This document shows, one piece after another, positions 1 through 64,000 of a stretch of 64,000 nt of DNA (position 1 is its first letter; the number at the start of each line of letters is the position of its first letter). The stretch comes from Massilia sp. H-1 (GTDB lineage Bacteria > Pseudomonadota > Gammaproteobacteria > Burkholderiales > Burkholderiaceae_D). The notes under the pieces are model-generated. The model was given only the letters and a program-made list of their open reading frames with translations. It was not told the DNA's origin and did no database searches. The stretch lies in NCBI GenBank assembly GCA_024703915.1, contig CP087969.1, positions 3,658,001 to 3,722,000 on the forward strand, in the 5' to 3' direction. The translations under genes and the position numbers were made by a program.

Positions 1-1083
1 GACGTTTTCCAGCAGCGGCAGGCGCGATTCGAGCGACTTTTTCTTGTCCTGCTCGAAGAAGAACTTGGCGTCCGACAGGCGCGGACGCACCACGCGTTCA
101 TTGCCGCCGATGATGGCTGATGGGTCATCGGTGGCGATGTTCGAGACGATCAGGAAGCGCGAACGCAGCTTGCTTGGCGGCATCCGTCAGCGCGAAATAC
201 TTTTGATTGGTCTGCATGGTCAGGATCAGGCATTCCTGCGGCACGGCCAAGAATTCTTCTTCGAAGTGGCACTCGTAGACGACCGGCCATTCGACCAGCG
301 CGGTCACTTCGTCGAGCAGCGCTTCCGGCATCAGGACCTGGTCGGCACCGGCTTTTTCCAGCAGGGCGCTGCGGATTTTTTCCTTGCGCGCCTCGATGCT
401 GGCAATGACCTTGCCCTCGGTTTCCGAGCGTGGCTGCGTAATGTTCGGCGTGCGGCACGCCCAGCGCGCCACCCTTGGTCAGGAAGCGGTGGCCCAGCGT
501 CTTCTGTCCGGCCGTGAGGCCCAGCAGGGTCAAAGGAATGACTTGTTCGCCGTGCAGCGCGATCAGGCTGTGCGCAGGGCGCACGAACTGCACGGTTGTG
601 CCGTCCGGACGCTGATAGCTCATCAGCTTGGGGATCGGCAGCTTGGCGGCCGATTCTTCCAGCGCCAGTTGCAGGCCCGCTTGCAGGGTGCTGCTTACCA
701 CCACGTTACGGGTATAGAACAGGCTGTCGGCCTTGCCGTCGGCGGCGCGTTCCGAGCGCGGCGACGTCGATGTCGGCGATGCCCATGGCGGCCAACTTCT
801 TGGCCAGCGGCGCGGTGGCCTTGCCGTCGGCGTCCAGCGCGACGCTCACCGGCAGCACCTTTTCACGCACCGATTTATCGGGCGAGACCGCGCGGACGCG
901 GGTGATGGACACGGCCAGGCGGCGCGGCGTGGCGTAGGTGGTGGCGGCGCTGTCGGCGTCGAGCAGGTCGCGCGACTTGAGGCCATTGACGATGCTTAGG
1001 CTGCAGAAAGCGGCGCCCAGTTTGACCAGTGCCTTCGGCGGCAGTTCTTCGGTCAGCAATTCGACGAGTAGTGTGTGGTTCAT
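1..1083 (-). CDS. glyS: Glycine--tRNA ligase beta subunit, N-terminal part (runs off left edge)
   Basis: Beta subunit of the alpha2-beta2 glycyl-tRNA synthetase, which charges tRNA-Gly in the cytoplasm. The start ATG (1083-1081) opens with [19 protein letters not shown], the family's usual N-terminus; further on the conserved LVEWPVV, FLAVP and [16 protein letters not shown] segments are visible, the last reaching the window edge. About 360 of roughly 690-700 residues are present. The gene lies 16 bp downstream of glyQ, as is usual. The reading frame breaks near 740-750, around 470 and near 150, so it is not one open frame here. I read these as sequence errors because all three pieces continue the same protein. 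Confidence 0.93.
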
Positions 1084-1099
1084 GTTCTTATCTGTTCGG

Positions 1100-2031
1100 T
1101 CAGACGGACGCTTTAGGGGCCATCAGGGAAGCCCAGCTTTTCGCGCGAGTCGTAATAGGCTTGCGCGACCAGGCGCGACAAGGTGCGCACGCGGCCGATG
1201 TAGGCGGCGCGTTCAGGTCACGGAAATGGCGCCGCGCGCGTCGAGCATGTTGAAGCTGTGCGACGCCTTCATGATCTGTTCGTAGGCTAGAGCAGCGTGA
1301 GCTGCAGCTCGATCAGGCGCTTGGCTTCCGATTCGTGATTGGCAGAATTGCGCAAACAGCAGATCGGTGTTGGCGTGTTCGAAGTTGTAGGTCGATTGCT
1401 CGACTTCGTTCTGGTGATACACGTCGCCGTAAGAAAGACGCTTGGTGACCGGGACAGCTTACCGCGCCGTTCTCTTCCCACTCAGTCCACACCAGGTCGT
1501 ACACGTTCTCGACGCCCTGCAGGTACATGGCCAGGCGTTCGATGCCGTAAGTGATTTCGCCGAGCACCGGTTTGCAATCGAGACCGCCCACTTGCTGGAA
1601 GTAGGTGAATTGCGTCACTTCCATGCCGTTGAGCCAGACTTCCCAGCCCAGGCCCCAGGCGCCCAGGGTCGGGCTTTCCCAGTCGTCTTCGACGAAACGC
1701 ACGTCATTCTTTTGCAGGTCCAGGCCCAGCGCGGCCAGCGAGCCGAGGTAGAGGTCGAGGATGTTTTCCGGCGCTTAAGCTTGAGCACCACCTGGTACTG
1801 GTAGTAGTGCTGCAGGCGGTTCCGGGTTCTCGCCGTAGCGGCCATCCTTGGGACGGCGCGATGGCTGCACATAGGCCGCGCGCCAGGGTTCCGGGCCGAT
1901 TGCGCGCAGGAAGGTGCCGGTGTGGAAGGTGCTTAGGCGCCGACTTCCATGTCGTAGGGCTGGAGCAGGGCGCAACCCTGCTTGTCCCAGTAGGATTGCA
2001 AGGTCAGGATAATTTGTTGGAATGTGAGCAT
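1100..2031 (-). CDS. glyQ: Glycine--tRNA ligase alpha subunit (frameshifted in this sequence)
   Basis: Catalytic alpha subunit of bacterial glycyl-tRNA synthetase, partner of GlyS. I chose the ATG at 2031-2029 ([20 protein letters not shown]) because it aligns with the family start; longer upstream starts add non-homologous sequence. Hallmarks are [29 protein letters not shown], the segment [20 protein letters not shown] and [12 protein letters not shown]. About 310 residues, normal length. GCCGGC-type breaks occur near 1935 (after DMEVGA), 1777 and 1272, with further slips near 1460 and 1120. The stop is TGA at 1102-1100, where the expected tail FPMAPKASV is reached after correcting one slip. 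Confidence 0.93.
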
Positions 2032-2137
2032 CTTGGGTAGCTGCCGCATGGGCGCGGGACAAAGTGAGTTTGCTAAAACGACCAATTTTAGCGGGTTTTG
2101 CAGCCAGACTGGGCCTGGCCGTGACAACTAAGTCACT

Positions 2138-3697
2138 TTAGCTAACTTTTTTTGCGTATTTGCGGCCGGAAAACCAGGCCGCAGCCATCGCCAGCGCCGC
2201 CAGCAGCAACATGGTGTAGTTGCCGAAACGGATGAACGGGGTCATGCCCCCCCACCCCTGGACGGTGGCCGCCAGCGTGCCCTGGGTGTAGTTGGGCAGG
2301 GCGCTGGCAATCTTGCCCTGGCTGTCGATCACGACCGTGGCGCCGCTGTTGGTCGAGCGCAGCATCGGGCGCCCGGTCTCCATCGAGCGCATCTGCGACA
2401 TTTGCACATGCTGGGGAATGGCCACCGATTCGCCGAACCAGGCCAGGTTCGACACGTTGAGCAGCATCGTGGCCGGGCGCGGCATGCTGCGCAGCTGGAG
2501 CGCGATTTCCTCGCCGAACACGTCTTCATAGCAGACATTGGGCAGGACCAGCTGGTCCTTGACCGGGAACGGAGCTTGCACTTCGGCGCCGCGCGTCATG
2601 TCGCCCAGCGGAATGCGCATCATGTCGACGAACCAGCGGAAACCGTTGGGCACGAACTCGCCGAACGGCACCAGGTGTTGCTTGTCGAAGCGGTAGTGCT
2701 GGCTTAGGCGGGCGAGAAACCGACCACGCTGTTGGCGTACGTGCCCGGCCCGTCGGTCAGGGGGATGCCGAACAGCATGTGGCTGTTGCTGCCCTTGGCG
2801 TACAGCTGCAGCGATTCAAGATAGTCGGGCGGCAAGTTGTGCGGCACGCGGGGAATGGCGGTTTCCGGCAGCGCGATCAGGTCAGGCTTACTCCTCGGTC
2901 GCCATCTTGTGATACAGGTCCAGCGTGCGTGCAAAGTGTTCGGGGTCGAATTTTTCCTGCTGGGCGATATTGCCCTGCAGCAGGCGTACCGTGATCGGTT
3001 GGCCTTGCGGCGTGGTCCAGTGCACGAAGCTGAGGCCGAAGCCGAGCGCCAGCGTGGCCGCCAGCACGCCCGCACCCAGCTTGCGCTTGCGCTGGGTCAG
3101 CAGGGCAAGGCAGCTGCCGCACAGGGCCGCCAGTACGCCGATGCCGTAGGCGCCGATCAGCGGCGCGTAGCCGCCCAAGGGACTGTTGTTGTGCGCGTAG
3201 CCGGACGAGACCCATGGGAAACCGGTCAGTACCCAGCCGCGCATCCATTCCGACAAGCCCCAGGCAAACGGCAGCACCAGCAACAGGAAACTCGTGACCG
3301 GCAGCGTGAAGCGCTTGCGCAGCCAGGTGGCCACGCCGGTGGCCAGCGCCGCGAACAGGCCCATGTAGGCGCCCAGCAGGCACACGGCGGCGACCGCCAT
3401 CGGGCCGGGAATGTGGCCGAAGCGGTTCATCGTGATGTACAGCCAGTGCATGCTTAGGCCACCGACCAGCCGAAGCCGAAGGCCCAGCCGATCAGGGTGC
3501 TGCGCCGGGTGCTGGTATCCATGCCGACCTGGTAGAACAGGAAGGCGAGGGACAGGATCTGGAGCGGCCACCAGCCGAACGGGGCGAACGAGAACACGCT
3601 GGCCGCGCTTGCAAGGGGGGCGGCGCACAGCATGGGCAGGGCAGTGGTACGCGGCGCGCGGCGCGCTCGCGTCAGGGGCAGGACGGCGACGCAGCAT
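2138..3697 (-). CDS. lnt: Apolipoprotein N-acyltransferase (frameshifted)
   Basis: Inner-membrane enzyme that transfers the third acyl chain to the N-terminal cysteine of lipoproteins. The N-terminal half is a set of hydrophobic helices (for example FSFAPFGWWPLQILSLAFLF, then MAVAAVCLLGAYMGLFAAL). The C-terminal half is a nitrilase-like domain with the glutamate in ALPETAIPR, the FDKQHLVPFGEFVP segment (catalytic Lys region) and the cysteine in LPNVCYEDVFGEE. About 519 residues, normal for the family. Frames break near 3660, 3455 (GCCGGC type), 2889 and 2704 (GCCGGC type). The start overlaps the corC stop as TGATG, so the two are translationally coupled. Confidence 0.92.
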
Positions 3698-4575
3698 CAG
3701 TCGCGTTCGTCTTCGGCCAGGGGCAGTTTTTCAACCAGCAGCACGTGGACCTGACGCGCTCGGCGCGCAGCACCTCAGAAGCGCAGGTTGCCCAGGTCGA
3801 ACAGGTCGCCCTTGTGCGGCATGCGGCCCAGGTGGTTGGCGACCAGGCCGCCGATGGTGTCGACGTCGTCTTCCGGCAGGTCGGTGCCGAGTTCCTCGTT
3901 GAACTGGGCGATCTCGGTCAGGGCCTTGATGCGCCAGCGCGGGCCGAGCTGGCCTTCCTTGATCGACAGGATGTTGTCTTCTTCCTCGTCGAAATCGTAT
4001 TCGTCTTCGATGTCGCCGACGATTTGCTCGAGCACGTCTTCGATGGTGATCAGGCTAAGCCACGCCGCTGTATTCGTCGACCACGATCGCCATGTGATTA
4101 TGGTTGGCGCGGAAGTCGCGCAGCAGCACGTTCAGGCGTTTCGATTCGGGGATGAAGATCGCCGGGCGCAGCATGTCGCGCACGTCGAACGATTCTTCGG
4201 CGTAGTAGCGCAGCAAGTCCTTGGCCAGCAGGATGCCGACCACCTTGTCGCGTTCGCCCTCGACGGCAGGGAAGCGCAGTGGGCCGTTTCCAGCACCTGG
4301 GGCATCCAGTCTTCGATGGGTTTGGAAATGTCGATCACGTCCATCTGCAGAGCGCGGCACCATGATGTCGCGGGCAGACAGATCCGACACCTGGAACACG
4401 CCTTCGATCATGGACAGCGCATCGGCGTCGATCAGGTTGCGTTCGTGGGCGTCGTGCAGAACTTCGAGCAGCTCGGCGCGGTTTTCGGGCTCGGGGAGAT
4501 CAGTGCGGTCAGGCGTTCAAACAGCGACCGGTGGGTTTTGGCGTCCGTGCGGACGTCATAAGAGTGCTCTGGCAT
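3697..4575 (-). CDS. corC: HlyC/CorC family CBS-domain transporter-associated protein (frameshifted)
   Basis: Cytoplasmic protein with tandem CBS domains (about residues 60-190, DIMVPRSQMDVIDISKPIE onward) followed by a CorC_HlyC domain ending in LVEKLPLAEDERD. This family is implicated in Mg/Co ion homeostasis, and the gene usually sits directly before lnt, as here. The ATG at 4575-4573 gives MPEHSYDVRTDAKTHRS. A GCCGGC-type break sits at 4054 (SGVAGLITIEDVLEQIVGDI is split), with slips near 4270, 4350 and 3775. About 292 residues. Because no membrane domain is present, this is the soluble CorC type rather than a full transporter. Confidence 0.9.
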
Positions 4576-4680
4576 AGTTGGCGTGAGCCGTTGTTGCGAT
4601 AGGCATAGAATACACTAAAAGCGGAATTGCCCGTTTTTTAAGCGGATTTGACAATACTTTCGGACGGGAAGCGTGCACGT

Positions 4681-4769
4681 CGCCCTCGCGCAGGCGGGGG
4701 CTATAGCACGTCTCCGAATTCGGTCACGTGCTATGGGGGCTCGCAAGCGAGCCCGCCTCCGCGAGGGCG
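4681..4769. repeat. Long imperfect inverted repeat with inner hairpin
   Basis: The outer arms CGCCCTCGCG (4681-4690) and CGCGAGGGCG (4760-4769) are exactly complementary. Inside lies a second perfect hairpin, GGGCTCGC-AA-GCGAGCCC, at 4737-4754, and a shorter ACGTGCTAT/ATAGCACGT pairing between about 4702 and 4734. There is no T-run, so a Rho-independent terminator is not the obvious reading. It sits between the corC start and the end of the FAD/Rieske gene and may be a REP-type repeat or a processing/insulating structure. Confidence 0.6.
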
Positions 4770-4782
4770 ATGTGGTGGTGTG

Positions 4783-6365
4783 CTAGGGGTGCACTTCATC
4801 CTGCAGCCCCGCCGCTGGCGGACCCGCCATCGGCGTGCTCAGCGTGGCGGCCGATAGCGGCCGGCGTGCCGGTCCGTGCAGCACCGCGCCGTCGGCGGCA
4901 AAGCGCGAGCCGTGGCACGGACAATCCCAGGATTTTTCGCCCGAATTCCAGTGCACGGCGCAGCCCAGGTGGGTGCAGGCCGCCGACACTGCCTGCAAGC
5001 CGCCGTCGTCGCTGCGGTAGACCGCCAGCAGCTTGCCGCCATCGCGCACCACCGCGCCTTCATGCTTAGCCACGATCTCGTCCACCGACTCCACATCGCC
5101 GCCCCGCAGCCAGTCGGTGTACTGGGCCAGGGTGTTGGCCTGCTCGGTGATGAAGTCGCCAATGCCGTGGAAAGCCTTGCGGGCCTGGCTGAATACAGCT
5201 CGGTCCAGTCGTTCGCGCGCCCCAAAATCAGGTCGCTGATCAGGATGGCGCCAACGTGCAGTGGGTCATGCCGTTGCCCGAGTCGCCAGTGATGATGTAG
5301 ACGTTGTCATGGTCGAGCGGATTGCGGCCCAGGAAGGCGACGCCGTCGGACGGCTCCATGACTTCGCCCGACCAGCGGTACTCGACCTCATCGGCCAGCG
5401 GGAAGCGCTGGCGCACCCAGGCTTCGATCTTGTCGTAGCGGTGCTGCGGATGGTCGTCCTGGCCAGTCTTGTGGTCCTGCCCGCCGACGATCAATAGTTC
5501 GTGGCTGACCCCGGGCAGGGCCGCGGCCAGCCGGATGTAGTAGTAGGGATCGCCCGTGTCCCACAGCAGCAGGCGCGGCAGCGCGTCTTTCGGCACGCGT
5601 GGCGACCACATAGGTGCGGTAGCCGGACTGCTTGGTGTGCATCACCACCCGGTCGTTGAACGGCGTGTTGGTGGCGACCACGACCGCGCCCGCGTGCACA
5701 TTGCCCGTTTCCGGTGCGCACGTGCGCGGTCTTGCTGTCGCCATGGATGTCGAGCCCGCGGGTCTGGCCGTAGATCCGCCCGCCCATGCGGGTGATGGCC
5801 GCCGCCAGGCCCGCCAGGTACTTGAGCGGATGGAACTGGGCCTGGTTGGCGAAGCGCAGGCAGGGGCCGGTGTCGAAGGACAGGCCGGGCACCCGTTCCA
5901 GACGGCGCACGTTCAGGCCCAGGCGGGTGGTGACGGCGTACTCGTGTTCGAGCGTGTCGTCCCAGCGGTGCTCCGGGCTGAACAGGTAGCCGTCCAGGCG
6001 CTCGAATTCGCACTCGATGCGTTCGCTGCGAATGATTGCTTCGACGCAGTCGGTGGCCTGGCGGTAGCTGTCGGCCACGAGGCCTTTGTCGGTGCCGAAG
6101 CCGCGCTCGATTTCGAAGAAGCGTTCGTCGGGCGGGAAGAAGTGGGCCGTGGTGCGCCCGGTCTCATGCGCGCCGACGCCAACGCGTCGATCACGACCAC
6201 GGATTTGCTTAGAGCGCAGCAGCATGTAGGCGGTGGTCAGGCCCGCGATGCTTAGGCGCCGATCACGCACACATCGGCGCGCTCGTCGCCTTTGAGGGGC
6301 GGGTAGTCGGGTACGGTGGCGGTGGCAAGCCACACGGATGTGGTGCCGGTCATTGCTGTTTTCAT
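4783..6365 (-). CDS. FAD-dependent oxidoreductase with C-terminal Rieske 2Fe-2S domain (frameshifted)
   Basis: Fusion of an amino-acid-oxidase-like (DAO) FAD domain and a Rieske domain. The N-terminus holds the dinucleotide-binding fold VCVIGAGIAGLTTAYMLL (about residues 30-47) and HETGRTTAHFF. The C-terminal 100 residues hold both Rieske boxes, CTHLGC and CPCHGS, which bind the 2Fe-2S cluster. The substrate is unknown; family members are annotated as glycine/D-amino-acid-oxidase-like. The start at 6365 is supported by the strong ribosome site AGGAGG just upstream. About 527 residues. GCCGGC-type breaks at 6251, 6206 and probably 5070, plus slips near 5720, 5600 and 5200, split it into several frames. 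It is transcribed alone. Confidence 0.85.
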
Positions 6366-6469
6366 GGCAGGTTCCTCCTGTCTTGTTTTCCTTTTTGAGT
6401 GAAGTTATCAGTAGAACGGAAGCGGCCTGCCGCTACTGTGCGCGGGCGCACAAATCGTGCCGGAACCAA

Positions 6470-7368
6470 TTACCCCGTGATGTAGGACGCGAGGCCGTCC
6501 GCAAGTGCGGCAAATACTACTGCGCATCGTTTGCTGTCGCGCAGATCTTCGTGCATGGCCAGCCAGGTATCGAGCTCGATCGAGAACAGGGCGGGCAGCA
6601 CGCGCACCAGCTGCGGATCGCGGCGCGCGATGCCTAAGCCTGGCACATGCCGATCCCGAAGCGACAGCGCGGATCGCGGCCAGCTGGGCCAGGTCGCTGT
6701 CCGAGCGCAGTGCGAACTCGGAGCGGGTCAGGTCACCCAGGTGATGCTTGAGACGGCGGATGAAGGCGCTCTCGTGATCGAAGCCGATCAGGGCGTGGTT
6801 GTGCAGCTCGGCCAGTGTGGTGGGCGTGCCGCGCCGCGCCAGATAGCTGCGGTGGGCGAACATGCCCACTTCGATGGCGCCGATGCGGCGCGCGACCAGC
6901 GCTTCCTGGGCCGGACGCAGCATGCGCACGGCAATGTCGGCTTCGCGCCGCAGCAAGTCTTGCGGGCGGTTGCTGACCGCCAGCTCGATTTGCAGCTGCG
7001 GATACTGTTCATGCAAGCGCGCCAGGATGGGCGGCAGCACTTCGCAGCCGACCGCCTCGCTGGCGGTAATGCGCACCGTGCCGCGCGCTTCGTCGCCGTG
7101 GCTGGATGCGGCGCGCAGCAGGGCGGCGGCGGTCGCGGCCAGGGCCTGGGCATAGGGCTTGAGCTGCAGGGCTTGCTCGGTGGGCAGGTAGCCGAGCTGG
7201 GAGCGCACGAACAGGGCGTAGCCGAGCTTGGATTCGAGCGCGTCGATATGGCGGCCCAGGGTTGGCTGGGCCAGGCCGAGCTCGCGCGCGGGCGGCCGAC
7301 AGCGAGCCGGCTTCCAGCACGGCCAGGAAGGAGCGGTACAGGTCCCAGCCGGGTTCGGCGCTGTCCAT
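6470..7368 (-). CDS. LysR-family transcriptional regulator (frameshifted)
   Basis: N-terminal winged helix-turn-helix (SLSAAARELGLAQPTLGRHI region, broken by a slip near 7295) followed by a LysR substrate-binding domain (VRITASEAVGCEVLPPILA onward). About 299 residues. I chose the ATG at 7368 (MDSAEPGWDLYRSFLAVLE), which gives the usual 15-20 residues ahead of the HTH. A GCCGGC-type break at 6636 precedes the tail, which ends at TAA 6472-6470. It is divergent from the NmrA-like gene 104 bp away, the common LysR arrangement, so that gene is its likely target. The inducer cannot be told from sequence. Confidence 0.87.
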
Positions 7369-7378
7369 GGCGTTCTCA

Positions 7379-7430
7379 CGGTATACAAAAATGCATGGTA
7401 TCACGCACAGTTCAACACTTCCGTATACCG
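7379..7430. promoter_or_regulatory. Candidate operator in the LysR / NmrA-like divergent promoter
   Basis: CGGTATAC at 7379-7386 and GTATACCG at 7423-7430 form an exact inverted repeat separated by 36 bp within the 104-bp gap between divergent starts. A partial copy (GGTATCAC) lies between. Spaced dyads are typical of LysR sites. The functional role is inferred. Confidence 0.5.
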
Positions 7431-7472
7431 CTGCGAAAGCGGAAACTGGCCTCACACAAACAAGGAGGTCAC

Positions 7473-8411
7473 ATGAAAACAGCACTGGTACTGGGCGCGA
7501 CGGGCGGCGTGGGCGGCGAAGTGGCGCGCGCCCTGGTGGCGGCAGGATGGCGGGTGCGGGCGCTGGTGCGCGATCCGGTCCGGGCGCCCGCCATCGACGG
7601 GGTGGAATGGATCGTCGATGACGCGATGGAGCGGGCTTGACGTTGTCGATGCCGCCCGCGGCGCGGCGCTGATCGTGCACGCGGTCAATCCGCCCGGCTA
7701 CCGCAACTGGGGCACGCTGGTGCTGCCGATGATCGACAACACGATCGCCGCCGCGCAGGCCAGCGGCGCGCGGGTGCTGCTGCCGGGCACTATCTACAAC
7801 TACGGTGCTTAAGCACCGGACCGGTGCTGAGCGAAACGACGGCACAGCAGCCCTCGTCGCGCAAGGGAGCGATCCGGGTCGAGATGGAACGCCGCCTGCG
7901 GGCTTCCGGCGTGCGCGCCTGGTGGTGCGGGCTAGGCGACTTTTTCGGACCGCGGCCCGGCAACAACTGGTTCTCGCAAGGGCTGGTCAAGCCGGGGCGG
8001 GCGGTGGTGACGACGCCGGGCGATACCGGCGTCGGCCACGCCTGGGCTTATCTGCCCGATCTGGCCGACACGATGGTGCGGCTGGTGGAGCGCGAAGCGA
8101 GTCTGGCGGCCTTCGAGACCTTCCATTTCCGGGGACACTGGGATAGCGACGGCAGCGGCATGGCCGAGGCCATCGTCCGCGCCTCGGGCAACCCCGCGAT
8201 GAAGGTCAAGAAGCTGCCGTGGGCGCTGTTATGGCTGGCCGCGCCGTTCGTGACGATGCTGCGCGAGATGCAGGAAATGCGCTATCTGTGGCGCGAACCG
8301 TTCGCGCTCGACAACGCCAAGCTGGTGCGCCTGCTGGGTCATGAGACCCACACCCCGCTCGACCAGGCGGTGCGGGCGGCGCTGGCGGGCATGGGCATGG
8401 CCGCCGCGTGA
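7473..8411 (+). CDS. NmrA-like / atypical SDR NAD(P)-binding protein (frameshifted)
   Basis: Rossmann-fold protein with the nucleotide-binding motif GATGGVGGEVARAL at residues 8-21 and an N-terminus MKTALVLGATGG typical of atypical short-chain dehydrogenases. Later features are LLPGTIYNYG and AGDFFGPRPGNNWFSQ, common in NAD-dependent epimerase/reductase relatives. About 312 residues. A ribosome site AAGGAGG at 7462-7468 supports the start. GCCGGC-type breaks occur at 7807 and 7930, with slips near 7636 and 7920. Substrate unknown; probably controlled by the divergent LysR protein. Confidence 0.83.
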
Positions 8412-8416
8412 GGCAT

Positions 8417-8878
8417 TTATGCGTACGGGTCGGCGTAGTCGAGCGCGGCCAGAATCTCGCGCTCGAGCTGTTCCATTTCGGCCGCTTCCTCGTCGTCTTC
8501 GTGATCGTAGCCCTGGGCGTGCAGCACGCCGTGAACGATCAGGTGCGCGGTGTGCTCTTCCACCGTTTTCTTTTGCTCCGCCGCTTCCTTCTCGAGCACG
8601 TCGGTGCACAGGATGATGTCGGCGCGGGTCGGCTCGTCATCCGCGATCTCTTCGCCGTCGTTGTAGGCAAAGGTCAGCACATTGGTGGCGTAATCCTTGG
8701 CGCGGTAATCGCGGTTCAGGGTGCGGCCCTCTTCGGCGCCGACAAAGCGGATCGTCAGCTCGGCCGGGCCCAGCAGGGCGGCCTGCACCCAGCGCCGCAC
8801 TTTCGGGCGGGTGATCGATGCCTGCAGGCGGGTGTCCGGATACTGGACTGACAGCGAGAGTTTATTTTTTGCGGACAT
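8417..8878 (-). CDS. ybeY: Endoribonuclease YbeY (rRNA maturation factor)
   Basis: Zinc-dependent endoribonuclease involved in 16S rRNA 3' processing and 70S quality control. The intact 153-residue frame carries the metal motif [15 protein letters not shown] (H-x3-H-x5-H) near residue 117, which defines the family. The start ATG (8878-8876) lies inside the end of phoH, a 17-bp overlap indicating co-translation. phoH-ybeY adjacency is nearly universal in proteobacteria. One of the few unbroken genes in this part of the window. Confidence 0.95.
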
Positions 8879-9908
8879 GTTTGACGGCAGGTTTGGGCAG
8901 CAGGGCGAGATCCTCGACCGAGGCTGCGGTTTCATAGGCATCGACGATGCGCGCGACCAGCGGGTGACGCACCACGTCCACGCTGGAGAACTGGGTGAAG
9001 GCGATCCCGCGCACATCCCTGAGCACGTGGATGGCGTCGATCAGGCCGCTTTTCTGGGTCTTGTGCAGGTCGACCTGGGTGACGTCGCCGGTGACCACGG
9101 CCTTGCTGCCGAAGCCGATCCGGGTCAGGAACATCTTCATTTGCTCGACCGTCGTGTTCTGGGCTTCGTCCAGGATCACGAAGGCGTGATTGAGCGTGCG
9201 CCCGCGCATGTAGGCCAGCGGCGCGATCTCGATCACTTGTTTCTCGAACATTTTCTGGGTGCGGTCGAAACCGAGCAGGTCGTACAGGGCGTCGTACAGC
9301 GGGCGCAGGTAGGGGTCGACCTTTTGCGCCAGGTCGCCCGGCAGGAAGCCCAGGCGTTCGCCTGCTTCCACCACTAGCCGGGTCAGGATGATGCGCTTGA
9401 CGGCGTCGCGTTCCGAGCGCGTCCACCGCGCAGGCGACCGCCAGGTAAGTCTTGCCGGTGTAGGCCGGGCCGACCCCGAAAGGCGATGTCGTGTTCGAGG
9501 ATCGCGCGCAGATAGGCGATCTGGTGCGGGGTGCGTCCGCGCAGGTCGCTGCGGCGCGTCTTGAGCACGGGGCTGTTGATCTCGATGTCGGGCAGGGCCT
9601 CGACCGGGGTGTGGTCGCCATGGGCATGCGTGTGCAGGCCGGTGCGCTGCTCGACCAGCGCGAGCTGCACTTCCTCGATCGGCACGATCTTGTTGGCGAC
9701 GGCGTAAAAGCGTTCCAGGATCTCGACCGCGCGGGGCATTGCTGCCGCTGACGATGAATTTTTCGCCGCGCCGGAAGATGGTGACGTCGAGCGCAGCGGA
9801 AATCTGGCGCAGGTTTTCGTCGAGCGGGCCGCACAAATGCGCCAGGCGCGTGTTATCGAGCGGTTCGGGAACGAAATATTCGGGCTGGATGGGTGTTTTA
9901 GTTTTCAA
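8862..9908 (-). CDS. phoH: PhoH-like ATPase (YbeZ type, frameshifted)
   Basis: P-loop NTPase of the PhoH/YbeZ family that works with YbeY in RNA metabolism. The C-terminal half is clear: [34 protein letters not shown], the Walker B segment [11 protein letters not shown], and [11 protein letters not shown]. Walker A reads GPAYTGKT; the family has GPAGTGKT, so the tyrosine is probably a GCCGGC-type miscall (about 9455-9465). About 348 residues. The first in-frame start is a TTG at 9908-9906, and no ATG precedes it. Frames break near 9740, 9480 and 9420. The usual upstream partner miaB is not present. Confidence 0.9.
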
Positions 9909-9959
9909 AACGTATATGCGATCGGTTCAAGGCGCCAGGACAGGGTCGTCAGTTTAGCG

Positions 9960-10509
9960 TAAATCAGGGGTGGGGTCGAAAAGCGCCGCCCCGGTTTCCC
10001 TATTCATGCCGAGGAATGCTATCTCGCTATGGAAATGGGATTTTTAATTGTGCAATTATTGCATCGCTTTCCAATCGGAATCATTAACAATGTTTTAATT
10101 ATGCATTTTCCATTTCCTCTTGTAATTTACTGTGGGTTTCAGAGTATCAAGTGCACAAAATTAAACAAAAAAAACTCTTGCGTGCGCCACAAATCAGCAC
10201 CATGTGTTGAAATGACTATGTGACAAGCTTTCCGGCAGTTAGCTTGATTTCAAACAATGACGTATATGTGCGAGTAAGTTGTACTTAAGGCATATGAGTC
10301 TGATCATTGATTTGGACGGGCGTGCGTTGGAGGCGAGTGGCGCAAAGCGCATACGAGCCGCACACGCACCATCAGCAGGCTTTCAGATTCATTCTGTTAA
10401 ATCTTGCCGATAAGGGGCGATGTTGCGGGAACTTCTTTAGACGAAACATGGTCTTTAACAAAGTTCGTAAACGGCACTATTTCAACCAACACCTCACGAG
10501 GAATTCATC
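9960..10509. other. AT-rich intergenic region upstream of the small HTH gene
   Basis: About 550 bp without a convincing gene. The part from about 10030 to 10180 is strikingly AT-rich against this GC-rich background, with runs such as ATTTTTAATTG and AAATTAAACAAAAAAAAC. Short open frames here have no homology I recognise and no ribosome site. The last 60 bp, ending in ACGAGGAATTC, supply the leader of the HTH gene. Candidate regulatory region or transferred patch. Confidence 0.5.
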
Positions 10510-10854
10510 ATGGCACATCATGCTCTGGCATCACAGGAAAGCTACAACCCCAACCACCTGCTCGATATTCTGCTCGGCAAAATGCAGCTGAAAAACGATG
10601 CAGCCTTGTCGCGCATGCTGGAAGTCGCGCCGCCGGTCATCAGCAAGATCCGCCACCACCGCTTGCCGGTCGGCGCCTCGCTCCTGATCCGCATGCACGA
10701 AGTCACCGGCATGAGCATCCGCGACCTGCGCGACCTGATGGGCGACCGCCGCACCAAGTATCGTCTGTCGGACGCGCAAGGCCGTCCAAAACCAAGCGAA
10801 GAAAAAGCGGCCGCGCCAGAAGGCGGTTCGACGACTGGCAATTATGCGCACTGA
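10510..10854 (+). CDS. Small Cro/C1-like helix-turn-helix protein
   Basis: Intact 114-residue protein. Residues about 25-65 (KNDAALSRMLEVAPPVISKI, then RLPVGASLLIRMHEVTGMS) look like a Cro/C1-type HTH; the tail is low complexity (SEEKAAAPEGGSTTGN). A ribosome site GAGG lies 7 bp before the ATG. I do not recognise a named family. Similar short HTH proteins are, to my knowledge, common in Oxalobacteraceae. It stands alone behind a long AT-rich leader, suggesting its own regulation. Target unknown. Confidence 0.8.
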   Translation: MAHHALASQESYNPNHLLDILLGKMQLKNDAALSRMLEVAPPVISKIRHHRLPVGASLLIRMHEVTGMSIRDLRDLMGDRRTKYRLSDAQGRPKPSEEKAAAPEGGSTTGNYAH

Positions 10855-10908
10855 CGGCACGGGCATGCTTAGGCCAGGCCGCGCATGCCGGTACCAGCAG
10901 GCCGCTGA

Positions 10909-10941
10909 GTTCGCCCCTGCAGCAAGATGGCGGGGGCGAAC
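10909..10941. terminator. GC-rich stem-loop between convergent genes
   Basis: The arms GTTCGCCCC (10909-10917) and GGGGCGAAC (10933-10941) are exactly complementary with a 15-nt loop. It lies between the HTH gene (plus) and the HDOD gene (minus), so it could end both transcripts. There is no T-run, so it is a structure-only call. Confidence 0.55.
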
Positions 10942-10950
10942 CCGGCAACG

Positions 10951-11793
10951 TCAGTTCAGCAAGATTTGCGTGATTTCCTCGAATTGCAGTTCGGCTTCGC
11001 GGAACACGTGCAGCCATGCTTCTTCGTTCAGTCCGAGCGCCGTCCACGCGACCGTCGAAACTGTCGGGACGAGGTCGTTCTCTTCTTGCGCCACATCGAG
11101 CGCATGGACGACCGCATTGGCCACATGCACGATGGTGGCAAGCACCCCTGAACCCGGTTCCGCCGGGTCGTGATGGTGCGCGATCGCCGACTTGATCGTA
11201 TCCGAAAAATTCCAGTGTTCGGCCAGCGCCACGCCGGCCACCACATGGTCCACGCCCATCACCGCCTGCTCCGCTTCCAGCACCTGGCTGTCGTTGGCAT
11301 TGCGCCAGACCATGACCTGCGCGTATTCCTTGGGGAAGGTGCTGACCAGGACCAGGCGTCCTATGTCATGCAGCAAGCCTGCAGTAAACGCGTAATCCTG
11401 ATTGAAGCGCACCCGGCGCGCGATGACCTTGCAGCAGGCGGCTGCCGCGATCGAGTGGCGCCAGAATGCCCGGTCGTCGAAGCCCACGCACTGGCCATGC
11501 GCGAAGCAGCCGGTCACGGCCGCGGCGGTGATCAGGTTGCGCGTGGTCTGGAAGCCGAGGAAGGTGATGGCTTGCTGGATCGTGGTGACCTTGACCTGCA
11601 AGCCGTACAGCGAGGAATTGGCCAGGCGCAGGGTCTTGGCGGTAAGCGCCTGATCGTAGGAGACTTTTTCGCGAGCACGGAAATGTCGACATCCTGCTGG
11701 TCGATCGCGCTCAGCAGCTCCATCACGACCGTCAGGCAGTGAAGGCAGGTCTTGCAGATTCCTGACGATGTCATCGAGGACGATCTCGCTCAT
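10951..11793 (-). CDS. HDOD-domain signalling protein (frameshifted near its start)
   Basis: HDOD domain protein, a catalytically inactive HD-related output module found in bacterial signalling. Visible features are VSYDQALTAKTLRLANSSLYG, AITFLGFQTTRNLI, AGLLHDIGRLVL and AIAHHHDP. About 280 residues. The early part is split near 11680-11740, where the conserved LPSLPTVVMELL segment is distributed over two frames. Its ATG (11793) overlaps the stop of the next gene upstream as ATGA, so the pair is co-translated. HDOD proteins often sit near sensor kinases, as here, with a kinase divergent 480 bp away. Confidence 0.87.
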   Translation of the reverse strand: MSEIVLDDIVRNLQDLPSLPDGRDGAAERDRPAGCRHFRAREKVSYDQALTAKTLRLANSSLYGLQVKVTTIQQAITFLGFQTTRNLITAAAVTGCFAHGQCVGFDDRAFWRHSIAAAACCKVIARRVRFNQDYAFTAGLLHDIGRLVLVSTFPKEYAQVMVWRNANDSQVLEAEQAVMGVDHVVAGVALAEHWNFSDTIKSAIAHHHDPAEPGSGVLATIVHVANAVVHALDVAQEENDLVPTVSTVAWTALGLNEEAWLHVFREAELQFEEITQILLN

Positions 11794-12128
11794 TGGCCTG
11801 CTCCCCGGTCCAGTCGGAAGTCGGTGATGTACTGGCGCAGCAGACCGGTCGCGCGGTCGCTGTCGTCGGCCAGGTCGTGCTTGCGGAACAGGTGGGCCAG
11901 GCGCGCTTCGATCTTGGCCGGGTCCTTGACCACGGGCGGCGCCTGCGCTTCATCGCACAGGACGGCCAGCATGTCGATCCCGTGGCTGGGCAGCAGTGCG
12001 ATGGTGCGTTCGTTCAGGACCGCGCCCTTGGGCAGCAGGACCTGGCCCTGCTGGTCCAGCAATTCATCCGACAAGACCATTCCTGGCTTCACCTCTGACA
12101 GCGCCAGGTGCTGGTAAGCTGCATTCAT
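11790..12128 (-). CDS. Small conserved protein co-translated with the HDOD protein
   Basis: Intact 112-residue protein beginning MNAAYQHLALSEVKPGMVLS, followed by ELLDQQGQVLLPKGAVLNE. The 'PGMVLS...LLD..G.VLLPKG..L' pattern resembles the N-terminal region found ahead of HD-GYP/HDOD domains. The stop overlaps the HDOD start (ATGA), implying a functional pair. Function unknown; a partner or sensory extension of the HDOD protein is my inference. Confidence 0.75.
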   Translation of the reverse strand: MNAAYQHLALSEVKPGMVLSDELLDQQGQVLLPKGAVLNERTIALLPSHGIDMLAVLCDEAQAPPVVKDPAKIEARLAHLFRKHDLADDSDRATGLLRQYITDFRLDRGAGQ

Positions 12129-12270
12129 GCCCGCCTCCCTGTAGATAACTCGATCTTACCATCGCGAAACCGCGCTGTGACGCCCGTGGACGATCTTTAC
12201 TTGATGTTAGATTTCTTGCCATTCGGCAGGGCTTCCCGTACATTGGAAGGGCGTGTGCACTGGAGGATTG

Positions 12271-13868
12271 ATGTTCAGTATTCAAAATCGGCTCAAACTG
12301 CTGTTTGTGGTGATCGTCACGCTGGTGCTGGCCATTTCCGGCAGCTATACCCAGTATTCGCTCGGCAAGGACCTCGAGGCCAGCAACCAGCGCTTGCGCC
12401 AGGGGTGCTGACGCGCCTTCAGATCAGTCTGCCTTCCGCCCTGTGGGATCTCGACAAGTCCAAGGTCGACAGCATTGTCGAAGCCGAAATGCTGCCGCCC
12501 GAAGTGGTGTCCATCCGCGTCTACGATACCTCGGTCGGCCTGTTCAGCCTAAGCAAGCTGCGCGCCTCCACCGGCCAATTGGTCGCGGTCGACCAGGCCC
12601 CCGAGCCACTTGCACACCCCGGTCGAAGCGACCCTCGTGTTCCAGGATGGCGGCTCGGCCAGCGCCTCGATCAAGCCGGTCTCGGTCGGCAAAGTGGTCA
12701 TCAATTTCTCGCGCGCCCAGATCGACGCCGCCCTCGCGTCCGAACTGATGCGCAAAGTGGCCGAAGTGCTGCTGCTCGATATTTTCCTGGTGCTGGCGCT
12801 GTCGCTGTCGCTGCGCATGGTGTTCGAGCCGCTCAAGCAATTGCGTGACGGCTTGTTCGACCTGGCCACGCGCGGCACCGACGACGTCGAGGAATTGCCC
12901 GAGAACCGGCGCGACGAACTGGGCGACGTGATCCGCGGCTTCAACCAGATCCAGCGCCGCCTCAAGTCGACCATTCTGCGGATACGCGAAGCCGAAGATG
13001 CGGCGCGCCGCTCGGCCCAGCAAACGGCCCAGGCCCTGACCGATCTGCGCCAGACCCAGGAGTCGCTGCTGCAGGCAGAACGCCTGGCCTCGCTCGGTAG
13101 TCTGGTGGCCGGGGTCGCCCACGAAATCAATACCCCGGTCGGCATCGCGCTGACCAGCGCCTCGGTGCTCAAGACGGCCACCGATGAAATCCAGGTGGCG
13201 GTCAACACCACCGGCCTGAAAAAATCCGACATCATGCGCTACCTCGATACGGCCAACGAGAGCGCGCCTGATCATGAACAATGCCTACCGCGCGGCCCAC
13301 CTGATCCACAGCTTCAAGCAGATCGCGGTCGACCAGACCAGCGAGGCGCGGCGGCCGTTCGGGCTGAAAGAATATATCGAGGAAATCGTCTCCAGCCTGC
13401 AGCCCAAGCTGAAGAAGACGCCGATCCGGCTGGTGCTCAGCTGCCCGCCCGAGATCGTGCTCGACAGCTACCCGGGCGCGTTTGCCCAGGTCATCACCAA
13501 CCTCACCCTCAATTGCTGCGAGCACGCGTTCGAAGTCGATACGCCGGGCGAGATCCAGATCACGGCCCGCCTCGACGGCGAGATCGTCGAACTGCATGTC
13601 AAGGATGACGGCAAGGGGATCGCGCCCGATGTGCTGGACCGCATCTTCGATCCCTTCTTTACCACGCGGCGCGGGCAGGGCGGCACCGGACTCGGCCTGA
13701 ACATTGTTTTACAACCTGATTGCCAAGCAATTCGGCGGGACGATTGCGGTGGCCAGCACGCTCGGACAAGGCACCCATTTCACGCTGCGCATTCCGCGCG
13801 TCACGCCGCAAGATGCGGGCGCCGATCCGCAGCCGGTCACGGTGGTGGCGCCCGGCACCGGGGTTTGA
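12271..13868 (+). CDS. Membrane sensor histidine kinase (frameshifted)
   Basis: Two-component sensor. There is an N-terminal membrane helix ([20 protein letters not shown]), a periplasmic sensory segment, a second helix ([19 protein letters not shown], about residue 170), a HAMP-like linker, a coiled stretch, the phosphoacceptor box GVAHEINTP, and an ATPase domain with N box ([11 protein letters not shown]), DDGKGI and GGTGLGLN. About 532 residues, no receiver domain. The ATG at 12271 follows a TGGAGG ribosome site. Breaks are near 12405, 12605, 13266 (loss of a CG unit) and 13708. No response regulator is adjacent; divergence from the HDOD pair suggests that link. Confidence 0.86.
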
Positions 13869-13989
13869 TTGCGGCACTTGAGGGGCGCCAAGCAGCTGCC
13901 CTTGAAGTATTGTATTCTCGGCCTGCTTTGAGGTTGTCGCTTGCCACCGCGCGCCATGCCGTCGCGCATTCTATTTTCTGAGGACCATC

Positions 13990-14604
13990 ATGAAACTCTA
14001 TTTCAGCCCCGGCGCCTGCTCCCTGTCTCCCCATATCGTCCTGCGCGAATCGGGACTGGCGTTCACGACGGAGAAAGTGGATTTGCGCAGCAAGCTCACA
14101 GTAAGCGGCGCCGACTATCGCGCCATCAATCCGAAGGGCTACGTGCTTAAGCGCTGGAAACCGACGAAGGCGTGCTGCTGACCGAAGGTCCGGCCATCGT
14201 CCAGTACGTGGCCGACAAGGCAGCCAAACCAGGGGCCTGGCAGCCACTGCCATCGCAGCAGCATCGCGCCTACCAGCTGATCGAGTGGCTCAATTTCATT
14301 TCGACCGAAGTGCACAAGAATTACAGTCCGCTGTTCAATCCCGCCGCCAGCGAGGACATGAAGGCGGCCGCGCGACGGCCTCAACAAGCGCTATGCTTAC
14401 CTGGACGGCATCCTGGCCCAGCGCGACTTTTTGCTGGGCGACCAGTTCAGCGTGGCCGACGCCTATTTGTTTGTGGTGACCAACTGGGCCCGGCTGGTCA
14501 AGCTGGACCTGGCGTCCTATCCCCACGTGCAAGCGTTCCATGCCCGGGTTGGCGCGCGCCCGGCAGTGCAGGATGCACTGCGCGCCGAAGGCCTCATTGA
14601 TTAA
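13990..14604 (+). CDS. gstA: Glutathione S-transferase, beta-class GstA-like (frameshifted)
   Basis: Conjugates or transfers glutathione; cytoplasmic. The N-terminus [20 protein letters not shown] has the beta-class active-site region including Cys10, and the thioredoxin-like domain continues through the Pro-containing GYVPALETDEG and [10 protein letters not shown]. The all-helical C-terminal domain includes [17 protein letters not shown]. 204 residues, the usual size. A GCCGGC-type break at 14147 and loss of one CG unit near 14374 split it. It is followed 20 bp later by the metallo-beta-lactamase-fold gene, so the two may share a transcript. Confidence 0.9.
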
Positions 14605-14624
14605 CCCAACCTGAAAGACCTGCC

Positions 14625-15480
14625 ATGACCCTGATCAAGCGCGCCCTGTGCACAAGCCTGCTGCTGCTCGGTTCTGACCGCGTTCATGGCCGAGCTAAAC
14701 CCCGACTCGTCAAACAATTGCGCGTCTATGTCTTCGACTGCGGCACCATCGACGTGAGCGATATCTCCGTGTTCAGTCCCGGTGTGGACGTGGGCCAGAA
14801 AAAGACGCTGACCGATTCCTGCTACCTGATCGCGCATCCGAAAGGCACGCTGATGTGGGATACCGGCTTCAAGCGATGAACTGGCCACCATGGCCGACGG
14901 CAAGAAGGTCAGCGACAAGTTCCACGTGCGTCTGAAAAAGTCGCTGGCCGCGCAGTTCAAGGAGATCGGCTACGCGCCGGAGTCGGTCAATTTCCTGGGC
15001 TTGTCGCACATGCATTTCGATCATATCGGCAATGTCGGCCTGTTCCCCAAGGCCACGCTCCTGATGCAGAAGGAAGAGTATGAATCGGCCTTCGGCCCCG
15101 ACGCTGCCAAGTTCGGCAACGATGCGAAGAACTATCCGACCCTGGCCGCCAATCCGAACCAGCAGCTGAGCGGCGACTTCGACGTGTTCGGCGACGGCAC
15201 GGTGGTGATCAAGCGCGAGGTGGGGCATACGCCTGGCCACCAGGTCCTGTCCCTCAAGCTCAAGAAGACCGGCAATGTGGTGCTCTCGGGCGACGTGGCG
15301 CACTTCACCAAGAACTGGGAAAACAAGCGGGTGCCGTCGTTTAACTTTGACAAGGACATGTCGGTCAAGGCGATGGAAGATGTGGCCGCCTTCGTCAGGG
15401 CCAACAAGGCCAAGTTCTGGATCCAGCACGACCTGGAGCAGAACGCCAAGATCAAGCACGCGCCGAAGTATTACGAGTAA
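14625..15480 (+). CDS. Secreted metallo-beta-lactamase-fold hydrolase (lactonase-like)
   Basis: Zinc hydrolase with the motif SHMHFDHIGN (about residues 125-134) and downstream metal ligands in VGHTPGHQ and VLSGDVAHF. The arrangement (TDSCYLIAHPKGTLMWDTG before the metal site) is like the N-acyl-homoserine-lactonase/AttM branch. The N-terminus is a signal peptide (MTLIKRALCTSLLLLG..), so it probably acts in the periplasm or outside. About 285 residues, with slips near 14665 and 14874. Quorum quenching is possible but unproven. Confidence 0.82.
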
Positions 15481-15489
15481 GCGCAGCGC

Positions 15490-15524
15490 AAAAAAAAATC
15501 CCGCCAGCGTGCGGGATTTTTTTT
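15490..15524 (+). terminator. Rho-independent terminator after the hydrolase gene
   Basis: The stem AAATCCCGC / GCGGGATTT around loop CAGCGT, flanked by A-runs and followed by eight T's (15517-15524), 10 bp after the stop codon. The flanking A-run means it could also act on minus-strand transcription. Confidence 0.85.
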
Positions 15525-15660
15525 CTTCTTCTTGTTCGAACAGCAGCAGGCTGCTGCAATATTGCGCGTCGGACAAATCGATCGGCCCCATCAGCTCGTC
15601 GTCAGGCGCAATGGCATGGTCAGCAAAATAAGACTGCAAGAAATTCAACAGGCGGGCCAT
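15520..15660 (-). CDS. Possible small protein of unknown function
   Basis: An open frame starting at 15660 (MARLLNFLQSYFADHAIAPD) with a GAGAG ribosome site just upstream codes for an acidic 45-50 residue segment ending in FEQEEEKK. As read, it stays open through the neighbouring terminator, so the true stop is not visible; a homopolymer slip at the A-run could hide it. Not recognised. The end coordinate is approximate. Confidence 0.35.
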
Positions 15661-16086
15661 GGCGTTCTCTCAAAAAATGAATCGTGTTTAAGGATCTTCT
15701 AACGAACCCGGCGTAGCATCAATTGCTGATACGAATTGTTACTGCTGCAAGCCAATTGTCCCTTTGATCACCGAAGCTTTGGCAGCCTGATAACGAGTCG
15801 CTTATCGCTTTGATCATAGCTGTTGCGTCGCAAGATTTTTTCAGCGCGGACCTGCTGTACCCGCGTTTTCTTTGGCGGTATAGTCTGCGTATTCCTATTG
15901 CCCTCAAGCACTTAAGTGATGGCATTGAATCAAGTGCGGGCCACCTCGCCCGTACTCTGCAGGACCGTATAGCGGGCAGGACATGCACCATGTGTCGAAC
16001 GCCGCTGTCTCTGCCGGGCCCACATCACGCCCGGCAGGCAAGGTAGTTTGATCGTCGCCCGTTATCACTTATTCATAAAGTTCGCC
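15661..16086. other. Intergenic region without a recognisable gene
   Basis: About 425 bp of mixed composition between the possible small gene and the FtsH-like gene. Short frames on both strands lack ribosome sites and familiar motifs. Presumably holds the promoter of the FtsH-like gene; I see no clear -35/-10 pair. Confidence 0.4.
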
Positions 16087-18049
16087 ATGCCCAACCTCGC
16101 CAAACTCCAGATCGCCTTGAAGAATGTCTACGTCCGTATCGGCGCCGCACTGCTGATCGCGGTGGCGGTCGGGATGGCCATGTATTGGTCCGATGTGCCG
16201 CAGGACGCCAGTCCCGTCGTGCACTCGCAAAATATTTCCGAAATCACCGCTGGCCGCGAACAAGGACAAGCTCGAGTACCTGCTGGTGGCCAAGCCGCTG
16301 TCGGAGTCGCCACGCTACGTGTTCAAGTTCAAGGGGGCGCCCGCGCTGCACGTGGTGAAAGTGCCGAGCACCTCGCATCTGAGCCTGGAGCGCGAAGTGC
16401 TGCTCAAGAACGCGATTCCGTATTCGATCGCGCGACGACTTCCTCGCTTCGCACAAGGCGGTGCTGCTTGACGATGGCCAGAGCGCGGCCGCGGCCGAAG
16501 CGATGGTCTTTCTCAAGCGCCATGCGCTCGATATTTTCCTGATCTGCCTGATCCTGTACGCGGTCAAGTTCGGCATTCCCGGCATGGGCATGAGCGCGTC
16601 CGTCATCATGCCCGACAAGCTCAAGGGCAGCATGGACGACCTGATCGGCATGGACGACATCAAGCAGGAAGTGCAGCACCTGGAGGACATGATCCGCAAC
16701 CGCAGCGAATACAAGTCGCACAATATCGACAAGCCCTTCAATGTCATGCTGACCGGCCCGGCTTACACCAGGCAAGACCAAGCTGGTCGGCTACCTGGCC
16801 AAGAAGCTCGGCGTGCCGCTGATCCAGGCATCCGGTTCGGCGCTCGAATCGGGCTACGTGGGGGGCGGCTCCAAGGCCCTCAATGCGCTGTACCGCAAGG
16901 CATGCGCGCGGCAGCTGCATCATCTTCCTGGACGAAGCGCAAACGCTGTTCATGCCGCGCGGCCGCGGCGAAAAGAAGTGGGAAGACGACACCGCCAACA
17001 CGCTGCTCGGTCTGCTTGACGGGGTCAGGAGCGACAAGGGCCAGGGCGTGATCTGGGTGGTCGCCTCCAACTTCGACGACGCCTCGGCCGAGATGGACGA
17101 GGCGATGCTGCGCCGCTTCTCGGTCAAGATCAATTTCCGCCTGCCCAACAAGAGCGAGCGCAGCGAATTGCTCAAGAATTTCCTGGGCCGCAAGAAAGCC
17201 TAGCCTGGTTGACTGGAACAACCTCGACCTGGGCCAGGTGGCCGAGATGACCGCCAACCTGAGTCCGGCACTGCTGGAGACCGTGGTCGAACGCGCCTCG
17301 ATGATTTCGATCCAGGAAAAGGCGATCATCAATACCGACCTGATGTTCCGCGCCTTCGAGCGCGCCACCCTCGGCCTGACCGACCGCGCCACCACGGCGG
17401 AAAAGCACAAGCAGCGCGAACGCGTGGCGCTGCACGAGCTGGGCCACTTCTTCATGCAGATCGACCCCTATCTGCGCCAGGGCATGCCGCTGGCCGAGGT
17501 GAAGGAAAAGTCGCACCTGCTCAAGATCAGTACCGAGTCGGTGTCCAAGCTGGGCGCGCTCGGCTACGTGCTGCAGTCGGGCGACGATGTCTCGCTGCGC
17601 ACGCTCGAGGAACTCGAGCAGGACGTGATCCAGCTGTACGGCGGCGTGGCGGCCGAAGAACTGTTCTACGGCGCGCGGCATTTCCGTGGGCAGCCAGAAC
17701 GACATCGAGAAGGCCACCAGGATGCTCAATCTGATGGTCAACCGCCTGTCCATGTATTCGCACGCGAAGATCGACTACGCGCAGCTCAAGAATGAAGGCA
17801 GCGGCGAGCACACGATCCGCCAGGTCGAACAGAAGTCCGACGAGCTGTACAGCTACACGCTGGGCGCGATCCGCGACTATCGCGAGGTGATCGAATCGAT
17901 CAAGGACACCCTGCTCGACCAGTACGTGCTGTCCAAGGATGCCGTGTTCGCCCTGCTGGAAGAGCGCCACGAAATGCTGATGGGCCCCCTCAGCGGCGCC
18001 CACCGCGCCAACCTCAAGCTGTGCGCGGAAGCGGCCGGCTGCAGTCTGA
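16087..18049 (+). CDS. FtsH-like membrane AAA+ zinc metalloprotease (divergent, frameshifted)
   Basis: Membrane-anchored AAA ATPase fused to an M41-type peptidase. There are two N-terminal membrane helices (IGAALLIAVAVGMAMYW near residue 17; LDIFLICLILYAVKFGI near 150) around an extracytoplasmic domain, then an AAA module (LTGPAGTGKT once corrected, SGYVGGGSKALNALY, Walker B IIFLDEAQTLF, single-Arg segment LRRFSVKI). The protease site is HELGH, where FtsH has HEAGH, with a later ligand region AAEELFYGARGISVGSQND. Sequence divergence from housekeeping FtsH is large, so I give no symbol. Breaks near 16249, 16433, 16765, 16905, 17204 (GCCGGC type) and 17690. The 3' end is uncertain (TGA at 18047 needs one slip). 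Confidence 0.82.
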
Positions 18050-19739
18050 TCAGTGCGGTTTTGCCAGCGCCGCGACGATGTGCGCGGTCATGTTCCGGGC
18101 CAGCTCCTGCTCGCCCAGGAACACGGTGCCCTGGCCTTCCTGGCGCAGCAGGTCGGCATCCTGCTCGCTGTGGGTGCGCACCAGGATCCCGACCGAGGGA
18201 TTGAGAATGCGCGCGGTTTCGATCATGGCGCGCACGTGGAAGGTGTCGGGCGTGGCGATGACCAGCAGCGCCGCATTGGCGATGTGGGCCTGAATCAGCA
18301 CCGAGGGCTCGGCCGCGTTGCTTAGCCACCGCCGCGATGTCGCTTGCGCGCAGCTGGTCGACCAGCTCCCGGTTCTGCTCCGCGACCACGAAGTGAATCT
18401 TCTGTTCTGCCAGCGTGTCGGCGATCATCCGTCCCACCCGCCCGTACCCGACCAGCACCACTTGTCCCGACAGGCGTTCCTGCGGCATCGTCATCGGCAG
18501 TTCGGCCAGCGGATCGGTGGAGCGGTCGCCACGGGCGCGCTCGGCCAGCCAGCCGCCCAGCGGCGCCACCGCCTTGAACAGCAGGGGATTGAGCGCGATC
18601 GAGATGATGGCGCTTAGCCAGGATCAGGTTCTGGCCCTGCACCGGCAGCAGGCCGAGCGACATGCCCATGGCCGCGAGGATGAACGAGAATTCGCCGATC
18701 TGGGCCAGGCTGGCCGATACCGTCAGCGCCGTATTGAGCGGGTAGCGCAGGCCCAGCACCAGCAGGAAGGCGGCCAGCGATTTGCCGAACATGATGATGG
18801 CCACCACCACCAGCACCCGCAGCGGGCTCTCGACCAGCACGGCCGGGTCGAACAGCATGCCGACCGAGACGAAGAACAGGACCGAGAACGCGTCGCGCAG
18901 CGGCAGCGATTCTTCGGCCGCGCGGTGCGACAGGGGCGACTCGCGCAACACCATCCCCGCAAAGAAGGCGCCCAGCGCGAACGAGACGCCGAACAGCGCC
19001 GATGAACCGTAGGCGATACCGACCGCCGCCGCGATCACGGCCAGCGTGAACAATTCGCGCGAACCGGTCTTGGCCACGCGCCACAGGAACCAGGGGAACA
19101 GCTTGCGGCCCACCAGCAGCATGAAGGCGATGAAGGCGGCCACCTGGCCGAGCGTGAGGGCGAGCGAGGTCCAGAGATTGCCGCCGCCGCCGCTGACCGT
19201 GCCGCCCAGGGGCCCGGCCAGGGCCTAGAAGCAGCATGACCAGCATCAGCACCGTGACCAGGTCTTCCACCACCAGCCAGCCGACCGCGATGCGGCCATT
19301 GAGGGACGCGAGCGAGCCCCGGTCTTCGAGCGCGCAGCAGCACCACCGTGCTGGCCACCGACAGCGCCAGCCCGAATACCAGGCCGGCGCCGATGCTCCA
19401 GCCCCAGAAGTGGGCCACGCCCATGCCCATGGCCGTGGCCACCGTGATCTGCAGCACCGCGCCGGGCAGCGCGATGGCGCGTACCTCGAGCAGATCGTCC
19501 AGCGAGAAATGCAGGCCGACGCCGAACATGAGCAGCATCACGCCGATCTCGGCCAGCTGTCCGGCCAGCGCCAGGTCGGCCGCGAAGCCCGGCGTGGCTT
19601 CTAGCCCCGATCAGAATGCCCGCGAGCAGATAGCCGACCAGGGCCTAAGCAACTTGAAACGGACGGCGATCATGCCGAACAGGAGCCCGAATCCGAGGGC
19701 GGCGGCAATGGTCGTGATCAGGCTCAGGTCGTGGTGCAT
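18050..19739 (-). CDS. ybaL: CPA2 cation:proton antiporter with TrkA-N domain, YbaL/KefB type (frameshifted)
   Basis: Inner-membrane monovalent cation/H+ antiporter. About 12 hydrophobic segments start from LSLITTIAAALGFGLLFGMI, and typical family stretches are visible (EIGVMLLMFGVGLHFSLDDL, LALSVASTVVLLRALE, GAFFAGMVLRESPLSHRAAE). The C-terminal TrkA-N nucleotide-binding domain (VVLVGYGRVGRMIADTL) probably gates it. About 562 residues. GCCGGC-type breaks at 18323, 18613, 19205, 19604 and 19646 plus a slip near 19325. Convergent with the FtsH-like gene with no space between them. Confidence 0.87.
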
Positions 19740-19819
19740 CGGGGGCGGCTCCTGGGGTGTGCGAACCCCCAGTATAGAGTGCGCGGCGATTCCGGGTGCG
19801 CGCCGCCGCCGGAACCGGG

Positions 19820-20456
19820 CTAGGGCGCGGTGGCCAGCGCCTGCAGCGCCTTGCGCATCGAGGCGCGCACGGCCAGGAATTCGGCGCTGCGTTCGCCCTT
19901 GTTCAGGCGGAACAGCATCAGGCCTTCGACCTGGGCCACCATCAGGATGGCGCGCTGCATGGTCTCTTCGTCGCCGATGGCGGGATTGACGCTGCGGATC
20001 ATGTTGAAGATGGTCTTGCGTTCGCGTCCGAGCATCTTGTCCATCAGGCGCGAGGCGAAGGCATTGCGCGAGGCCAGCGCCCACAGCTCGAAAAGATCGC
20101 GTGGGTGACCGGGTCGGTGATCTCCTCCAGGAACATGTCGGAGGTCGACAGGAAGCGTTCGAGCGGCGAGGCGCCCGGCATGGCGGCCGAAATCGAATCC
20201 ATCTTGGTCTGGAACAGGTCCATCGTGTACAGCAGCACCGCTTCGAGCAGGGCATCCTTGCTCTGGTAGTAGTGCTGCAGGTTCGACAAGCTCATGCCCG
20301 TCTCGGCCGCCACCCGTCGCATCGACAGGCTTAAGCATAGCCATCGGCGGCGAGCAGGGCACGCGCCGCCTGCAAAATCTCGTGCGCCCGCCCCAGCCCT
20401 TTTTCGGTGGTGCCGGACTGCTTGTGCTTGAGCGGATTGGTCAATGTGTCGGTCAT
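19820..20456 (-). CDS. TetR-family repressor of the divergent acyl-CoA operon (frameshifted)
   Basis: N-terminal TetR DNA-binding domain (HEILQAARALLAADGYAGLS, MRRVAAETGMSLSNLQHYYQ, SKDALLEAVL), then a ligand-binding domain ending RASMRKALQALATAP. 212 residues. A GCCGGC-type break at 20333 splits DGYAGLS, and another slip lies near 20090. It diverges from the thiolase gene, and a perfect dyad sits over the promoter between them, so it very likely represses that operon. The ligand is probably an acyl-CoA, by analogy with similar regulators. Confidence 0.88.
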
Positions 20457-20478
20457 GCCCCGATTATCGCATGGGGGT

Positions 20479-20530
20479 TTGAAAAATAGTACGCCTGACC
20501 TATAATTGCCGCATTAGGTCGTCCGACCTA
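20479..20530 (+). promoter_or_regulatory. Promoter and overlapping TetR operator for the thiolase operon
   Basis: TTGAAA (20479-20484) and TATAAT (20501-20506) are separated by 16 bp, a near-consensus sigma-70 promoter directed at the thiolase gene. Immediately downstream, TAGGTCG-TC-CGACCTA (20515-20530) is a perfect 7-bp inverted repeat covering the expected transcription start. Position and symmetry fit an operator for the divergent TetR protein; binding is inferred. Confidence 0.82.
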
Positions 20531-20571
20531 CTTCCGCATTCTAAACTGGGCAATCCTTACAGGAGTCGACA

Positions 20572-21761
20572 ATGAGCCGCAAAGTCTTTGTAACGGGCGT
20601 GGGCATGATCCCTTTCGCCAAGCCGGGCGCCAGCGCCCCCTATGACGAAATGGGCGCACTGGCCACCCGCGCCGCGCTGCAAGACGCCGAGCGTGCCGCA
20701 TGACGCCGTCGAGCAGGCGTATGCTTAGGCTACGTGTATGGCGACTCCACCAGCGGCCAGAAGGCGCTGTACAAGGTCGGTCTGACCGGCATCCCCATCG
20801 TCAACGTCAACAACAATTGCTCGACCGGCTCGACCGCGCTGTTTCTGGCGCGCCAGGCGGTCGAATGCGGCGCGGCCGAATGCGTGCTGGTGCTCGGCTT
20901 CGAGCAGATGAGCCCTGGCGCGCTCGGCTCGGTCTTCAACGACCGCCCCAGCCCGTTCGACCCGTTCGACGCCGTCACCGACGCCCTGGTCGGCATGCCC
21001 GAGATCCCGCTGGCGCTGCGCTACTTCGGCGGCGCCAACTGGCCCACATGAAAAAATTCGGCACCCCGTTCGACGCCTTCGCCAAGATCCGCGCCAAGGC
21101 CAGCCGCCACGCCGCCAACAATCCGCTGGCGCTGTTCCGCAAGGAAGTGAGCACCCAGGACGTGCTGGACGCGCCCATGATCTGGCCGGGCGTGATGACG
21201 CGCCTGATGGCCTGCCCGCCGACCTGCGGCGCGGCGGCCGCCGTGCTGGTGTCGGAAGCGTTCATGAAAAAGCACAACCTGAAGGCCGACGTCTTCATCA
21301 TCTAGCCAGGCCATGACGACCGACCGTCCGGGCACCTTCGAGATCGAACGACATGATGCGCGTGGTCGGCTACGACATGAGCCGCGAGGCCGCCGCCAAG
21401 GTGTACGCGCAAGCCTAAGCATCGGCCCGGATGAACTGGACGTGGTGGAGCTGCACGACTGTTTCGCGCACAACGAACTGATTACCTACGAAGCGCTGGG
21501 CCTGTGCCCGGAAGGCGGCGCCGACAAATTCATCAGCGATGGCGACAATACCTACGGCGGCAAGGTGGTCACCAATCCGTCCGGCGGCTTGCTGTCGAAG
21601 GGGCACCCGCTGGGCGCGACCGGCCTGGCGCAATGCTATGAACTGACCCACCAGCTGCGCAACACGGCTAGACGCGCGCCAGGTGGACGGCGCGCGTGGC
21701 GCTGCAGCACAACCTGGGCCTGGGCGGCGCCTGCGTGGTCACCATGTACAAGGCCGCATGA
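20572..21761 (+). CDS. Thiolase / SCP-x-like lipid-transfer protein (frameshifted)
   Basis: Non-condensing or degradative thiolase-family protein acting on acyl-CoA. Visible hallmarks are [20 protein letters not shown] (nucleophilic Cys region), [16 protein letters not shown], and [20 protein letters not shown] (active-site His). The HDCF motif puts it in the SCP-x/lipid-transfer branch, often linked to beta-oxidation of branched or sterol-like acyl chains. About 396 residues. AGGAG lies 7 bp before the ATG. Breaks at 20692 and 20723, 21050, 21303, 21347, 21417 and 21668, mostly GCCGGC type. The stop overlaps the next ATG. Confidence 0.9.
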
Positions 21762-22913
21762 TGATGAACGTGACCAACAAGGCTTCTTCCTGGATGACGC
21801 CCGAGCTGGAAGGCTTCCGCGACGCCGTGCGCCGTTTTGTCGAGAGCGAGATCGTGCCCAACCAGGAGCGCTGGCGCAAGCAGCAGCACGTGGACCGCGC
21901 GCTGTGGGACAAGGGCGGCGAGATGGGCATCCTGTGCGCCGACATCCCCGACCAATACGGCGGCTCGGGCGGCACCTTCGCGCACCAGTCGGTCGTGTTC
22001 GAGGAACTCGGCTACGTGGGCGACATGTCGTTCGGGATCCACGTGCACGCGATCGTGGCCCACTACATCCTGAATCAGGGCACCGAAGCGCAGAAACAGA
22101 AGTACCTGCCCAAGCTGGCCAGCGGCGAAATGATCGCCGCCATCGCCATGTCGGAACCGGGCGCGGGGTCAGACCTCAAGGGCATCCGCACCACGGCGGT
22201 CAAGGGCGCCGACGGCTATCTGGTGAACGGGTCCAAGACCTTCATTTCGAATGGCTACCTGGCCGACCTGATCGCGGTGGTGGTCAAGACCGATCCCGAG
22301 GCGGGCGCCAAGGGCGTGTCGCTGCTGCTGCTTGAAACGAAGGACAATCCGGGTTTTCGCGTCGGGCGCATCCTCGAAAAAGTCGGGCAGAAGGGGCAGG
22401 ATACCTGCGAGCTGTTCTTCGACAACGCGCATGTGCCGTTCGAGAACGTGCTGGGCGGCGTCGAAGGCAAGGGCTTCGCCCAGCTGATGACGGAACTGCC
22501 GTACGAGCGCACGATCCTGGGCGTCTCCGGCGTGGCCGCCATCGAGCGCGCTGCAGCTGACGGTCGAGCACACGCGCGAACGCAAGGCTTTCGGCCAGAC
22601 CTTGATGGACATGCAGAACACGCGCTTCGTGCTGGCCGAAATCAAGACCGAAGCGACGGTGGCGCGCATCTTCATCGACCGCTGCATCGAAGACACCATT
22701 GCCGATGACATGGACACGGTGCGCGCATCGATGGCCAAGTACTGGATCTCCGACCTGCAATGCAAGGTCGTCGACCAGTGCGTGCAGCTGTTCGGCGGCT
22801 ACGGCTACATGCTCGAATACCCGATCGCCCAGATGTACGTGGACGCGCGGGTGCAGCGGATCTATGGCGGCGCCAATGAGATCATGAAAGAAATCATCGC
22901 ACGCTCACTGTAA
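21758..22913 (+). CDS. Acyl-CoA dehydrogenase
   Basis: FAD enzyme that introduces the alpha-beta double bond in acyl-CoA. The family signature [16 protein letters not shown] is at about residues 130-145; [29 protein letters not shown] and [18 protein letters not shown] complete the C-terminal helical domain. About 385 residues. The start ATG overlaps the thiolase stop (ATGATGATG), so translation is coupled. One break near 22549 loses a CG unit in GCGCGCTG. The catalytic Glu is presumably in [10 protein letters not shown]. Chain-length preference cannot be told. Confidence 0.93.
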
Positions 22914-22923
22914 GGAAGACACC

Positions 22924-24078
22924 ATGGCCGGACCGCTGGCGGGCGTACGCGTGATTGAAATGGTCGGCCTGGGGCCTTGTCCCTTCGCCGCCATGATGCT
23001 GGCCGATATGGGCGCGGAAGTGATCCGCATCGACCGCAAGAGCGCGCCCGGCGCGCCGACGCCGTTCCCCATCCTGGGCACCAAGTACGACGTGATGGCG
23101 CGCGGGCGCCGCTCGCTGGCGCTCGACCTCAAGCAGCGATGGCGCGCGAGGTGGTGCTCACGATGATCAGAATCGGCCGACATCCTGATCGAAGGCTTCC
23201 GGCCGGGCGTGATGGAGCGGCTCGGTCTGGGTCCGCAGGAATGCCAGGCGCGTAATCCGGCGCTGGTGTACGGCCGCATCACCGGCTGGGGCCAGGACGG
23301 CCCGCTGGCGCAGGCGGCCGGGCACGACATCAACTACATCGCCCTGACCGGCATGCTGCACGCCATGGGCAGGGCGGGCGAGCCGCCCGCGCCGCCTCTG
23401 AACCTGGTGGGCGACTTTGGCGGCGGCGCGATGATGCTCGCGTTCGGCGTTGTCTGCGCCGCGCTGGAAGCAAAAACATCGGGCAAAGGGCAGGTGGTGG
23501 ACGCCGCCATGACCGACGGCGCCGCGCTGCTGGGCGCGATGATGTACGGTTTCCGTGCCTACGGCGCGTGGAGCGACGCGCGCGGCGCCAACCTGCTCGA
23601 CGGCGGCGCCCACTTCTATGACACCTATGCCTGCGCCGACGGCAAGTTCATTTCGATCGGCGCGATCGAGCCGCAGTTCTACGCCTTGCTGCTCAAGCTG
23701 GCGAACATCGACGATCCCGCCTTCCACGCGCAGATGGACCCGCGCCAGTGGCCCGCGCTGAGCGACAAGCTGGGCGCCGTGTTCATGGCCCGCAGCCGCG
23801 ACGCATGGTGCGCGCTGCTGGAAGGGACCGACGTCTGTTTCGCGCCGGTGCTGGACATGGCCGAAGCGCCGGCAGCATCCGCACAATGCCGCGCGCGCCA
23901 CCTTTGTCGAGCGAGACGGGGTGACCCAGCCGGCAGCCTACCCCCGCGCTTTAGCCGCACGGCGCCCGAGGTGGGCATCGCCCCGGCCCCGCCCGGGCAG
24001 CACAGCACGGCGGTACTGGCCGACTGGGGCTGGTCGCAGGAGGCCATCGCGGCGCTGGCCAAGCAGGGAGTCATCTAG
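22924..24078 (+). CDS. CaiB/BaiF-type CoA transferase / alpha-methylacyl-CoA racemase-like
   Basis: Family III CoA-transferase fold. The N-terminus [39 protein letters not shown] and [19 protein letters not shown] are characteristic; [19 protein letters not shown] and the Asp-containing [13 protein letters not shown] follow. The racemase subgroup matches the GPCPFAAM opening best. About 384 residues. It begins 10 bp after the acyl-CoA dehydrogenase. Breaks near 23130-23170 and 23868. A racemase would let 2-methyl-branched acyl-CoAs enter the preceding dehydrogenase/thiolase steps; that pathway link is inference. Confidence 0.88.
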
Positions 24079-24129
24079 CCGATGTGTGGTGTACCATGGG
24101 CCCATACCAAACTCGCGCCAGGGCTCGCA

Positions 24130-24464
24130 ATGGACAACACGCTGACGGACGGACTGCTGGCCCCCATCGAGATCGCCCAGGTTCCCGGACGCGATCTGTT
24201 TGTCGTCGCCAAATACCTGATCCCCACGAATGCCTATCTGGCGCAGGGCTGCCTGGTCGCGGCCTAAGCATTCCTGCCGTGGTGGCCGATGCCAACCATG
24301 CGCAGGCCGACCTGCTCATCTCGCCCGCCATGGGCGGCGTGCGGGTGCTGGTGCCCGAGGCGCACATCGCGCAGTCGCAGGCGGTGCTGGAGGCGCTGGC
24401 GCGCGGCGACTTCGCGCTCGACGACGATGCCGATGTCGGCGCATCCGACGAATTCTTCCCATGA
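24130..24464 (+). CDS. DUF2007-type small protein (frameshifted)
   Basis: About 111 residues. The core KYLIPTNAYLAQGCLVAAGI, followed by PAVVADANHAQADLL and GGVRVLVPEAHIAQSQAVLE, matches the putative signal-transducing DUF2007 domain that occurs widely in proteobacteria; function not established. A GCCGGC-type break at 24266 splits VAAGIPAVV. I chose the ATG at 24130 over an upstream in-frame start. It may be the last gene of the acyl-CoA operon, 51 bp after it. Confidence 0.78.
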
Positions 24465-24468
24465 AAAA

Positions 24469-24488
24469 CGCCCCGCAAGGGCGGGGCG
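24469..24488. terminator. Stem-loop between convergent genes
   Basis: CGCCCCGC (24469-24476) and GCGGGGCG (24481-24488) pair perfectly around AAGG, 4 bp after the DUF2007 stop. An A-run precedes it, so it fits a terminator for the minus-strand gene; T's are lacking on the plus side. Confidence 0.7.
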
Positions 24489-24510
24489 CTGCTGAACGAT
24501 GCGGCGCGGC

Positions 24511-24842
24511 TTACTTCTGGCTTGGCCTTCAGTTCCTTGCTGATCAGTTGATCGAGCGCGGTCGAGGTGTTCTTGGCCTGGCAGCTGCCCGGGGTGCCGG
24601 TGCCGCCCTGCTGGGCCAGCGTGCTCGCATCGACGCCGCACACGGCTGCCGCCACGCCGACTGGCGCCTGGATCATGGCGGGGATTTTGCTGGCGTCGGC
24701 GTTGATGTTCTTGGCGACGGTGGTGGCCACGCCGCTGAGGTCGACCGAGATCATGTTGGACTGCTGAGCTGGAAGCGAGTGGTGCGTAGCACAGGGCGAT
24801 GGCGGAGGCCATGGTGGCCAGTGCGAGGGTTGCTTTAGTCAT
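24511..24842 (-). CDS. Small secreted protein of unknown function (frameshifted)
   Basis: N-terminal signal peptide (MTKATLALATMASAIALCYA), then a mature part with DLSGVATTVAKNINADASKI, PVGVAAAVCGVDAST and GSCQAKNTSTALDQLISKEL. The two cysteines could form a disulfide in the periplasm. About 110 residues after correcting slips near 24765 and 24520; the stop is then TAA at 24513-24511. I do not recognise the family. It is monocistronic, convergent with the DUF2007 gene. Confidence 0.65.
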
Positions 24843-25030
24843 GTGGTTCCTTCATTTCAGATTGACAGAATCATCCGGAAAGCCCGCCGTTGTTGGGGCG
24901 GCATGGATGAAGCGAGTTCGCAGTATCGGCCAATTTGAAAGCGCGCTGGACAGTTTGTTACATGCCTTTACAAGCTTCCAATAGGAATTATTTTCCACCA
25001 CTAAATTTGAATTTACCCCAGTAATTGCCG

Positions 25031-26385
25031 CTATTTGACAACCAGCGCGATCTCGCGCTGCACGATGGTGTTGAACGATGGCGTGCCACCGACCAATGCA
25101 TCAAACATCGCCTGCGTTTGCTGTTCTTGCAGGAAATGCAGTTGCGCCGGTGTTGGCCGCGTGAAGCTGCTGCTGCACTGTGCCCAGGCGACCAGTTCAC
25201 GGCGCAGGGTCGCAGTCAAGGCATGGTCCGATGAGCCTGCGGCGAGGGATATCCGCGCCACGGCCTCCAGCAGCGTCCATTGCCCGAAGCGGGCAAATTC
25301 AAGCAGCACGGTCCATTCCTGGCGCGCGAGCAGATCGGCCTGCAGCGTATCGAAAGCAATATAAGCACCGCGGCGGCGCACCAAGGCCAGCGCGATTTTC
25401 CTGATGCTGTCCGCGTCGTCGGAAAATGCCTGCAGTGCGATCTCGTCCTTGCTCTCCTCGGCCAGCTTCAGCCAGGCATACAGCGCGGCCTGGCGCACGG
25501 CGTGTTGTGGGTGCTGCGCAAATGGCCGGACCAAGGTCACATCGTCCTTGTCGCGAAAGCCTGCCAGTGCAGTCAGAACGATGCATCGCTGTGCGTCGCC
25601 GAGCGTGGGATCGGCAAGCTGCGTGCGGTAGTACGACTTGACGTCGACCTGATCGGCAATGCAGAAGGCGATAGCCGTCTGGCGTACCCACGATTGCCGG
25701 TCCAGCAGGCAGGAAGCGGCCAGTTCCCGCGTGCTGTCGGTCGTGGGCGGCTGCAGCAAGCCGCGGATTCCCAGCGTGCGCACCCGGCCGAAACGGGAGT
25801 TCGCGGCCTTGGCATAGCGTGCCGCTTGCAGCAGCAGGGCAAGTGATGAATCATGTTGGCCGCATTCCCCGCCAGGACAATGTCCACGCGGCTGGAAAGC
25901 GCCAGGTCAATCAGTGCTTAGCTGCTCAAGCAAGGCATGCCGGTGCAAGAGATCGAAACATGCGCGGCCCACCTTGATATCGGAACCCTGGACCGCTGCC
26001 AGCAATGCGTCCGGCGAAACGTGGCGCAGCAATTCGGCTTCAAATTGCACCAGCCATTGTTCATGCTGCGTTCGGCCCTTCAGACGCAGCCTGAGAATGG
26101 CCGGAAGCATGCCGATGACCGCGCTGGCTAGTACCTTGGAAAGCGTCGCCAGCACGGTGACGCGCTGCATCGCGCACTTGCAGGTACCCAGTCGTTGAGT
26201 CGCTCGATGAGCAGGGGAAGCAGCGCCGGATCGGCGCAGGTGGCGGCTTGTTCGACCGCAGCCTGGCGCGTAAAGCCGGAACGGTGACTCAGGTTCTCGA
26301 TCAACTTGGACGCTGGTGGCGCTGGCGGCGCGGGCGGCGCAGAAGGAGACGGGGTCTTCTTGAACCAATCGAAAAAGGATGTCAT
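25031..26385 (-). CDS. HEAT-repeat-like helical protein of unknown function (frameshifted)
   Basis: About 450 residues. The start MTSFFDWFKKTPSPSAPPAP is followed by a Pro/Ala linker and then repeated helical units that look like HEAT/Armadillo repeats (SGFTRQAAVEQAATCADPAL, then later FAQHPQHAVRQAALYAWLKL, DADSIRKIALALVRRRGAY). Such proteins are usually scaffolds. The start overlaps the stop of the upstream TetR gene (ATGA), so they are co-transcribed. Breaks near 26190, 25917 and 25840. No enzyme motif seen. Confidence 0.72.
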
Positions 26386-27049
26386 CGGGCGTTGCTGCCT
26401 TCCATCGATTCTTCGTCCCACGCGCTTGCGCCGAGCAGGATGATCTTCAGCTGGCGCACGAAATTTTCCGCCATCTCGTTTTCCAGCAGCGGCTGGTCCG
26501 GCGGCAGGTCGAGAATGTCGGTGGCGGCGGCCAGCATGGTCATCACGATCAGGCCGCACACCATTTGCAGGCGCGGGGTCGGCAGTTCGCGGTACAGGCC
26601 GAGGGCGCGGAAGTCCTGCGCCATTTCATTGGTGAAGTGGGTGACGTCGTTGCGGATCGCCAGGCGCAGCACGCGGCTGCCGCCCGAGCGTTCGCTCGAG
26701 ATGAACAGGAACTGCAGGCGGTTCGCCTTCACATAGTCCTGATACACCTTGACCGAGCGGCGCACCATGCTGCCATGTTCGACGTTGACCTGGCGCGCCT
26801 CGCGCAGCAGGCGGCGCAGCGTGATGCCCATTTCCTCGACCAGCTCCAGGCCCAGTTCATCGGTATTGCGGAAGTGGCGGTAGAAGGCGTTGGGCACCAT
26901 GCCTAGGCCTGGCGGGCGATCTCGCGCAGCGCGATGCCGCTGAAACTGCGGCCTTCGCCCACCAGCGTCAGGGCGGCATTGAGCAGGGCGCGGTGCGTGA
27001 CGGCCTTGCGTTCGCTGCGGCTGAGAAGGTCGTGATCGGTATCTGGCAT
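26382..27049 (-). CDS. desT: DesT/FabR-like TetR repressor of unsaturated fatty acid genes (frameshifted)
   Basis: TetR-family regulator resembling E. coli FabR and Pseudomonas DesT over its length: RSERKAVTHRALLNAALTLV, GIALREIARQAGMVPNAFYR, HFRNTDELGLELVEEMGITL, and ISSERSGGSRVLRLAIRNDV. Such proteins sense the saturated/unsaturated acyl-CoA ratio. 222 residues. One GCCGGC-type break at 26901 inside REIARQAGM. It is divergent from a ferredoxin-type reductase and a desaturase, the same trio as Pseudomonas desT-desCB, with a palindromic site between. The symbol is by this analogy. Confidence 0.86.
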
Positions 27050-27126
27050 GGTGACTTGAGTGTACGGGTGTTCCCGCATTCTACAGGCTCTTTCCAGAGC
27101 GATTCTTCTAAATTCAGGGCCGTTTC

Positions 27127-27152
27127 TTGACTTTGAGTGTACAAGTGTACAC
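27127..27152 (+). promoter_or_regulatory. Palindromic operator overlapping the reductase/desaturase promoter
   Basis: GTGTACA-AG-TGTACAC (27137-27152) is a perfect 16-bp palindrome preceded by TTGACT (27127-27132), a likely -35 element. A half copy (GAGTGTAC) recurs at about 27057-27064 near the repressor start. A TGTACA-type dyad is what I would expect for a DesT/FabR-like protein; occupancy is inferred from position. Confidence 0.78.
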
Positions 27153-27185
27153 AATGCAGGCTGTTTAAACTTGGCAGTAACTCCG

Positions 27186-28278
27186 ATGACAACCTTCCGC
27201 AACGCGATCGCCGGTCTGGCCGACATGTTCGCCTACCCGCTGCGCCACTCGCACTACCTCGAGCTGGTCAATCCGCTCTGGACCCGGCACGTGCTGATGG
27301 CGCGCGTGGAAGCCGTATGCGACGAGACGGCCGACAGCCGCACGCTGACGCTGCGCCCAGGGCGCGGCTGGCGCACGCACCGCGCTTGCCCAGTTCGTGC
27401 GTCTGGGCGTGCCAATCGCGGGCAAGCGCCATACGCGCACGTATTCCATTTCGTCGGCCCCGGCGCGCGACGACGGCTGCATCACGGTGACCGTCAAGGC
27501 GATCGAAGGCGGGCGCGTGTCGCGCCAGCTGGTGAGCGGCGTGAAGGTGGGCGACTATCTGCCGCTGGGCGAGCCGCAGGGCGAGTTCACGATCCCCGAC
27601 TCGATGCCGGTGCATCCGCTGTTCATCACCGGCGGCAGCGGCATCACGCCGGTCATGAGCATCCTGCGCAGCTACGTGCTCGAATACGACATCATTCCGG
27701 ACGCGGTGCACATGCACTACGCGCCGCACGCGGGCGACGTCATTTTTGGCGACGAACTGACGCAGCTGCAGGCCACCCAGCGCCACTACCAGCTGCAGCG
27801 CTACTACACGCGCGCCGTCGAAGGCGCGGCCAGCGTCCACTTCAGCGCGGCGCAGCTGGAAGCGGCATGCCCTGACTGGCGCGAACGCGAAGTGTGGGCC
27901 TGCGGTCCGGCGGCCATGCTGGACGCGGTCGAAGCCCACTGGGCCCAGGCCTAGCCTGTCGCGCCAGCTGCATACCGAGCGTTTCCACGCCAAGGTGGCC
28001 GAAGCGCCGGCCGAAGGCGTGAAGGCGGGGCGCGTCTTTTTGCCGCCAGCGGCGTGACCGCCAAGTCCGATGGCACAAGCTGCCTGCTGCTGACGGCCGA
28101 GAACGCGGGCCTCAATCCCGCGCACGGCTGCCGCATGGGCATCTGCCATGGCTGCAACACGACGCTCGTCAGCGGCTGCGTGCGCGATACGCGCACCGGC
28201 GATCTGATTGCCGAGGCGGGCGACAAGGTGCAGGTCTGCGTCTGCACCGCCGTCGGCGACGTCGAGCTGGCGCTGTAA
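27186..28278 (+). CDS. desC: Ferredoxin-NADP reductase-like electron donor for the desaturase (frameshifted)
   Basis: FAD/NAD reductase domain (RTYSISSAPA for flavin binding, FITGGSGITPVMSIL for NAD(P)) joined to a C-terminal plant-type 2Fe-2S domain (CRMGICHGCNTTLVSGCVRD). It carries electrons to the desaturase encoded 24 bp downstream. About 364 residues. Breaks near 27370 and 27954 (GCCGGC type) and a T-homopolymer slip at 28037. The pair and the divergent TetR gene match the DesT-DesC-DesB arrangement; the symbol is by analogy. Confidence 0.88.
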
Positions 28279-28302
28279 ATCACACATAGAACAGGACACA
28301 TC

Positions 28303-29458
28303 ATGGCCATACCCGCTCACCTGAGCCCCGCCGACATCGACGCCTTCGGACGCGAGATCGAGGCAATCCGCAGCGAAGTGATGGACAGCCGCGGCGAACG
28401 CGATGCGCGCTACATCTACCGCCTGATCAAGGTCCAGCGCAGCATGGCGCTGGGCGCGCGCGTACTCATTTACGCGAGCCTGGCCTTCCTGCCGCAGTGG
28501 GGCCATGCGCTGGCCGCCTGGAGCATCTTCTGGCCGCTGATCGCGCTGGGCACGATCCTGCTCGGCAGCGCCAAGATCCTGGAGAACATGGAGATCGGCC
28601 ATAACATCTCGCACGCGCAGTGGGACTGGCTGCGCGACCCGGCGATCCAGTCGGGCAGCTGGGAGTGGGATCACGTGTGCCCGTCGGACCAGTGGAAGCA
28701 CTCGCACAACGTCAAGCACCACACCTGGACCAATGTGTTCGGCAAGGATGCGGACGTGGGCGGCTACGGCTTGCTGCGCCTGTTCTCGGCCCAGCGCTGG
28801 AAGCCGTTCAACCTTGGCAATCCGCTGTGGGCGCTGCTGCTGGCGATCCTGTTCGAGTGGGGCATCGCGATCCAGGAGCTGGAGCTGGGCCGCATTCTGG
28901 AAGGGGCGCATGAGCTGGGCGACGATCCGCCCGCTGTGGCTGCGCACGCGCGAGAAAATGCTGCGCCAGATCCTCAAGGACTACATCCTGTTCCCGCTGC
29001 TGGCGGGGCCCTTCTTCTTTTATGTTTGCGGCGCCAATGCGGTCGCCAATATCATCCGCAATCTGTGGACCTACCTGATCATCTTCTGCGGCCACTTCCC
29101 GCGCGACGTGCACGTGTTCACCAAGGACCAGGTGGAAAACGAGACGCGCTCGCGCTGGTATGTGCGCCAGCTGCTCGGCTCCTGCAATATCGGCGGCGGC
29201 AAGCTGTTCCACATCATGAGCGGCAACCTCAGTCACCAGATCGAGCACCACCTTTTCCCGGACATGCCGAGCAACCGCTATCCGGAAATCGCGCCGCGTG
29301 TGCGCGCTCTGTGCGAACGCTTCAAGCTGCCGTACAACACGGGCTCGCTCTCGCGCCAGTTCGGCACCACCGTGTGGCGCATCATGCGCATGAGCTTCCC
29401 CGGCTACAGCCCGCTGCTGGACGGGCCGCCGCCGGTGCGCGTCAAGGCTGCGGCATGA
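28303..29458 (+). CDS. desB: Membrane acyl desaturase (delta-9-type)
   Basis: Di-iron membrane desaturase introducing a double bond into acyl chains. All three histidine boxes are present: HNISH (about residue 98), HSHNVKHHTWTN (about 130), and HQIEHHLFP (about 312), separated by hydrophobic segments. About 385 residues, start MAIPAHLSPADIDAFGRE. A single break near 28932, where one CG unit is lost, splits an otherwise intact gene. It shares the operator region with desC and would lower membrane viscosity under DesT control. Confidence 0.92.
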
Positions 29459-29469
29459 ACGCGCGGTCG

Positions 29470-31359
29470 CTATGATTCTGTAGTCGGCGAAGGGCGCCGC
29501 TTCCTGCGGCGTGACCGGCTGCACGGCCACGCCCAGGCACTTGCCGAGGAAGGCTTCCGACAGCGCATAGAATGGCATCCGCGCCGGGTACAGGCCGTGC
29601 CCGGATTCCGGCATTTCCACAAAGGTGTAGCGCGGATTGGCGGCCAGCATGTCGTCGGCGAACTGGCGATTGTCGTCGAGGTAGGTGATGTCGTCGCGGC
29701 CGCCGTGCAGATGCAGGACCGGGATCGCTTTGAGCGCATCGATATGCGACGACGGCGACATGCGGATCATCGCTTCCTTGTCGGCCGTCACGCGCGTGTC
29801 GCCAACGCGCTGCAGGATGTCCGAACCCTCCCCATACTTCTTAAAGAGCCGGTCCCCGAACTTGACGATGTCCATCGATGCCGAATCGATGACGGCGCAG
29901 CGCAGGGGCGTGCTTAGGCTGCCGCCAGGTGCATCGTGAGGTAGCCGCCGAAACTGGTGCCCATGCCCGCGACCCGGTCCGGGTCGAGGCGGGAAGTTGG
30001 CCAGCGCGTAGGCCAGGCCGACGTTGACGTCCCTGGGAATGTCGCCAAGCCCCACTGGCGCGCATCCATCTGCAGGAAGCGCTCTCCGAATCCGGACGAC
30101 CCACGGTAGTTGATGGTGATGACGGCGATGCCGCGGCTGGTGAGCCAGAAGCGCTGCGCATCGAACGCGGCGAAGTCGCGCTTGCTCGGTCCGCCGTGCA
30201 CCAGCAGCACTGACGGGCAGCGCGTTTTCTCGCACACGCCGGCGCGCAGCAAGGCCACGTGGCCCGACAGTGCGAGTCCGTCGGCACCCTTGAATTCGAA
30301 CGAGCGCACGCGCAGGTCGGGCGAATCCACATACGTGAATACGGCAGGCGGCAATGGCGCGATCTTTTGGTCCTGCGGTCGAAGCTGACCATGCGCGGCG
30401 TGCCCTCGCGGTGCTTGTAGGCGACCACCCAGTAACGGTCGTTCGGGGAGCGGTCGAGAATGGTCGGGAAACCGTTGCCGTTCGCGGCCAGCAGCGCGAG
30501 ATCGGGCGCGACTTTCGGGTTGAGGATCAGGTGCCGCGGCGCGGTCGTTTCGATGTCGGCAAAGTCGGGCGCCATGGTGAGCGGATCGAGAATCAGCCTT
30601 TGAATGTCGACCGGTGCCTGCAGCACCGATTTGTGTTCGCCGGTGGCCGTGTCGAGCGAGAACAGGCCCAGCGTGTCCTGGCCGTAGGAAGACAGGATCC
30701 ATGCGCGGCCGTCGCCCGAGATCGACACCAGGCCACCGGCGTGGCGCAGGTCCTGCTGCGCGGTCTTCAGCGTGCCGCGCTTGCCCGCGTCGGCGCTTGG
30801 CGCTGAAGATCCATTCCCGGCCTGGGACCATGCGGAAGTAGCGCTTGTTCGTGGCGAGATAGCCGGGCAGGTGGTTCGCTGCCGCATCGGCGTCAACCAG
30901 TTCGCCGTCAGGACCGAGGTCCTGTTCCTTGCCGTCCTTGCGATAGCGCTCGTACGTGAACGCGTAGTTATTGGTCGGCATACCGTAGGCAAAGGCTTGC
31001 TGGTAACCGGGGCCGGTGACGAGGGTCAGCTGGCCGGATTCGGCATCGAAGCGGTACAGGGCCGAACCCTTGTCGCTGCCGACCGAGATGATCAGGGCGT
31101 CAGCTGCGGCGCTGGTCCAGCGGTAGTACTGGCCGCACGCCCGCAGGCAGGCCGAGGTCTTTGGCTGCGCCGCCCGCCATTGGAAAGATGCGCAGCTTGC
31201 CGTCGCTGACCGCAGTCGATGCGATCCATTTGCCGGACGCGCTGATGGCCGGACGGCTGTGGGTGACGGAATTGAAGATGTCGCTACGGGCGGGCAGGGG
31301 TGCTGCGTGCAGCGGCAGGCTGGCAGCCGAACGAGCAGCAGCGCGGTGAACTTGTGCAT
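29470..31359 (-). CDS. S9-family prolyl oligopeptidase-like serine peptidase (frameshifted)
   Basis: N-terminal signal-like sequence (MHKFTALLL), a beta-propeller region, then an alpha/beta-hydrolase domain. The catalytic Ser is in MGTSFGGYLTMHLA (GxSxGG), Asp in HLHGGRDDITYLDD and His in ESGHGLYPA; VLLVHGGPSKRDF and VITINYRGSSGFGERF precede. About 630 residues, probably periplasmic. Breaks near 31320, 31150, 30800, 30370, 29985-30050 and 29917 (GCCGGC type). The exact C-terminus is uncertain. Monocistronic. Confidence 0.88.
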
Positions 31360-31424
31360 TCGGAATCCATGAAGTGGGCGGAGCGCCCACATCATGTGCT
31401 TGCCGATTCAACGCTGTCAATATA

Positions 31425-32131
31425 TCAAACGCCGTGCGGCAGCCCGAGGTTTTGATTGGCTTAAGCACCACGATGTCGATCAGGCGCGGCTTGGGCAGGT
31501 TCAGCGTCGCCATCAGCGCGCAAAAATCGTCCTTGCTGCGGTTGGCCAGGCGCGCGTTGTGGCGCTTCTCCCAGCCGATGGTCGATACCGACTGCCCCTT
31601 GTAGTCGTGACCGGGCCATACGCGCGTGGCGTCGGGCAGCGTGAACAGTTTGTCGGTCACGCTGTCGTACAGCGCTTGCGCGCTGCCGCTCTGGAAGTCG
31701 GTGCGGCCGCAGCCGTCGATCAGCAAGGTGTCGCCAGTGAAGAGGTTATCGCGCCACAGGTAGCTGACGCTGCTTAAGCCGTGTGGCCGGGCGTATGCAG
31801 CACGGCGATCTGGTCGTGCGCGCCGAAGCGGACGATGTCGCCGTCGTTGAGCTGCACCTCGGTCGGCAGCGATGCCGCAGCCGGAAGGCACGGCGGCCTG
31901 GGCGCCGGTCAGCGCGCGAGCTTGCCTAACCGACGTGACGTGGTCGGCATGGGCATGGGTCTCGAGCACATAGACCAGTTGGACGCCGAGCCGCTCGAGA
32001 TGTTTGAGGTCGCGTTCCACGTGGCGCTCGACCGGATCGATGATCACGGCCGAGCGCTGATCGTCGGCGATGAGAATGTACGTGAAGGTCGACGATTCGG
32101 GATCGAACAATTGAACGGGATTGGTAGTCAT
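31425..32131 (-). CDS. ETHE1-like metallo-beta-lactamase-fold persulfide dioxygenase (frameshifted)
   Basis: Blh/ETHE1-type enzyme, last gene of a BigR-type operon; the family oxidises glutathione persulfide to sulfite with a mononuclear iron. Key features are VLETHAHADHVTS, LHTPGHTAGSVSYLW, FTGDTLLIDGCGRTDFQ and VWPGHDYKGQ. About 235 residues. GCCGGC-type breaks at 31926, 31784 and 31463; correcting the last gives the family-like end VVPANQNLGLPHGV and a TGA at 31427-31425. An extra slip is near 31885. The start overlaps nothing and lies 13 bp after tauE. Confidence 0.88.
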
Positions 32132-32144
32132 TTTGTTTCTCCTC

Positions 32145-32949
32145 TTAGATTGCCGAACGAACCAGCATGCCGACGGCGACCGCCGCCGACACTGCAGCGA
32201 AACCGATCTGCAGCTGCGGGCCAGCCAGCCGTGCGGATACGGCGCGTCCGGCCAGCATGCTTAAGCCAACGCGCCCCCAGAAAACGGCAGCGCGACAGCC
32301 CACAGCATGCCGCCGCTCGCCGCGCTGCTGGCCAGTACGCCGCTGGCCGAGACCAGGGCGATGACCGCAAGCGATGTCGCTACCACCGAGGCCATCGCCA
32401 GGTCGGTATGGCGCTGCAGGGCTTAAGCACCATGACAAAGCCGCCGCCCACACCGAGCAGTCCTGACAGAAGGCCTAGGCCACTGCTCCCGACAGCGCCA
32501 GCGCGCAGGCGCAGCTGCGGGTCCAGATAAAGCGTCCGCCCGCCTCGTCGCGCTGGCAGGGGTAGATGCGTCCGCTGGCGGTGGCCGCCGGCAGGCGCGC
32601 GGCCTGGCGCCAGCTGCGGTAGGCGACCAGCAGCAGGACCAGCGCGAACAGGGCGCCCAGCCAGCGCTGATCGATCCGGGTGCGCCAGCCACAGGCCGAG
32701 CGGCGACAGGAGCATGCCGGTGGCGGCGACCAGCAGCGCGGCGCGCCAGCGCACGATCCCCTGGCGCAGCCCGAGGAGCGCGCCCAGCGTGGCCGCCATG
32801 CCGACCGCCAGCAGGCCGATCGGGCTAGGCCTGCGCCACGCTCATCGGGATCCCGAAGACGAGCAGCGGGACGGCGAGGATGCCGCCATGGCGCCGGTGA
32901 GCGCAAGGATCAGGCCGACGATCAAGCCCAATGCAAGTGCGGTCAGCAT
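32145..32949 (-). CDS. TauE/SafE-type sulfite/anion exporter (frameshifted)
   Basis: Membrane protein of eight or so helices: MLTALALGLIVGLILALTG at the start, MSVAQAGPIGLLAVGMAATL, ALSGAVAGLLSGLLGVGGGF (the typical GLLSGLLGVGGG repeat) and VGMLVRSAI at the end. About 267 residues. GCCGGC-type breaks at 32827, 32466, 32422 and 32271. In sulfide-oxidation operons these proteins are thought to export sulfite, which fits its place between YeeE-like proteins and the persulfide dioxygenase. Confidence 0.87.
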
Positions 32950-32962
32950 GGCCTCAGGCTCC

Positions 32963-33399
32963 TTACAGGGCTTGCTTGCGGCCGCGCGGCAGGCGTTCGA
33001 GCAGTTCGAACAGCGCCATGCTAGGCCAACATCGCCGCGCCGAAAATCAGCGGCTTGCTGCCGCCGCTGAGGAGCGATGCCAGGGCCGGGCCGGGGCAGT
33101 AGCCTGCCAGGCCCCAGCCGACGCCGAAGGCCAGGCTGCCCAGAACCAGACGGCGGTCGATATGGGCGGCGGTGGGCAGACGCATGGCGTCGCCGAGCAG
33201 CGATGTCGTGCGGCGCGCGGCGAAGCGGAACGCGAACAGACCGACCAGGATGGCGCCGCCCATGACGAAGGCGAGCGACGGATTCCAGTGTCCGGCCAAG
33301 TCCAGAAAGCCGGTGACCTTGGAAGGATCGGTCATGCCGGAGACGATCAGGCCGATGCCGAAGATCAGGCTAGGCCGCAAGCGCGATGATGATGTGCAT
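32963..33399 (-). CDS. YeeE/YedE-family half-transporter, second copy (frameshifted)
   Basis: Short (about 145-residue) membrane protein with AAGLIFGIGLIVSGMTDPSK, FLDLAGHWNPSLAFVMGGAI and FGVGWGLAGYCPGPALASLL; the Cys in GYCPGPAL is conserved in this sulfur-transport family (thiosulfate/sulfide-related). GCCGGC-type breaks at 33368 and 33023; with the second corrected it ends FELLERLPRGRKQAL. Together with the preceding gene it makes a two-part transporter, as often seen in BigR operons. Confidence 0.88.
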
Positions 33400-33408
33400 G
33401 GTGACTCC

Positions 33409-33853
33409 TTATCCGATTATGTGGCGAACGATGAAGACGGTGGCAGAAAGCCGGCCGCCATGAAGGCGGCAGTCGCCACCAGCGAGCGGGGTGACAGGCG
33501 CGAAATGCCACACACGCCGTGACCGCTGGTGCAGCGAAGGCGCCGTAGCGCGTGCCGACACCGACCAGCAAGCGTAAAGCAATGACCAGGGTCGCTCTGC
33601 TTAAGCATCGACCTGCACCGCGGGCAGCGGAGCGAACAGGGCGTAGACGGCTGGCGCGCCGATCAGGCCGAGCAGAAATGCGAAGCGCCAGGCGATGTCG
33701 CCCCTGGGCCACTGGAGCAGGCCGCCGAGGATGCCGCTGATGCTTAGGCGATGCGCCCGTTGAACAGCACGAACAGCGCCGCCGCCAGGCCGATCAGGAT
33801 GCCATGCCAGCCAGCGAAGCCCAGGGGGTGAAATGAATCCAGTCGATAGTCAT
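33409..33853 (-). CDS. YeeE/YedE-family half-transporter, first copy (frameshifted)
   Basis: About 148 residues with the start [20 protein letters not shown], hydrophobic [18 protein letters not shown], and the conserved cysteine segment [14 protein letters not shown]. This is the other half of the split YeeE transporter, here just after the BigR-like regulator. The start overlaps the regulator's stop (ATGA). GCCGGC-type breaks at 33744 and 33603; more slips near 33790, 33530 and 33440. Confidence 0.87.
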
Positions 33854-34182
33854 GATGTCGCTCCTTCTGTTTTCGGGCAGTAGAGTTGATACAGCACTTG
33901 CAGCACTGCCATCGCCTCGCCACTGGCGATGCTGTAATAGATTTGCTTGCCTTCGCGCCGGGTTGTGACGAGCGCTTCGTCATGCAGCACGGCCAGCTGC
34001 TGCGACAGGGTGGGTTGCTGGATGCCCAGCTGCTGCTCGAGCTCGCTGACGCACAGCGGGCCTTGCGTGAGCTGGCACAGCAGCAGCAGGCGGTCGCAGT
34101 TGGCCAGCGCCTTGAGCAGGGCGGAGGCTTGGGCAGCGGCCGCTTGCATCACGGCGGGATCGAATGGCGGGTGGGGTGTCAT
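33850..34182 (-). CDS. bigR: BigR/SqrR-type ArsR-family sulfide-responsive repressor
   Basis: Intact 110-residue winged helix protein: LLKALANCDRLLLLCQLTQG, CVSELEQQLGIQQPTLSQQL (recognition helix) and LYQLYCPK. Cysteines lie at the positions where BigR/SqrR use a reversible Cys pair or tetrasulfide to sense persulfides (in the LLCQL and YCPK segments). It is the first gene of an operon with two YeeE halves, TauE and an ETHE1-like enzyme, the same set as known BigR operons. It likely represses itself and that operon. Confidence 0.9.
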   Translation of the reverse strand: MTPHPPFDPAVMQAAAAQASALLKALANCDRLLLLCQLTQGPLCVSELEQQLGIQQPTLSQQLAVLHDEALVTTRREGKQIYYSIASGEAMAVLQVLYQLYCPKTEGATS

Positions 34183-34204
34183 GTTGCTCAGTCCTGGAAA
34201 GCGG

Positions 34205-34245
34205 GTACATGTACATTATACATAAAAACAAAATATAAGTTTATA
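34205..34245 (-). promoter_or_regulatory. Probable operator/promoter of the BigR operon
   Basis: An AT-rich patch 20-65 bp upstream of bigR contains two perfect dyads: GTACATGTAC (34205-34214) and TATAA-GT-TTATA (34234-34245). BigR/SqrR boxes are short AT-rich palindromes, so the second is the better candidate. Assignment is by position and symmetry. Confidence 0.55.
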
Positions 34246-34357
34246 GATTGATTTTTTGCCGGTGCGGCAGGTCCATGCCATCGCGGTCCCGAGCCCGCCA
34301 CGCGACATGGTAATATTTGCACCAAATCAACTATGGTGCCTGACCCGGCATGCAGAC

Positions 34358-34960
34358 ATGAACCTGGAAAATGGGAACGGCGCCGCCTGGCTGCAGCGCT
34401 TTCCGCCAATCACCGTCGCATTGATCGCGGTCAGTGTCGCAGTGGCGCTGCTGTCGAATTTTGGGTCGTCGGTTTCTGCCCTGCATTCGCTATTCATCGC
34501 GGATCCAAACAGTGCCGGTTTTCAGAGCATTCTCGAAGGCCAACTTTGGCGTCTGCTGACACCCATCTTCATCCACTTCGGCGTCCTGCACATACTGTTC
34601 AATATGATGTGGCTTTGGGACCTTGGCGGGACCATCGAGCGAATGAAGGGCTGGCTATTCTTTGCCGGATTCGTTTTCTCGGTCGGCATCGCATCGAACA
34701 TCGCCCAGTTCGTTATTGACGGATCGCCATTCTTCGGCGGCATGTCGGGCGTGGTGTATGGCTTGCTTGGCTATGTCTGGATCAGCGGGAAGCGAAATCC
34801 ACAAAGCGGCTTTGGTTTGCACGGTCAGACAGCCATCATGATGTTCGGCTGGTACGTCTTGTGCTGGACCGGACTGCTCGGCCCGGTCGCCAACTGGGCG
34901 CATACCATGGGATTGATTCTTGGGATTGCCATCGGGTTTCCGAAGCGGAAATCGTGGTAG
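34358..34960 (+). CDS. Rhomboid-family intramembrane serine protease
   Basis: Intact 200-residue protein with six hydrophobic segments. The active-site Ser is in GGMSGVVYGLLGY (GxSG motif) and the His in NWAHTMGLILG; HFGVLHILFNMMWLWDLG is the typical H-x-x-x-x-x-N helix. It cleaves transmembrane helices of unknown clients. I chose the ATG at 34358; an upstream in-frame start adds only non-homologous residues. It lacks GCCGGC and is unbroken. Confidence 0.93.
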   Translation: MNLENGNGAAWLQRFPPITVALIAVSVAVALLSNFGSSVSALHSLFIADPNSAGFQSILEGQLWRLLTPIFIHFGVLHILFNMMWLWDLGGTIERMKGWLFFAGFVFSVGIASNIAQFVIDGSPFFGGMSGVVYGLLGYVWISGKRNPQSGFGLHGQTAIMMFGWYVLCWTGLLGPVANWAHTMGLILGIAIGFPKRKSW

Positions 34961-34990
34961 GAACTGCGACGCTGCTGAGCGTCGTGGCAA

Positions 34991-35030
34991 TAAAAAAACC
35001 GCAGTCTCTTTGGGAGAACTGCGGCTTTTC
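34991..35030 (+). terminator. Terminator after the rhomboid gene
   Basis: CCGCAGT (34999-35005) and ACTGCGG (35018-35024), extended inward by TCTC/GAGA, form a stem ahead of CTTTTC; an A-run (34992-34998) flanks the other side, so it may stop transcription in both directions, including from the minus-strand tRNA gene. Confidence 0.78.
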
Positions 35031-35061
35031 GATCTTCCTGATACCTTGGAAGAAGTATTCT

Positions 35062-35138
35062 TGGTGGTGATAGGTGGACTTGAACCACCGACCCCAGCAT
35101 TATGAATGCTGTGCTCTAACCAACTGAGCTATATCACC
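35062..35138 (-). tRNA. tRNA-Met (anticodon CAT), elongator type
   Basis: A 77-nt cloverleaf on the minus strand. The acceptor arms GGTGATA/TATCACC pair perfectly; the D arm contains GCTCAGTTGGTTAGAGC; the anticodon stem CAGCA/TGCTG encloses loop TTCATAA, anticodon CAT; the T arm contains GGTTCAAGTCC. CCA is encoded. First base pair G-C and the D-arm exclude the initiator. A tRNA-Ile(CAT) with modified C34 cannot be excluded by anticodon alone. Confidence 0.93.
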
Positions 35139-35189
35139 CAACAGCCGAGCATTATAGGCACTTCAAAACGGTCTGTCAAGCCGCGCCCA

Positions 35190-36134
35190 TTATTTTGTCT
35201 TGTGGGCCGCAATCGCGTCCAGCATCGTGTTGGCGGTATTGTCGGCCAAACAATCGATCACGACCCGTTCCGGCATCGCGCGCAGCCAGGTCAGCTGGCG
35301 TTTGGCCAGCTGGCGGGTGGCGACAATGCCGGTCTCATGCAGGCTAGGCGCGGTCGATGCTGCCGTCGAGGTATTCCCAGGCCTGGCGGTAGCCCACGCA
35401 GCGCATCGACGGCATCGACGGCAGCAGATCGCCGCGCGCGCAGGCCTAGCCACTTCGGCCACGATCCCGCTGTCGTCGCTGGTGCCGAGCATCTGGTCGA
35501 AGCGGGTGGCGATGCGCCGGTGGAGCACGGCGCGGTCCGACGGTTCGAGCGCGAACGAGAGCAGGTCGAACGGCAGCTCCAGCTTTTCGCGGCCGGTCAG
35601 CAGTTCGGACATGGGGCGTCCGCTCAGCGCAATGATCTCCAGCGCGCGGTTGATGCGCTGTGCATCGTTCGGCTTGAGGCGCGCGGCGGTGACCGGGTCG
35701 AGCGCGCGCAGCTTTCGTGCATGCCGGGCCAGCCGATGGCGGCCGCCTCCAGTTCGATGCTGGCGCGCAGGTCGGCGTCGGCCGTGGGCAGGTCGTCCAG
35801 GCCGGCATGGTCAGGCCCTTGAAGTACATCATCGTGCCGCCGACCAGTAGCGGCAGCTTGCCGCGCGCCTGATCTCGTCGACCAGGCGCAGGGTCGCGGC
35901 GCGGAACTGCGCCACCGAATACGCTTCGGACGGATCGATGATGTCGATCAGGTGGTGCGGCGCGCTGGCCAGTTCTTCCGCGGTCGGCTTGGCGGTGCCG
36001 ATGTCCATGCCGCGATAGACCAGGGCCGAATCGACCGAGATGATTTCGGCCGGAATCCGGCTGGCGATCGCCAGCGCGGCGGCGGTCTTGCCCGACGCGG
36101 TCGGGCCCATGATGGCGACGGCGAGCGGCTTCAT
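35190..36134 (-). CDS. miaA: tRNA dimethylallyltransferase MiaA (frameshifted)
   Basis: Adds the isopentenyl group to A37 of tRNAs reading UNN codons. P-loop [20 protein letters not shown] at residues 8-27, then [52 protein letters not shown] and [29 protein letters not shown] near the C-terminus. 314 residues. GCCGGC-type breaks at 35447 and 35347 and slips near 35865, 35810 and 35715. Its start overlaps the MFS gene stop (ATGA). hfq, its usual downstream partner, is replaced by tRNA-Met. Confidence 0.93.
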
Positions 36135-37353
36135 GACGCCACCTTGGCGGTATGTTCGCCCAGCAGGCGGGACGACGCAAAAATGCAGGCGCCGAGCGTG
36201 CAGGCGATGATCGCCAGCGGGTACAGGCTGCCATTGAAGCTGGCGCCGACCGCGGTGCCGACCGCGAACGCGACGCTCATGTACAGCGCCCCCATCAAGC
36301 CAGCGGCAGGTGCCCTGCTTGGGGAAGGGCGTGACCAGAGCCCTGCGAGACCGGGAAATTGACGCCGTGCGCCAGCATCGTCAGGAACATCGCGCCGACC
36401 ACCAGCGACCAGTGGGCGACGCCGAAGCCGACGGCGGTCAGGAACAGGGCGCTTACTGCGAGCGACATCGTGGTGCCGATGCGCAGCGTGATGGCCTGGC
36501 CGAATTTGGGGAGCAGGTGGCGGCACAGGATGGTGCCGCTCATGTAGCCGGACACGCCGAAGGCGAAGCAGAAGCCGAACATGGAAGTGGGCACCTGCAG
36601 AATGCGGATCAGGACCGGCGACGAGCCCGATATGAACGCGAAGATCGAACCGTACGACAGCGCGCCGGGCAGGGCATAGGTCCAGAATTCGCGCGAGCCG
36701 AGCACCAGCCTGAAATTGGCGGACAAGCTCTACCCATTCGGTCGCGTGCGGGTTCTTGTGTTCATTGGTCTCCGGCAGGCGCAGGATCACGGCCAGCAGC
36801 ACCAGCGACGACAGCAGCGACAGTGCGACGAAGGCGGCTTGCCAGCCGAACGTCACCTGCAGCCAGGAGCCGAGAATGGGGCCGGTCAGCGGCGCCACCG
36901 ACAGCCAGGTGCTGGCGCGTGCGACCACGCGGCCGCTGTCGGCCGGTGCGTAGGCGTCGCGCACGATGGCGCGCGCGATGATGATGGCCGAACAGCAGCC
37001 CAGGGCCTGCACGAAGCGCGCCGCGATCAGCAGCTCGATCGTGGGCGACAGCGCGCATAGCAGACTGGCCAGCACATACAGCGCAAGACCGGCGATGACG
37101 ACCGGCCGATGGCCGAAGCGGTCCGACAGCGGTCCGATGATCAGCTGTGCGCCGCCGAAGGCGATGACGAACATCGACAGCGTCAGCTGCACCTTGGACG
37201 ATGGCGCACCGAACACGCTGCCAAGGCTCGGCAGCGAAGCCAGATACAGGTCGGTCGACAGCGGCTGCAGCATCAGGAAGCCGATCACCAGCAGCAGGAT
37301 CGGCGCTTGCGCGTGTGCGCAAGCGGGCGTGGCGTGACGGTCGTGTCGCTCAT
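36131..37353 (-). CDS. Bcr/CflA-type multidrug MFS exporter (frameshifted)
   Basis: Twelve-helix drug:proton antiporter. The opening helix [20 protein letters not shown] with D in STDLYL is typical of Bcr/Cfl[20 protein letters not shown] is the MFS loop 2-3 signature; [19 protein letters not shown] and [20 protein letters not shown] follow. About 407 residues. Its ATG overlaps the mutL stop (TAATG). Breaks near 37310, 36725 and 36300-36330. It is sandwiched between mutL and miaA, where most relatives have no such gene. Confidence 0.9.
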
Positions 37354-39232
37354 TACTGGCCGCGCAGGAAAAGCTTGTCGAGGGCGGAGATCTCCAGCTG
37401 GACCCAGGTCGGGCGGCCGTGGTTGCACTGGTCGGCGCGCTCGGTGCTTTCCATCTGGCGCAGCAGGGCGTTCATTTCCGGGTACCGACAGGATGCGGTT
37501 GGCGCGCACGGCGGTGTGGCAGGCGAGGGTGCCGAGCAGCTCGTTGCGGCGCTCGATCAGCACGCGCGAGCCGCCGAATTCACGCACATCGCGCAGCACG
37601 TCGCGTGCCAGGGTCTGGGCGTCGGCGTTCTTGAGCAGGGTCGGCACCGAGCGCACCGCAAGCGTGGTCGGCGAGATCGCCGCGATGTCGAAGCCGAGCG
37701 CCTTGAGCGTGTCCTGGTTTTCCTGGGCCGTGCCCACTTCGACCGCATCGGCGAAGAAGGTCACGGGAATGAGCAGCGACTGGACTTGCATGTCCTGGCC
37801 GTCGACCTGGGCATCGAGCGCGGTCTTGAGCTGCTCGTAGAGGATGCGTTCGTGCGCGGCGTGCATGTCGACCAGCACCATGCCCTTGGCGTTCTGCGCC
37901 AGGATGTAAATGCCGTGCAGCTGGGCCAGCGCGAAGCCGAGCGGATACTCGTCGTTGGACATGGTCTGGGCCGAGCGCCACATAGGGCGTCACCGGCGCG
38001 GTCGCGGCGTTCGAGCCGGATGCGAACAGGGCGCCGTAGCTGTCCATCGTCTGGGCCACGCCCGGTGCGTCATGGCGGCTGCCCGGCGCGAAAGGCGACG
38101 GCGAGAAGGTCGGCGACAACTGGGCGCCGAAGCTGGTCTGCTCATGCTCGCGCGGGCGCCAGGTGGACGTGCCGCCGCCCACATCGGCCCCTCGGCAGGG
38201 GCGCGGGGGCCGTGCCGAATGCGGTGGCGGAGGTTTGCGCCAGCGCGCTGGACCGCGTGGAACACGAACTGGTGCACCGCGCGGCTGTCGCGGAAGCGCA
38301 CCTCGATCTTGGACGGATGGACGTTGACGTCGACCAGCGCCGGGTCCAGGTCGAGCGCGAGCACGTAGGACGGGAAGCGGTCGCCATGCAGCACGTCCTG
38401 GTAGGCGGCGCGCACGGCGTGCACCAGCAGCTTGTCGCGCACGAAGCGCCCGTTCACATAGAAGAACTGGCCGTCGGCGCGCGCCTTGGACGCGGTCGGC
38501 AGGCCGGCTGTAGCCGTGCAGGCGCAGCGGACCGGCCGCCTCGTCGATCGGCAGGCGCGCTTCGGCGAAATCGGAGCCGAGGATGTGGGCGCTGCGCTTG
38601 GCCATCTCGGCCACGTTCCAGTGATCGATGGTGCGGCCGTTGTGGGACAGCGAGAACGCCACGTCCGGCCGCGCAAGCGGATGCGGCGCACGACTTCGGC
38701 GCAGTGGCCGTATTCGGTCTGTTCGGACTTGAGGAACTTGCGCCCGCGCTTGGCTGTATTGAAGTACAGGTCCTGCACGTCGATGGTGGTGCCGAAGGCG
38801 CCGGACGATGGCGCGACCGTGCCCAGGTGCGAGCCGACGATTTCCCAGGCGTGGGCCGCATCGGCCGTGCGCGAGGTGACGGTGACGGCGGCGACGGCGG
38901 CGATCGACGCCAGCGCCTCGCCGCGGAACCCGAGCGTGGCCACGTTTTCCAGGTCGGTCAGGGACGCGATCTTGGACGTGGCGTGGCGGGCCAGCGCGAG
39001 CGGCAGCTGTTCGGGCGAGATGCCGCGGCCGTTGTCGGTGATGGCGATGCGTTTGACGCCGCCTTCCTCGAGCCGGACGGTAATCTGGGTCGAACCCGCG
39101 TCGAGCGCATTTTCCAGCAACTCCTTGACGACAGCGGACGGCCGTTCGACGACCTCATGCGATGGCAATTTGCGAAATCAGCTGATCAGGGAGGGCCTGG
39201 ATGGGGCGGTGTGCGGGGACGGAAGCATTCAT
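37353..39232 (-). CDS. mutL: DNA mismatch repair protein MutL (frameshifted)
   Basis: GHL ATPase coordinating mismatch repair. N-terminal motifs: [20 protein letters not shown] (after correction), [46 protein letters not shown]-like [15 protein letters not shown]-terminal dimerisation domain: [34 protein letters not shown], and HGRPTWVQL. About 626 residues, with a proline/serine-rich linker. Start [18 protein letters not shown] at 39232. Breaks near 39165 (GCCGGC type), 38680, 38512, 38190, 37985 and 37480. Confidence 0.93.
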
Positions 39233-39273
39233 CTGTGAATTATATCGCCTGCACCCCTGCTCCAGAGCAAACC

Positions 39274-39369
39274 GGGGTCAGACCTCAATTCCACAACAAT
39301 TTCACAATCAGGGGTCAGACCTCAATTCTGCAATTCTTGCAGAATTGAGGTCTGACCCCGATTGTGAAA
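39274..39369. repeat. Nested inverted repeat built from GGGGTCAGACCTCAATT units
   Basis: GGGGTCAGACCTCAATT occurs directly at 39274-39290 and 39311-39327, and inverted at 39343-39359. The second and third form arms of 23 bp (39311-39333 and 39337-39359) around a 3-nt loop, and the pairing extends outward through TTTCACAATC / GATTGTGAAA (39300-39309 and 39360-39369). It lies between the peptidyl-prolyl isomerase stop and the mutL start, and could fold into a very strong hairpin or terminator. Confidence 0.85.
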
Positions 39370-39371
39370 CT

Positions 39372-40304
39372 TTATTTGGGGGCGCGCGGGCGGACGGGGA
39401 TGGGGACGTTGCACAGCTCGACGTGGCCGGCGGCGTACTTGGTCCACGGGCCGCCACGGTTGCGCTGGGCGTTGATCACGGCCTGGAAGCTGGCGCTGTC
39501 GGTACGCATCACTTCCAGGTTGGCGCGCTCGGCTTCGGGGACGTCGGCCGCCACTTTCACCGTCAGGATAGGCGCCGCCTGCTCCGGTTTTTCGTAGAAG
39601 CCCAGCGGCCCGGTCCCGCGCGGCAACGTGGTCAGCAGCGGCATGCCGCTCACGATCCGCCCCACCATGGTGATGTTGCGGTCCAGGTGGCGCGGCGAGT
39701 GGCCGTTGACGGCGTACAGCGAGGTGCCGCTGCCGCTGTCGGCGTCGTTGTCGCGTCCCACGCCGATCACGCCGTAGCAGTGCGCCATCCAGGCCAGGCC
39801 CGCTTTCGGGTCGCGCGCTCGGGAAACCGTTCGAATGGCCCACCACCGGCGCGTAGGCGTCGCGCTCGGCCAGGCGGGTGAAGCCTTTGTCGTTCTTTGC
39901 GGGAATCGTGAATTCGGCCTTCAGCGCCGCTTTGGCGTGCTTGACCGGGCGCGGGTTGGTCTCGTCGGCGTCGCCCCACTGCACCACGTAGTTGTCCTGC
40001 GAGCGGATCACGGCCAGGCCGTCAAAGTACTGCTCGCGCACCAGGGCCTTGATGTTGGCCACGTGCTGGGGCGCGAACACGGGCGCCAGTTCGATCACGA
40101 CCCGGCTTAGCCGCCGTCTGCATGTACAGCGTGTTTTCCGGGTCCAGCGCGCCAGTCAGCCCATCGCGACCCCTTGACGACATCGGCCACGGTCGGACGC
40201 GGCGGCAGCGGCTGGTCCGCCGCCTGCGTGCTTACCGCGCCGAGCAGGCCGCTTGCCAGCAGCGCCAGCATGATTGTCTTGTGCTTGTACGTTGCAACTT
40301 CCAT
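39372..40304 (-). CDS. Periplasmic cyclophilin-type peptidyl-prolyl isomerase (frameshifted)
   Basis: Cyclophilin fold: [57 protein letters not shown] and [32 protein letters not shown]. The N-terminal signal peptide ([19 protein letters not shown]) predicts periplasmic folding help. About 310 residues, longer than minimal PpiA, with an extended C-terminal part ending [17 protein letters not shown]-type break at 40108, slips near 40155 and 39820. It reads toward mutL across the inverted repeat. Confidence 0.87.
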
Positions 40305-40460
40305 CGTTTGTCTCCGTGGCCGCGCCTGGGTTTGGCGCCCGGGAATTGTAATCTGACTGACATCGGATCGGGGAACTGATGTGGCGCGGAGAAAGGCGCC
40401 TCCGCCCCCGGCACGGGACCTGAAAATGGTATGATGCGCGGCTACCTTTTTGGGATGATT

Positions 40461-41107
40461 ATGGATCTGATGCAATTTTTCGACATGGTGCTGCATGTCG
40501 ATACCACCCTCGGCCTGCTGCTCGCCAAATATGGCGTCTATATTTATGCAGTGCTGTTTGCGATCGTGTTTTGCGAGACCGGTCTGGTGGTCCTGTTCTT
40601 CTTCCCTGGCGACACGCTGCTGTTCATTGCTTAAGCGCTTTCTGCGCGACGGGCGAAATGAACTATGCCTTGCTGACGGCCTTGCTGATCACGGCGGCGG
40701 TCACCGGCAACACCCTCAATTACTGGATCGGCTCGCGCGTGGGCCAGCGCGTGTTCACCCACGACTACCGCTGGATCAACAAGGATGCCCTCAAGCGCAC
40801 CCACGATTTCTTCGAGCGCCACGGCGGCAAGACCATCATCCTGGCGCGCTTCGTGCCGGTGGTGCGCACCTTCGCCCCGTTCGTGGCGGGCGTGTCGGAC
40901 ATGACACATACCCGTTTCCAGCTGTTCAACATCACCGGCGCGGTCCTGTGGGTGGTGTCGCTGGTGACTGCTGGCTATTTCTTTGGAAACATCCCCGTTG
41001 TGCGTGAGCATCTGACCGCCATCGTGCTGGTCGGCGTGGGCGCGGCCGTGGTGCCGATGGCCCTGGGCGGCTTGTACAAATTCGGCCGGAAAATGTTGAG
41101 CCGATAG
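40461..41107 (+). CDS. DedA-family membrane protein
   Basis: Inner-membrane protein of the DedA/SNARE-associated family, thought to flip or recycle lipid carriers and affect membrane potential. Conserved segments are [40 protein letters not shown], the [20 protein letters not shown] (R-x-x-P motif) and FVAGVSDM. 215 residues. ATG at 40461. A single GCCGGC-type break at 40626 inside LLFIAGAF splits it. It stands alone ahead of the carbonic anhydrase. Confidence 0.92.
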
Positions 41108-41214
41108 GCAAGGTTCCCGCGCCCGCTGTGGCGCAGGGCAAGTTTCTTCGCAGATTCAAGTTTTTTACACTGCGCGCCGTTACTGAGACTGTAGAGCGAC
41201 TCTCTGGAAGCCCC

Positions 41215-42266
41215 ATGCGTAAACTGATCGTCCTGTTTGTTTGCAGCGTCGCCATGGCCATGGCCAGCGCCAACGATCCCGTGCTTGGACGTCCGCGCAA
41301 GCGGTGGCCAGCAGCGCCGTCGATCAAGCCGTCGCTGCCGTCGATCAAGCCGGTCGCGGTGCCGGGTGCGCCCACGGGCAGGGCTGCCAGCGCGGCGGCC
41401 GCCGCCAGGGAAGCCCAGGCCGAAGCCGAAGCCGAGGCCGAGCTGTCGGCCAAGATCGCCGCCCGCCTGGCCGCGATGCGCGCCAACCAGCAGGCCCGCG
41501 CCGCTGCCGCCGCCAAGGCGCGCAAGGCGGCCGAGGCACGCCAGAAGGAAGCTGTCGCCGTCAATGCAGCTTACCGCGGTCAAGCCGTATCCGGGCGAGC
41601 ACTGGTCGTACGAGGGCGAAACCGGCCCCGCCAACTGGGGCCGCAAGGCCGAATGGTCCGCCTGCGGCATCGGCACCCGCCAGTCCCCGATCGATCTGCG
41701 CGACGGCATGAAGGTCGATCTCGAGCAGATCGTCTTCGATTACAAGCCGTCCGCCTTCTCCGTGGTCGACAATGGCCACACGGTGCAGGTCACGGTCGGT
41801 CCGGGCAATTACATCTCGCTGCAGAACCGCACCTTCGAGCTGCAGCAGTTCCACTTCCACCGTCCGTCGGAAGAGCGCATCAACGGCAAGGGCTTTGAAA
41901 TGGTGGTCCACCTGGTGCACCGCGATGCCGACGGCAAGCTGGCCGTGGTGGCGGTGCTGCTGGAACGGGGCAAGGCGCAAAGCATGATCCAGACCGTGTG
42001 GAACAATCTGCCGCTGGAGAAGAATGAAGTAGTGACGCCGTCGGTCGTGCTGGACGTGAACGAGCTGCTGCTTAGAGCGCCGCGAGTACTTCACGTATAT
42101 GGGTTCGCTCACCACGCCGCCGTGCACCGAGGGTGTGTTGTGGATGGTGATGAAGCAGCCGGTCGAAGCGTCGCCCGCGCAGATGGCGATCTTCAGCCGT
42201 CTGTATCCGCTCAATGCGCGTCCGATCCAGGCCAATTCGGGCCGCGTGGTCAAGGAATCGAACTAG
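41215..42266 (+). CDS. Alpha-carbonic anhydrase with Ala-rich N-terminal extension (frameshifted)
   Basis: Zinc carbonic anhydrase (CO2 hydration), exported. Signal peptide [20 protein letters not shown]; an Ala/Glu-rich extension (about residues 60-115, likely coiled) precedes the catalytic domain starting [14 protein letters not shown]. Zinc ligands are in [11 protein letters not shown] and [12 protein letters not shown]; the [10 protein letters not shown] motif closes the active site. About 350 residues. Breaks near 41575 and 42072 (GCCGG-type). The final TAG overlaps the converging mutarotase end by 4 bp. Confidence 0.9.
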
Positions 42267-43069
42267 GCGCTTAGCCCTGATCCGGTGCTCGCCGCGCCAT
42301 GCGGCGCCGCTTTGCAGGGTCACCGGTCTGATCAGCGCCGGTTCGACGCACACGAAGCGCAAATACTCATCGTCCGCCATATCCGCCAGCGCCGCCGTAT
42401 CGGCCGCGCCCGGATTCCACACGACCGCATCCTGGAAACCTTGCTGGGTCAGCTGCAGGCTGCCGCTGCCGTCCGCGAGCGTGATCGCGCCCGGCAGCTG
42501 GCGGTAGATCTGGTCATGCTTGTCGCTGATGGCCAGCTGGCCGTCATCGACGCCGCCGATCCGTACCGCGCCGATGGCGTCCACCGCAAAATAGGTGTGC
42601 AGCGCGGCTGAAAACGCGAAGGCGTCGTCGTCATGCGTTGCGCACGTCGAGCGAGAGCGCCAGCTGCGCGCCCTGCAGCGCGACCTTCAGGCGCAGTTCG
42701 AAGCCGTGCGGCCAGGCCGCGGCCATGGCCGGCGCCAGGTCGGCGTGGGTCAGCACGAAGACGGCGAATGCGCCGTCCTCATTGTCGCCGTTCTCGCCCA
42801 GGCGCCAGGTGGAGACGCGCGCGAAACCGTGCCGCATGCCGGTGCCGCGTTCGGCGAACTGGGGAAAGATGACGGGCACGCCGCCGCGGATCGCGCGGCT
42901 GCCGTCCAGCGCCGAGCGCTTACTCATGAACAGGTGCTCGGCGCCATGCCAGCTTTTCCAGGAGACGAGGTGGGCGCCGTACAGCGTGACGATGGCTTCG
43001 GCGCCGTCGGCCGCGCGGATGCGCACCACCAGCAGCAGCGCCGTGGCTGATCAATGCAATGGTGTTCAT
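42263..43069 (-). CDS. D-hexose-6-phosphate mutarotase (YeaD-like aldose epimerase)
   Basis: Galactose-mutarotase fold: [60 protein letters not shown] and [35 protein letters not shown] (catalytic Glu in FVCVEPALI). Interconverts anomers of glucose-6-phosphate. About 268 residues. Start MNTIALIS at 43069, 2 bp after the amiC stop, so it belongs to the tsaE-amiC transcript. Slips near 43035 and 42640, and a GCCGGC-type change at the last codons (42268). Confidence 0.88.
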
Positions 43070-43071
43070 GG

Positions 43072-44514
43072 TCAGGAAATACGGCCCTTGGCCAGTGGCG
43101 GGTTTTTCGAGAAGTAGCGGCGGATACCCTTGGTGATCGCGCTCGCGATCTCGTCCTGGTAGCCGTTGTCCTTCAGGCGCGCTTCTTCCTCGGGGTTCGA
43201 GATGAAGGCGGTTTCGATCAGGATCGACGGGATGTCCGGGGCCTTGAGCACGGCGAAGCTTAGGCCTGTTCGACCGAGCCTTTGTGCAGGCGCGCGATGC
43301 CGCCGATTTCACCGAGCACCGCATTGCCGACCTTGAGGCTGTCGTTGATCTGGGCCGTGGTCGACAGGTCCAGCAGCACGCTGGCGAGCTGCTTGTCGTG
43401 GCCTTTCATGTTGATGCCGCCGATCGAGTCGGCCAGGTTTTCCTTGTTCGCGAGCCAGCGCGCGGCGGTCGAAGTGGCACCCCGTTCGGACAGCACGAAC
43501 ACCGACGAGCCGCGCGCTCGGGCGCAGGAAGGCGTCGGCGTGGATCGAGACGAACAGGTCGGCCTGCACCTTGCGCGCTTTTTCGACGCGGGTGCCGAGC
43601 GGGACGAAATAATCGCCGTCGCGCGTGAGCATGACGCGCACATTGGGCAGCTGCTCGAGCTTGAACTTGAGGCGCTTGGCGATCGACAGGACCAGATCTT
43701 TTCGCGCGCACCGGAGGCGCCGATCGCGCCTGGGTCTTCGCCGCCATGGCCGGGGTCGAGCGCGATCGTGATCATCCGGACCACGTTGCCCGGTTTTGGC
43801 TCAGGCGGTTCCGGCTTGACGTGGGGCTGCACGGCCACCACCGGCGGCGCGGCGACGGGCGGCAAAGCTGGTGGCAGCGCGGGCGGCAGTGCAGGCGGCA
43901 CGGCGGGCGTGACGGCAGTATGGCAGCAGCAGCGCTGCGGGTGGCCACGGCGGTGTCGGGCGCATGCGGGGGCAGTTCGGCGCCGGAAGGCGCGTCAGGG
44001 CGCGACCATTCGCCTTTTCGATCATCGCCGCGATCGGGTCGGCGGCCTTGATCGGGTACAGGTCGAAGATCAGACGGTGGTTGTAGGTGCCCACCGGCGC
44101 CAGCGTGAACACCTGCGGCTTGATTTCTTCCTTCCAGGTCGAACACCAGGCGCACCACGCCGGGCCGGTTCTGGCCCACGCGCACCTGCTTGATATACGG
44201 GTCGTTCGACTGGATCTTGGCAACCAGGCCCTTGAGGGTCGGGTTCAGTTCCAGTCCTTCGATGTCGACCACCAGCCGCTGCGGGTCGGGCACGGTGAAG
44301 TGGGTGGCCTTGAGATCGGTGTCGTTTTCGAGCGTGACGCGGGTGTAGTCGTCAGGCTTAAGCCATACGCGCACGGCGAGGATCTGCGCCGCTTGCGCGG
44401 GCAGTGCTTAAGCAGGACCGACAACAGCAGCGTGCCACCGGCCTTGAGCACGGTGCGACGCGTTACCGGGCCGGAGATCAGAGGTTCGGTGCGAATTTGA
44501 GGCGGTCGAGGCAT
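43072..44514 (-). CDS. amiC: N-acetylmuramoyl-L-alanine amidase, AmiC type (frameshifted)
   Basis: Zinc amidase cleaving septal peptidoglycan. The N-terminus carries a twin-arginine-like export signal (VTRRTVLKAGGTLLLSVLPA), then an AMIN domain (VRVWPADDYTRVTLEND, RLVVDIEGLELNPTL), a Pro/Ala-rich linker, and the Amidase_3 domain with ALDPGHGGEDPGAIG (zinc His, Glu), FVSIHADAF and SILIETAFISN (catalytic Glu). About 480 residues. GCCGGC-type breaks at 44408, 44362 and 43259; slips near 44135, 43990, 43695 and 43515. Its start overlaps tsaE by 37 bp. Confidence 0.92.
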
Positions 44515-44963
44515 AGCAAACCCAGGTCAGACAACGCTTGCAATTCTACATCACGGCCGTGTCCGGCAACGTGCAGCCAGACATTCAGGTCCGGCGGTGG
44601 CAACACCGGCTCGGCCTTTTCAGGCCATTCGACGATGCAGATGTTGTTCGCGTTGAAATCTTCCCGGAATCCCGCGTCGAGGAATTCTTCCGGACTGGAC
44701 ATGCGGTACAGGTCGAAATGGATGACGTTGACGGTCTGTCCGTCGAGTTCGATGCGGTAGGGTTCCGACAGCGTGTAAGTTGGACTTTTGACATGGCCGA
44801 CGTGGCTAGGCGGCGTGCAGCAGGGCGCGGGTGAGGGCGGTCTTGCTTGGCGCCCAGGTCGCCATGCAGGTGGATCGCCAGGCCGGGCAGCAGCGCGTGA
44901 GAGCGCCGCGCCCAGGGCGGCGGTGCCGGATTCGTCGTGGAGGTGGGCCTTGAAGTGCTGCAT
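44478..44963 (-). CDS. tsaE: tRNA threonylcarbamoyladenosine biosynthesis ATPase TsaE (frameshifted)
   Basis: Small P-loop ATPase that energises t6A37 synthesis with TsaB/TsaD. LHGDLGAGKTALTRALLHAA is the Walker A segment (here misread through a GCCGGC-type change near 44845-44855); VKSPTYTLSEPY, VIHFDLYRM and FLDAGFRED-NICIVEWPEKA are family hallmarks. 161 residues. Another GCCGGC-type break at 44811 and slips near 44895 complete the damage. It opens the minus-strand tsaE-amiC-mutarotase transcript, divergent from queG. Confidence 0.92.
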   Translation of the reverse strand: MQHFKAHLHDESGTAALGAALSRAAARPGDPPAWRPGRQARPPSPAPCCTPPSHVGHVKSPTYTLSEPYRIELDGQTVNVIHFDLYRMSSPEEFLDAGFREDFNANNICIVEWPEKAEPVLPPPDLNVWLHVAGHGRDVELQALSDLGLLCLDRLKFAPNL

Positions 44964-45028
44964 CGAATAGAATACCGTGTGAAATCGGGGTGCAAACCCC
45001 ATTGTAAACCGTCTACACCGGCCCCAGC

Positions 45029-46123
45029 ATGCAGTCTACTCCCCGCGATCTGTCCGACCTGGCAGCGACCATCAAAGCATGGGGCGCTGAACTCGGCTTT
45101 GCCGACGTGCGCATCGCCGATGTCGATCTTTCCCACGCGGAAGCGGGATTGCAAGCCTGGCTGGACGCCTACCGCCATGGTGAGATGGATTATATGGCAA
45201 GCCACGGCATGAAGCGCGCACGTCCGGCCGAGCTGGTGCCGGGCACGGTGCGCGTGATCAGTGCGCGCATGGATTATCTGCCCGTCACCACGCCGGACGA
45301 CTGGCGCGAGCGCGAGCAGACGCGCCTGAACGATCCGCAGGCGGCCGTGATCTCGATCTATGCGCGGGGGCGCGATTATCACAAGGTGCTGCGCAGCCGC
45401 CTGCAGCAGCTGGCCGAGCGGATTGAATCGGTGACCGGCGAATTCGGGTTTCGGGTGTTCACCGATTCGGCGCCCGTGATGGAACTGCCGCTGGCGGAAA
45501 AAGCCTAAGCATCGGCTGGCGCGGCAAGCACACGCTGATGCTCAACCGCGAAGCGGGATCGATGTTCTTTTTGGGCGAGATCCTGGTTGACCTGCCGCTG
45601 CCCGTGGACGAGTAGGCCAGCGCCCACTGCGGCCAGTGCCAGGCGTGTATCGACATTTGCCCGACCCAGGCGATTCTGGGCCCGGGACGGCTGGATGCGC
45701 GGCGCTGCATTTCATACCTGACCATTGAGCTCAAGAGCAGCATTCCCGCCGAACTGCGGCCCCTGATCGGCAACCGCGTCTACGGTTGCGATGACTGTCA
45801 GACCGCCTGCCCGTGGAACAAGTTCGCGCAGCTCGCTGGTGCCCGATTTTGACGAACGCAACGCGCTTGGCAGCGCGAGCATGACGGAGCTGTTCGCCTG
45901 GACCGAGGAGGAATTCAACCGCCGCCTCGAAGGCAGCCCGATCCGGCGCATCGGCCATGAGCGCTGGCTGCGCAATCTTGCGGTCGGGCTCGGCAATGCC
46001 ATTAGCCAGACGCGCGGCGACGCGGCGATTGTGGCGGCGCTGCAGGCGCGCGCGGACCATCCCTCGGCCATGGTGAGGGAGCACGTGGCCTGGGCGCTCG
46101 CGCAGCACGCTACATGCGTTTGA
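45029..46123 (+). CDS. queG: Epoxyqueuosine reductase QueG (frameshifted)
   Basis: Cobalamin-dependent iron-sulfur enzyme making queuosine at the wobble position of certain tRNAs. Two ferredoxin-type clusters are visible, [16 protein letters not shown] and [13 protein letters not shown], as are the cobalamin-domain features [20 protein letters not shown] and [21 protein letters not shown]-terminal HEAT-like region ([20 protein letters not shown]) follows. 365 residues. GCCGGC-type breaks at 45507 and 45614, plus a slip at 45835. Divergent from tsaE, the common arrangement. Confidence 0.94.
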
Positions 46124-46490
46124 GCCGTACGGCCGACCAGTCCGCATCGAGCGAGATCAGCGCCACCCCGGTCGCGCCGCGTTCCTTGGTCCAGGCGTTG
46201 ATCGACTCGCGCGTGAGGTCGGTGGCCTTGGGCGCCGAGGCCTTGAGGTAGGCGATCCACAGCGTGCCTTTCTCGCCCAGGCGCGACATCGCCTCCGGGA
46301 ACAAGGCATCGAGCTGCTTGTGATTCAGGGCGAACAGCAGCACGGCATCGGCCTCGCCTTCCGCGGGGCGCTCGATGATCAGTTCCTGCGGCAGCTGGGC
46401 CACAATCCCCGGGTGGACCGCGCCATTGATCACCGCCACTGACTTGGCGGTCTTCAGGTACATTTTTTCAGCAATCGGTTTGTCGCTCAT
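46110..46490 (-). CDS. DUF3052-like small protein
   Basis: Intact 126-residue cytoplasmic protein: MSDKPIAEKMYLKTAKSVAV, LLFALNHKQLDALFPEAMSR and LWIAYLKASAPKATDLTRES. The 'LWIAY.K' pattern and length resemble DUF3052. No catalytic motif. Its end overlaps the queG end by 14 bp (tail to tail). Function unknown. Confidence 0.75.
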   Translation of the reverse strand: MSDKPIAEKMYLKTAKSVAVINGAVHPGIVAQLPQELIIERPAEGEADAVLLFALNHKQLDALFPEAMSRLGEKGTLWIAYLKASAPKATDLTRESINAWTKERGATGVALISLDADWSAVRLKRM

Positions 46491-46581
46491 GGAGTGATCC
46501 TTCAAGCAAGTGCTGCACAGGCGGTTACCGCTGCACCGCCACTTACTATCGGATCGTCCGCAGAGCTGAAGGTTCGGTGGT

Positions 46582-47168
46582 CTACTTGAGCAGCCCCGCC
46601 AGCTCCACCGCCGTCTTGACCTGCATCTTGTCGAAGATATGCGCGCGATGCACTTCCACGGTGCGCATGCTGATGCCGAGCTTGTCGGCCACGACCTTGT
46701 TCATCATCCCCGCCAGAATCAGATCGAGCACTTCGCGCTCGCGCGCCGACAGCGACGCCAGCCGCGCCTGCACTTCGGCCGCCGCAGCCACTGCGCGCGA
46801 ACTGGCTGCCAGCGCCTGCTGGACCCGGTCCATCAAGTCATTATCGTTGAAAGGCTTCTCGAAAAAATCGAAGGCGCCGCGCTTGAGCGTGTCCACCGCC
46901 ATCGGCACGTCGCCGTGGCCGGTCAGGAAGATCACCGGCAAGCGCGCCGTCAGGCCAGCGCGGCCAGCTGGTCGAACACGGCCACGCCATTGATGTCGGG
47001 CATGCGCACGTCGAGCAGCACGCAGTCGCCCTCGGGGTCGAAGTGCTTGCCCGCTTCGCTCAGGAAGCCGCTGGCGCTGGCATGGGCGCGCGCCCTGATC
47101 GCACGCGACTGCGCCAGCCAGGCGAGGGCGTCACGAATCACCTCCTCGTCGTCGACGATATGCAGCAT
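46582..47168 (-). CDS. FixJ/LuxR-family response regulator (frameshifted once)
   Basis: Receiver domain with VDDEEVIRDALAWLAQS, phosphoacceptor Asp in CVLLDVRMPD and LTGHGDVPMAVDTLKRGA, then a LuxR-type HTH (LSAREREVLDLILAGMMNKV, ADKLGISMRTVEVHRAHIFD). 195 residues. One slip near 46955 splits ALAARLPVIFL. It is 11 bp downstream of the PAS kinase and shares that transcript; the divergent TRAP transporter genes are its probable targets. This is a FixJ type rather than the sigma-54-dependent DctD type. Confidence 0.92.
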
Positions 47169-47179
47169 GGTTGTCTCCG

Positions 47180-49135
47180 TTATTTTTTATATGGGTCGGC
47201 AAGGTAAAACTGAAGATGGTGCCGCCGCCCGGATTGGCCCGGTAGCTGAGGGTACCACCATGGAACTCGATTGCGGTACGGCAAATTGACAGGCCCATGC
47301 CCATGCCCTCGGCCTTGGTCGAGAAGAAGGGCGAGAACAGGCGCTCGCCGACCTCGGCCGCGATGCCATGGCCCTGGTCGGTCACCGACACGCACACCTG
47401 TTCGTCCTGCAGCACGGCATCGATGCGCAGCACGCGCCGTTCAGGGCGCGACTTGCTGCATCGCTTCGATCGCGTTGCAGGGTCAGGTTCAGCAGCACTT
47501 GTTCGAGCAGCATGCGGTCCGCGCTCACGCTCGGCAGGCCGGGCGCGATGCCGACTTGGATCGCCACGAAGAATTTGCGCGCCTGTAATTCGATCAGGGC
47601 GCCGATGCCGTCCACCAGCTGGGCGATGTCAACCGCCTGCCGTTCCGGTTCGCGCTGCTTGACGAACTGGTGCACGCTGCGAATGATCTGGCTAGGCGCG
47701 CTGGGCCTGGACGCCCGCCTTTTCCAGCGCGGGAACGAGCAGGGCGGCATCGACCGGGCGGCCTTCGGCGCGCGTGCCGAGCAGATTCAGGGCGCCCGTG
47801 GTGTAGCTGGAAATGGCGGCCAGCGGCTGGTTCAGTTCGTGCGCGAGCATCGAGGAAATTTCGCCCATGGTGGCCAGGCGCGCTGGCTTGCAGCTTTTCC
47901 TGTTGCTGGCGGTTCAGTTCTTCGGCCTTCTTGCGGTCGGAAATGTCGAGGATCGAGCCCATCCATCCGGTCTGGACCCCGTTGCTGTCGACCAGCGGCG
48001 CTTCGAAAATCAGCACCGGCACCCGCTCGCCGTCCGAGCGCTGGAAGAAGGTTTCGAATTGGGGCGTGACGTTGCTTAGGCCAGGACGGCGGCAAAGCGC
48101 TGCTGGTATTCGGCCATCGCTTCCGGCGCCCAATAGGGCATGGGCGGCGCCTTGCCCACCAGTTCTTCGGGCGGCAGGCCGACCAGCTGGCAGAAGGCCG
48201 GATTGACGTAGGTGACCCGGCCTTCCAGGTCACGCGCGCAGCCCGGTGACCAGCGAATTTTCCATCGCGGTGCGAAACGCCATTTGCTGGCGCAAGGCGC
48301 CCTCGGCCGCGAGGCGGCGCGCGATGTGGCGCCACAGCGCGAGCAGGCTGGCCAGCAGCCCCAGCGCGAGCAGCACGACCGAGCCCACCAGCAGGTTGGG
48401 CAAGAGGCGCGGTTCGCTCTTGACGCTGTCGGTGGCCAGGCGCAGGTTGGCGCCCGGCAGGTCGAGCTCGCGCTTGTGGGTGTAGACGCCGCGCCCGGGA
48501 CCGGCCGCCGCGCGCCGCGCGACCACGGTGTCGTCGTGCGTGACCAGCGAAATGGCGTTGTCCTGCGCGAACCACCAGGGCACGGTTTCGTCGAGCACGA
48601 CCTTGAGCTTGTAGACCGCGACCAGGCTGGCGCCATGCCTACCAGCGGCAGGTGGTAGTCCATCTGGCTGTCGCTTGGCTGGTAGGGCTCGCTGTAGCGG
48701 CCGCGCCCGGTCTTGCGGGGCATTCTCGGCGGCCAGCTGGGAGACCGCCGTCAGCACGTCCGGCACCGCGCCGCTGCGCATGACGTTCTGTCCGCTGGCG
48801 TCGCGCCAGGCCACGCTAGCCAGTTCATGGCTGTTCTTGCGCAATTGCTCGAAACGGGCTTGCAGCGCGGCCTGGTCCCGGACCGGTCCGCTCAGCTCGG
48901 CCCCGAGCAGGGCCAGCGCTTCTTCATTGCGTCCGAGCTGGAAACGTACCGCCTGTTCCACCCACAGGGTGTCGGCGATCAGCTGTTCCTGGCGCTCGTT
49001 CGTTTCCATTTGGCGCGCCTGCCAGGGCAGCCAGAACAGGACGGCGAGGAACAGGGAAATGAGCAGGACTGGCAGCAGCCAGCGCCACAAGGCGCCAAGA
49101 CAGCGCGGCCGCGCCGGAAGTGTGGGAATATTCAT
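47180..49135 (-). CDS. PAS-containing membrane sensor histidine kinase (frameshifted)
   Basis: Sensor of the two-component system with the FixJ-type regulator. Membrane helix at the start (LWRWLLPVLLISLFLAVLFW), a periplasmic sensing region, a second helix (LLPNLLVGSVVLLALGLLAS), a PAS domain (ARDLEGRVTYVNPAFCQLVG), then LAHELNQPLAAISSY (phosphoacceptor His), EQVLLNLTLNAIEAM, TDQGHGI and GMGMGLSICR. About 650 residues. GCCGGC-type breaks at 48076 and 47692; slips near 48720, 48640, 48235, 47880, 47450 and 47215. Probably senses the TRAP substrate, by analogy with DctB-like proteins. Confidence 0.9.
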
Positions 49136-49166
49136 GCCAAAGAATCTTGTACTTTCACGCAAGTTG

Positions 49167-49223
49167 CTATTGTGGATTTCCCCAATAGAAGTGCAAAATG
49201 GTGCCGTGCAGACTGGGCAATAG
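49167..49223. promoter_or_regulatory. Candidate operator in the kinase / TRAP divergent region
   Basis: CTATTG (49167-49172) and CAATAG (49183-49188) form an inverted repeat with 10 bp between, and CAATAG recurs at about 49218-49223, all within the 128-bp region between the kinase and dctP starts. Possible response-regulator sites; short motifs, so low confidence. Confidence 0.35.
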
Positions 49224-49263
49224 CTTGAATCATAATAGTATTTTCCACATGTCAGGAGACAAT

Positions 49264-50254
49264 ATGAAAATCAAATCGCTGGCCCTGGTTTGCGCCATGG
49301 CTCTCAGTGTGAATGCCTGGGCGCAAGCGCCGATCGTTATCAAGTTCAGCCACGTGGTGGCGCTTGATACACCCAAGGGCCAGGCGGCGGAACGGTTCAA
49401 GACGCTGGCGGAAAAGGCGACCAACGGCCGGGTCAAGGTCGAGGTCTATCCTAACAGCCAGCTGTACAAGGACAAAGAAGAGCTCGAAGCGCTGCAGCTG
49501 GGCGCGGTCCAGATGCTGGCGCCCTCGCTGGCCAAGTTCGGTCCCCTGGGCGTGAAAGAATTCGAAGTCTTCGATCTGCCTTACCTGTTTGCCGACAAGC
49601 AGGCGCTGTACCGCGTGACGGAAGGCCCGGTCGGCAAGGGCTTGCTGCAAAAACTCGATGCAAAGGGCATCACCGGGCTGGCGTACTGGGACAATGGCTT
49701 CAAGGTCATGTCCGCCAATAAACCGCTGAACGTGCTTAAGCCGACTTCAAGGGCCAGAAGCTGCGGATCCAGGCATCCAAGGTGCTCGATGCCCAGATGC
49801 GCGCTGGGCGCCAATCCGCAGGTGCTGGCCTTCTCCGAGGTCTACCAGGCGCTGCAGACCGGCGTGGTGGACGGCACCGAGAATCCGCCATCGAACATGT
49901 ACACCCAGAAAATGCACGAGGTGCAAAAGTATGTGACGGTGTCGAACCACGGCTACCTCGGCTATGCGGTCATCGTGAACAAGAAGTTCTGGGATGGCTT
50001 GTAGAGCCGACATACGCGCCAGCCTGTCCAAGGCCATGGCCGAAGCGACCATCTATGAAAAGGCGATCGCCCAGCGCGACAACGACCTGGCCATGGAAGC
50101 GATCAAGAAAACCGGCAAGACCACGATCCACATCCAGACGCCGCAGGAACAGGCCGAGTGGCGCAAGGCGCTGCTGCCGGTCTACAAGGACATGGAAGGA
50201 CGGATCGGCAAGGACTTGCTGGCTTCCTTCATCAAGGCATCGTCCGGTAAATAA
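49264..50254 (+). CDS. dctP: TRAP transporter substrate-binding protein DctP (frameshifted)
   Basis: Periplasmic solute-binding protein for C4-dicarboxylate-like acids. Signal peptide MKIKSLALVCAMALSVNAWA, then VIKFSHVVALDTPKGQAAER, LEALQLGAVQMLAPSLAKFG, LAYWDNGFKVMSANKPLNV, VLAFSEVYQALQTGVVDGTE and NPPSNMYTQKMHEVQKYVTV. 330 residues. GCCGGC-type breaks at 49735 and about 50000. Start of a three-gene dctPQM operon. Confidence 0.94.
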
Positions 50255-50338
50255 GCGGCCCGCGCTGGCTGCAGCGCCATGCCATGCTGCCGTGGCCAGC
50301 GCGCGCTGCTCGCCATTTTCAGTCCAGAAAGAATCAAC

Positions 50339-50890
50339 ATGAAAATTCTCGATCACCTGGAAGAGTGGCTGATCGCCACCCTCATGGGTGCGGCCACGCT
50401 GGTGGTGTTCGTGGCGGTGGTGCACCGCTACCTGTCCGGCCTGGCCATTCCCGGCGTGCAGGATTACCTGATCAGTCTGAATACCAGCTGGGCCCAGGAA
50501 TTGTGCATTTTCATGTTCATCTGGATGGCCAAGTTCGGCGCCGCATATGGCGTGCGGACCGGCATCCACGTTGGCGTCGATGTGCTGATCAACCGCATGA
50601 ATCCGCGCTGGCGCGGCCGCTTCGTGATCTTCGGCTTGCTGGCCGGGGCCGTGTTCACCGGCGTGATCGGTGCCCTCGGCGCCTACATGATCAGCCATCT
50701 GTCGCCCGACCAGACCTCGGAAGTGCTGGAAATCCAGATGCGCTGGGTCTATCTGTGCGTGCCGCTCGGTTCCTGGCTGATGTGTTTCCGCTTCCTGCAA
50801 GTGATGGTGCAATTCATCCGCAGCGGCGATCTGCCGCACCACGACCACGCTTATGTCGAGGGACTTGACGACGAGCTTGCCGACGCCTAG
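50339..50890 (+). CDS. dctQ: TRAP transporter small permease DctQ
   Basis: Intact 183-residue membrane protein with four helices (WLIATLMGAATLVVFVAVVH, ELCIFMFIWMAKFGAAYGVR, FVIFGLLAGAVFTGVIGALG and WVYLCVPLGSWLMCFRFLQV) and the IHVGVDVL motif. Joins DctM and anchors the complex. Starts 84 bp after dctP and ends 15 bp before dctM. Confidence 0.94.
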   Translation: MKILDHLEEWLIATLMGAATLVVFVAVVHRYLSGLAIPGVQDYLISLNTSWAQELCIFMFIWMAKFGAAYGVRTGIHVGVDVLINRMNPRWRGRFVIFGLLAGAVFTGVIGALGAYMISHLSPDQTSEVLEIQMRWVYLCVPLGSWLMCFRFLQVMVQFIRSGDLPHHDHAYVEGLDDELADA

Positions 50891-50905
50891 CAAGGGAGTG
50901 CGCCC

Positions 50906-52194
50906 ATGAACGCCGCCATCATTTTTGTCCTGCTGCTGTTGTTGATGCTGACAGGCATGCCGATTTCGATTTCGCTCGGCCTGACCGTGCTCGTGTTTTT
51001 CGCCACCATGACCAGCGTGTCGCCGGAAGCGGTGGCGCTCAAGCTGTTCTCGGGCATCGAAAAGTTCGAGATCATGGCGATTCCCTTCTTTATATTGGCG
51101 GGCAATTTCCTGACCCATGGCGGGGTGGCCAGACGGATGATCAATTTCGCCACCGCCATGGTCGGCCACTGGCACGGCGGGCTGGCGCTGGCTAGGCGTG
51201 CTCGCTTGCGCGCTGTTTGCGGCGGTGTCGGGCTCGAGCCCGGCCACGGTGGTGGCGATCGGTTCGATCATCCTGCTTAAGCCATGATGCGCCAGGGCTA
51301 TCCGAAAAACTTCGGCGCCAAGCGTGATCACGACCTCGGGCGCGCTCGGAATCCTGGTTCCGCCGTCGATCGTGATGGTGATGTACTCCGTCACCACCAA
51401 TACCTCGGTCGGCCAGCTGTTCATGGTCGAAGCGTGGTGCCGGGCTTGCTGCTGGCCTTCTTCCTGGGCCTGACGACCTGGTTCCTGGCGCGCAAGCATA
51501 ACTATCCGCGCATGCAGAAGGCGACCTGGGGCGAGCGCTGGACCACCTTCCGCAAGAGCGTCTGGGGATTGATGCTGATCGTGGTGGTGATGGGCGGTAT
51601 TTACAGCGGCAAGTTCACGCCGACCAGAAGCGGCGGCCATGGCCGCGGTGTACGCCTTCTTCATTGCCGTGTTCGTGTACAAGGACCTCAAGCTCAAGCA
51701 GATCGGCAAGGTGCTGCTCGATTCGGCCTCGCTGTCGGCCATGCTGCTGTACATCATCACGAACGCGATGCTGTTCTCCTTCCTGATGACCAGCGAGAAC
51801 ATTCCGCAGGCGATGGCGGCCTGGATCACGGGGCAGGGCATGGGCGTGGTCAGCTTCCTGCTGGTGGTCAATGTCCTGCTGCTCATGGCTTAGCAATTTC
51901 ATGGAACCGTCCTCGATCGTGCTGATCATGGCGCCGATTTTGTTCCCGGTGGCCATGAAGCTCGGCATCGATCCGGTCCACTTCGGGATCCTGATTGTCG
52001 TCAATATGGAAGTCGGGATGTGCCACCCGCCGGTGGGCCTGAACCTGTACGTGGCGTCCGGGATTACCAAGATGGGGATTTCGGAGCTGACCGTGGCGGT
52101 ACTGCCATGGCTGCTGACCATGCTGGCCTTCCTGGTGCTTGTCACCTTCGTACCACAAATTTCGCTGTGGCTGCCCAATTTGATTTACAACTGA
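50906..52194 (+). CDS. dctM: TRAP transporter large permease DctM (frameshifted)
   Basis: Large membrane subunit that moves substrate with sodium. Conserved: MTGMPISISLGL-like opening, EIMAIPFFILAGNFLTHGGV, FAAVSGSSPATVVAIGSIIL, YSGKFTPTEAAAMAAVYAF, LLLMAGNFMEPSSIVLIMAP and VNMEVGMCHPPVGLNLYVAS. About 429 residues, 12 or so helices. GCCGGC-type breaks at 51193, 51275 and 51893, and slips near 51325, 51430 and 51628. Last gene of dctPQM. Confidence 0.93.
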
Positions 52195-52254
52195 AATAAA
52201 TTCAACTCGCGTGTTCAAAACGCCACAATTTCCAATTTCAAATAAGTTATGATG

Positions 52255-52448
52255 GGCACCGATCCAGCACCATCTTGGTGCAAGCAGTCTAGACAAGTTT
52301 GAGGTTTGGGGAGTAGGTAGATAAAACAACGGTAGTCCATACCGGAGAAATATCGAGGAGACACGCGTTTTACAGAATGCTGTTGGCAAGACCAACTGGC
52401 CGGGAACGTGAATAAAATTTGGAACGCGCCGCAAGGCGCTGTTTTTTT
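52255..52448 (+). ncRNA. Candidate structured small RNA ending in a terminator
   Basis: The gap contains no convincing gene but a chain of perfect hairpins: GCACC-atctt-GGTGC (52267-52281), CGGTA-gtcca-TACCG (52330-52344), GTTGG-caaga-CCAAC (52382-52396), and GCGCC-gcaa-GGCGC followed by a seven-T run (52426-52448), a good Rho-independent terminator. A TATGAT (52248-52253) could be its -10. The total is about 190 nt. It could be a stand-alone RNA or a leader of ogt. Not matched to a known family. Confidence 0.5.
52426..52448 (+). terminator. Rho-independent terminator upstream of ogt
   Basis: Stem GCGCC/GGCGC with GCAA tetraloop followed by TGTTTTTTT, 58 bp before the ogt start. Either ends a small RNA or dctM read-through, or is an attenuator for ogt. 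Confidence 0.8.
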
Positions 52449-52505
52449 CGCCCGTAGAAAGGCAAGCCAGTTCGGTTTTGCGCCGCCTGCGGTACACTGT
52501 GCGCC

Positions 52506-53031
52506 ATGAAGACAGAGCAAGCGAGACCCATTTTTTCCGCCATCGTGGGCGCGCCGTTTGGCGCCATCGGCATCCGCACCGAAGCGGGGCTTGTCCGCGA
52601 ACTGGTCTACCTGCCGCCCCATTTTAGTGAAAAGGATGCAGCAGACCCTGTTGCAAACGCAGCAGCCGAACAGGTCGCGCGCTACCTGGCCGATGCCGAT
52701 TTCCCTTTCGATTTGCCGCTGGCCGCGGCTTAAGCAGCGATTTCCAGCGCCGCGTGTGGGCCGCCATTTCCGCCATTCCGCGCGGCACGGTGCGCACCTA
52801 CGGCCAGGTCGCCAAGCACATCGGCTCGGCGCCGCGCGCGTGGGCCAGGCTTGCGGCGCCAACTGGTTCCCGCTGGTCATTCCCTGCCACCGCGTCACCG
52901 CCTCGGGCGGACTGGGCGGCTTTTCCAATCACGATGATGAAAACGGCTTTCACCTGAGCGTCAAGCGCTGGCTGCTGGCTCACGAAGGCGTCAATACTTC
53001 CCCATGGCAGCAGCAATCAATCTTCGGCTGA
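52506..53031 (+). CDS. ogt: Methylated-DNA--protein-cysteine methyltransferase Ogt/MGMT (frameshifted)
   Basis: Suicide repair protein that removes O6-alkyl from guanine. The active-site Cys is in VIPCHRVTASGGLGGFSN; QRRVWAAISAIPRGTVRTYG is the HTH region; NGFHLSVKRWLLAHEG ends it. 175 residues. GCCGGC-type break at 52730 (LAAAGSDFQRRVW) and a slip near 52843. Its 3' end overlaps xerD by 28 bp. Confidence 0.93.
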
Positions 53032-53910
53032 TCGACGATTTCTGCGACAGCCTGTGGCTGGAACAGGGACTGGCCAAGAATTCGCTCGACGCCTACCGGC
53101 GCGACTTGCGCCTGTTTTCGCGCTGGCTCGAAGTCAAACGGCCCGAGCGGGCCTCGCTGTTCGCGGTCGAAGCGCATGACCTCGACGCCTATTTTGCCGA
53201 CCGCCATGCCGAATCGAAGCCCAGTTCGTCCAACCGGCGCCTGTCGGTGCTCAAGCGCTTTTACCAGCTGGCGCTGCGCAACCGCCACATCACGCTCGAC
53301 CCCTGCCTGGAAGCTGGCCTCGGCCCGCCAGCCGCTGCGTTTCGTCCATACCCTGTCCGAAGCCCAGGTCGAGGCGCTGCTGGCCGCGCCCGACGTGAGC
53401 ACCCCGCTCGGCTTGCGCGAACGGACCATGCTCGAGCTGATGTACGCGAGCGGGCTGCGGGTGTCGGAACTGGTGACGCTCAAACTGGTCGAACTGAGCA
53501 TGAACGATGGCGTACTGCGCATTACGGGCAAGGGCAGCAAGACGCGCCTGGTGCCGTTCGGCCAGGAGGCGCGCCAATGGATAGAACGCTATCTGCGCGA
53601 CGCCCGCGGCCTCATCCTGGACGGCCAGGTGGACGACGCGCTGTTTGTCACCGGCCGTGGCGGCCCCATGACGCGCCAAATGTTCTGGGTCCTCATCAAA
53701 AAGCATGCGGCCCGGGCCGAGATCAAGGCGCCGCTGTCGCCCCACACGCTGCGCCACGCCTTTGCCACCCACTTGCTGAACCATGGCGCCGACTTGCGTG
53801 TTGTGCAACTTTTGCTCGGTCATTCAGACATTTCCACGACCCAGATCTACACCCATGTTGCGCGCGAACGCATGAAACAGCTGCATGCCGAACATCATCC
53901 ACGTGGTTAA
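53004..53910 (+). CDS. xerD: Tyrosine recombinase XerD (frameshifted once)
   Basis: Site-specific recombinase resolving chromosome dimers at dif. N-terminal SAM-like domain (LWLEQGLAKNSLDAYRRDLR), then catalytic ELMYASGLRVSELVTLKLVE (first Arg), KGSKTRLVPFG, SPHTLRHAFATHLLNHGADL (HxxR), LGHSDISTTQIYTH (His and Tyr nucleophile). 302 residues. One slip near 53318 (an extra base after the 100th residue) splits it. Not a phage integrase, since no attachment site or phage gene is near. Confidence 0.94.
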
Positions 53911-53988
53911 TTCAAATGCATAGTGCCTAACTGCGTCATAATGGTGCCGTAGCGCCCCCTTTCTTTCCCGACAACCCAGAGGTGATTC

Positions 53989-54155
53989 ATGGCTAAAACT
54001 AATTTCCAGTACGAAAAGCGGCAGCGGGAATTAGAAAAAAGAAGAAGGCGGAAGAAAAAGCCCGTAAGAAAGCCGAGGCGAAGAACGCGCCAGGCGGAGA
54101 CGAAGCAGCAGACACACCGGATGAAGACGAAGGCGCCCAAGCCGCGCCTGAATAA
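53989..54155 (+). CDS. Small Lys/Glu/Ala-rich protein (frameshifted by a homopolymer)
   Basis: About 55 residues. After adding one A to a homopolymer near 54039 it reads MAKTNFQYEKRQRELEKKKK, AEEKARKKAEAKNAPGGDEA and ADTPDEDEGAQAAPE, ending at TAA 54153-54155. Highly charged, probably helical then disordered. RBS AGAGGTG lies 5 bp before the ATG. I recall such short Lys-rich proteins as common in Burkholderiales, but I know no function. Confidence 0.7.
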
Positions 54156-54182
54156 ATCGCGGGCCGCCATGGCCCCAATGAC

Positions 54183-54219
54183 AAAGCGGTGGAACCGGCT
54201 ATGCCTGTTCCACCGCTTT
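54183..54219. terminator. Bidirectional hairpin terminator
   Basis: AAAGCGGTGGAAC (54183-54195) and GTTCCACCGCTTT (54207-54219) are perfectly complementary. It lies between the small Lys-rich gene (plus) and the RND pump gene (minus), with A/T ends suited to both directions. Confidence 0.85.
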
Positions 54220-54240
54220 CGTTTCGCCGCCTACTGCCGC

Positions 54241-57200
54241 TTAGGCGACTTCCGAGCTTCTTGTCTTCTTCGACCAGTGCCGCGTGCGGCTCATCGGCGC
54301 CGCGGAAGTACTTGGCGACCTTCTTGCCCCAGTTGTCCATGTAGGTGTAGGCCACCGGCACCACCACCAGCGTGAGCAGAGTGGAGGTGATCACGCCGCC
54401 GATCACGGCGCGGCCCATCGGCGCCTGCTGCTCGCCGCCGTCGCCCAGGCCGATCGCCATCGGCAGCATGCCGAAGATCATGGCCAGCGTGGTCATCAGG
54501 ATCGGACGCAGACGCACCTGGCCCGCTTCCATGATGGCCTCGACCTGGCTCTTGCCTTCGCGCTGGCCGTGGTTGGTGAAGTCGACCAGCAGAATCGCGT
54601 TCTTGGTCACCAGGCCCATCAGCATGACGATGCCGATCACCGAGAAGATATTCAGCGTGCTGCCCGTGATCAAGAGCGCCAGCAAGACCCCGATCATCGA
54701 CAGCGGCAGCGATACCATGATCGCGATCGGCTGCAGGAAGCTGCCGAACTGCGAGGCCAGCACCAGGTAGATGAAGATCACGGCAATGCCAAGCGCGGTA
54801 CCGGCTGCGCCCAGGGTCTCGGCCATCTGCTCGGCTTCGCCGCCGACGGCCATGCGTACGCCTTCCGGCAATTCGATGCTCTTGATCGCCTTTTGCACGT
54901 CGTCATTGACGTCGCCGTTCGGGCGGCCTTCGACAGCCGAGCATAGATCGCCACGCGGCGTTCCAGCGCCTGGCGCTTGAGCACTTGCGGGCTGGTCGAC
55001 GGGACGAAGTCGACCACCTGGCGCAGCGGGACCATGATCGGGTTGCTTATGGGCATCGACCTTGCTCGAGGCGACCGACAGGTCGGCCAGGTCGGCTACC
55101 TTCTGGCGGCCCGACTTCGGCAACTGCACGTTGACGTCGTAGTTCTGTCCGTCCGGCGCCAGCCAGCGGCTGATCTGGTCGCCTGCCACGAAGGGACGCA
55201 GCGCGCTGCCGACCTGCTGCACCGAGATGCCCATGTCGCTGGCCAGCTCGTTGTTGATCTTGACGATGGTGGCCGGATTGGCGCCTTCCTGGCTGTATTC
55301 GATGTCGGCCACGCCCTTGATGGTGCGCATCTTGTCCATCATCTTGCGTGCCACGGCGTCCAGCTTGCCTTCGTCCTGGCCCAGGATGCCGATGTAGATC
55401 GGCTTCCAGCCCACCGACAGGATGATGCTTAGAACGATCGGTTGCAGACGCTCGCGGATGGCCGCTTCGAGTTCCTTCTGCGAACGGCGGTGGGTCAGCT
55501 TGCGGTCGCTCAGGGTCAGGTTGACCTGGGCGGCATTGCAGCCATCCCAGGTGCTAGGCGGTGGCGACCGCCGCTTCGATTTCCTTGAAGTCCTTGAGGG
55601 CCGCTTCAACTTGCTTGAGCTTGCTGTCCGTGTAGTCGAGGCTCGATCCGACCGCGGTCTTGAATTGCAGGTGGATGAAGCCCTGGTCGGTCTCGGGGAA
55701 CATTTCGCCGCCGATGATCGGCATCAGAGCCAGGCTGCCGATGAACGAGGCCAGTGCCAGCGTCAGCGTGGCCTTGCGCCAGTTCAGCGCGATTGCCAGG
55801 ATCTTGCCGTACCAGACGTGCATGCGCTCGATGCCGTGCTCGATCTTTTCCATCAGCTTGCCCAGCCATGGCACGTACTTGAAACGGTCCTTGACCGGAT
55901 CGCGCCACACCGACGAGAGCATCGGGTCGAGCGTGAAGCTGACGAACAGCGACACCAGCACCGCGACCGCCACGGTAATGCCGAACTGCAGGAAGAAGCG
56001 GCCGATGATGCCTTCCATGAAGGCCACCGGCACGAACACGGCCACGATGGCGAAGGTGGTGGCCATCACGGCCATGCCGATTTCGTTGGTGCCGTCATAC
56101 GCGGCTTGCAGGTGGCTCTTGCCCATCGCCAGGTGGCGCACGATGTTTTCACGCACCACGATCGCATCGTCGATGAGCAGACCGATGCACAGCGACAGCG
56201 CCATCAGGGTCAGGAAGTTGAGCGTGAAGCCGAAGTATTTCATGGCGATGAAGCTGGCCATGACCGAGATCGGCAGGGTGAGGCCGGTGATGATGGTGCT
56301 GCGCCAGGAATGCAGGAACAGGAACACGATCAGCATGGTCAGCAGCGCGCCTTCCATGATGGTGCGCTTGACGTTGTCGAGCTGGCTCTGCACGCGCACC
56401 GACTCATCCTTGAGGATGGTGATCTTGACGTCGGTAAGCAGGGTTTCGCGCAGCTTGGCGATGGCTTTCTTGATGCCATTGCCCACTTCGACCACGTTGG
56501 CATCCTGAATCTTGCCGATTTCCAGGGAGATGGCGCGCTTGCCGTTCAGGCGCGAGATCGATTGTTCTTCCTGCTCGCCGTCGACAATGTCGGCCACTTG
56601 TTCCAGGTACACGGGACCGCTGGCGCGGCGCGCCACGATGATCTTGTTGAAGCCGCGTGCATCCTTGATCTTGCCTTCGACCCGCACCAGGCGCTCGCTG
56701 GCGCCGAACGAGATGTTACCGGCTAGGCAGATTGGCGTTGGTGGCCTGAATTGCACGCAGCACTTCGTCCACGCCGACCGACAGGCTTAGGCCAGGGCGT
56801 CCGGCTTCATGTTGACCAGGATCTGGCGGTTGGTCTTGCCGTTGATGCGGATCTGGCCGACAGCCTAGCCACGCCCTGCATGCGCTTGCTGATTACTTGC
56901 TCGGTCAGGGTCGACAGTTCACGCAGGCTGCGCGTGTCCGATTGCAGCGAGATATCGACGATCGACTGCGCGTTCTCACCCTCGAAGCGGATGATGAACG
57001 GTTCCTTGGCATCCTTGGGGAAGCTCGGACGCACGCGCGCAATCTTGTCGCGCAGGTCGGTCATCGCCTTGTCCATATTGGTCGACAGCTCGAATTCGAC
57101 CGACAGGGCGCCGCGCCCTTCCCAGGAACTGGCCATGATCTTCTTGACGCCCGACACGGTGTTGACCGCGTCTTCGAGTGGCCGCGTGATGTCGTTTTCC

Positions 57201-57376
57201 ACTTGTTCTGGCGAGGCGCCAGGGAAATTGACTTCGATCCAGGCACCCGGGATTTCCACGTTCGGCATCGATTCGACACCGAGGCCGCGGTAGGACGCCA
57301 GGCCGAGCACGATCAGCGCCACCATCACCATGGTGGCGAAGACCGGATTCTTGATACTGGTTTTAGTGATCCACAT
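54241..57376 (-). CDS. RND-family multidrug efflux pump inner-membrane subunit (frameshifted)
   Basis: AcrB/MdtB-type proton-driven trimeric exporter. Opening helix WITKTSIKNPVFATMVMVAL, conserved PNVEIPGAWIEVNFPGASPE, GLLIDDAIVVRENIVRHLAM (Asp pair for proton relay), LQFGITVAVAVLVSLFVSFT, GGEMFPETDQGF and GIVMLMGLVTKNAILLVDFT, MAIGLGDGGEQQAPMGRAVI. About 1045 residues. GCCGGC-type breaks at 56865, 56788, 56724, 55556, and probably 55432 and 55030; slip near 54930. The TAA stop at 54243-54241 itself sits in a GCTTAGGC context, so the last residues are uncertain. Confidence 0.92.
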
Positions 57377-57379
57377 GGC

Positions 57380-58608
57380 TTAGCCTTTCTTGGCGACCAG
57401 CGCGACGTCTGCGACCGGTGCCACGGGCGCGCCAGCCATGCGCACTTTCGTGCCCGGTTTGACGCCGTCGAGCTTGCCGAGCACCAGGCGGGCGCCATTA
57501 CCAGGCCTTCGGTCACTTCGACCATGCCTTCGTCTTCATTGCGCATGCCGAGCTTGACCGGCTGCGAGACGACCTTGCCGTCTTCGATCTTGTAGACCAC
57601 GTCGGCTTCCTTGTCCTTGCGCAGCGCGGCCACCGGCACCAGCGGGCGCACGGCCGACTTGCTGGTGGTCAGCTGGCCCTTGGCAAACATGCCGCCCGAG
57701 AGCGCGTGGTCGGCATTGTTCACACTAATATAGACCAGCATCGAGCGCGAACCGGCTTCGGCGGTCGGATTGATGCGCGACCTTGCCGGTAAAGCTGCGG
57801 CCTAAGCAAAACCGTCGACCTTGAATTGCACGTCCTGGCCGATTTTTACGCTGCGGAATTTCGGACGCTTAAGCACCTGGGCTTCGAGCGTCATCTGGCG
57901 CAGATCGACGATGGTAAATACGGGCATGTCGGGCGCCAGCTTTTCAGCCTAAGCCTGCACGTGGCGGCGGCTGATCACGCTTAGCCATCGGGGCGCGGAT
58001 CGCGGTGTCGTTGAGGGCGATGCGGGCCAGCTGCACCAGCGCCTGCTGGGCCTTGACGCTGGCCTGGGCCAGGTCGACCGAGTTCTGGGTGGCATCGAAG
58101 GATTGCTGCGAAATGTAGTTCTGCTTGAGCAGGGCCTGGCTGTTCTGGCTGTTCTTGACCGCCAGCGCCAGGCGGGCCGTCGCTTCGTCGAGCATGGCTT
58201 GCTGCTGCGCCAGGCGGGCGGCCTGGTCGGCCTGGTCGAGGCGGGCCAGGACCTGGCCGGCGCTCACGCTGGTGCCTTCGCGCAGATTGGCATCGAGCAC
58301 CACGCCCGACACCTTGGATTTGACGGTGGCCTGGGCCAGTGGCGTGAGCGAACCCGACAGTGGCAAGTTCATGCTGAGGGCGCGCGCTTCGACCGCGACC
58401 ACATCGCCTTTTGACAACTCGTACACGAGCTTGGCCGCGCTGTCCTCCTTGGCTGCCGCCGGGGCTTAAGGCTTTCTTTGGCGATTGCATGACATACCAG
58501 CCATGGCTGCATGAGCGCCAGGACGACCGCACCGATCACTGGTGCACGCCAGCGTTTCTTGGAAACGGTGGGCTGGGCTGGGGCGCGGGGCAGGGTCTCT
58601 AGTTTCAT
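57380..58608 (-). CDS. RND efflux periplasmic adaptor protein (frameshifted)
   Basis: Membrane-fusion protein linking the RND pump to an outer-membrane channel. N-terminal anchor/signal (RWRAPVIGAVVLALMQPWLV), lipoyl/barrel-sandwich region SKVSGVVLDANLREGTSVSA, helical hairpin (QAARLAQQQAMLDEATARLA to QNSVDLAQASVKAQQALVQL), then IRAPMAGVISRRHVQAGEKL and the beta-barrel (GQDVQFKVDGFAGRSFTGKV). About 409 residues. GCCGGC-type breaks at 57980, 57949, 57870 and 57803; slips near 58450 and 57500. Lies 3 bp upstream of the pump gene, so one operon. Confidence 0.91.
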
Positions 58609-58920
58609 GGTCGCTGGTTTTCTTATCTGGGGGTACGAGAGGGGCGCTTGTGCTCCGCCTTGCCGGGCAAGGTGGAGCAGGTAGCGCATGTTGACACTAT
58701 AGGAAATCACAATGCCTCCCGGGTCCCAAATGCGACAGGCTGGCATTTCGGGACGATGAAATGCAAAAAAGCCGATAAAGCGCGAATCGAGGGCTTGGAC
58801 TGCGCGTGGCTGGAATCTCGTTTGCGCGTGCGCAAGCGTGCGTCCGGAGGCGTGGACAAGAATGCATATACAACAGGCGCGCCCCGCAGGCCGTCCTGGT
58901 CCACCTATGAAGGAACGCAT
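58609..58920. promoter_or_regulatory. Divergent promoter region of the efflux operon and the GGDEF-EAL gene
   Basis: About 310 bp between the adaptor start (58608, minus) and the GGDEF-EAL start (58921, plus). It has an open frame continuous with the latter but no ribosome site or domain sequence, so I do not count it as coding. No clear -35/-10 pair or operator stands out, although both genes must be promoted from here. Confidence 0.45.
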
Positions 58921-61397
58921 GTGAGTACCAACGAACCATCCCCATCCGGGTTTGAACCCGAAGGCCCGGGCCGCGAAGCGCTCGACACCCTGTACCGCTT
59001 CGTGGCGGCGCTGGAACTGACGCCCACCGTGGCCGTGCACAGCATCGACCAGGACGGGCTGGTGCGCTTCTGGAACCATAGCTGCGAAGACATTTTCGGC
59101 ATTTCCGCGCGACGCCATCGGCCAGCCCCTGACCAGCCTGGTGGACCACCTCGAACGCGAAACCGAATTCGAGGAAACAGTGGCCACCATCTGGCAAACC
59201 CACCGCGCGCCGCCGCCGCGCGACTGGCACGTGCGGCGCCGGGACGGCAAGGACTTATGGACCTACTCGACCTACTTTCCCGTCATGCGCGACGGTTACC
59301 CCAGCAAGTGTTTTGCATGGAAGTCGATATCAGTAAGCGCAAGATTGACGAACAGGCATTGCTGGAGGCGGGCGCCAACTTCCGCCAGCTGTTCGAGCGT
59401 TCCAACGATGCCATCGTCCTCATCGAAGGCAATGCCATCATCGACGCCAATCCCGCCGCGCTGCGCCTGTTTCACAGCCAGGACCGGGACGCCCTGATCG
59501 GCAAGACCCTGCTCGATTTTTCCCCTGTTAATCAGCCGTCGGGCGAATCGTCGATGTTCGCGGACGCCTCCGCCAGCGCGCAAAACTTCATGGAAGGCAA
59601 CCGTCGTTACGAATGGGAATTCCGTCTGCCCGACGGCGCCACGTTCTGGGCCGAGATCCTGCTCACCTCGGTCACGCTCGACCACCAGTTCCTGGCCTAC
59701 GCCGTGCTGCGCGACATTTCCGCGCGCAAGGCGACCGAGACCACCCTGCAAATGGCGGCCCAGGTGTTCGAGAACAGCCGCGACGCCATCGCCATTACCG
59801 ACCACGATCACCGCGTGCTGGCGGTCAACCATGCATTCACCACCATCACCGGCTTTGCCGCCACCAGCATCGTGGGCGCCGAACTGCCGCAGCTGCGCAG
59901 CGGCATGCACGAGCCACCTTTCTTCCAGCAGATCTGGGATTACGTGGCCGCCAATGAACATTGGGAAGGCGAGGTCTGGAGCAAGCGCAACAACGGCGAA
60001 GAATATCCGGTCTGGCTGGCCCTGACCGCCATCCGCGACAGCGCGGGCCAGTTGTCCAACTTCATGGCGATCCTGTCCGACATCACCGACCGCAAGCGCG
60101 TGGAGGAGCACACGCGCCACCTGGCCGAACACGATTTCCTGACCGACCTGCCGAACCGGGTCCTGTTTCTGGACCGGCTGCACCAGGCGCTGGCGGCGGC
60201 GCGCCGCAAGCAGACCAAGGTTGCCGTCATGTTCATCGACCTGGACCGCTTCAAGGGCATCAACGACGGCTTCGGCCACCATGTGGGCGACGCGGTCCTG
60301 GTCGAAGTGGCCAGCCGCCTGACCGGCTGCGTGCGCGGGGGCGATACCGTCAGCCGCCAGGGCGGGGATGAATTTGTCGTGCTCCTGTCCGACATCGGCG
60401 GGGCCGAACAGGCCGCCCATGTGTCGGGCACCGTAATGCAGGCCGTCTCCCGGACCGTGCATTATGAAAACCGCACGATCAGCATTTCAGTGTCGATCGG
60501 CATTGCCATCTTCCCCGACGACGGCGACGACATCGATACCCTGCTCAAGCACGCCGACGTGGCCATGTACCACGCCAAGCAGAGCGGGCGCAACGCCTTC
60601 AGCTTCTTCAACGAGGCCATGAACGCCAGGGTGACCGAAAAAGCGCAGATGGAAACGAGCCTGCGCAACGCGCTCGAACAGCGCAATTCGAACTGGCCTA
60701 CCAGCCCGAGATCGATATCGCCAGCGGCATGACGGTCGGGGTGGAGGCGCTGCTGCGCTGGCAGCATCCACAGCACGGGCTGTTATTGCCGCACCAGTTT
60801 CTGGGCGTGGCCGAAGAATGCGGGCTGATCGTCCCGATCGGCAACTGGGTGCTGCACGAAGCGTGCAAGCGCGCCCGCAGCTGGCGCGACGCCGGTTTTC
60901 AGGTTGCGGTGGCGGTCAATCTGTCGAACGTGCAATTCATTCACGACGATCTGGTCGGCAATGTCGAACGGGCGCTGGCGCAGTCCGGCCTGGCGCCGGG
61001 CATGCTCGATCTCGAAGTCACCGAGGGCGTCATCATGAGCGGCAACCCGCGCGCGGTGGCCACGGTCGAAGCGTTGCGCCAGTGCGGCGTGCGCCTCACG
61101 ATCGACGATTTCGGCACCGGCTTTTCCAGCCTCAGCTACCTGCGCCGGTTCCCCCTGTCCAAGCTCAAGATCGACCGCTCGTTCGTGGACGACATCGTCA
61201 GGAAGCCGGAGGATGCCGAGATGATCGCCGCCATCATCGCGGTGGCGCGCAGTCTCAAGCTGCGCGTGACGGCCGAAGGTGTCGAGACCGAAGAACAGTT
61301 GCGCTTCTTACGCGAGCAGGGCTGCGACGAATACCAGGGCCATTACGCCGCCATGGCCGACGCCCAGCCCGACCTTACACGCTCTAAGCATCACTGA
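58921..61397 (+). CDS. Multi-PAS GGDEF-EAL cyclic-di-GMP protein (frameshifted)
   Basis: Soluble c-di-GMP turnover protein. Three PAS modules (FRFWNHSCEDIFGI region; RQLFERSNDAIVLIEGNAII; VFENSRDAIAITDHDHRVLA) precede a GGDEF domain with intact RQGGDEFVVLL and an EAL domain with VGVEALLRWQHPQHG, LEVTEGVIM, and TIDDFGTGFSSLSYLRRFPL. Both active motifs look intact. About 825 residues. I chose GTG at 58921 (GTGAGTACC), following a GAAGGA ribosome site. Slips near 59107 (CG unit), 59310 and 60683. Sense and exact output unknown. Confidence 0.91.
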
Positions 61398-62353
61398 GTC
61401 CGCGCGTCTCGTCGAACAGGCGGATGCGCGCCAGCACCTGCCCGTGGTCGGAGGCGGCTAAGCAGTGCCAGCACCACGTGGTCGTTCAGGTAGACCACGT
61501 CGATCACTTCCCCGATCGCGTTCGGCAGCGCCGGATTGAATTCTTCCGACACCAGAATATGGTCGATGGTCGTGTAGCTGCCGTCGTGCATGATCGAGAA
61601 GCCCACGTGGCGCAGATGGTCCTGGCGCTGCTGCAGCTGGCAGGCATCGAACAGGCGGCCCGACATGGCCGTGCCATTGCCCATGACGATGGTGGTGGAG
61701 ACGGCGTCGGCCACATCATTGAAGTCGCCCAGCACCACCTGCGGCCGCCGGTTCTGTTTGGCCATGGTGGTCAGCAGCACGCGCAGCGCGACCGCCTCGG
61801 TGCCGCGCCGCACCAGCGAGCGCAGGCAGGCCAGGCCGAACAGCAAGGGATCTTCGGGACTGTCGCCGTTGCGGTAATCGGGCCGCTTCGACTTGAGGTG
61901 GACGACCACGACGTCGACCACGCAGTCGGGCGAGACCGCAATGGCGGCGTGAACCAGCGCGCGAAAAGGTGCTTAAGCCTCGCGGCTGCCGTCCGGCATG
62001 GCCACGCCGTCGGGAAAGGCCGCGTGCAGCGCGCCCGGCGCGGCCAGCGGCAGGCGCGACACCAGCGCCACCGATGGCGTGAGACGCTCGGCGCCGGGAT
62101 CGGGATCGAAACCGACATGGGTCGCGTCGCGGTACAGGCGGGTGCGGGCCAGCGCCGCGCGCAGCGCCGCCTGCGAGAAAATCTCCTGGAAACCGATCAC
62201 GTCGGCGTCGAGCAGGTCGATCTGGCGCGCCGTCCAGTCCAGCTTTGCCTCGTACTCGGCCTCGGTCAGCGGCAGCAGATTGTCGTACAGCTGCTGCCCG
62301 GCCGGGGCGAGGTTGAACGCATTGAAGGTGGCAAAGCGGATTTCTTGCTGCAT
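61384..62353 (-). CDS. Endonuclease/exonuclease/phosphatase-family protein (frameshifted)
   Basis: EEP-fold metal hydrolase: RFATFNAFNLAPAGQQLY, DVIGFQEIFSQAALRAALA (catalytic Glu), VVHLKSKRPDYRNGD, VVLGDFNDVADAV (GDFND) and TIDHILVSEEFNPAL (DH). About 323 residues, no signal peptide, so probably intracellular; substrate could be DNA, RNA or phosphoesters. GCCGGC-type breaks at 61976 and 61458, a slip near 61905. Its end overlaps the GGDEF-EAL gene end tail to tail; the final residues are uncertain because the stop sits in a GCTTAGAGC context. Confidence 0.88.
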
Positions 62354-62390
62354 AATAAGAAGCTCCTTATTGAATGTTTAGCGTATCACG

Positions 62391-62882
62391 ATGGCCAAGA
62401 AAGAGCACATTTCCGAGACCCCGGCGACCCAGTTCCTGCGCAAGCAGGCCGTGGACTTCAGCGAGCATCCGTATGCGTATGAAGAAAAGGGCGGCACCAA
62501 GGTGTCGGCGCGCGAGCTCGGCGTGCCCGAACATGAGGTCGTCAAGACCCTGATCATGCAGGATGAGGCGGCCCGTCCGCTGATCGTCCTCATGCATGGT
62601 GACTGCAAGGTGTCGACCAAGAATCTGGCGCGCGCGATCGGCTGCAAATCGGTCGAGCCGTGCAAGCCTGAAGTAGCCCAGCGCCATTCCGGCTACCAGG
62701 TGGGCGGCACCTCGCCGTTCGGCACGCGCAAGGCGCTGCCCGTGTATGTCGAGGAAAGCATCCTGGGGCTGGACAAGATCTATATCAATGGCGGACGGCG
62801 CGGCTATCTGATCGGCATCGCCCCGCAGGTGCTGGTCGCGCAACTGGGCGCCAAGCCCGTCAGCTGCGCGCTGGCCGAGTAA
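62391..62882 (+). CDS. ybaK: YbaK/EbsC-type aminoacyl-tRNA deacylase
   Basis: Intact 163-residue protein. HEHAYEYEEKG-like start (SEHPYAYEEKGGTKVSAREL), VVKTLIMQDEAARPLIVLM, CKVSTKNLARAIGCKSVEPC and YQVGGTSPFGTRKALPVYVE match the YbaK (Cys-tRNA-Pro editing) fold. RBS spacing is short. Unbroken. Confidence 0.92.
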   Translation: MAKKEHISETPATQFLRKQAVDFSEHPYAYEEKGGTKVSARELGVPEHEVVKTLIMQDEAARPLIVLMHGDCKVSTKNLARAIGCKSVEPCKPEVAQRHSGYQVGGTSPFGTRKALPVYVEESILGLDKIYINGGRRGYLIGIAPQVLVAQLGAKPVSCALAE

Positions 62883-62885
62883 GCA

Positions 62886-63376
62886 ATGAAGCTGGCCACC
62901 ATCAGCGGCTGCGGCACCTGGCGCTACCGCCTCGAGCGTGCCGTGGCGCCGCAGGGCCCGGTGTTTGCCTATTTTGGCGTCAATGGTTCGACCGCCACGG
63001 CGAGCGAGGATGACCACACGGTGCGCAAGTGGATTGGTTTTACCGAGCGCAATGGCGGCAGCCGCTTCATCGTCGGCAATGCCTTCGCTTTCCGCGCCAC
63101 CGACGTGCGCGAACTGGCGCAGGCCAGCGACCCGGTCGGGCCGCGCAACCGGCGCCATCTCGCCAACATCATTGCCGAAGCCGACATCCTGGTGCCGTGC
63201 TGGGGCAGCCGCGGCAAGTTGCCGCAGCGCTTGCACGGCCAGCTCGACGCCCTGCGCGAACAACTCTTTGAGGGCTAAGCAAGCCGGTGCGCATCTGGGG
63301 CTTGTCGCAGTCGGGCGACCCCTTGCATCCTTTGACACTCGCGTACCGCTTGCCCTTGGTGGAATGGGTCAGGTAA
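62886..63376 (+). CDS. DUF1643-family protein (frameshifted once)
   Basis: About 163 residues: GCGTWRYRLERAV, LVPCWGSRGKLPQRLHG, then, after correcting a GCCGGC-type break at 63276, AGKPVRIWGLSQSGDPLHPL and YRLPLVEWVR. DUF1643 proteins have an 'LGxTKxGxPxHPL' tail, matched by LSQSGDPLHPL. Function not established. Starts 4 bp after ybaK, so one transcript. Confidence 0.82.
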
Positions 63377-63449
63377 CCTACAGCACCGGACGATGGTGTA
63401 TATTCACGCCCCGGCACCCGCACAATCGGGCATAACAATAGAGAGACAT

Positions 63450-64000
63450 ATGAATACAGCAATTTTCACCATCGTCGCCTACCTGATCGGTTCGATTTCC
63501 TTCGCCGTCGTCATGAGCCGCGTGTTCGGCCTGTCCGACCCGCGCACCTACGGTTCCAAGAACCCCGGCGCGACCAATGTCCTGCGCAGCGGTAACAAGA
63601 AGGCGGCCATCGCCACCCTGATCGGCGACGGCGCCAAGGGCTGGTTCGCGGTCTGGCTGGCAGAGCGCCTGGCCGCCCAGTACGGCGTCGGCGACCTCGG
63701 CATCGCGCTGGTGGCCATTGCCGTGTTCCTGGGACACTTGTATCCGGTATTCTTCCGCTTCGTGGGCGGCAAGGGCGTGGCGACCGCGCTTGGCGTCTTG
63801 CTGGGGCTGAACGTCTGGGTCGGCGTGGCCACCCTGGTGACCTGGCTGGTGATTGCCTACGCTTTCCGCTATTCCTCGCTGGCAGCACTGATTTCCGCCA
63901 TTTTCGCGCCGTTCTATTATGGCCTGCTGTTTGGCACCGACCATGTCGAGCAACTGCTGGCCGTGCTGGTGATGAGCGTGCTGCTGGTGATGCGCCACCG
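63450..64000 (+). CDS. plsY: Glycerol-3-phosphate acyltransferase PlsY (runs off right edge)
   Basis: Membrane enzyme adding an acyl group from acyl-phosphate to G3P in phospholipid synthesis. MNTAIFTIVAYLIGSISFAV, then the motif GSKNPGATNVLRSGNKKAA (motif 1), GHLYPVFFRFVGGKGVATAL (motif 2, with GGKGVAT) and hydrophobic segments. 184 residues present; the end is likely only a few residues beyond the edge. A ribosome site GAGAG precedes the ATG at 63450. Unbroken. Confidence 0.95.
   Translation, partial: MNTAIFTIVAYLIGSISFAVVMSRVFGLSDPRTYGSKNPGATNVLRSGNKKAAIATLIGDGAKGWFAVWLAERLAAQYGVGDLGIALVAIAVFLGHLYPVFFRFVGGKGVATALGVLLGLNVWVGVATLVTWLVIAYAFRYSSLAALISAIFAPFYYGLLFGTDHVEQLLAVLVMSVLLVMRH

Follow-up and report, generated by a model that had tools for sequence, protein, structure and literature searches.

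Words resembling GCYTARGC in the Massilia sp. H-1 assembly as probable misreadings of a modified GCCGGC site

The window, the whole 64-kb stretch of Massilia sp. H-1 DNA analysed here, carries 67 copies of eight related forms (GCYTARGC, with Y and R expanded, GCTAGGC, GCCTAGC, GCTAAGC and GCTTAGC), 40 of them two bases and 27 one base longer than GCCGGC. Four same-genus relatives together have 48 such copies in 740 kb, so that about 4 would be expected in 64 kb. Alignments with relatives cover 53 of the 67, and 38 of these lie opposite GCCGGC in at least one relative, against 147 of 3471 covered random 8-mers; the remaining 15 face GCCGGC in no aligned relative. GCCGGC itself is still intact at 16 places in the window. 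The initial annotation estimated that GCCGGC had been replaced at about 60 places, and this holds: each of the 29 positions that it listed has one of the eight forms within about 15 bases and, where a relative aligns (24 of 29), GCCGGC is present in at least one relative in 19 cases (Table 1).

Table 1. The 67 forms in window coordinates. Forms are classed as 'misread' where at least one aligned relative has GCCGGC, and as 'misread-type' where none has it or none aligns.
Form class	Coordinates	Strand	Listed position	Relatives with GCCGGC/aligned
misread	994..1001	.		3/4
misread	1773..1780	.		2/4
misread	1931..1938	.	1935	1/4
misread-type	2702..2709	.	2704	0/4
misread	3452..3459	.		3/4
misread	4054..4060	.	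4054	2/4
misread-type	5064..5070	.		0/2
misread	6250..6257	.		2/2
misread	6632..6639	.		1/1
misread-type	7807..7814	.	7807	0/1
misread-type	7931..7937	.		0/1
misread-type	10867..10874	.		0/4
misread	12547..12554	.		2/4
misread	14145..14152	.	14147	1/4
misread-type	17198..17204	.		0/4
misread-type	18320..18326	.		0/3
misread-type	18612..18618	.		0/3
misread	19643..19650	.		2/2
misread-type	20329..20336	.	20333	0/4
misread	20723..20730	.	20723	3/4
misread	21413..21420	.	21417	3/4
misread	24262..24269	.	24266	2/4
misread-type	25916..25922	.		none aligned
misread	26901..26908	.	26901	1/2
misread-type	27949..27955	.	27954	0/2
misread-type	29912..29919	.	29917	none aligned
misread-type	31459..31466	.	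31463	none aligned
misread-type	31772..31779	.		none aligned
misread-type	32259..32266	.		none aligned
misread-type	32421..32428	.	32422	none aligned
misread-type	32473..32480	.		none aligned
misread-type	32824..32830	.		none aligned
misread-type	33020..33026	.		none aligned
misread-type	33369..33375	.	33368	none aligned
misread-type	33599..33606	.		none aligned
misread-type	33742..33749	.		none aligned
misread	35343..35349	.	35347	1/4
misread	35444..35450	.		2/4
misread	40105..40111	.	40108	1/4
misread	40629..40636	.	40626	2/4
misread-type	42269..42275	.		0/4
misread	43258..43265	.	43259	3/4
misread	44356..44363	.		3/4
misread	44406..44413	.	44408	1/4
misread	44805..44811	.		3/4
misread	45503..45510	.	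45507	2/4
misread	47691..47697	.		1/3
misread	48074..48081	.		2/3
misread	49734..49741	.	49735	1/3
misread-type	50885..50891	.		0/3
misread	51191..51197	.	51193	1/3
misread	51275..51282	.		2/3
misread	51888..51894	.	51893	1/3
misread	52728..52735	.	52730	1/4
misread-type	54239..54246	.		none aligned
misread	55553..55559	.		1/4
misread	56722..56728	.	56724	4/4
misread-type	56785..56792	.		0/4
misread	56863..56869	.		1/4
misread-type	57378..57384	.		0/4
misread	57800..57807	.	57803	1/4
misread	57867..57874	.		4/4
misread	57947..57954	.		3/4
misread	57979..57985	.		2/4
misread	61457..61463	.		1/4
misread-type	61971..61978	.	61976	0/4
misread-type	63274..63280	.	63276	none aligned

When 462 kb of H-1 (window included) are compared with the 740 kb of the four relatives, GCCGGC, with 159 copies, stands at 0.19 times the lowest relative and the next hexamer at 0.52 times (hexamers with at least 20 counts per relative), making it the sole strongly depleted hexamer. 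The same unbiased comparison, restricted for excess to hexamers with at least 40 counts in H-1, places CTTAAG, CTAAGC, CCTAAG, TAAGCA and GCTTAA at the top, and the over-represented words are the forms named in the initial annotation. Together, the listed forms and the intact sites reach a density of 1.44 per kb, or some 70% of the GCCGGC density of the relatives (2.02 per kb); thus, most sites persist but are spelled differently. Over the whole 5.84-Mb genome GCYTARGC occurs 3380 times and GCTTAAGC 1773 times, the latter being found at most 147 times in each of the 398 other genomes sampled from the order.

The effect on reading frames is smaller than the initial annotation supposed in ascribing most broken frames to this hexamer. 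Among the 158 frame-changing indels with good flanks that separate the window from its nearest relative, 46 (29%) coincide with GCCGGC in the relative or with one of the listed forms in the window, a count that rises to 48 if wider forms are admitted; 23 of the remainder are shortened (CG)n runs, 12 are homopolymer changes and 75 are of other kinds. A looser filter over 302 kb ties 256 of 853 frameshifts to GCCGGC. GCCGGC is therefore the largest single cause of frameshifts found, at about 30%, but falls short of a majority. Site by site, the nearest relative has 215 well-aligned copies of GCCGGC, of which only 11 (5%) are intact in H-1 and 102 (47%) have a frame-changing length, whereas the other palindromes, pooled where they have at least 10 sites, are intact at 1524 of 2848 sites and frame-changing at 233. 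Between relatives, such palindrome pools are frame-changing at 8 of 611 and 4 of 2020 sites, and GCCGGC changes length at 4 of 127 and 4 of 240. The single 5.84-Mb contig has a completeness of 48%, compared with 81-100% in 16 other same-genus genomes.

A candidate source of modification lies elsewhere in the genome, where genes for a C5-cytosine methyltransferase, a Vsr endonuclease (TIGR00632, 3.2e-39) and a NaeI-family restriction endonuclease (PF09126, 8.6e-48; NaeI structures 1ev7/1iaw, 7.5e-26) adjoin at C1:3045936-3048518. GCCGGC is the recognition site of NaeI (PMC7653180). Genome-wide profile searches for makers of the modification (PF00145 and PF01555) and for their partner enzymes (PF09015 and PF09126) found one PF00145 gene, the methyltransferase of this locus, and one PF01555 gene, which is nearest to adenine methyltransferases. 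The best PADLOC model for the former is Druantia DruM (5.7e-111), followed by type II methyltransferases (2.1e-92), so that the family name by itself fixes neither a type II role nor a site. All five other NaeI loci examined have a nearby methyltransferase matching both pieces of the H-1 enzyme, with 52-55% and 38-50% identity. The NaeI family is present in H-1 alone of 17 same-genus genomes, being absent from the 16 others searched, and in an order-wide sample of 399 genomes it exceeds the cut-off in H-1 alone. Both the endonuclease and the methyltransferase genes are split in the assembly, each over two frames. Neither GCCGGC nor any listed form occurs within the locus, and these breaks must therefore reflect another error or be real.

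Taken as a whole, the GCYTARGC-like words are very probably, for the most part, artefacts of the assembly, arising where GCCGGC is modified by the C5-cytosine methyltransferase of the NaeI-type restriction-modification system and then misread. In the living chromosome the positions of the forms would be GCCGGC with both strands modified. Homopolymers and (CG)n runs are shortened as well, which suggests a single-molecule platform, most likely nanopore, whose base caller would meet a base outside its training and err at some 80 to 90% of the sites, inserting TA between the central C and G or writing it in their place. Most forms would thereby have T for C, A for G or both, with the word lengthened by one or two bases. 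The depletion, the forms and the restriction-modification locus all support the systematic misreading of a modified GCCGGC advanced in the initial annotation, methylation being the presumed modification. The methyltransferase that it predicted also has a plausible counterpart in the PF00145 gene beside the NaeI-family endonuclease, an enzyme presumed to be active. Many apparently broken genes are then probably intact in the cell.

That a base caller simply performs poorly in GC-rich palindromes, GCCGGC being a hard context in unmodified DNA, is very improbable, even though other such contexts do suffer: lengths are frame-changing at 64 of 270 CGCGCG, 79 of 366 GCGCGC and 22 of 158 CGGCCG sites, and of 613 indels that change the frame, 136 are shortened (CG)n runs or altered homopolymers. 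These palindromes nevertheless stay intact at 61%, 60% and 41% of sites, far from the figure for GCCGGC, which in addition acquires letters that contain TA. With looser flanks, GGCGCC, a hexamer equal in composition, changes length at 42 of 425 sites and is intact at 167, whereas GCCGGC changes length at 179 of 387 and is intact at 17. It also speaks against a mere context effect that the genome with the outlying GCTTAAGC count is the only one in the order sample to have a NaeI-family gene above the cut-off. Alternatively, the written sequence could be real, GCCGGC having been replaced through selection against the site, mutation of m5C or gene decay. Deamination of m5C generally removes such sites, and samples of three other NaeI-bearing genomes hold about half the GCCGGC expected from a Markov model (33 against 68, 31 against 62 and 12 against 23), so avoidance may exist there to some degree; in two of the samples one-base-longer forms reach 12 and 15 per 100 kb, above the 3-6 of same-genus relatives. 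But deamination or avoidance would leave substitutions, whereas alignments with relatives show insertions of one or two bases, and the persistence of most sites under another spelling also argues against loss. Moreover, GCYTARGC occurs only 109, 19 and 50 times in the three other NaeI-bearing genomes (4.2, 3.7 and 2.5 Mb), and the lack of a comparable excess there makes the forms look like read artefacts rather than real DNA. Genuine replacement is thus extremely unlikely.

A modified and misread GCCGGC might instead owe its modification to something other than the NaeI-linked C5 enzyme, for example to another enzyme, beyond those found here, that makes N4-methylcytosine or a bulkier base. The errors are gross, with two-base insertions, the NaeI-linked methyltransferase is split in the assembly, and the genome-wide search was confined to the four families named above. 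In Neisseria gonorrhoeae pilin loci, nanopore reads gave m5C at 32 of 33 GCCGGC sites, and the portion of that account available mentions no misreading (PMC12871193), which suggests that plain m5C need not yield errors so gross. Yet, of the two maker genes found, the PF01555 gene resembles adenine enzymes and the PF00145 gene adjoins an endonuclease from a family with the corresponding recognition site, so a different modifier seems unlikely. The NaeI-linked C5 enzyme remains the preferred source, and known systems bear on how it may act. For Aeromonas hydrophila NEB724 the available table of PMC8565308 has the entry 'GCCGGC (3)', taken here to mean m5C at the third base, and in N. gonorrhoeae this hexamer is m5C-methylated by M.NgoAIV (PMC12871193). 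Modification at the third base would fit the C-to-T and G-to-A changes of H-1; the available parts of the two sources mention no misreading. As in the NaeI type II system (structures 1ev7 and 1iaw), a NaeI-family endonuclease lies near a C5-cytosine methyltransferase, and a Vsr gene is likewise found in Rhodococcus opacus pROB02; unlike in the NaeI system, the two enzyme genes of the predicted H-1 system appear split in the assembly.

Errors of this general kind have precedents, and H-1 appears to be a clean new case. According to the portions of PMC10687267 available, nanopore errors in Listeria monocytogenes at GCAGC and GCTGG likewise follow one short motif and a modification system of the lineage's own, and likewise degrade otherwise good assemblies. 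Those errors are described as mismatches, whereas the recognisable ones of H-1 are mostly frame-breaking insertions of one or two bases; the motif also differs, and a candidate source can be named from the H-1 assembly alone. In Klebsiella pneumoniae and other species, nanopore errors induced by methylation have the minimal motif RA/TY and share with H-1 a strand-dependent confusion of pyrimidines or purines within the motif; the available text of PMC11610573 describes two-base ambiguities, in place of the insertions of H-1, that fitted no methylation motif in the literature.

The forms are not all alike. GCCGAGC, which the initial annotation included, and GCTCGGC are barely enriched, at 1.6 and 1.3 times the rate of the relatives, so most copies must be ordinary DNA. 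Its remark that both strands are hit alike, as for a palindrome, is roughly right, with GCTAGGC and GCCTAGC at 34 and 44, but does not extend to the two other asymmetric pairs: GCTTAGC is commoner than GCTAAGC (104 to 53, p 6e-5), as is GCTTAGGC than GCCTAAGC (71 to 44, p 0.015), a lean that a symmetric site by itself does not predict. The 23S rRNA loci of the relatives naturally contain GCTAAGC, GCTTAGGC and kin, and some forms are thus genuine elsewhere.

Errors in the deposited Massilia sp. H-1 genome gather at GCCGGC, far above other motifs of similar composition. The initial annotation named 29 places in the window as misread GCCGGC, and a miswritten form is indeed present at every one; 24 of them can be aligned with one or more of the four same-genus genomes compared, and in 19 of these 24 one or more of the relatives has GCCGGC. 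The forms considered here are GCYTARGC, which is two bases longer than GCCGGC, and GCTAGGC, GCCTAGC, GCTAAGC and GCTTAGC, each one base longer (together, the eight listed forms). For all 67 such forms in the window, GCCGGC lies opposite 38 of the 53 that are covered, against 147 of 3471 random 8-mers. The alignment can also be read from the side of the nearest relative, Massilia sp. CF038, where 215 GCCGGC sites have good flanks. Only 11 are intact in H-1; 36 read as GCYTARGC, 24 as a listed one-base-longer form, 47 show another length change and 97 a change of the same length. Pooled over every other palindrome represented by 10 sites or more, the same alignment has 1524 of 2848 sites intact. 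If GCCGGC is truly conserved to about the same extent, some 115 intact sites would be expected among the 215, which suggests that about nine in ten sites are misread. Window sites at which at least two of the four relatives have GCCGGC (n = 103) comprise 6 intact, 23 listed forms, 25 other length changes and 49 same-length changes; where at least three agree (n = 41), the figures are 3, 10, 12 and 16.

Word counts show the same loss and gain. When the comparison is confined to hexamers counted 20 times or more in each relative, GCCGGC is the sole strongly depleted one, its 159 sites representing 0.19 times the lowest relative, with the next hexamer at 0.52. This comparison sets 462 kb of H-1 (the window and 398 kb of further sequence, from 420 kb taken besides the window, with 2 kb overlap) against 740 kb from the four relatives (400, 120, 120 and 100 kb). 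Intact GCCGGC falls from 2.02 per kb in the relatives to 0.34 per kb, suggesting that about eight in ten sites are misread, and the window itself holds 16 intact sites. Over-representation is greatest for the hexamers CTTAAG, CTAAGC, CCTAAG, TAAGCA and GCTTAA, and the eight listed forms number 506 in the 462 kb of H-1 against 48 in the 740 kb of the relatives. Across the whole genome GCTTAAGC occurs 1773 times, against at most 147 times in each of 398 other genomes sampled from the order. The 147 belong to G192, a 2.3-Mb genome of the same order that also has 308 GCYTARGC, high for its size. A reverse-pattern control, CGAATTCG, is not neutral in the genus and was left out as an expectation. 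ACCGGT and TCGCGA appear depleted by Markov expectation alone; against the relatives only GCCGGC stands out, and the expectation for ACCGGT is inflated because the loss of GCCGGC distorts CCGG counts. A stretch of the window with eleven misread-type forms and no alignment to the fetched regions of the four relatives may be specific to the lineage, and is affected no differently from the remainder.

The shape of the forms is informative. All eight keep GC at both ends, with TA between or over the central C and G, and seven of the eight have also lost a central C or G, a pattern suggesting that the modified base is the third of GCCGGC on each strand. For Aeromonas hydrophila NEB724, a table row in PMC8565308, as we interpret it, also gives base 3 for GCCGGC. 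The preceding base has an effect, the ratio of intact sites to listed forms being 43:354 after T, 94:394 after G, 121:168 after C and 60:96 after A. The proposal that both strands are hit alike holds only roughly: GCTAGGC and GCCTAGC stand at 34:44, and the other two asymmetric pairs favour one orientation in the 462 kb sample (GCTTAGC:GCTAAGC, 104:53; GCTTAGGC:GCCTAAGC, 71:44). This skew could be explained by a preference of the consensus caller. By region, GCTTAGC:GCTAAGC is 26:7 at 1.0 Mb, 64:37 at 3.6 Mb and 14:9 at 5.0 Mb, and GCTAGGC:GCCTAGC is 6:15, 23:22 and 5:7. GCCGAGC and GCTCGGC, also taken initially as misreadings, reach only 1.6 and 1.3 times their frequency in the relatives; most copies are ordinary DNA.

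A methyltransferase for GCCGGC had been predicted, and a C5-cytosine methyltransferase gene does lie beside a gene of the NaeI family, the neighbour suggesting its specificity. The recognition site of NaeI is GCCGGC (PMC7653180); the review PMC4081073 gives GCC|CCG, apparently a slip. The misread hexamer thus matches the site expected of this endonuclease family. The motif was read first and the locus located afterwards.

Features of the H-1 genome discussed here (C1, contig; L148, a stretch of the genome around the NaeI-type locus)
Feature	Position	Orientation	Remarks
NaeI-type locus	L148:5936-8518 (C1:3045936-3048518)		50% G+C
C5-cytosine methyltransferase	C1:3045936-3046978	minus	two frames; only PF00145 gene found in genome (pieces 1.5e-47 and 4.9e-11)
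Vsr endonuclease	L148:7218-7622	divergent from methyltransferase	TIGR00632 3.2e-39
NaeI-family endonuclease	L148:7702-8490 and 8198-8518	divergent from methyltransferase	two frames; PF09126 8.6e-48 and 1e-12
JetA (DUF3375)	L148:2857-4329 (C1:3042857-3044329)		four overlapping pieces; ~1.6 kb from methyltransferase, on its far side
N6/N4 methyltransferase	C1:2924431-2925039		adenine methyltransferases nearest; no error signature linked
Segment without alignment	window 29912-33749		eleven misread-type forms
Repeat	window 39270-39348		~80 bases

The first endonuclease piece also matches NaeI in the PDB (1ev7/1iaw) at 7.5e-26. PADLOC places Druantia DruM models best on the methyltransferase (5.7e-111), followed by a type II model (2.1e-92). 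Both enzyme genes are read in two frames, in an assembly that carries 2.7 frame-changing indels per aligned kb relative to CF038; neither GCCGGC nor a listed form occurs within the locus that holds them. The locus is likely to have been acquired, since its G+C content is well below the 64% of the window (its 20 kb surroundings have 55%) and none of the 16 other same-genus genomes searched has the NaeI family. Amongst 399 genomes sampled from the order, H-1 is again the only one with a match over the cut-off, a second genome matching below it. In all five other NaeI loci examined, from three genomes and two plasmids, a methyltransferase like both H-1 pieces lies near the NaeI gene. One of the five, on Rhodococcus opacus pROB02, has a Vsr gene, and an HNH gene between the NaeI gene and the methyltransferase. 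NaeI systems have other defence genes as neighbours: the split JetA gene flanking the methyltransferase places the H-1 locus in a defence neighbourhood, and the pROB02 locus is near a DrmB-type gene. JetA, a name taken from PADLOC, is a Wadjet component.

An NgoMIV-type system, which has the same site, could in principle have been the source, and was rejected because the best match to its endonuclease family (PF09015) in the genome has an E value of 0.27, below the cut-off. The altered sites might instead be real DNA, lost through avoidance or deamination. A sample of 398 genomes from the phylum yielded three other NaeI carriers, and these hint at a mild real avoidance: GCCGGC is at about half of its Markov expectation in samples L159-L170 of these genomes (G524, G777 and G639), one of the samples being under 20 kb, and two of the three have 12 and 15 one-base-longer forms per 100 kb. 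However, the forms in H-1 differ in length from the relatives, unlike the outcomes of avoidance or deamination, and intact sites and listed forms together reach 1.44 per kb, restoring about 70% of the relatives' density. Both features argue that the forms are artefacts.

The NaeI system alone does not change the deposited sequence. GCYTARGC occurs 109, 19 and 50 times in the three other carriers, against 3380 in H-1, so the method by which H-1 was read matters. Nanopore reads of N. gonorrhoeae do allow m5C to be called at GCCGGC (PMC12871193), and errors as gross as those in H-1 therefore require either that the caller was older or that the modification is a different one. The NaeI-type locus might make, or complete, a cytosine modification other than or beyond plain m5C, which would explain the addition of one or two bases at many sites despite such calls elsewhere; we consider this most improbable. 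Misreading of methylated GCCGGC would be a new instance of a known error type rather than a new kind of system, since motif-bound modification errors in nanopore assemblies have been described (PMC10687267, PMC11610573). Compared with those, as far as these sources describe them, the H-1 case is unusually clean: its insertions break reading frames, and a candidate source can be named. No prior report of GCCGGC misreading is apparent among the literature matches listed.

The suggestion that this hexamer explains most broken reading frames was too strong. Of 158 frame-changing indels with good flanks between the window and CF038, 29 have GCCGGC in the relative, 17 a listed form in H-1 only and 2 wider forms; the remainder are 23 shortened (CG)n runs, 12 homopolymer changes and 75 others. 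A census over a 302 kb region (226 kb aligned, good flanks required) gives 613: 115, 72 and 13 in the GCCGGC-related classes, then 75 shortened (CG)n, 61 homopolymer and 277 other. Frame-changing indels occur at 2.72 per aligned kb in H-1 against CF038, compared with 0.31 and 0.47 in relative-to-relative controls, where none falls at GCCGGC under the good-flank filter and 1 of 86 and 0 of 63 do so under a looser one. The shortened (CG)n runs and homopolymers form a second class of error in the 302 kb region, consistent with nanopore reading, and dominate the leftover indels in which a second modified motif was sought. CTGAAG (frame-changing length at 7 of 83 sites, six with an added letter) and CTCGAA (11 of 118, ten with an added letter) are affected too rarely for full modification. 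As a functional control, 23S rRNA is uninformative, having no conserved GCCGGC site and some forms that are natural in relatives.

A finished assembly can thus expose a modified motif of its host, and the candidate restriction-modification system, without raw signal. GCYTARGC and its shorter kin alongside missing GCCGGC provide a signature for screening other long-read-only assemblies. The public H-1 genome, in which the window occupies C1:3658001-3722000, is a single contig of 5,836,689 bases with a completeness of 48.22%, against 81-100% in the 16 other same-genus genomes, and false pseudogenes and false absences are to be expected from it. The nearest relative by one gene is G006, which matches Massilia sp. 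CF038 identically over 22,054 bases, so the host belongs to the Oxalobacteraceae and is Massilia-like. The repeat in the window has many copies on both strands in H-1 and in CF038, and we take it to resemble a REP/BIME element.
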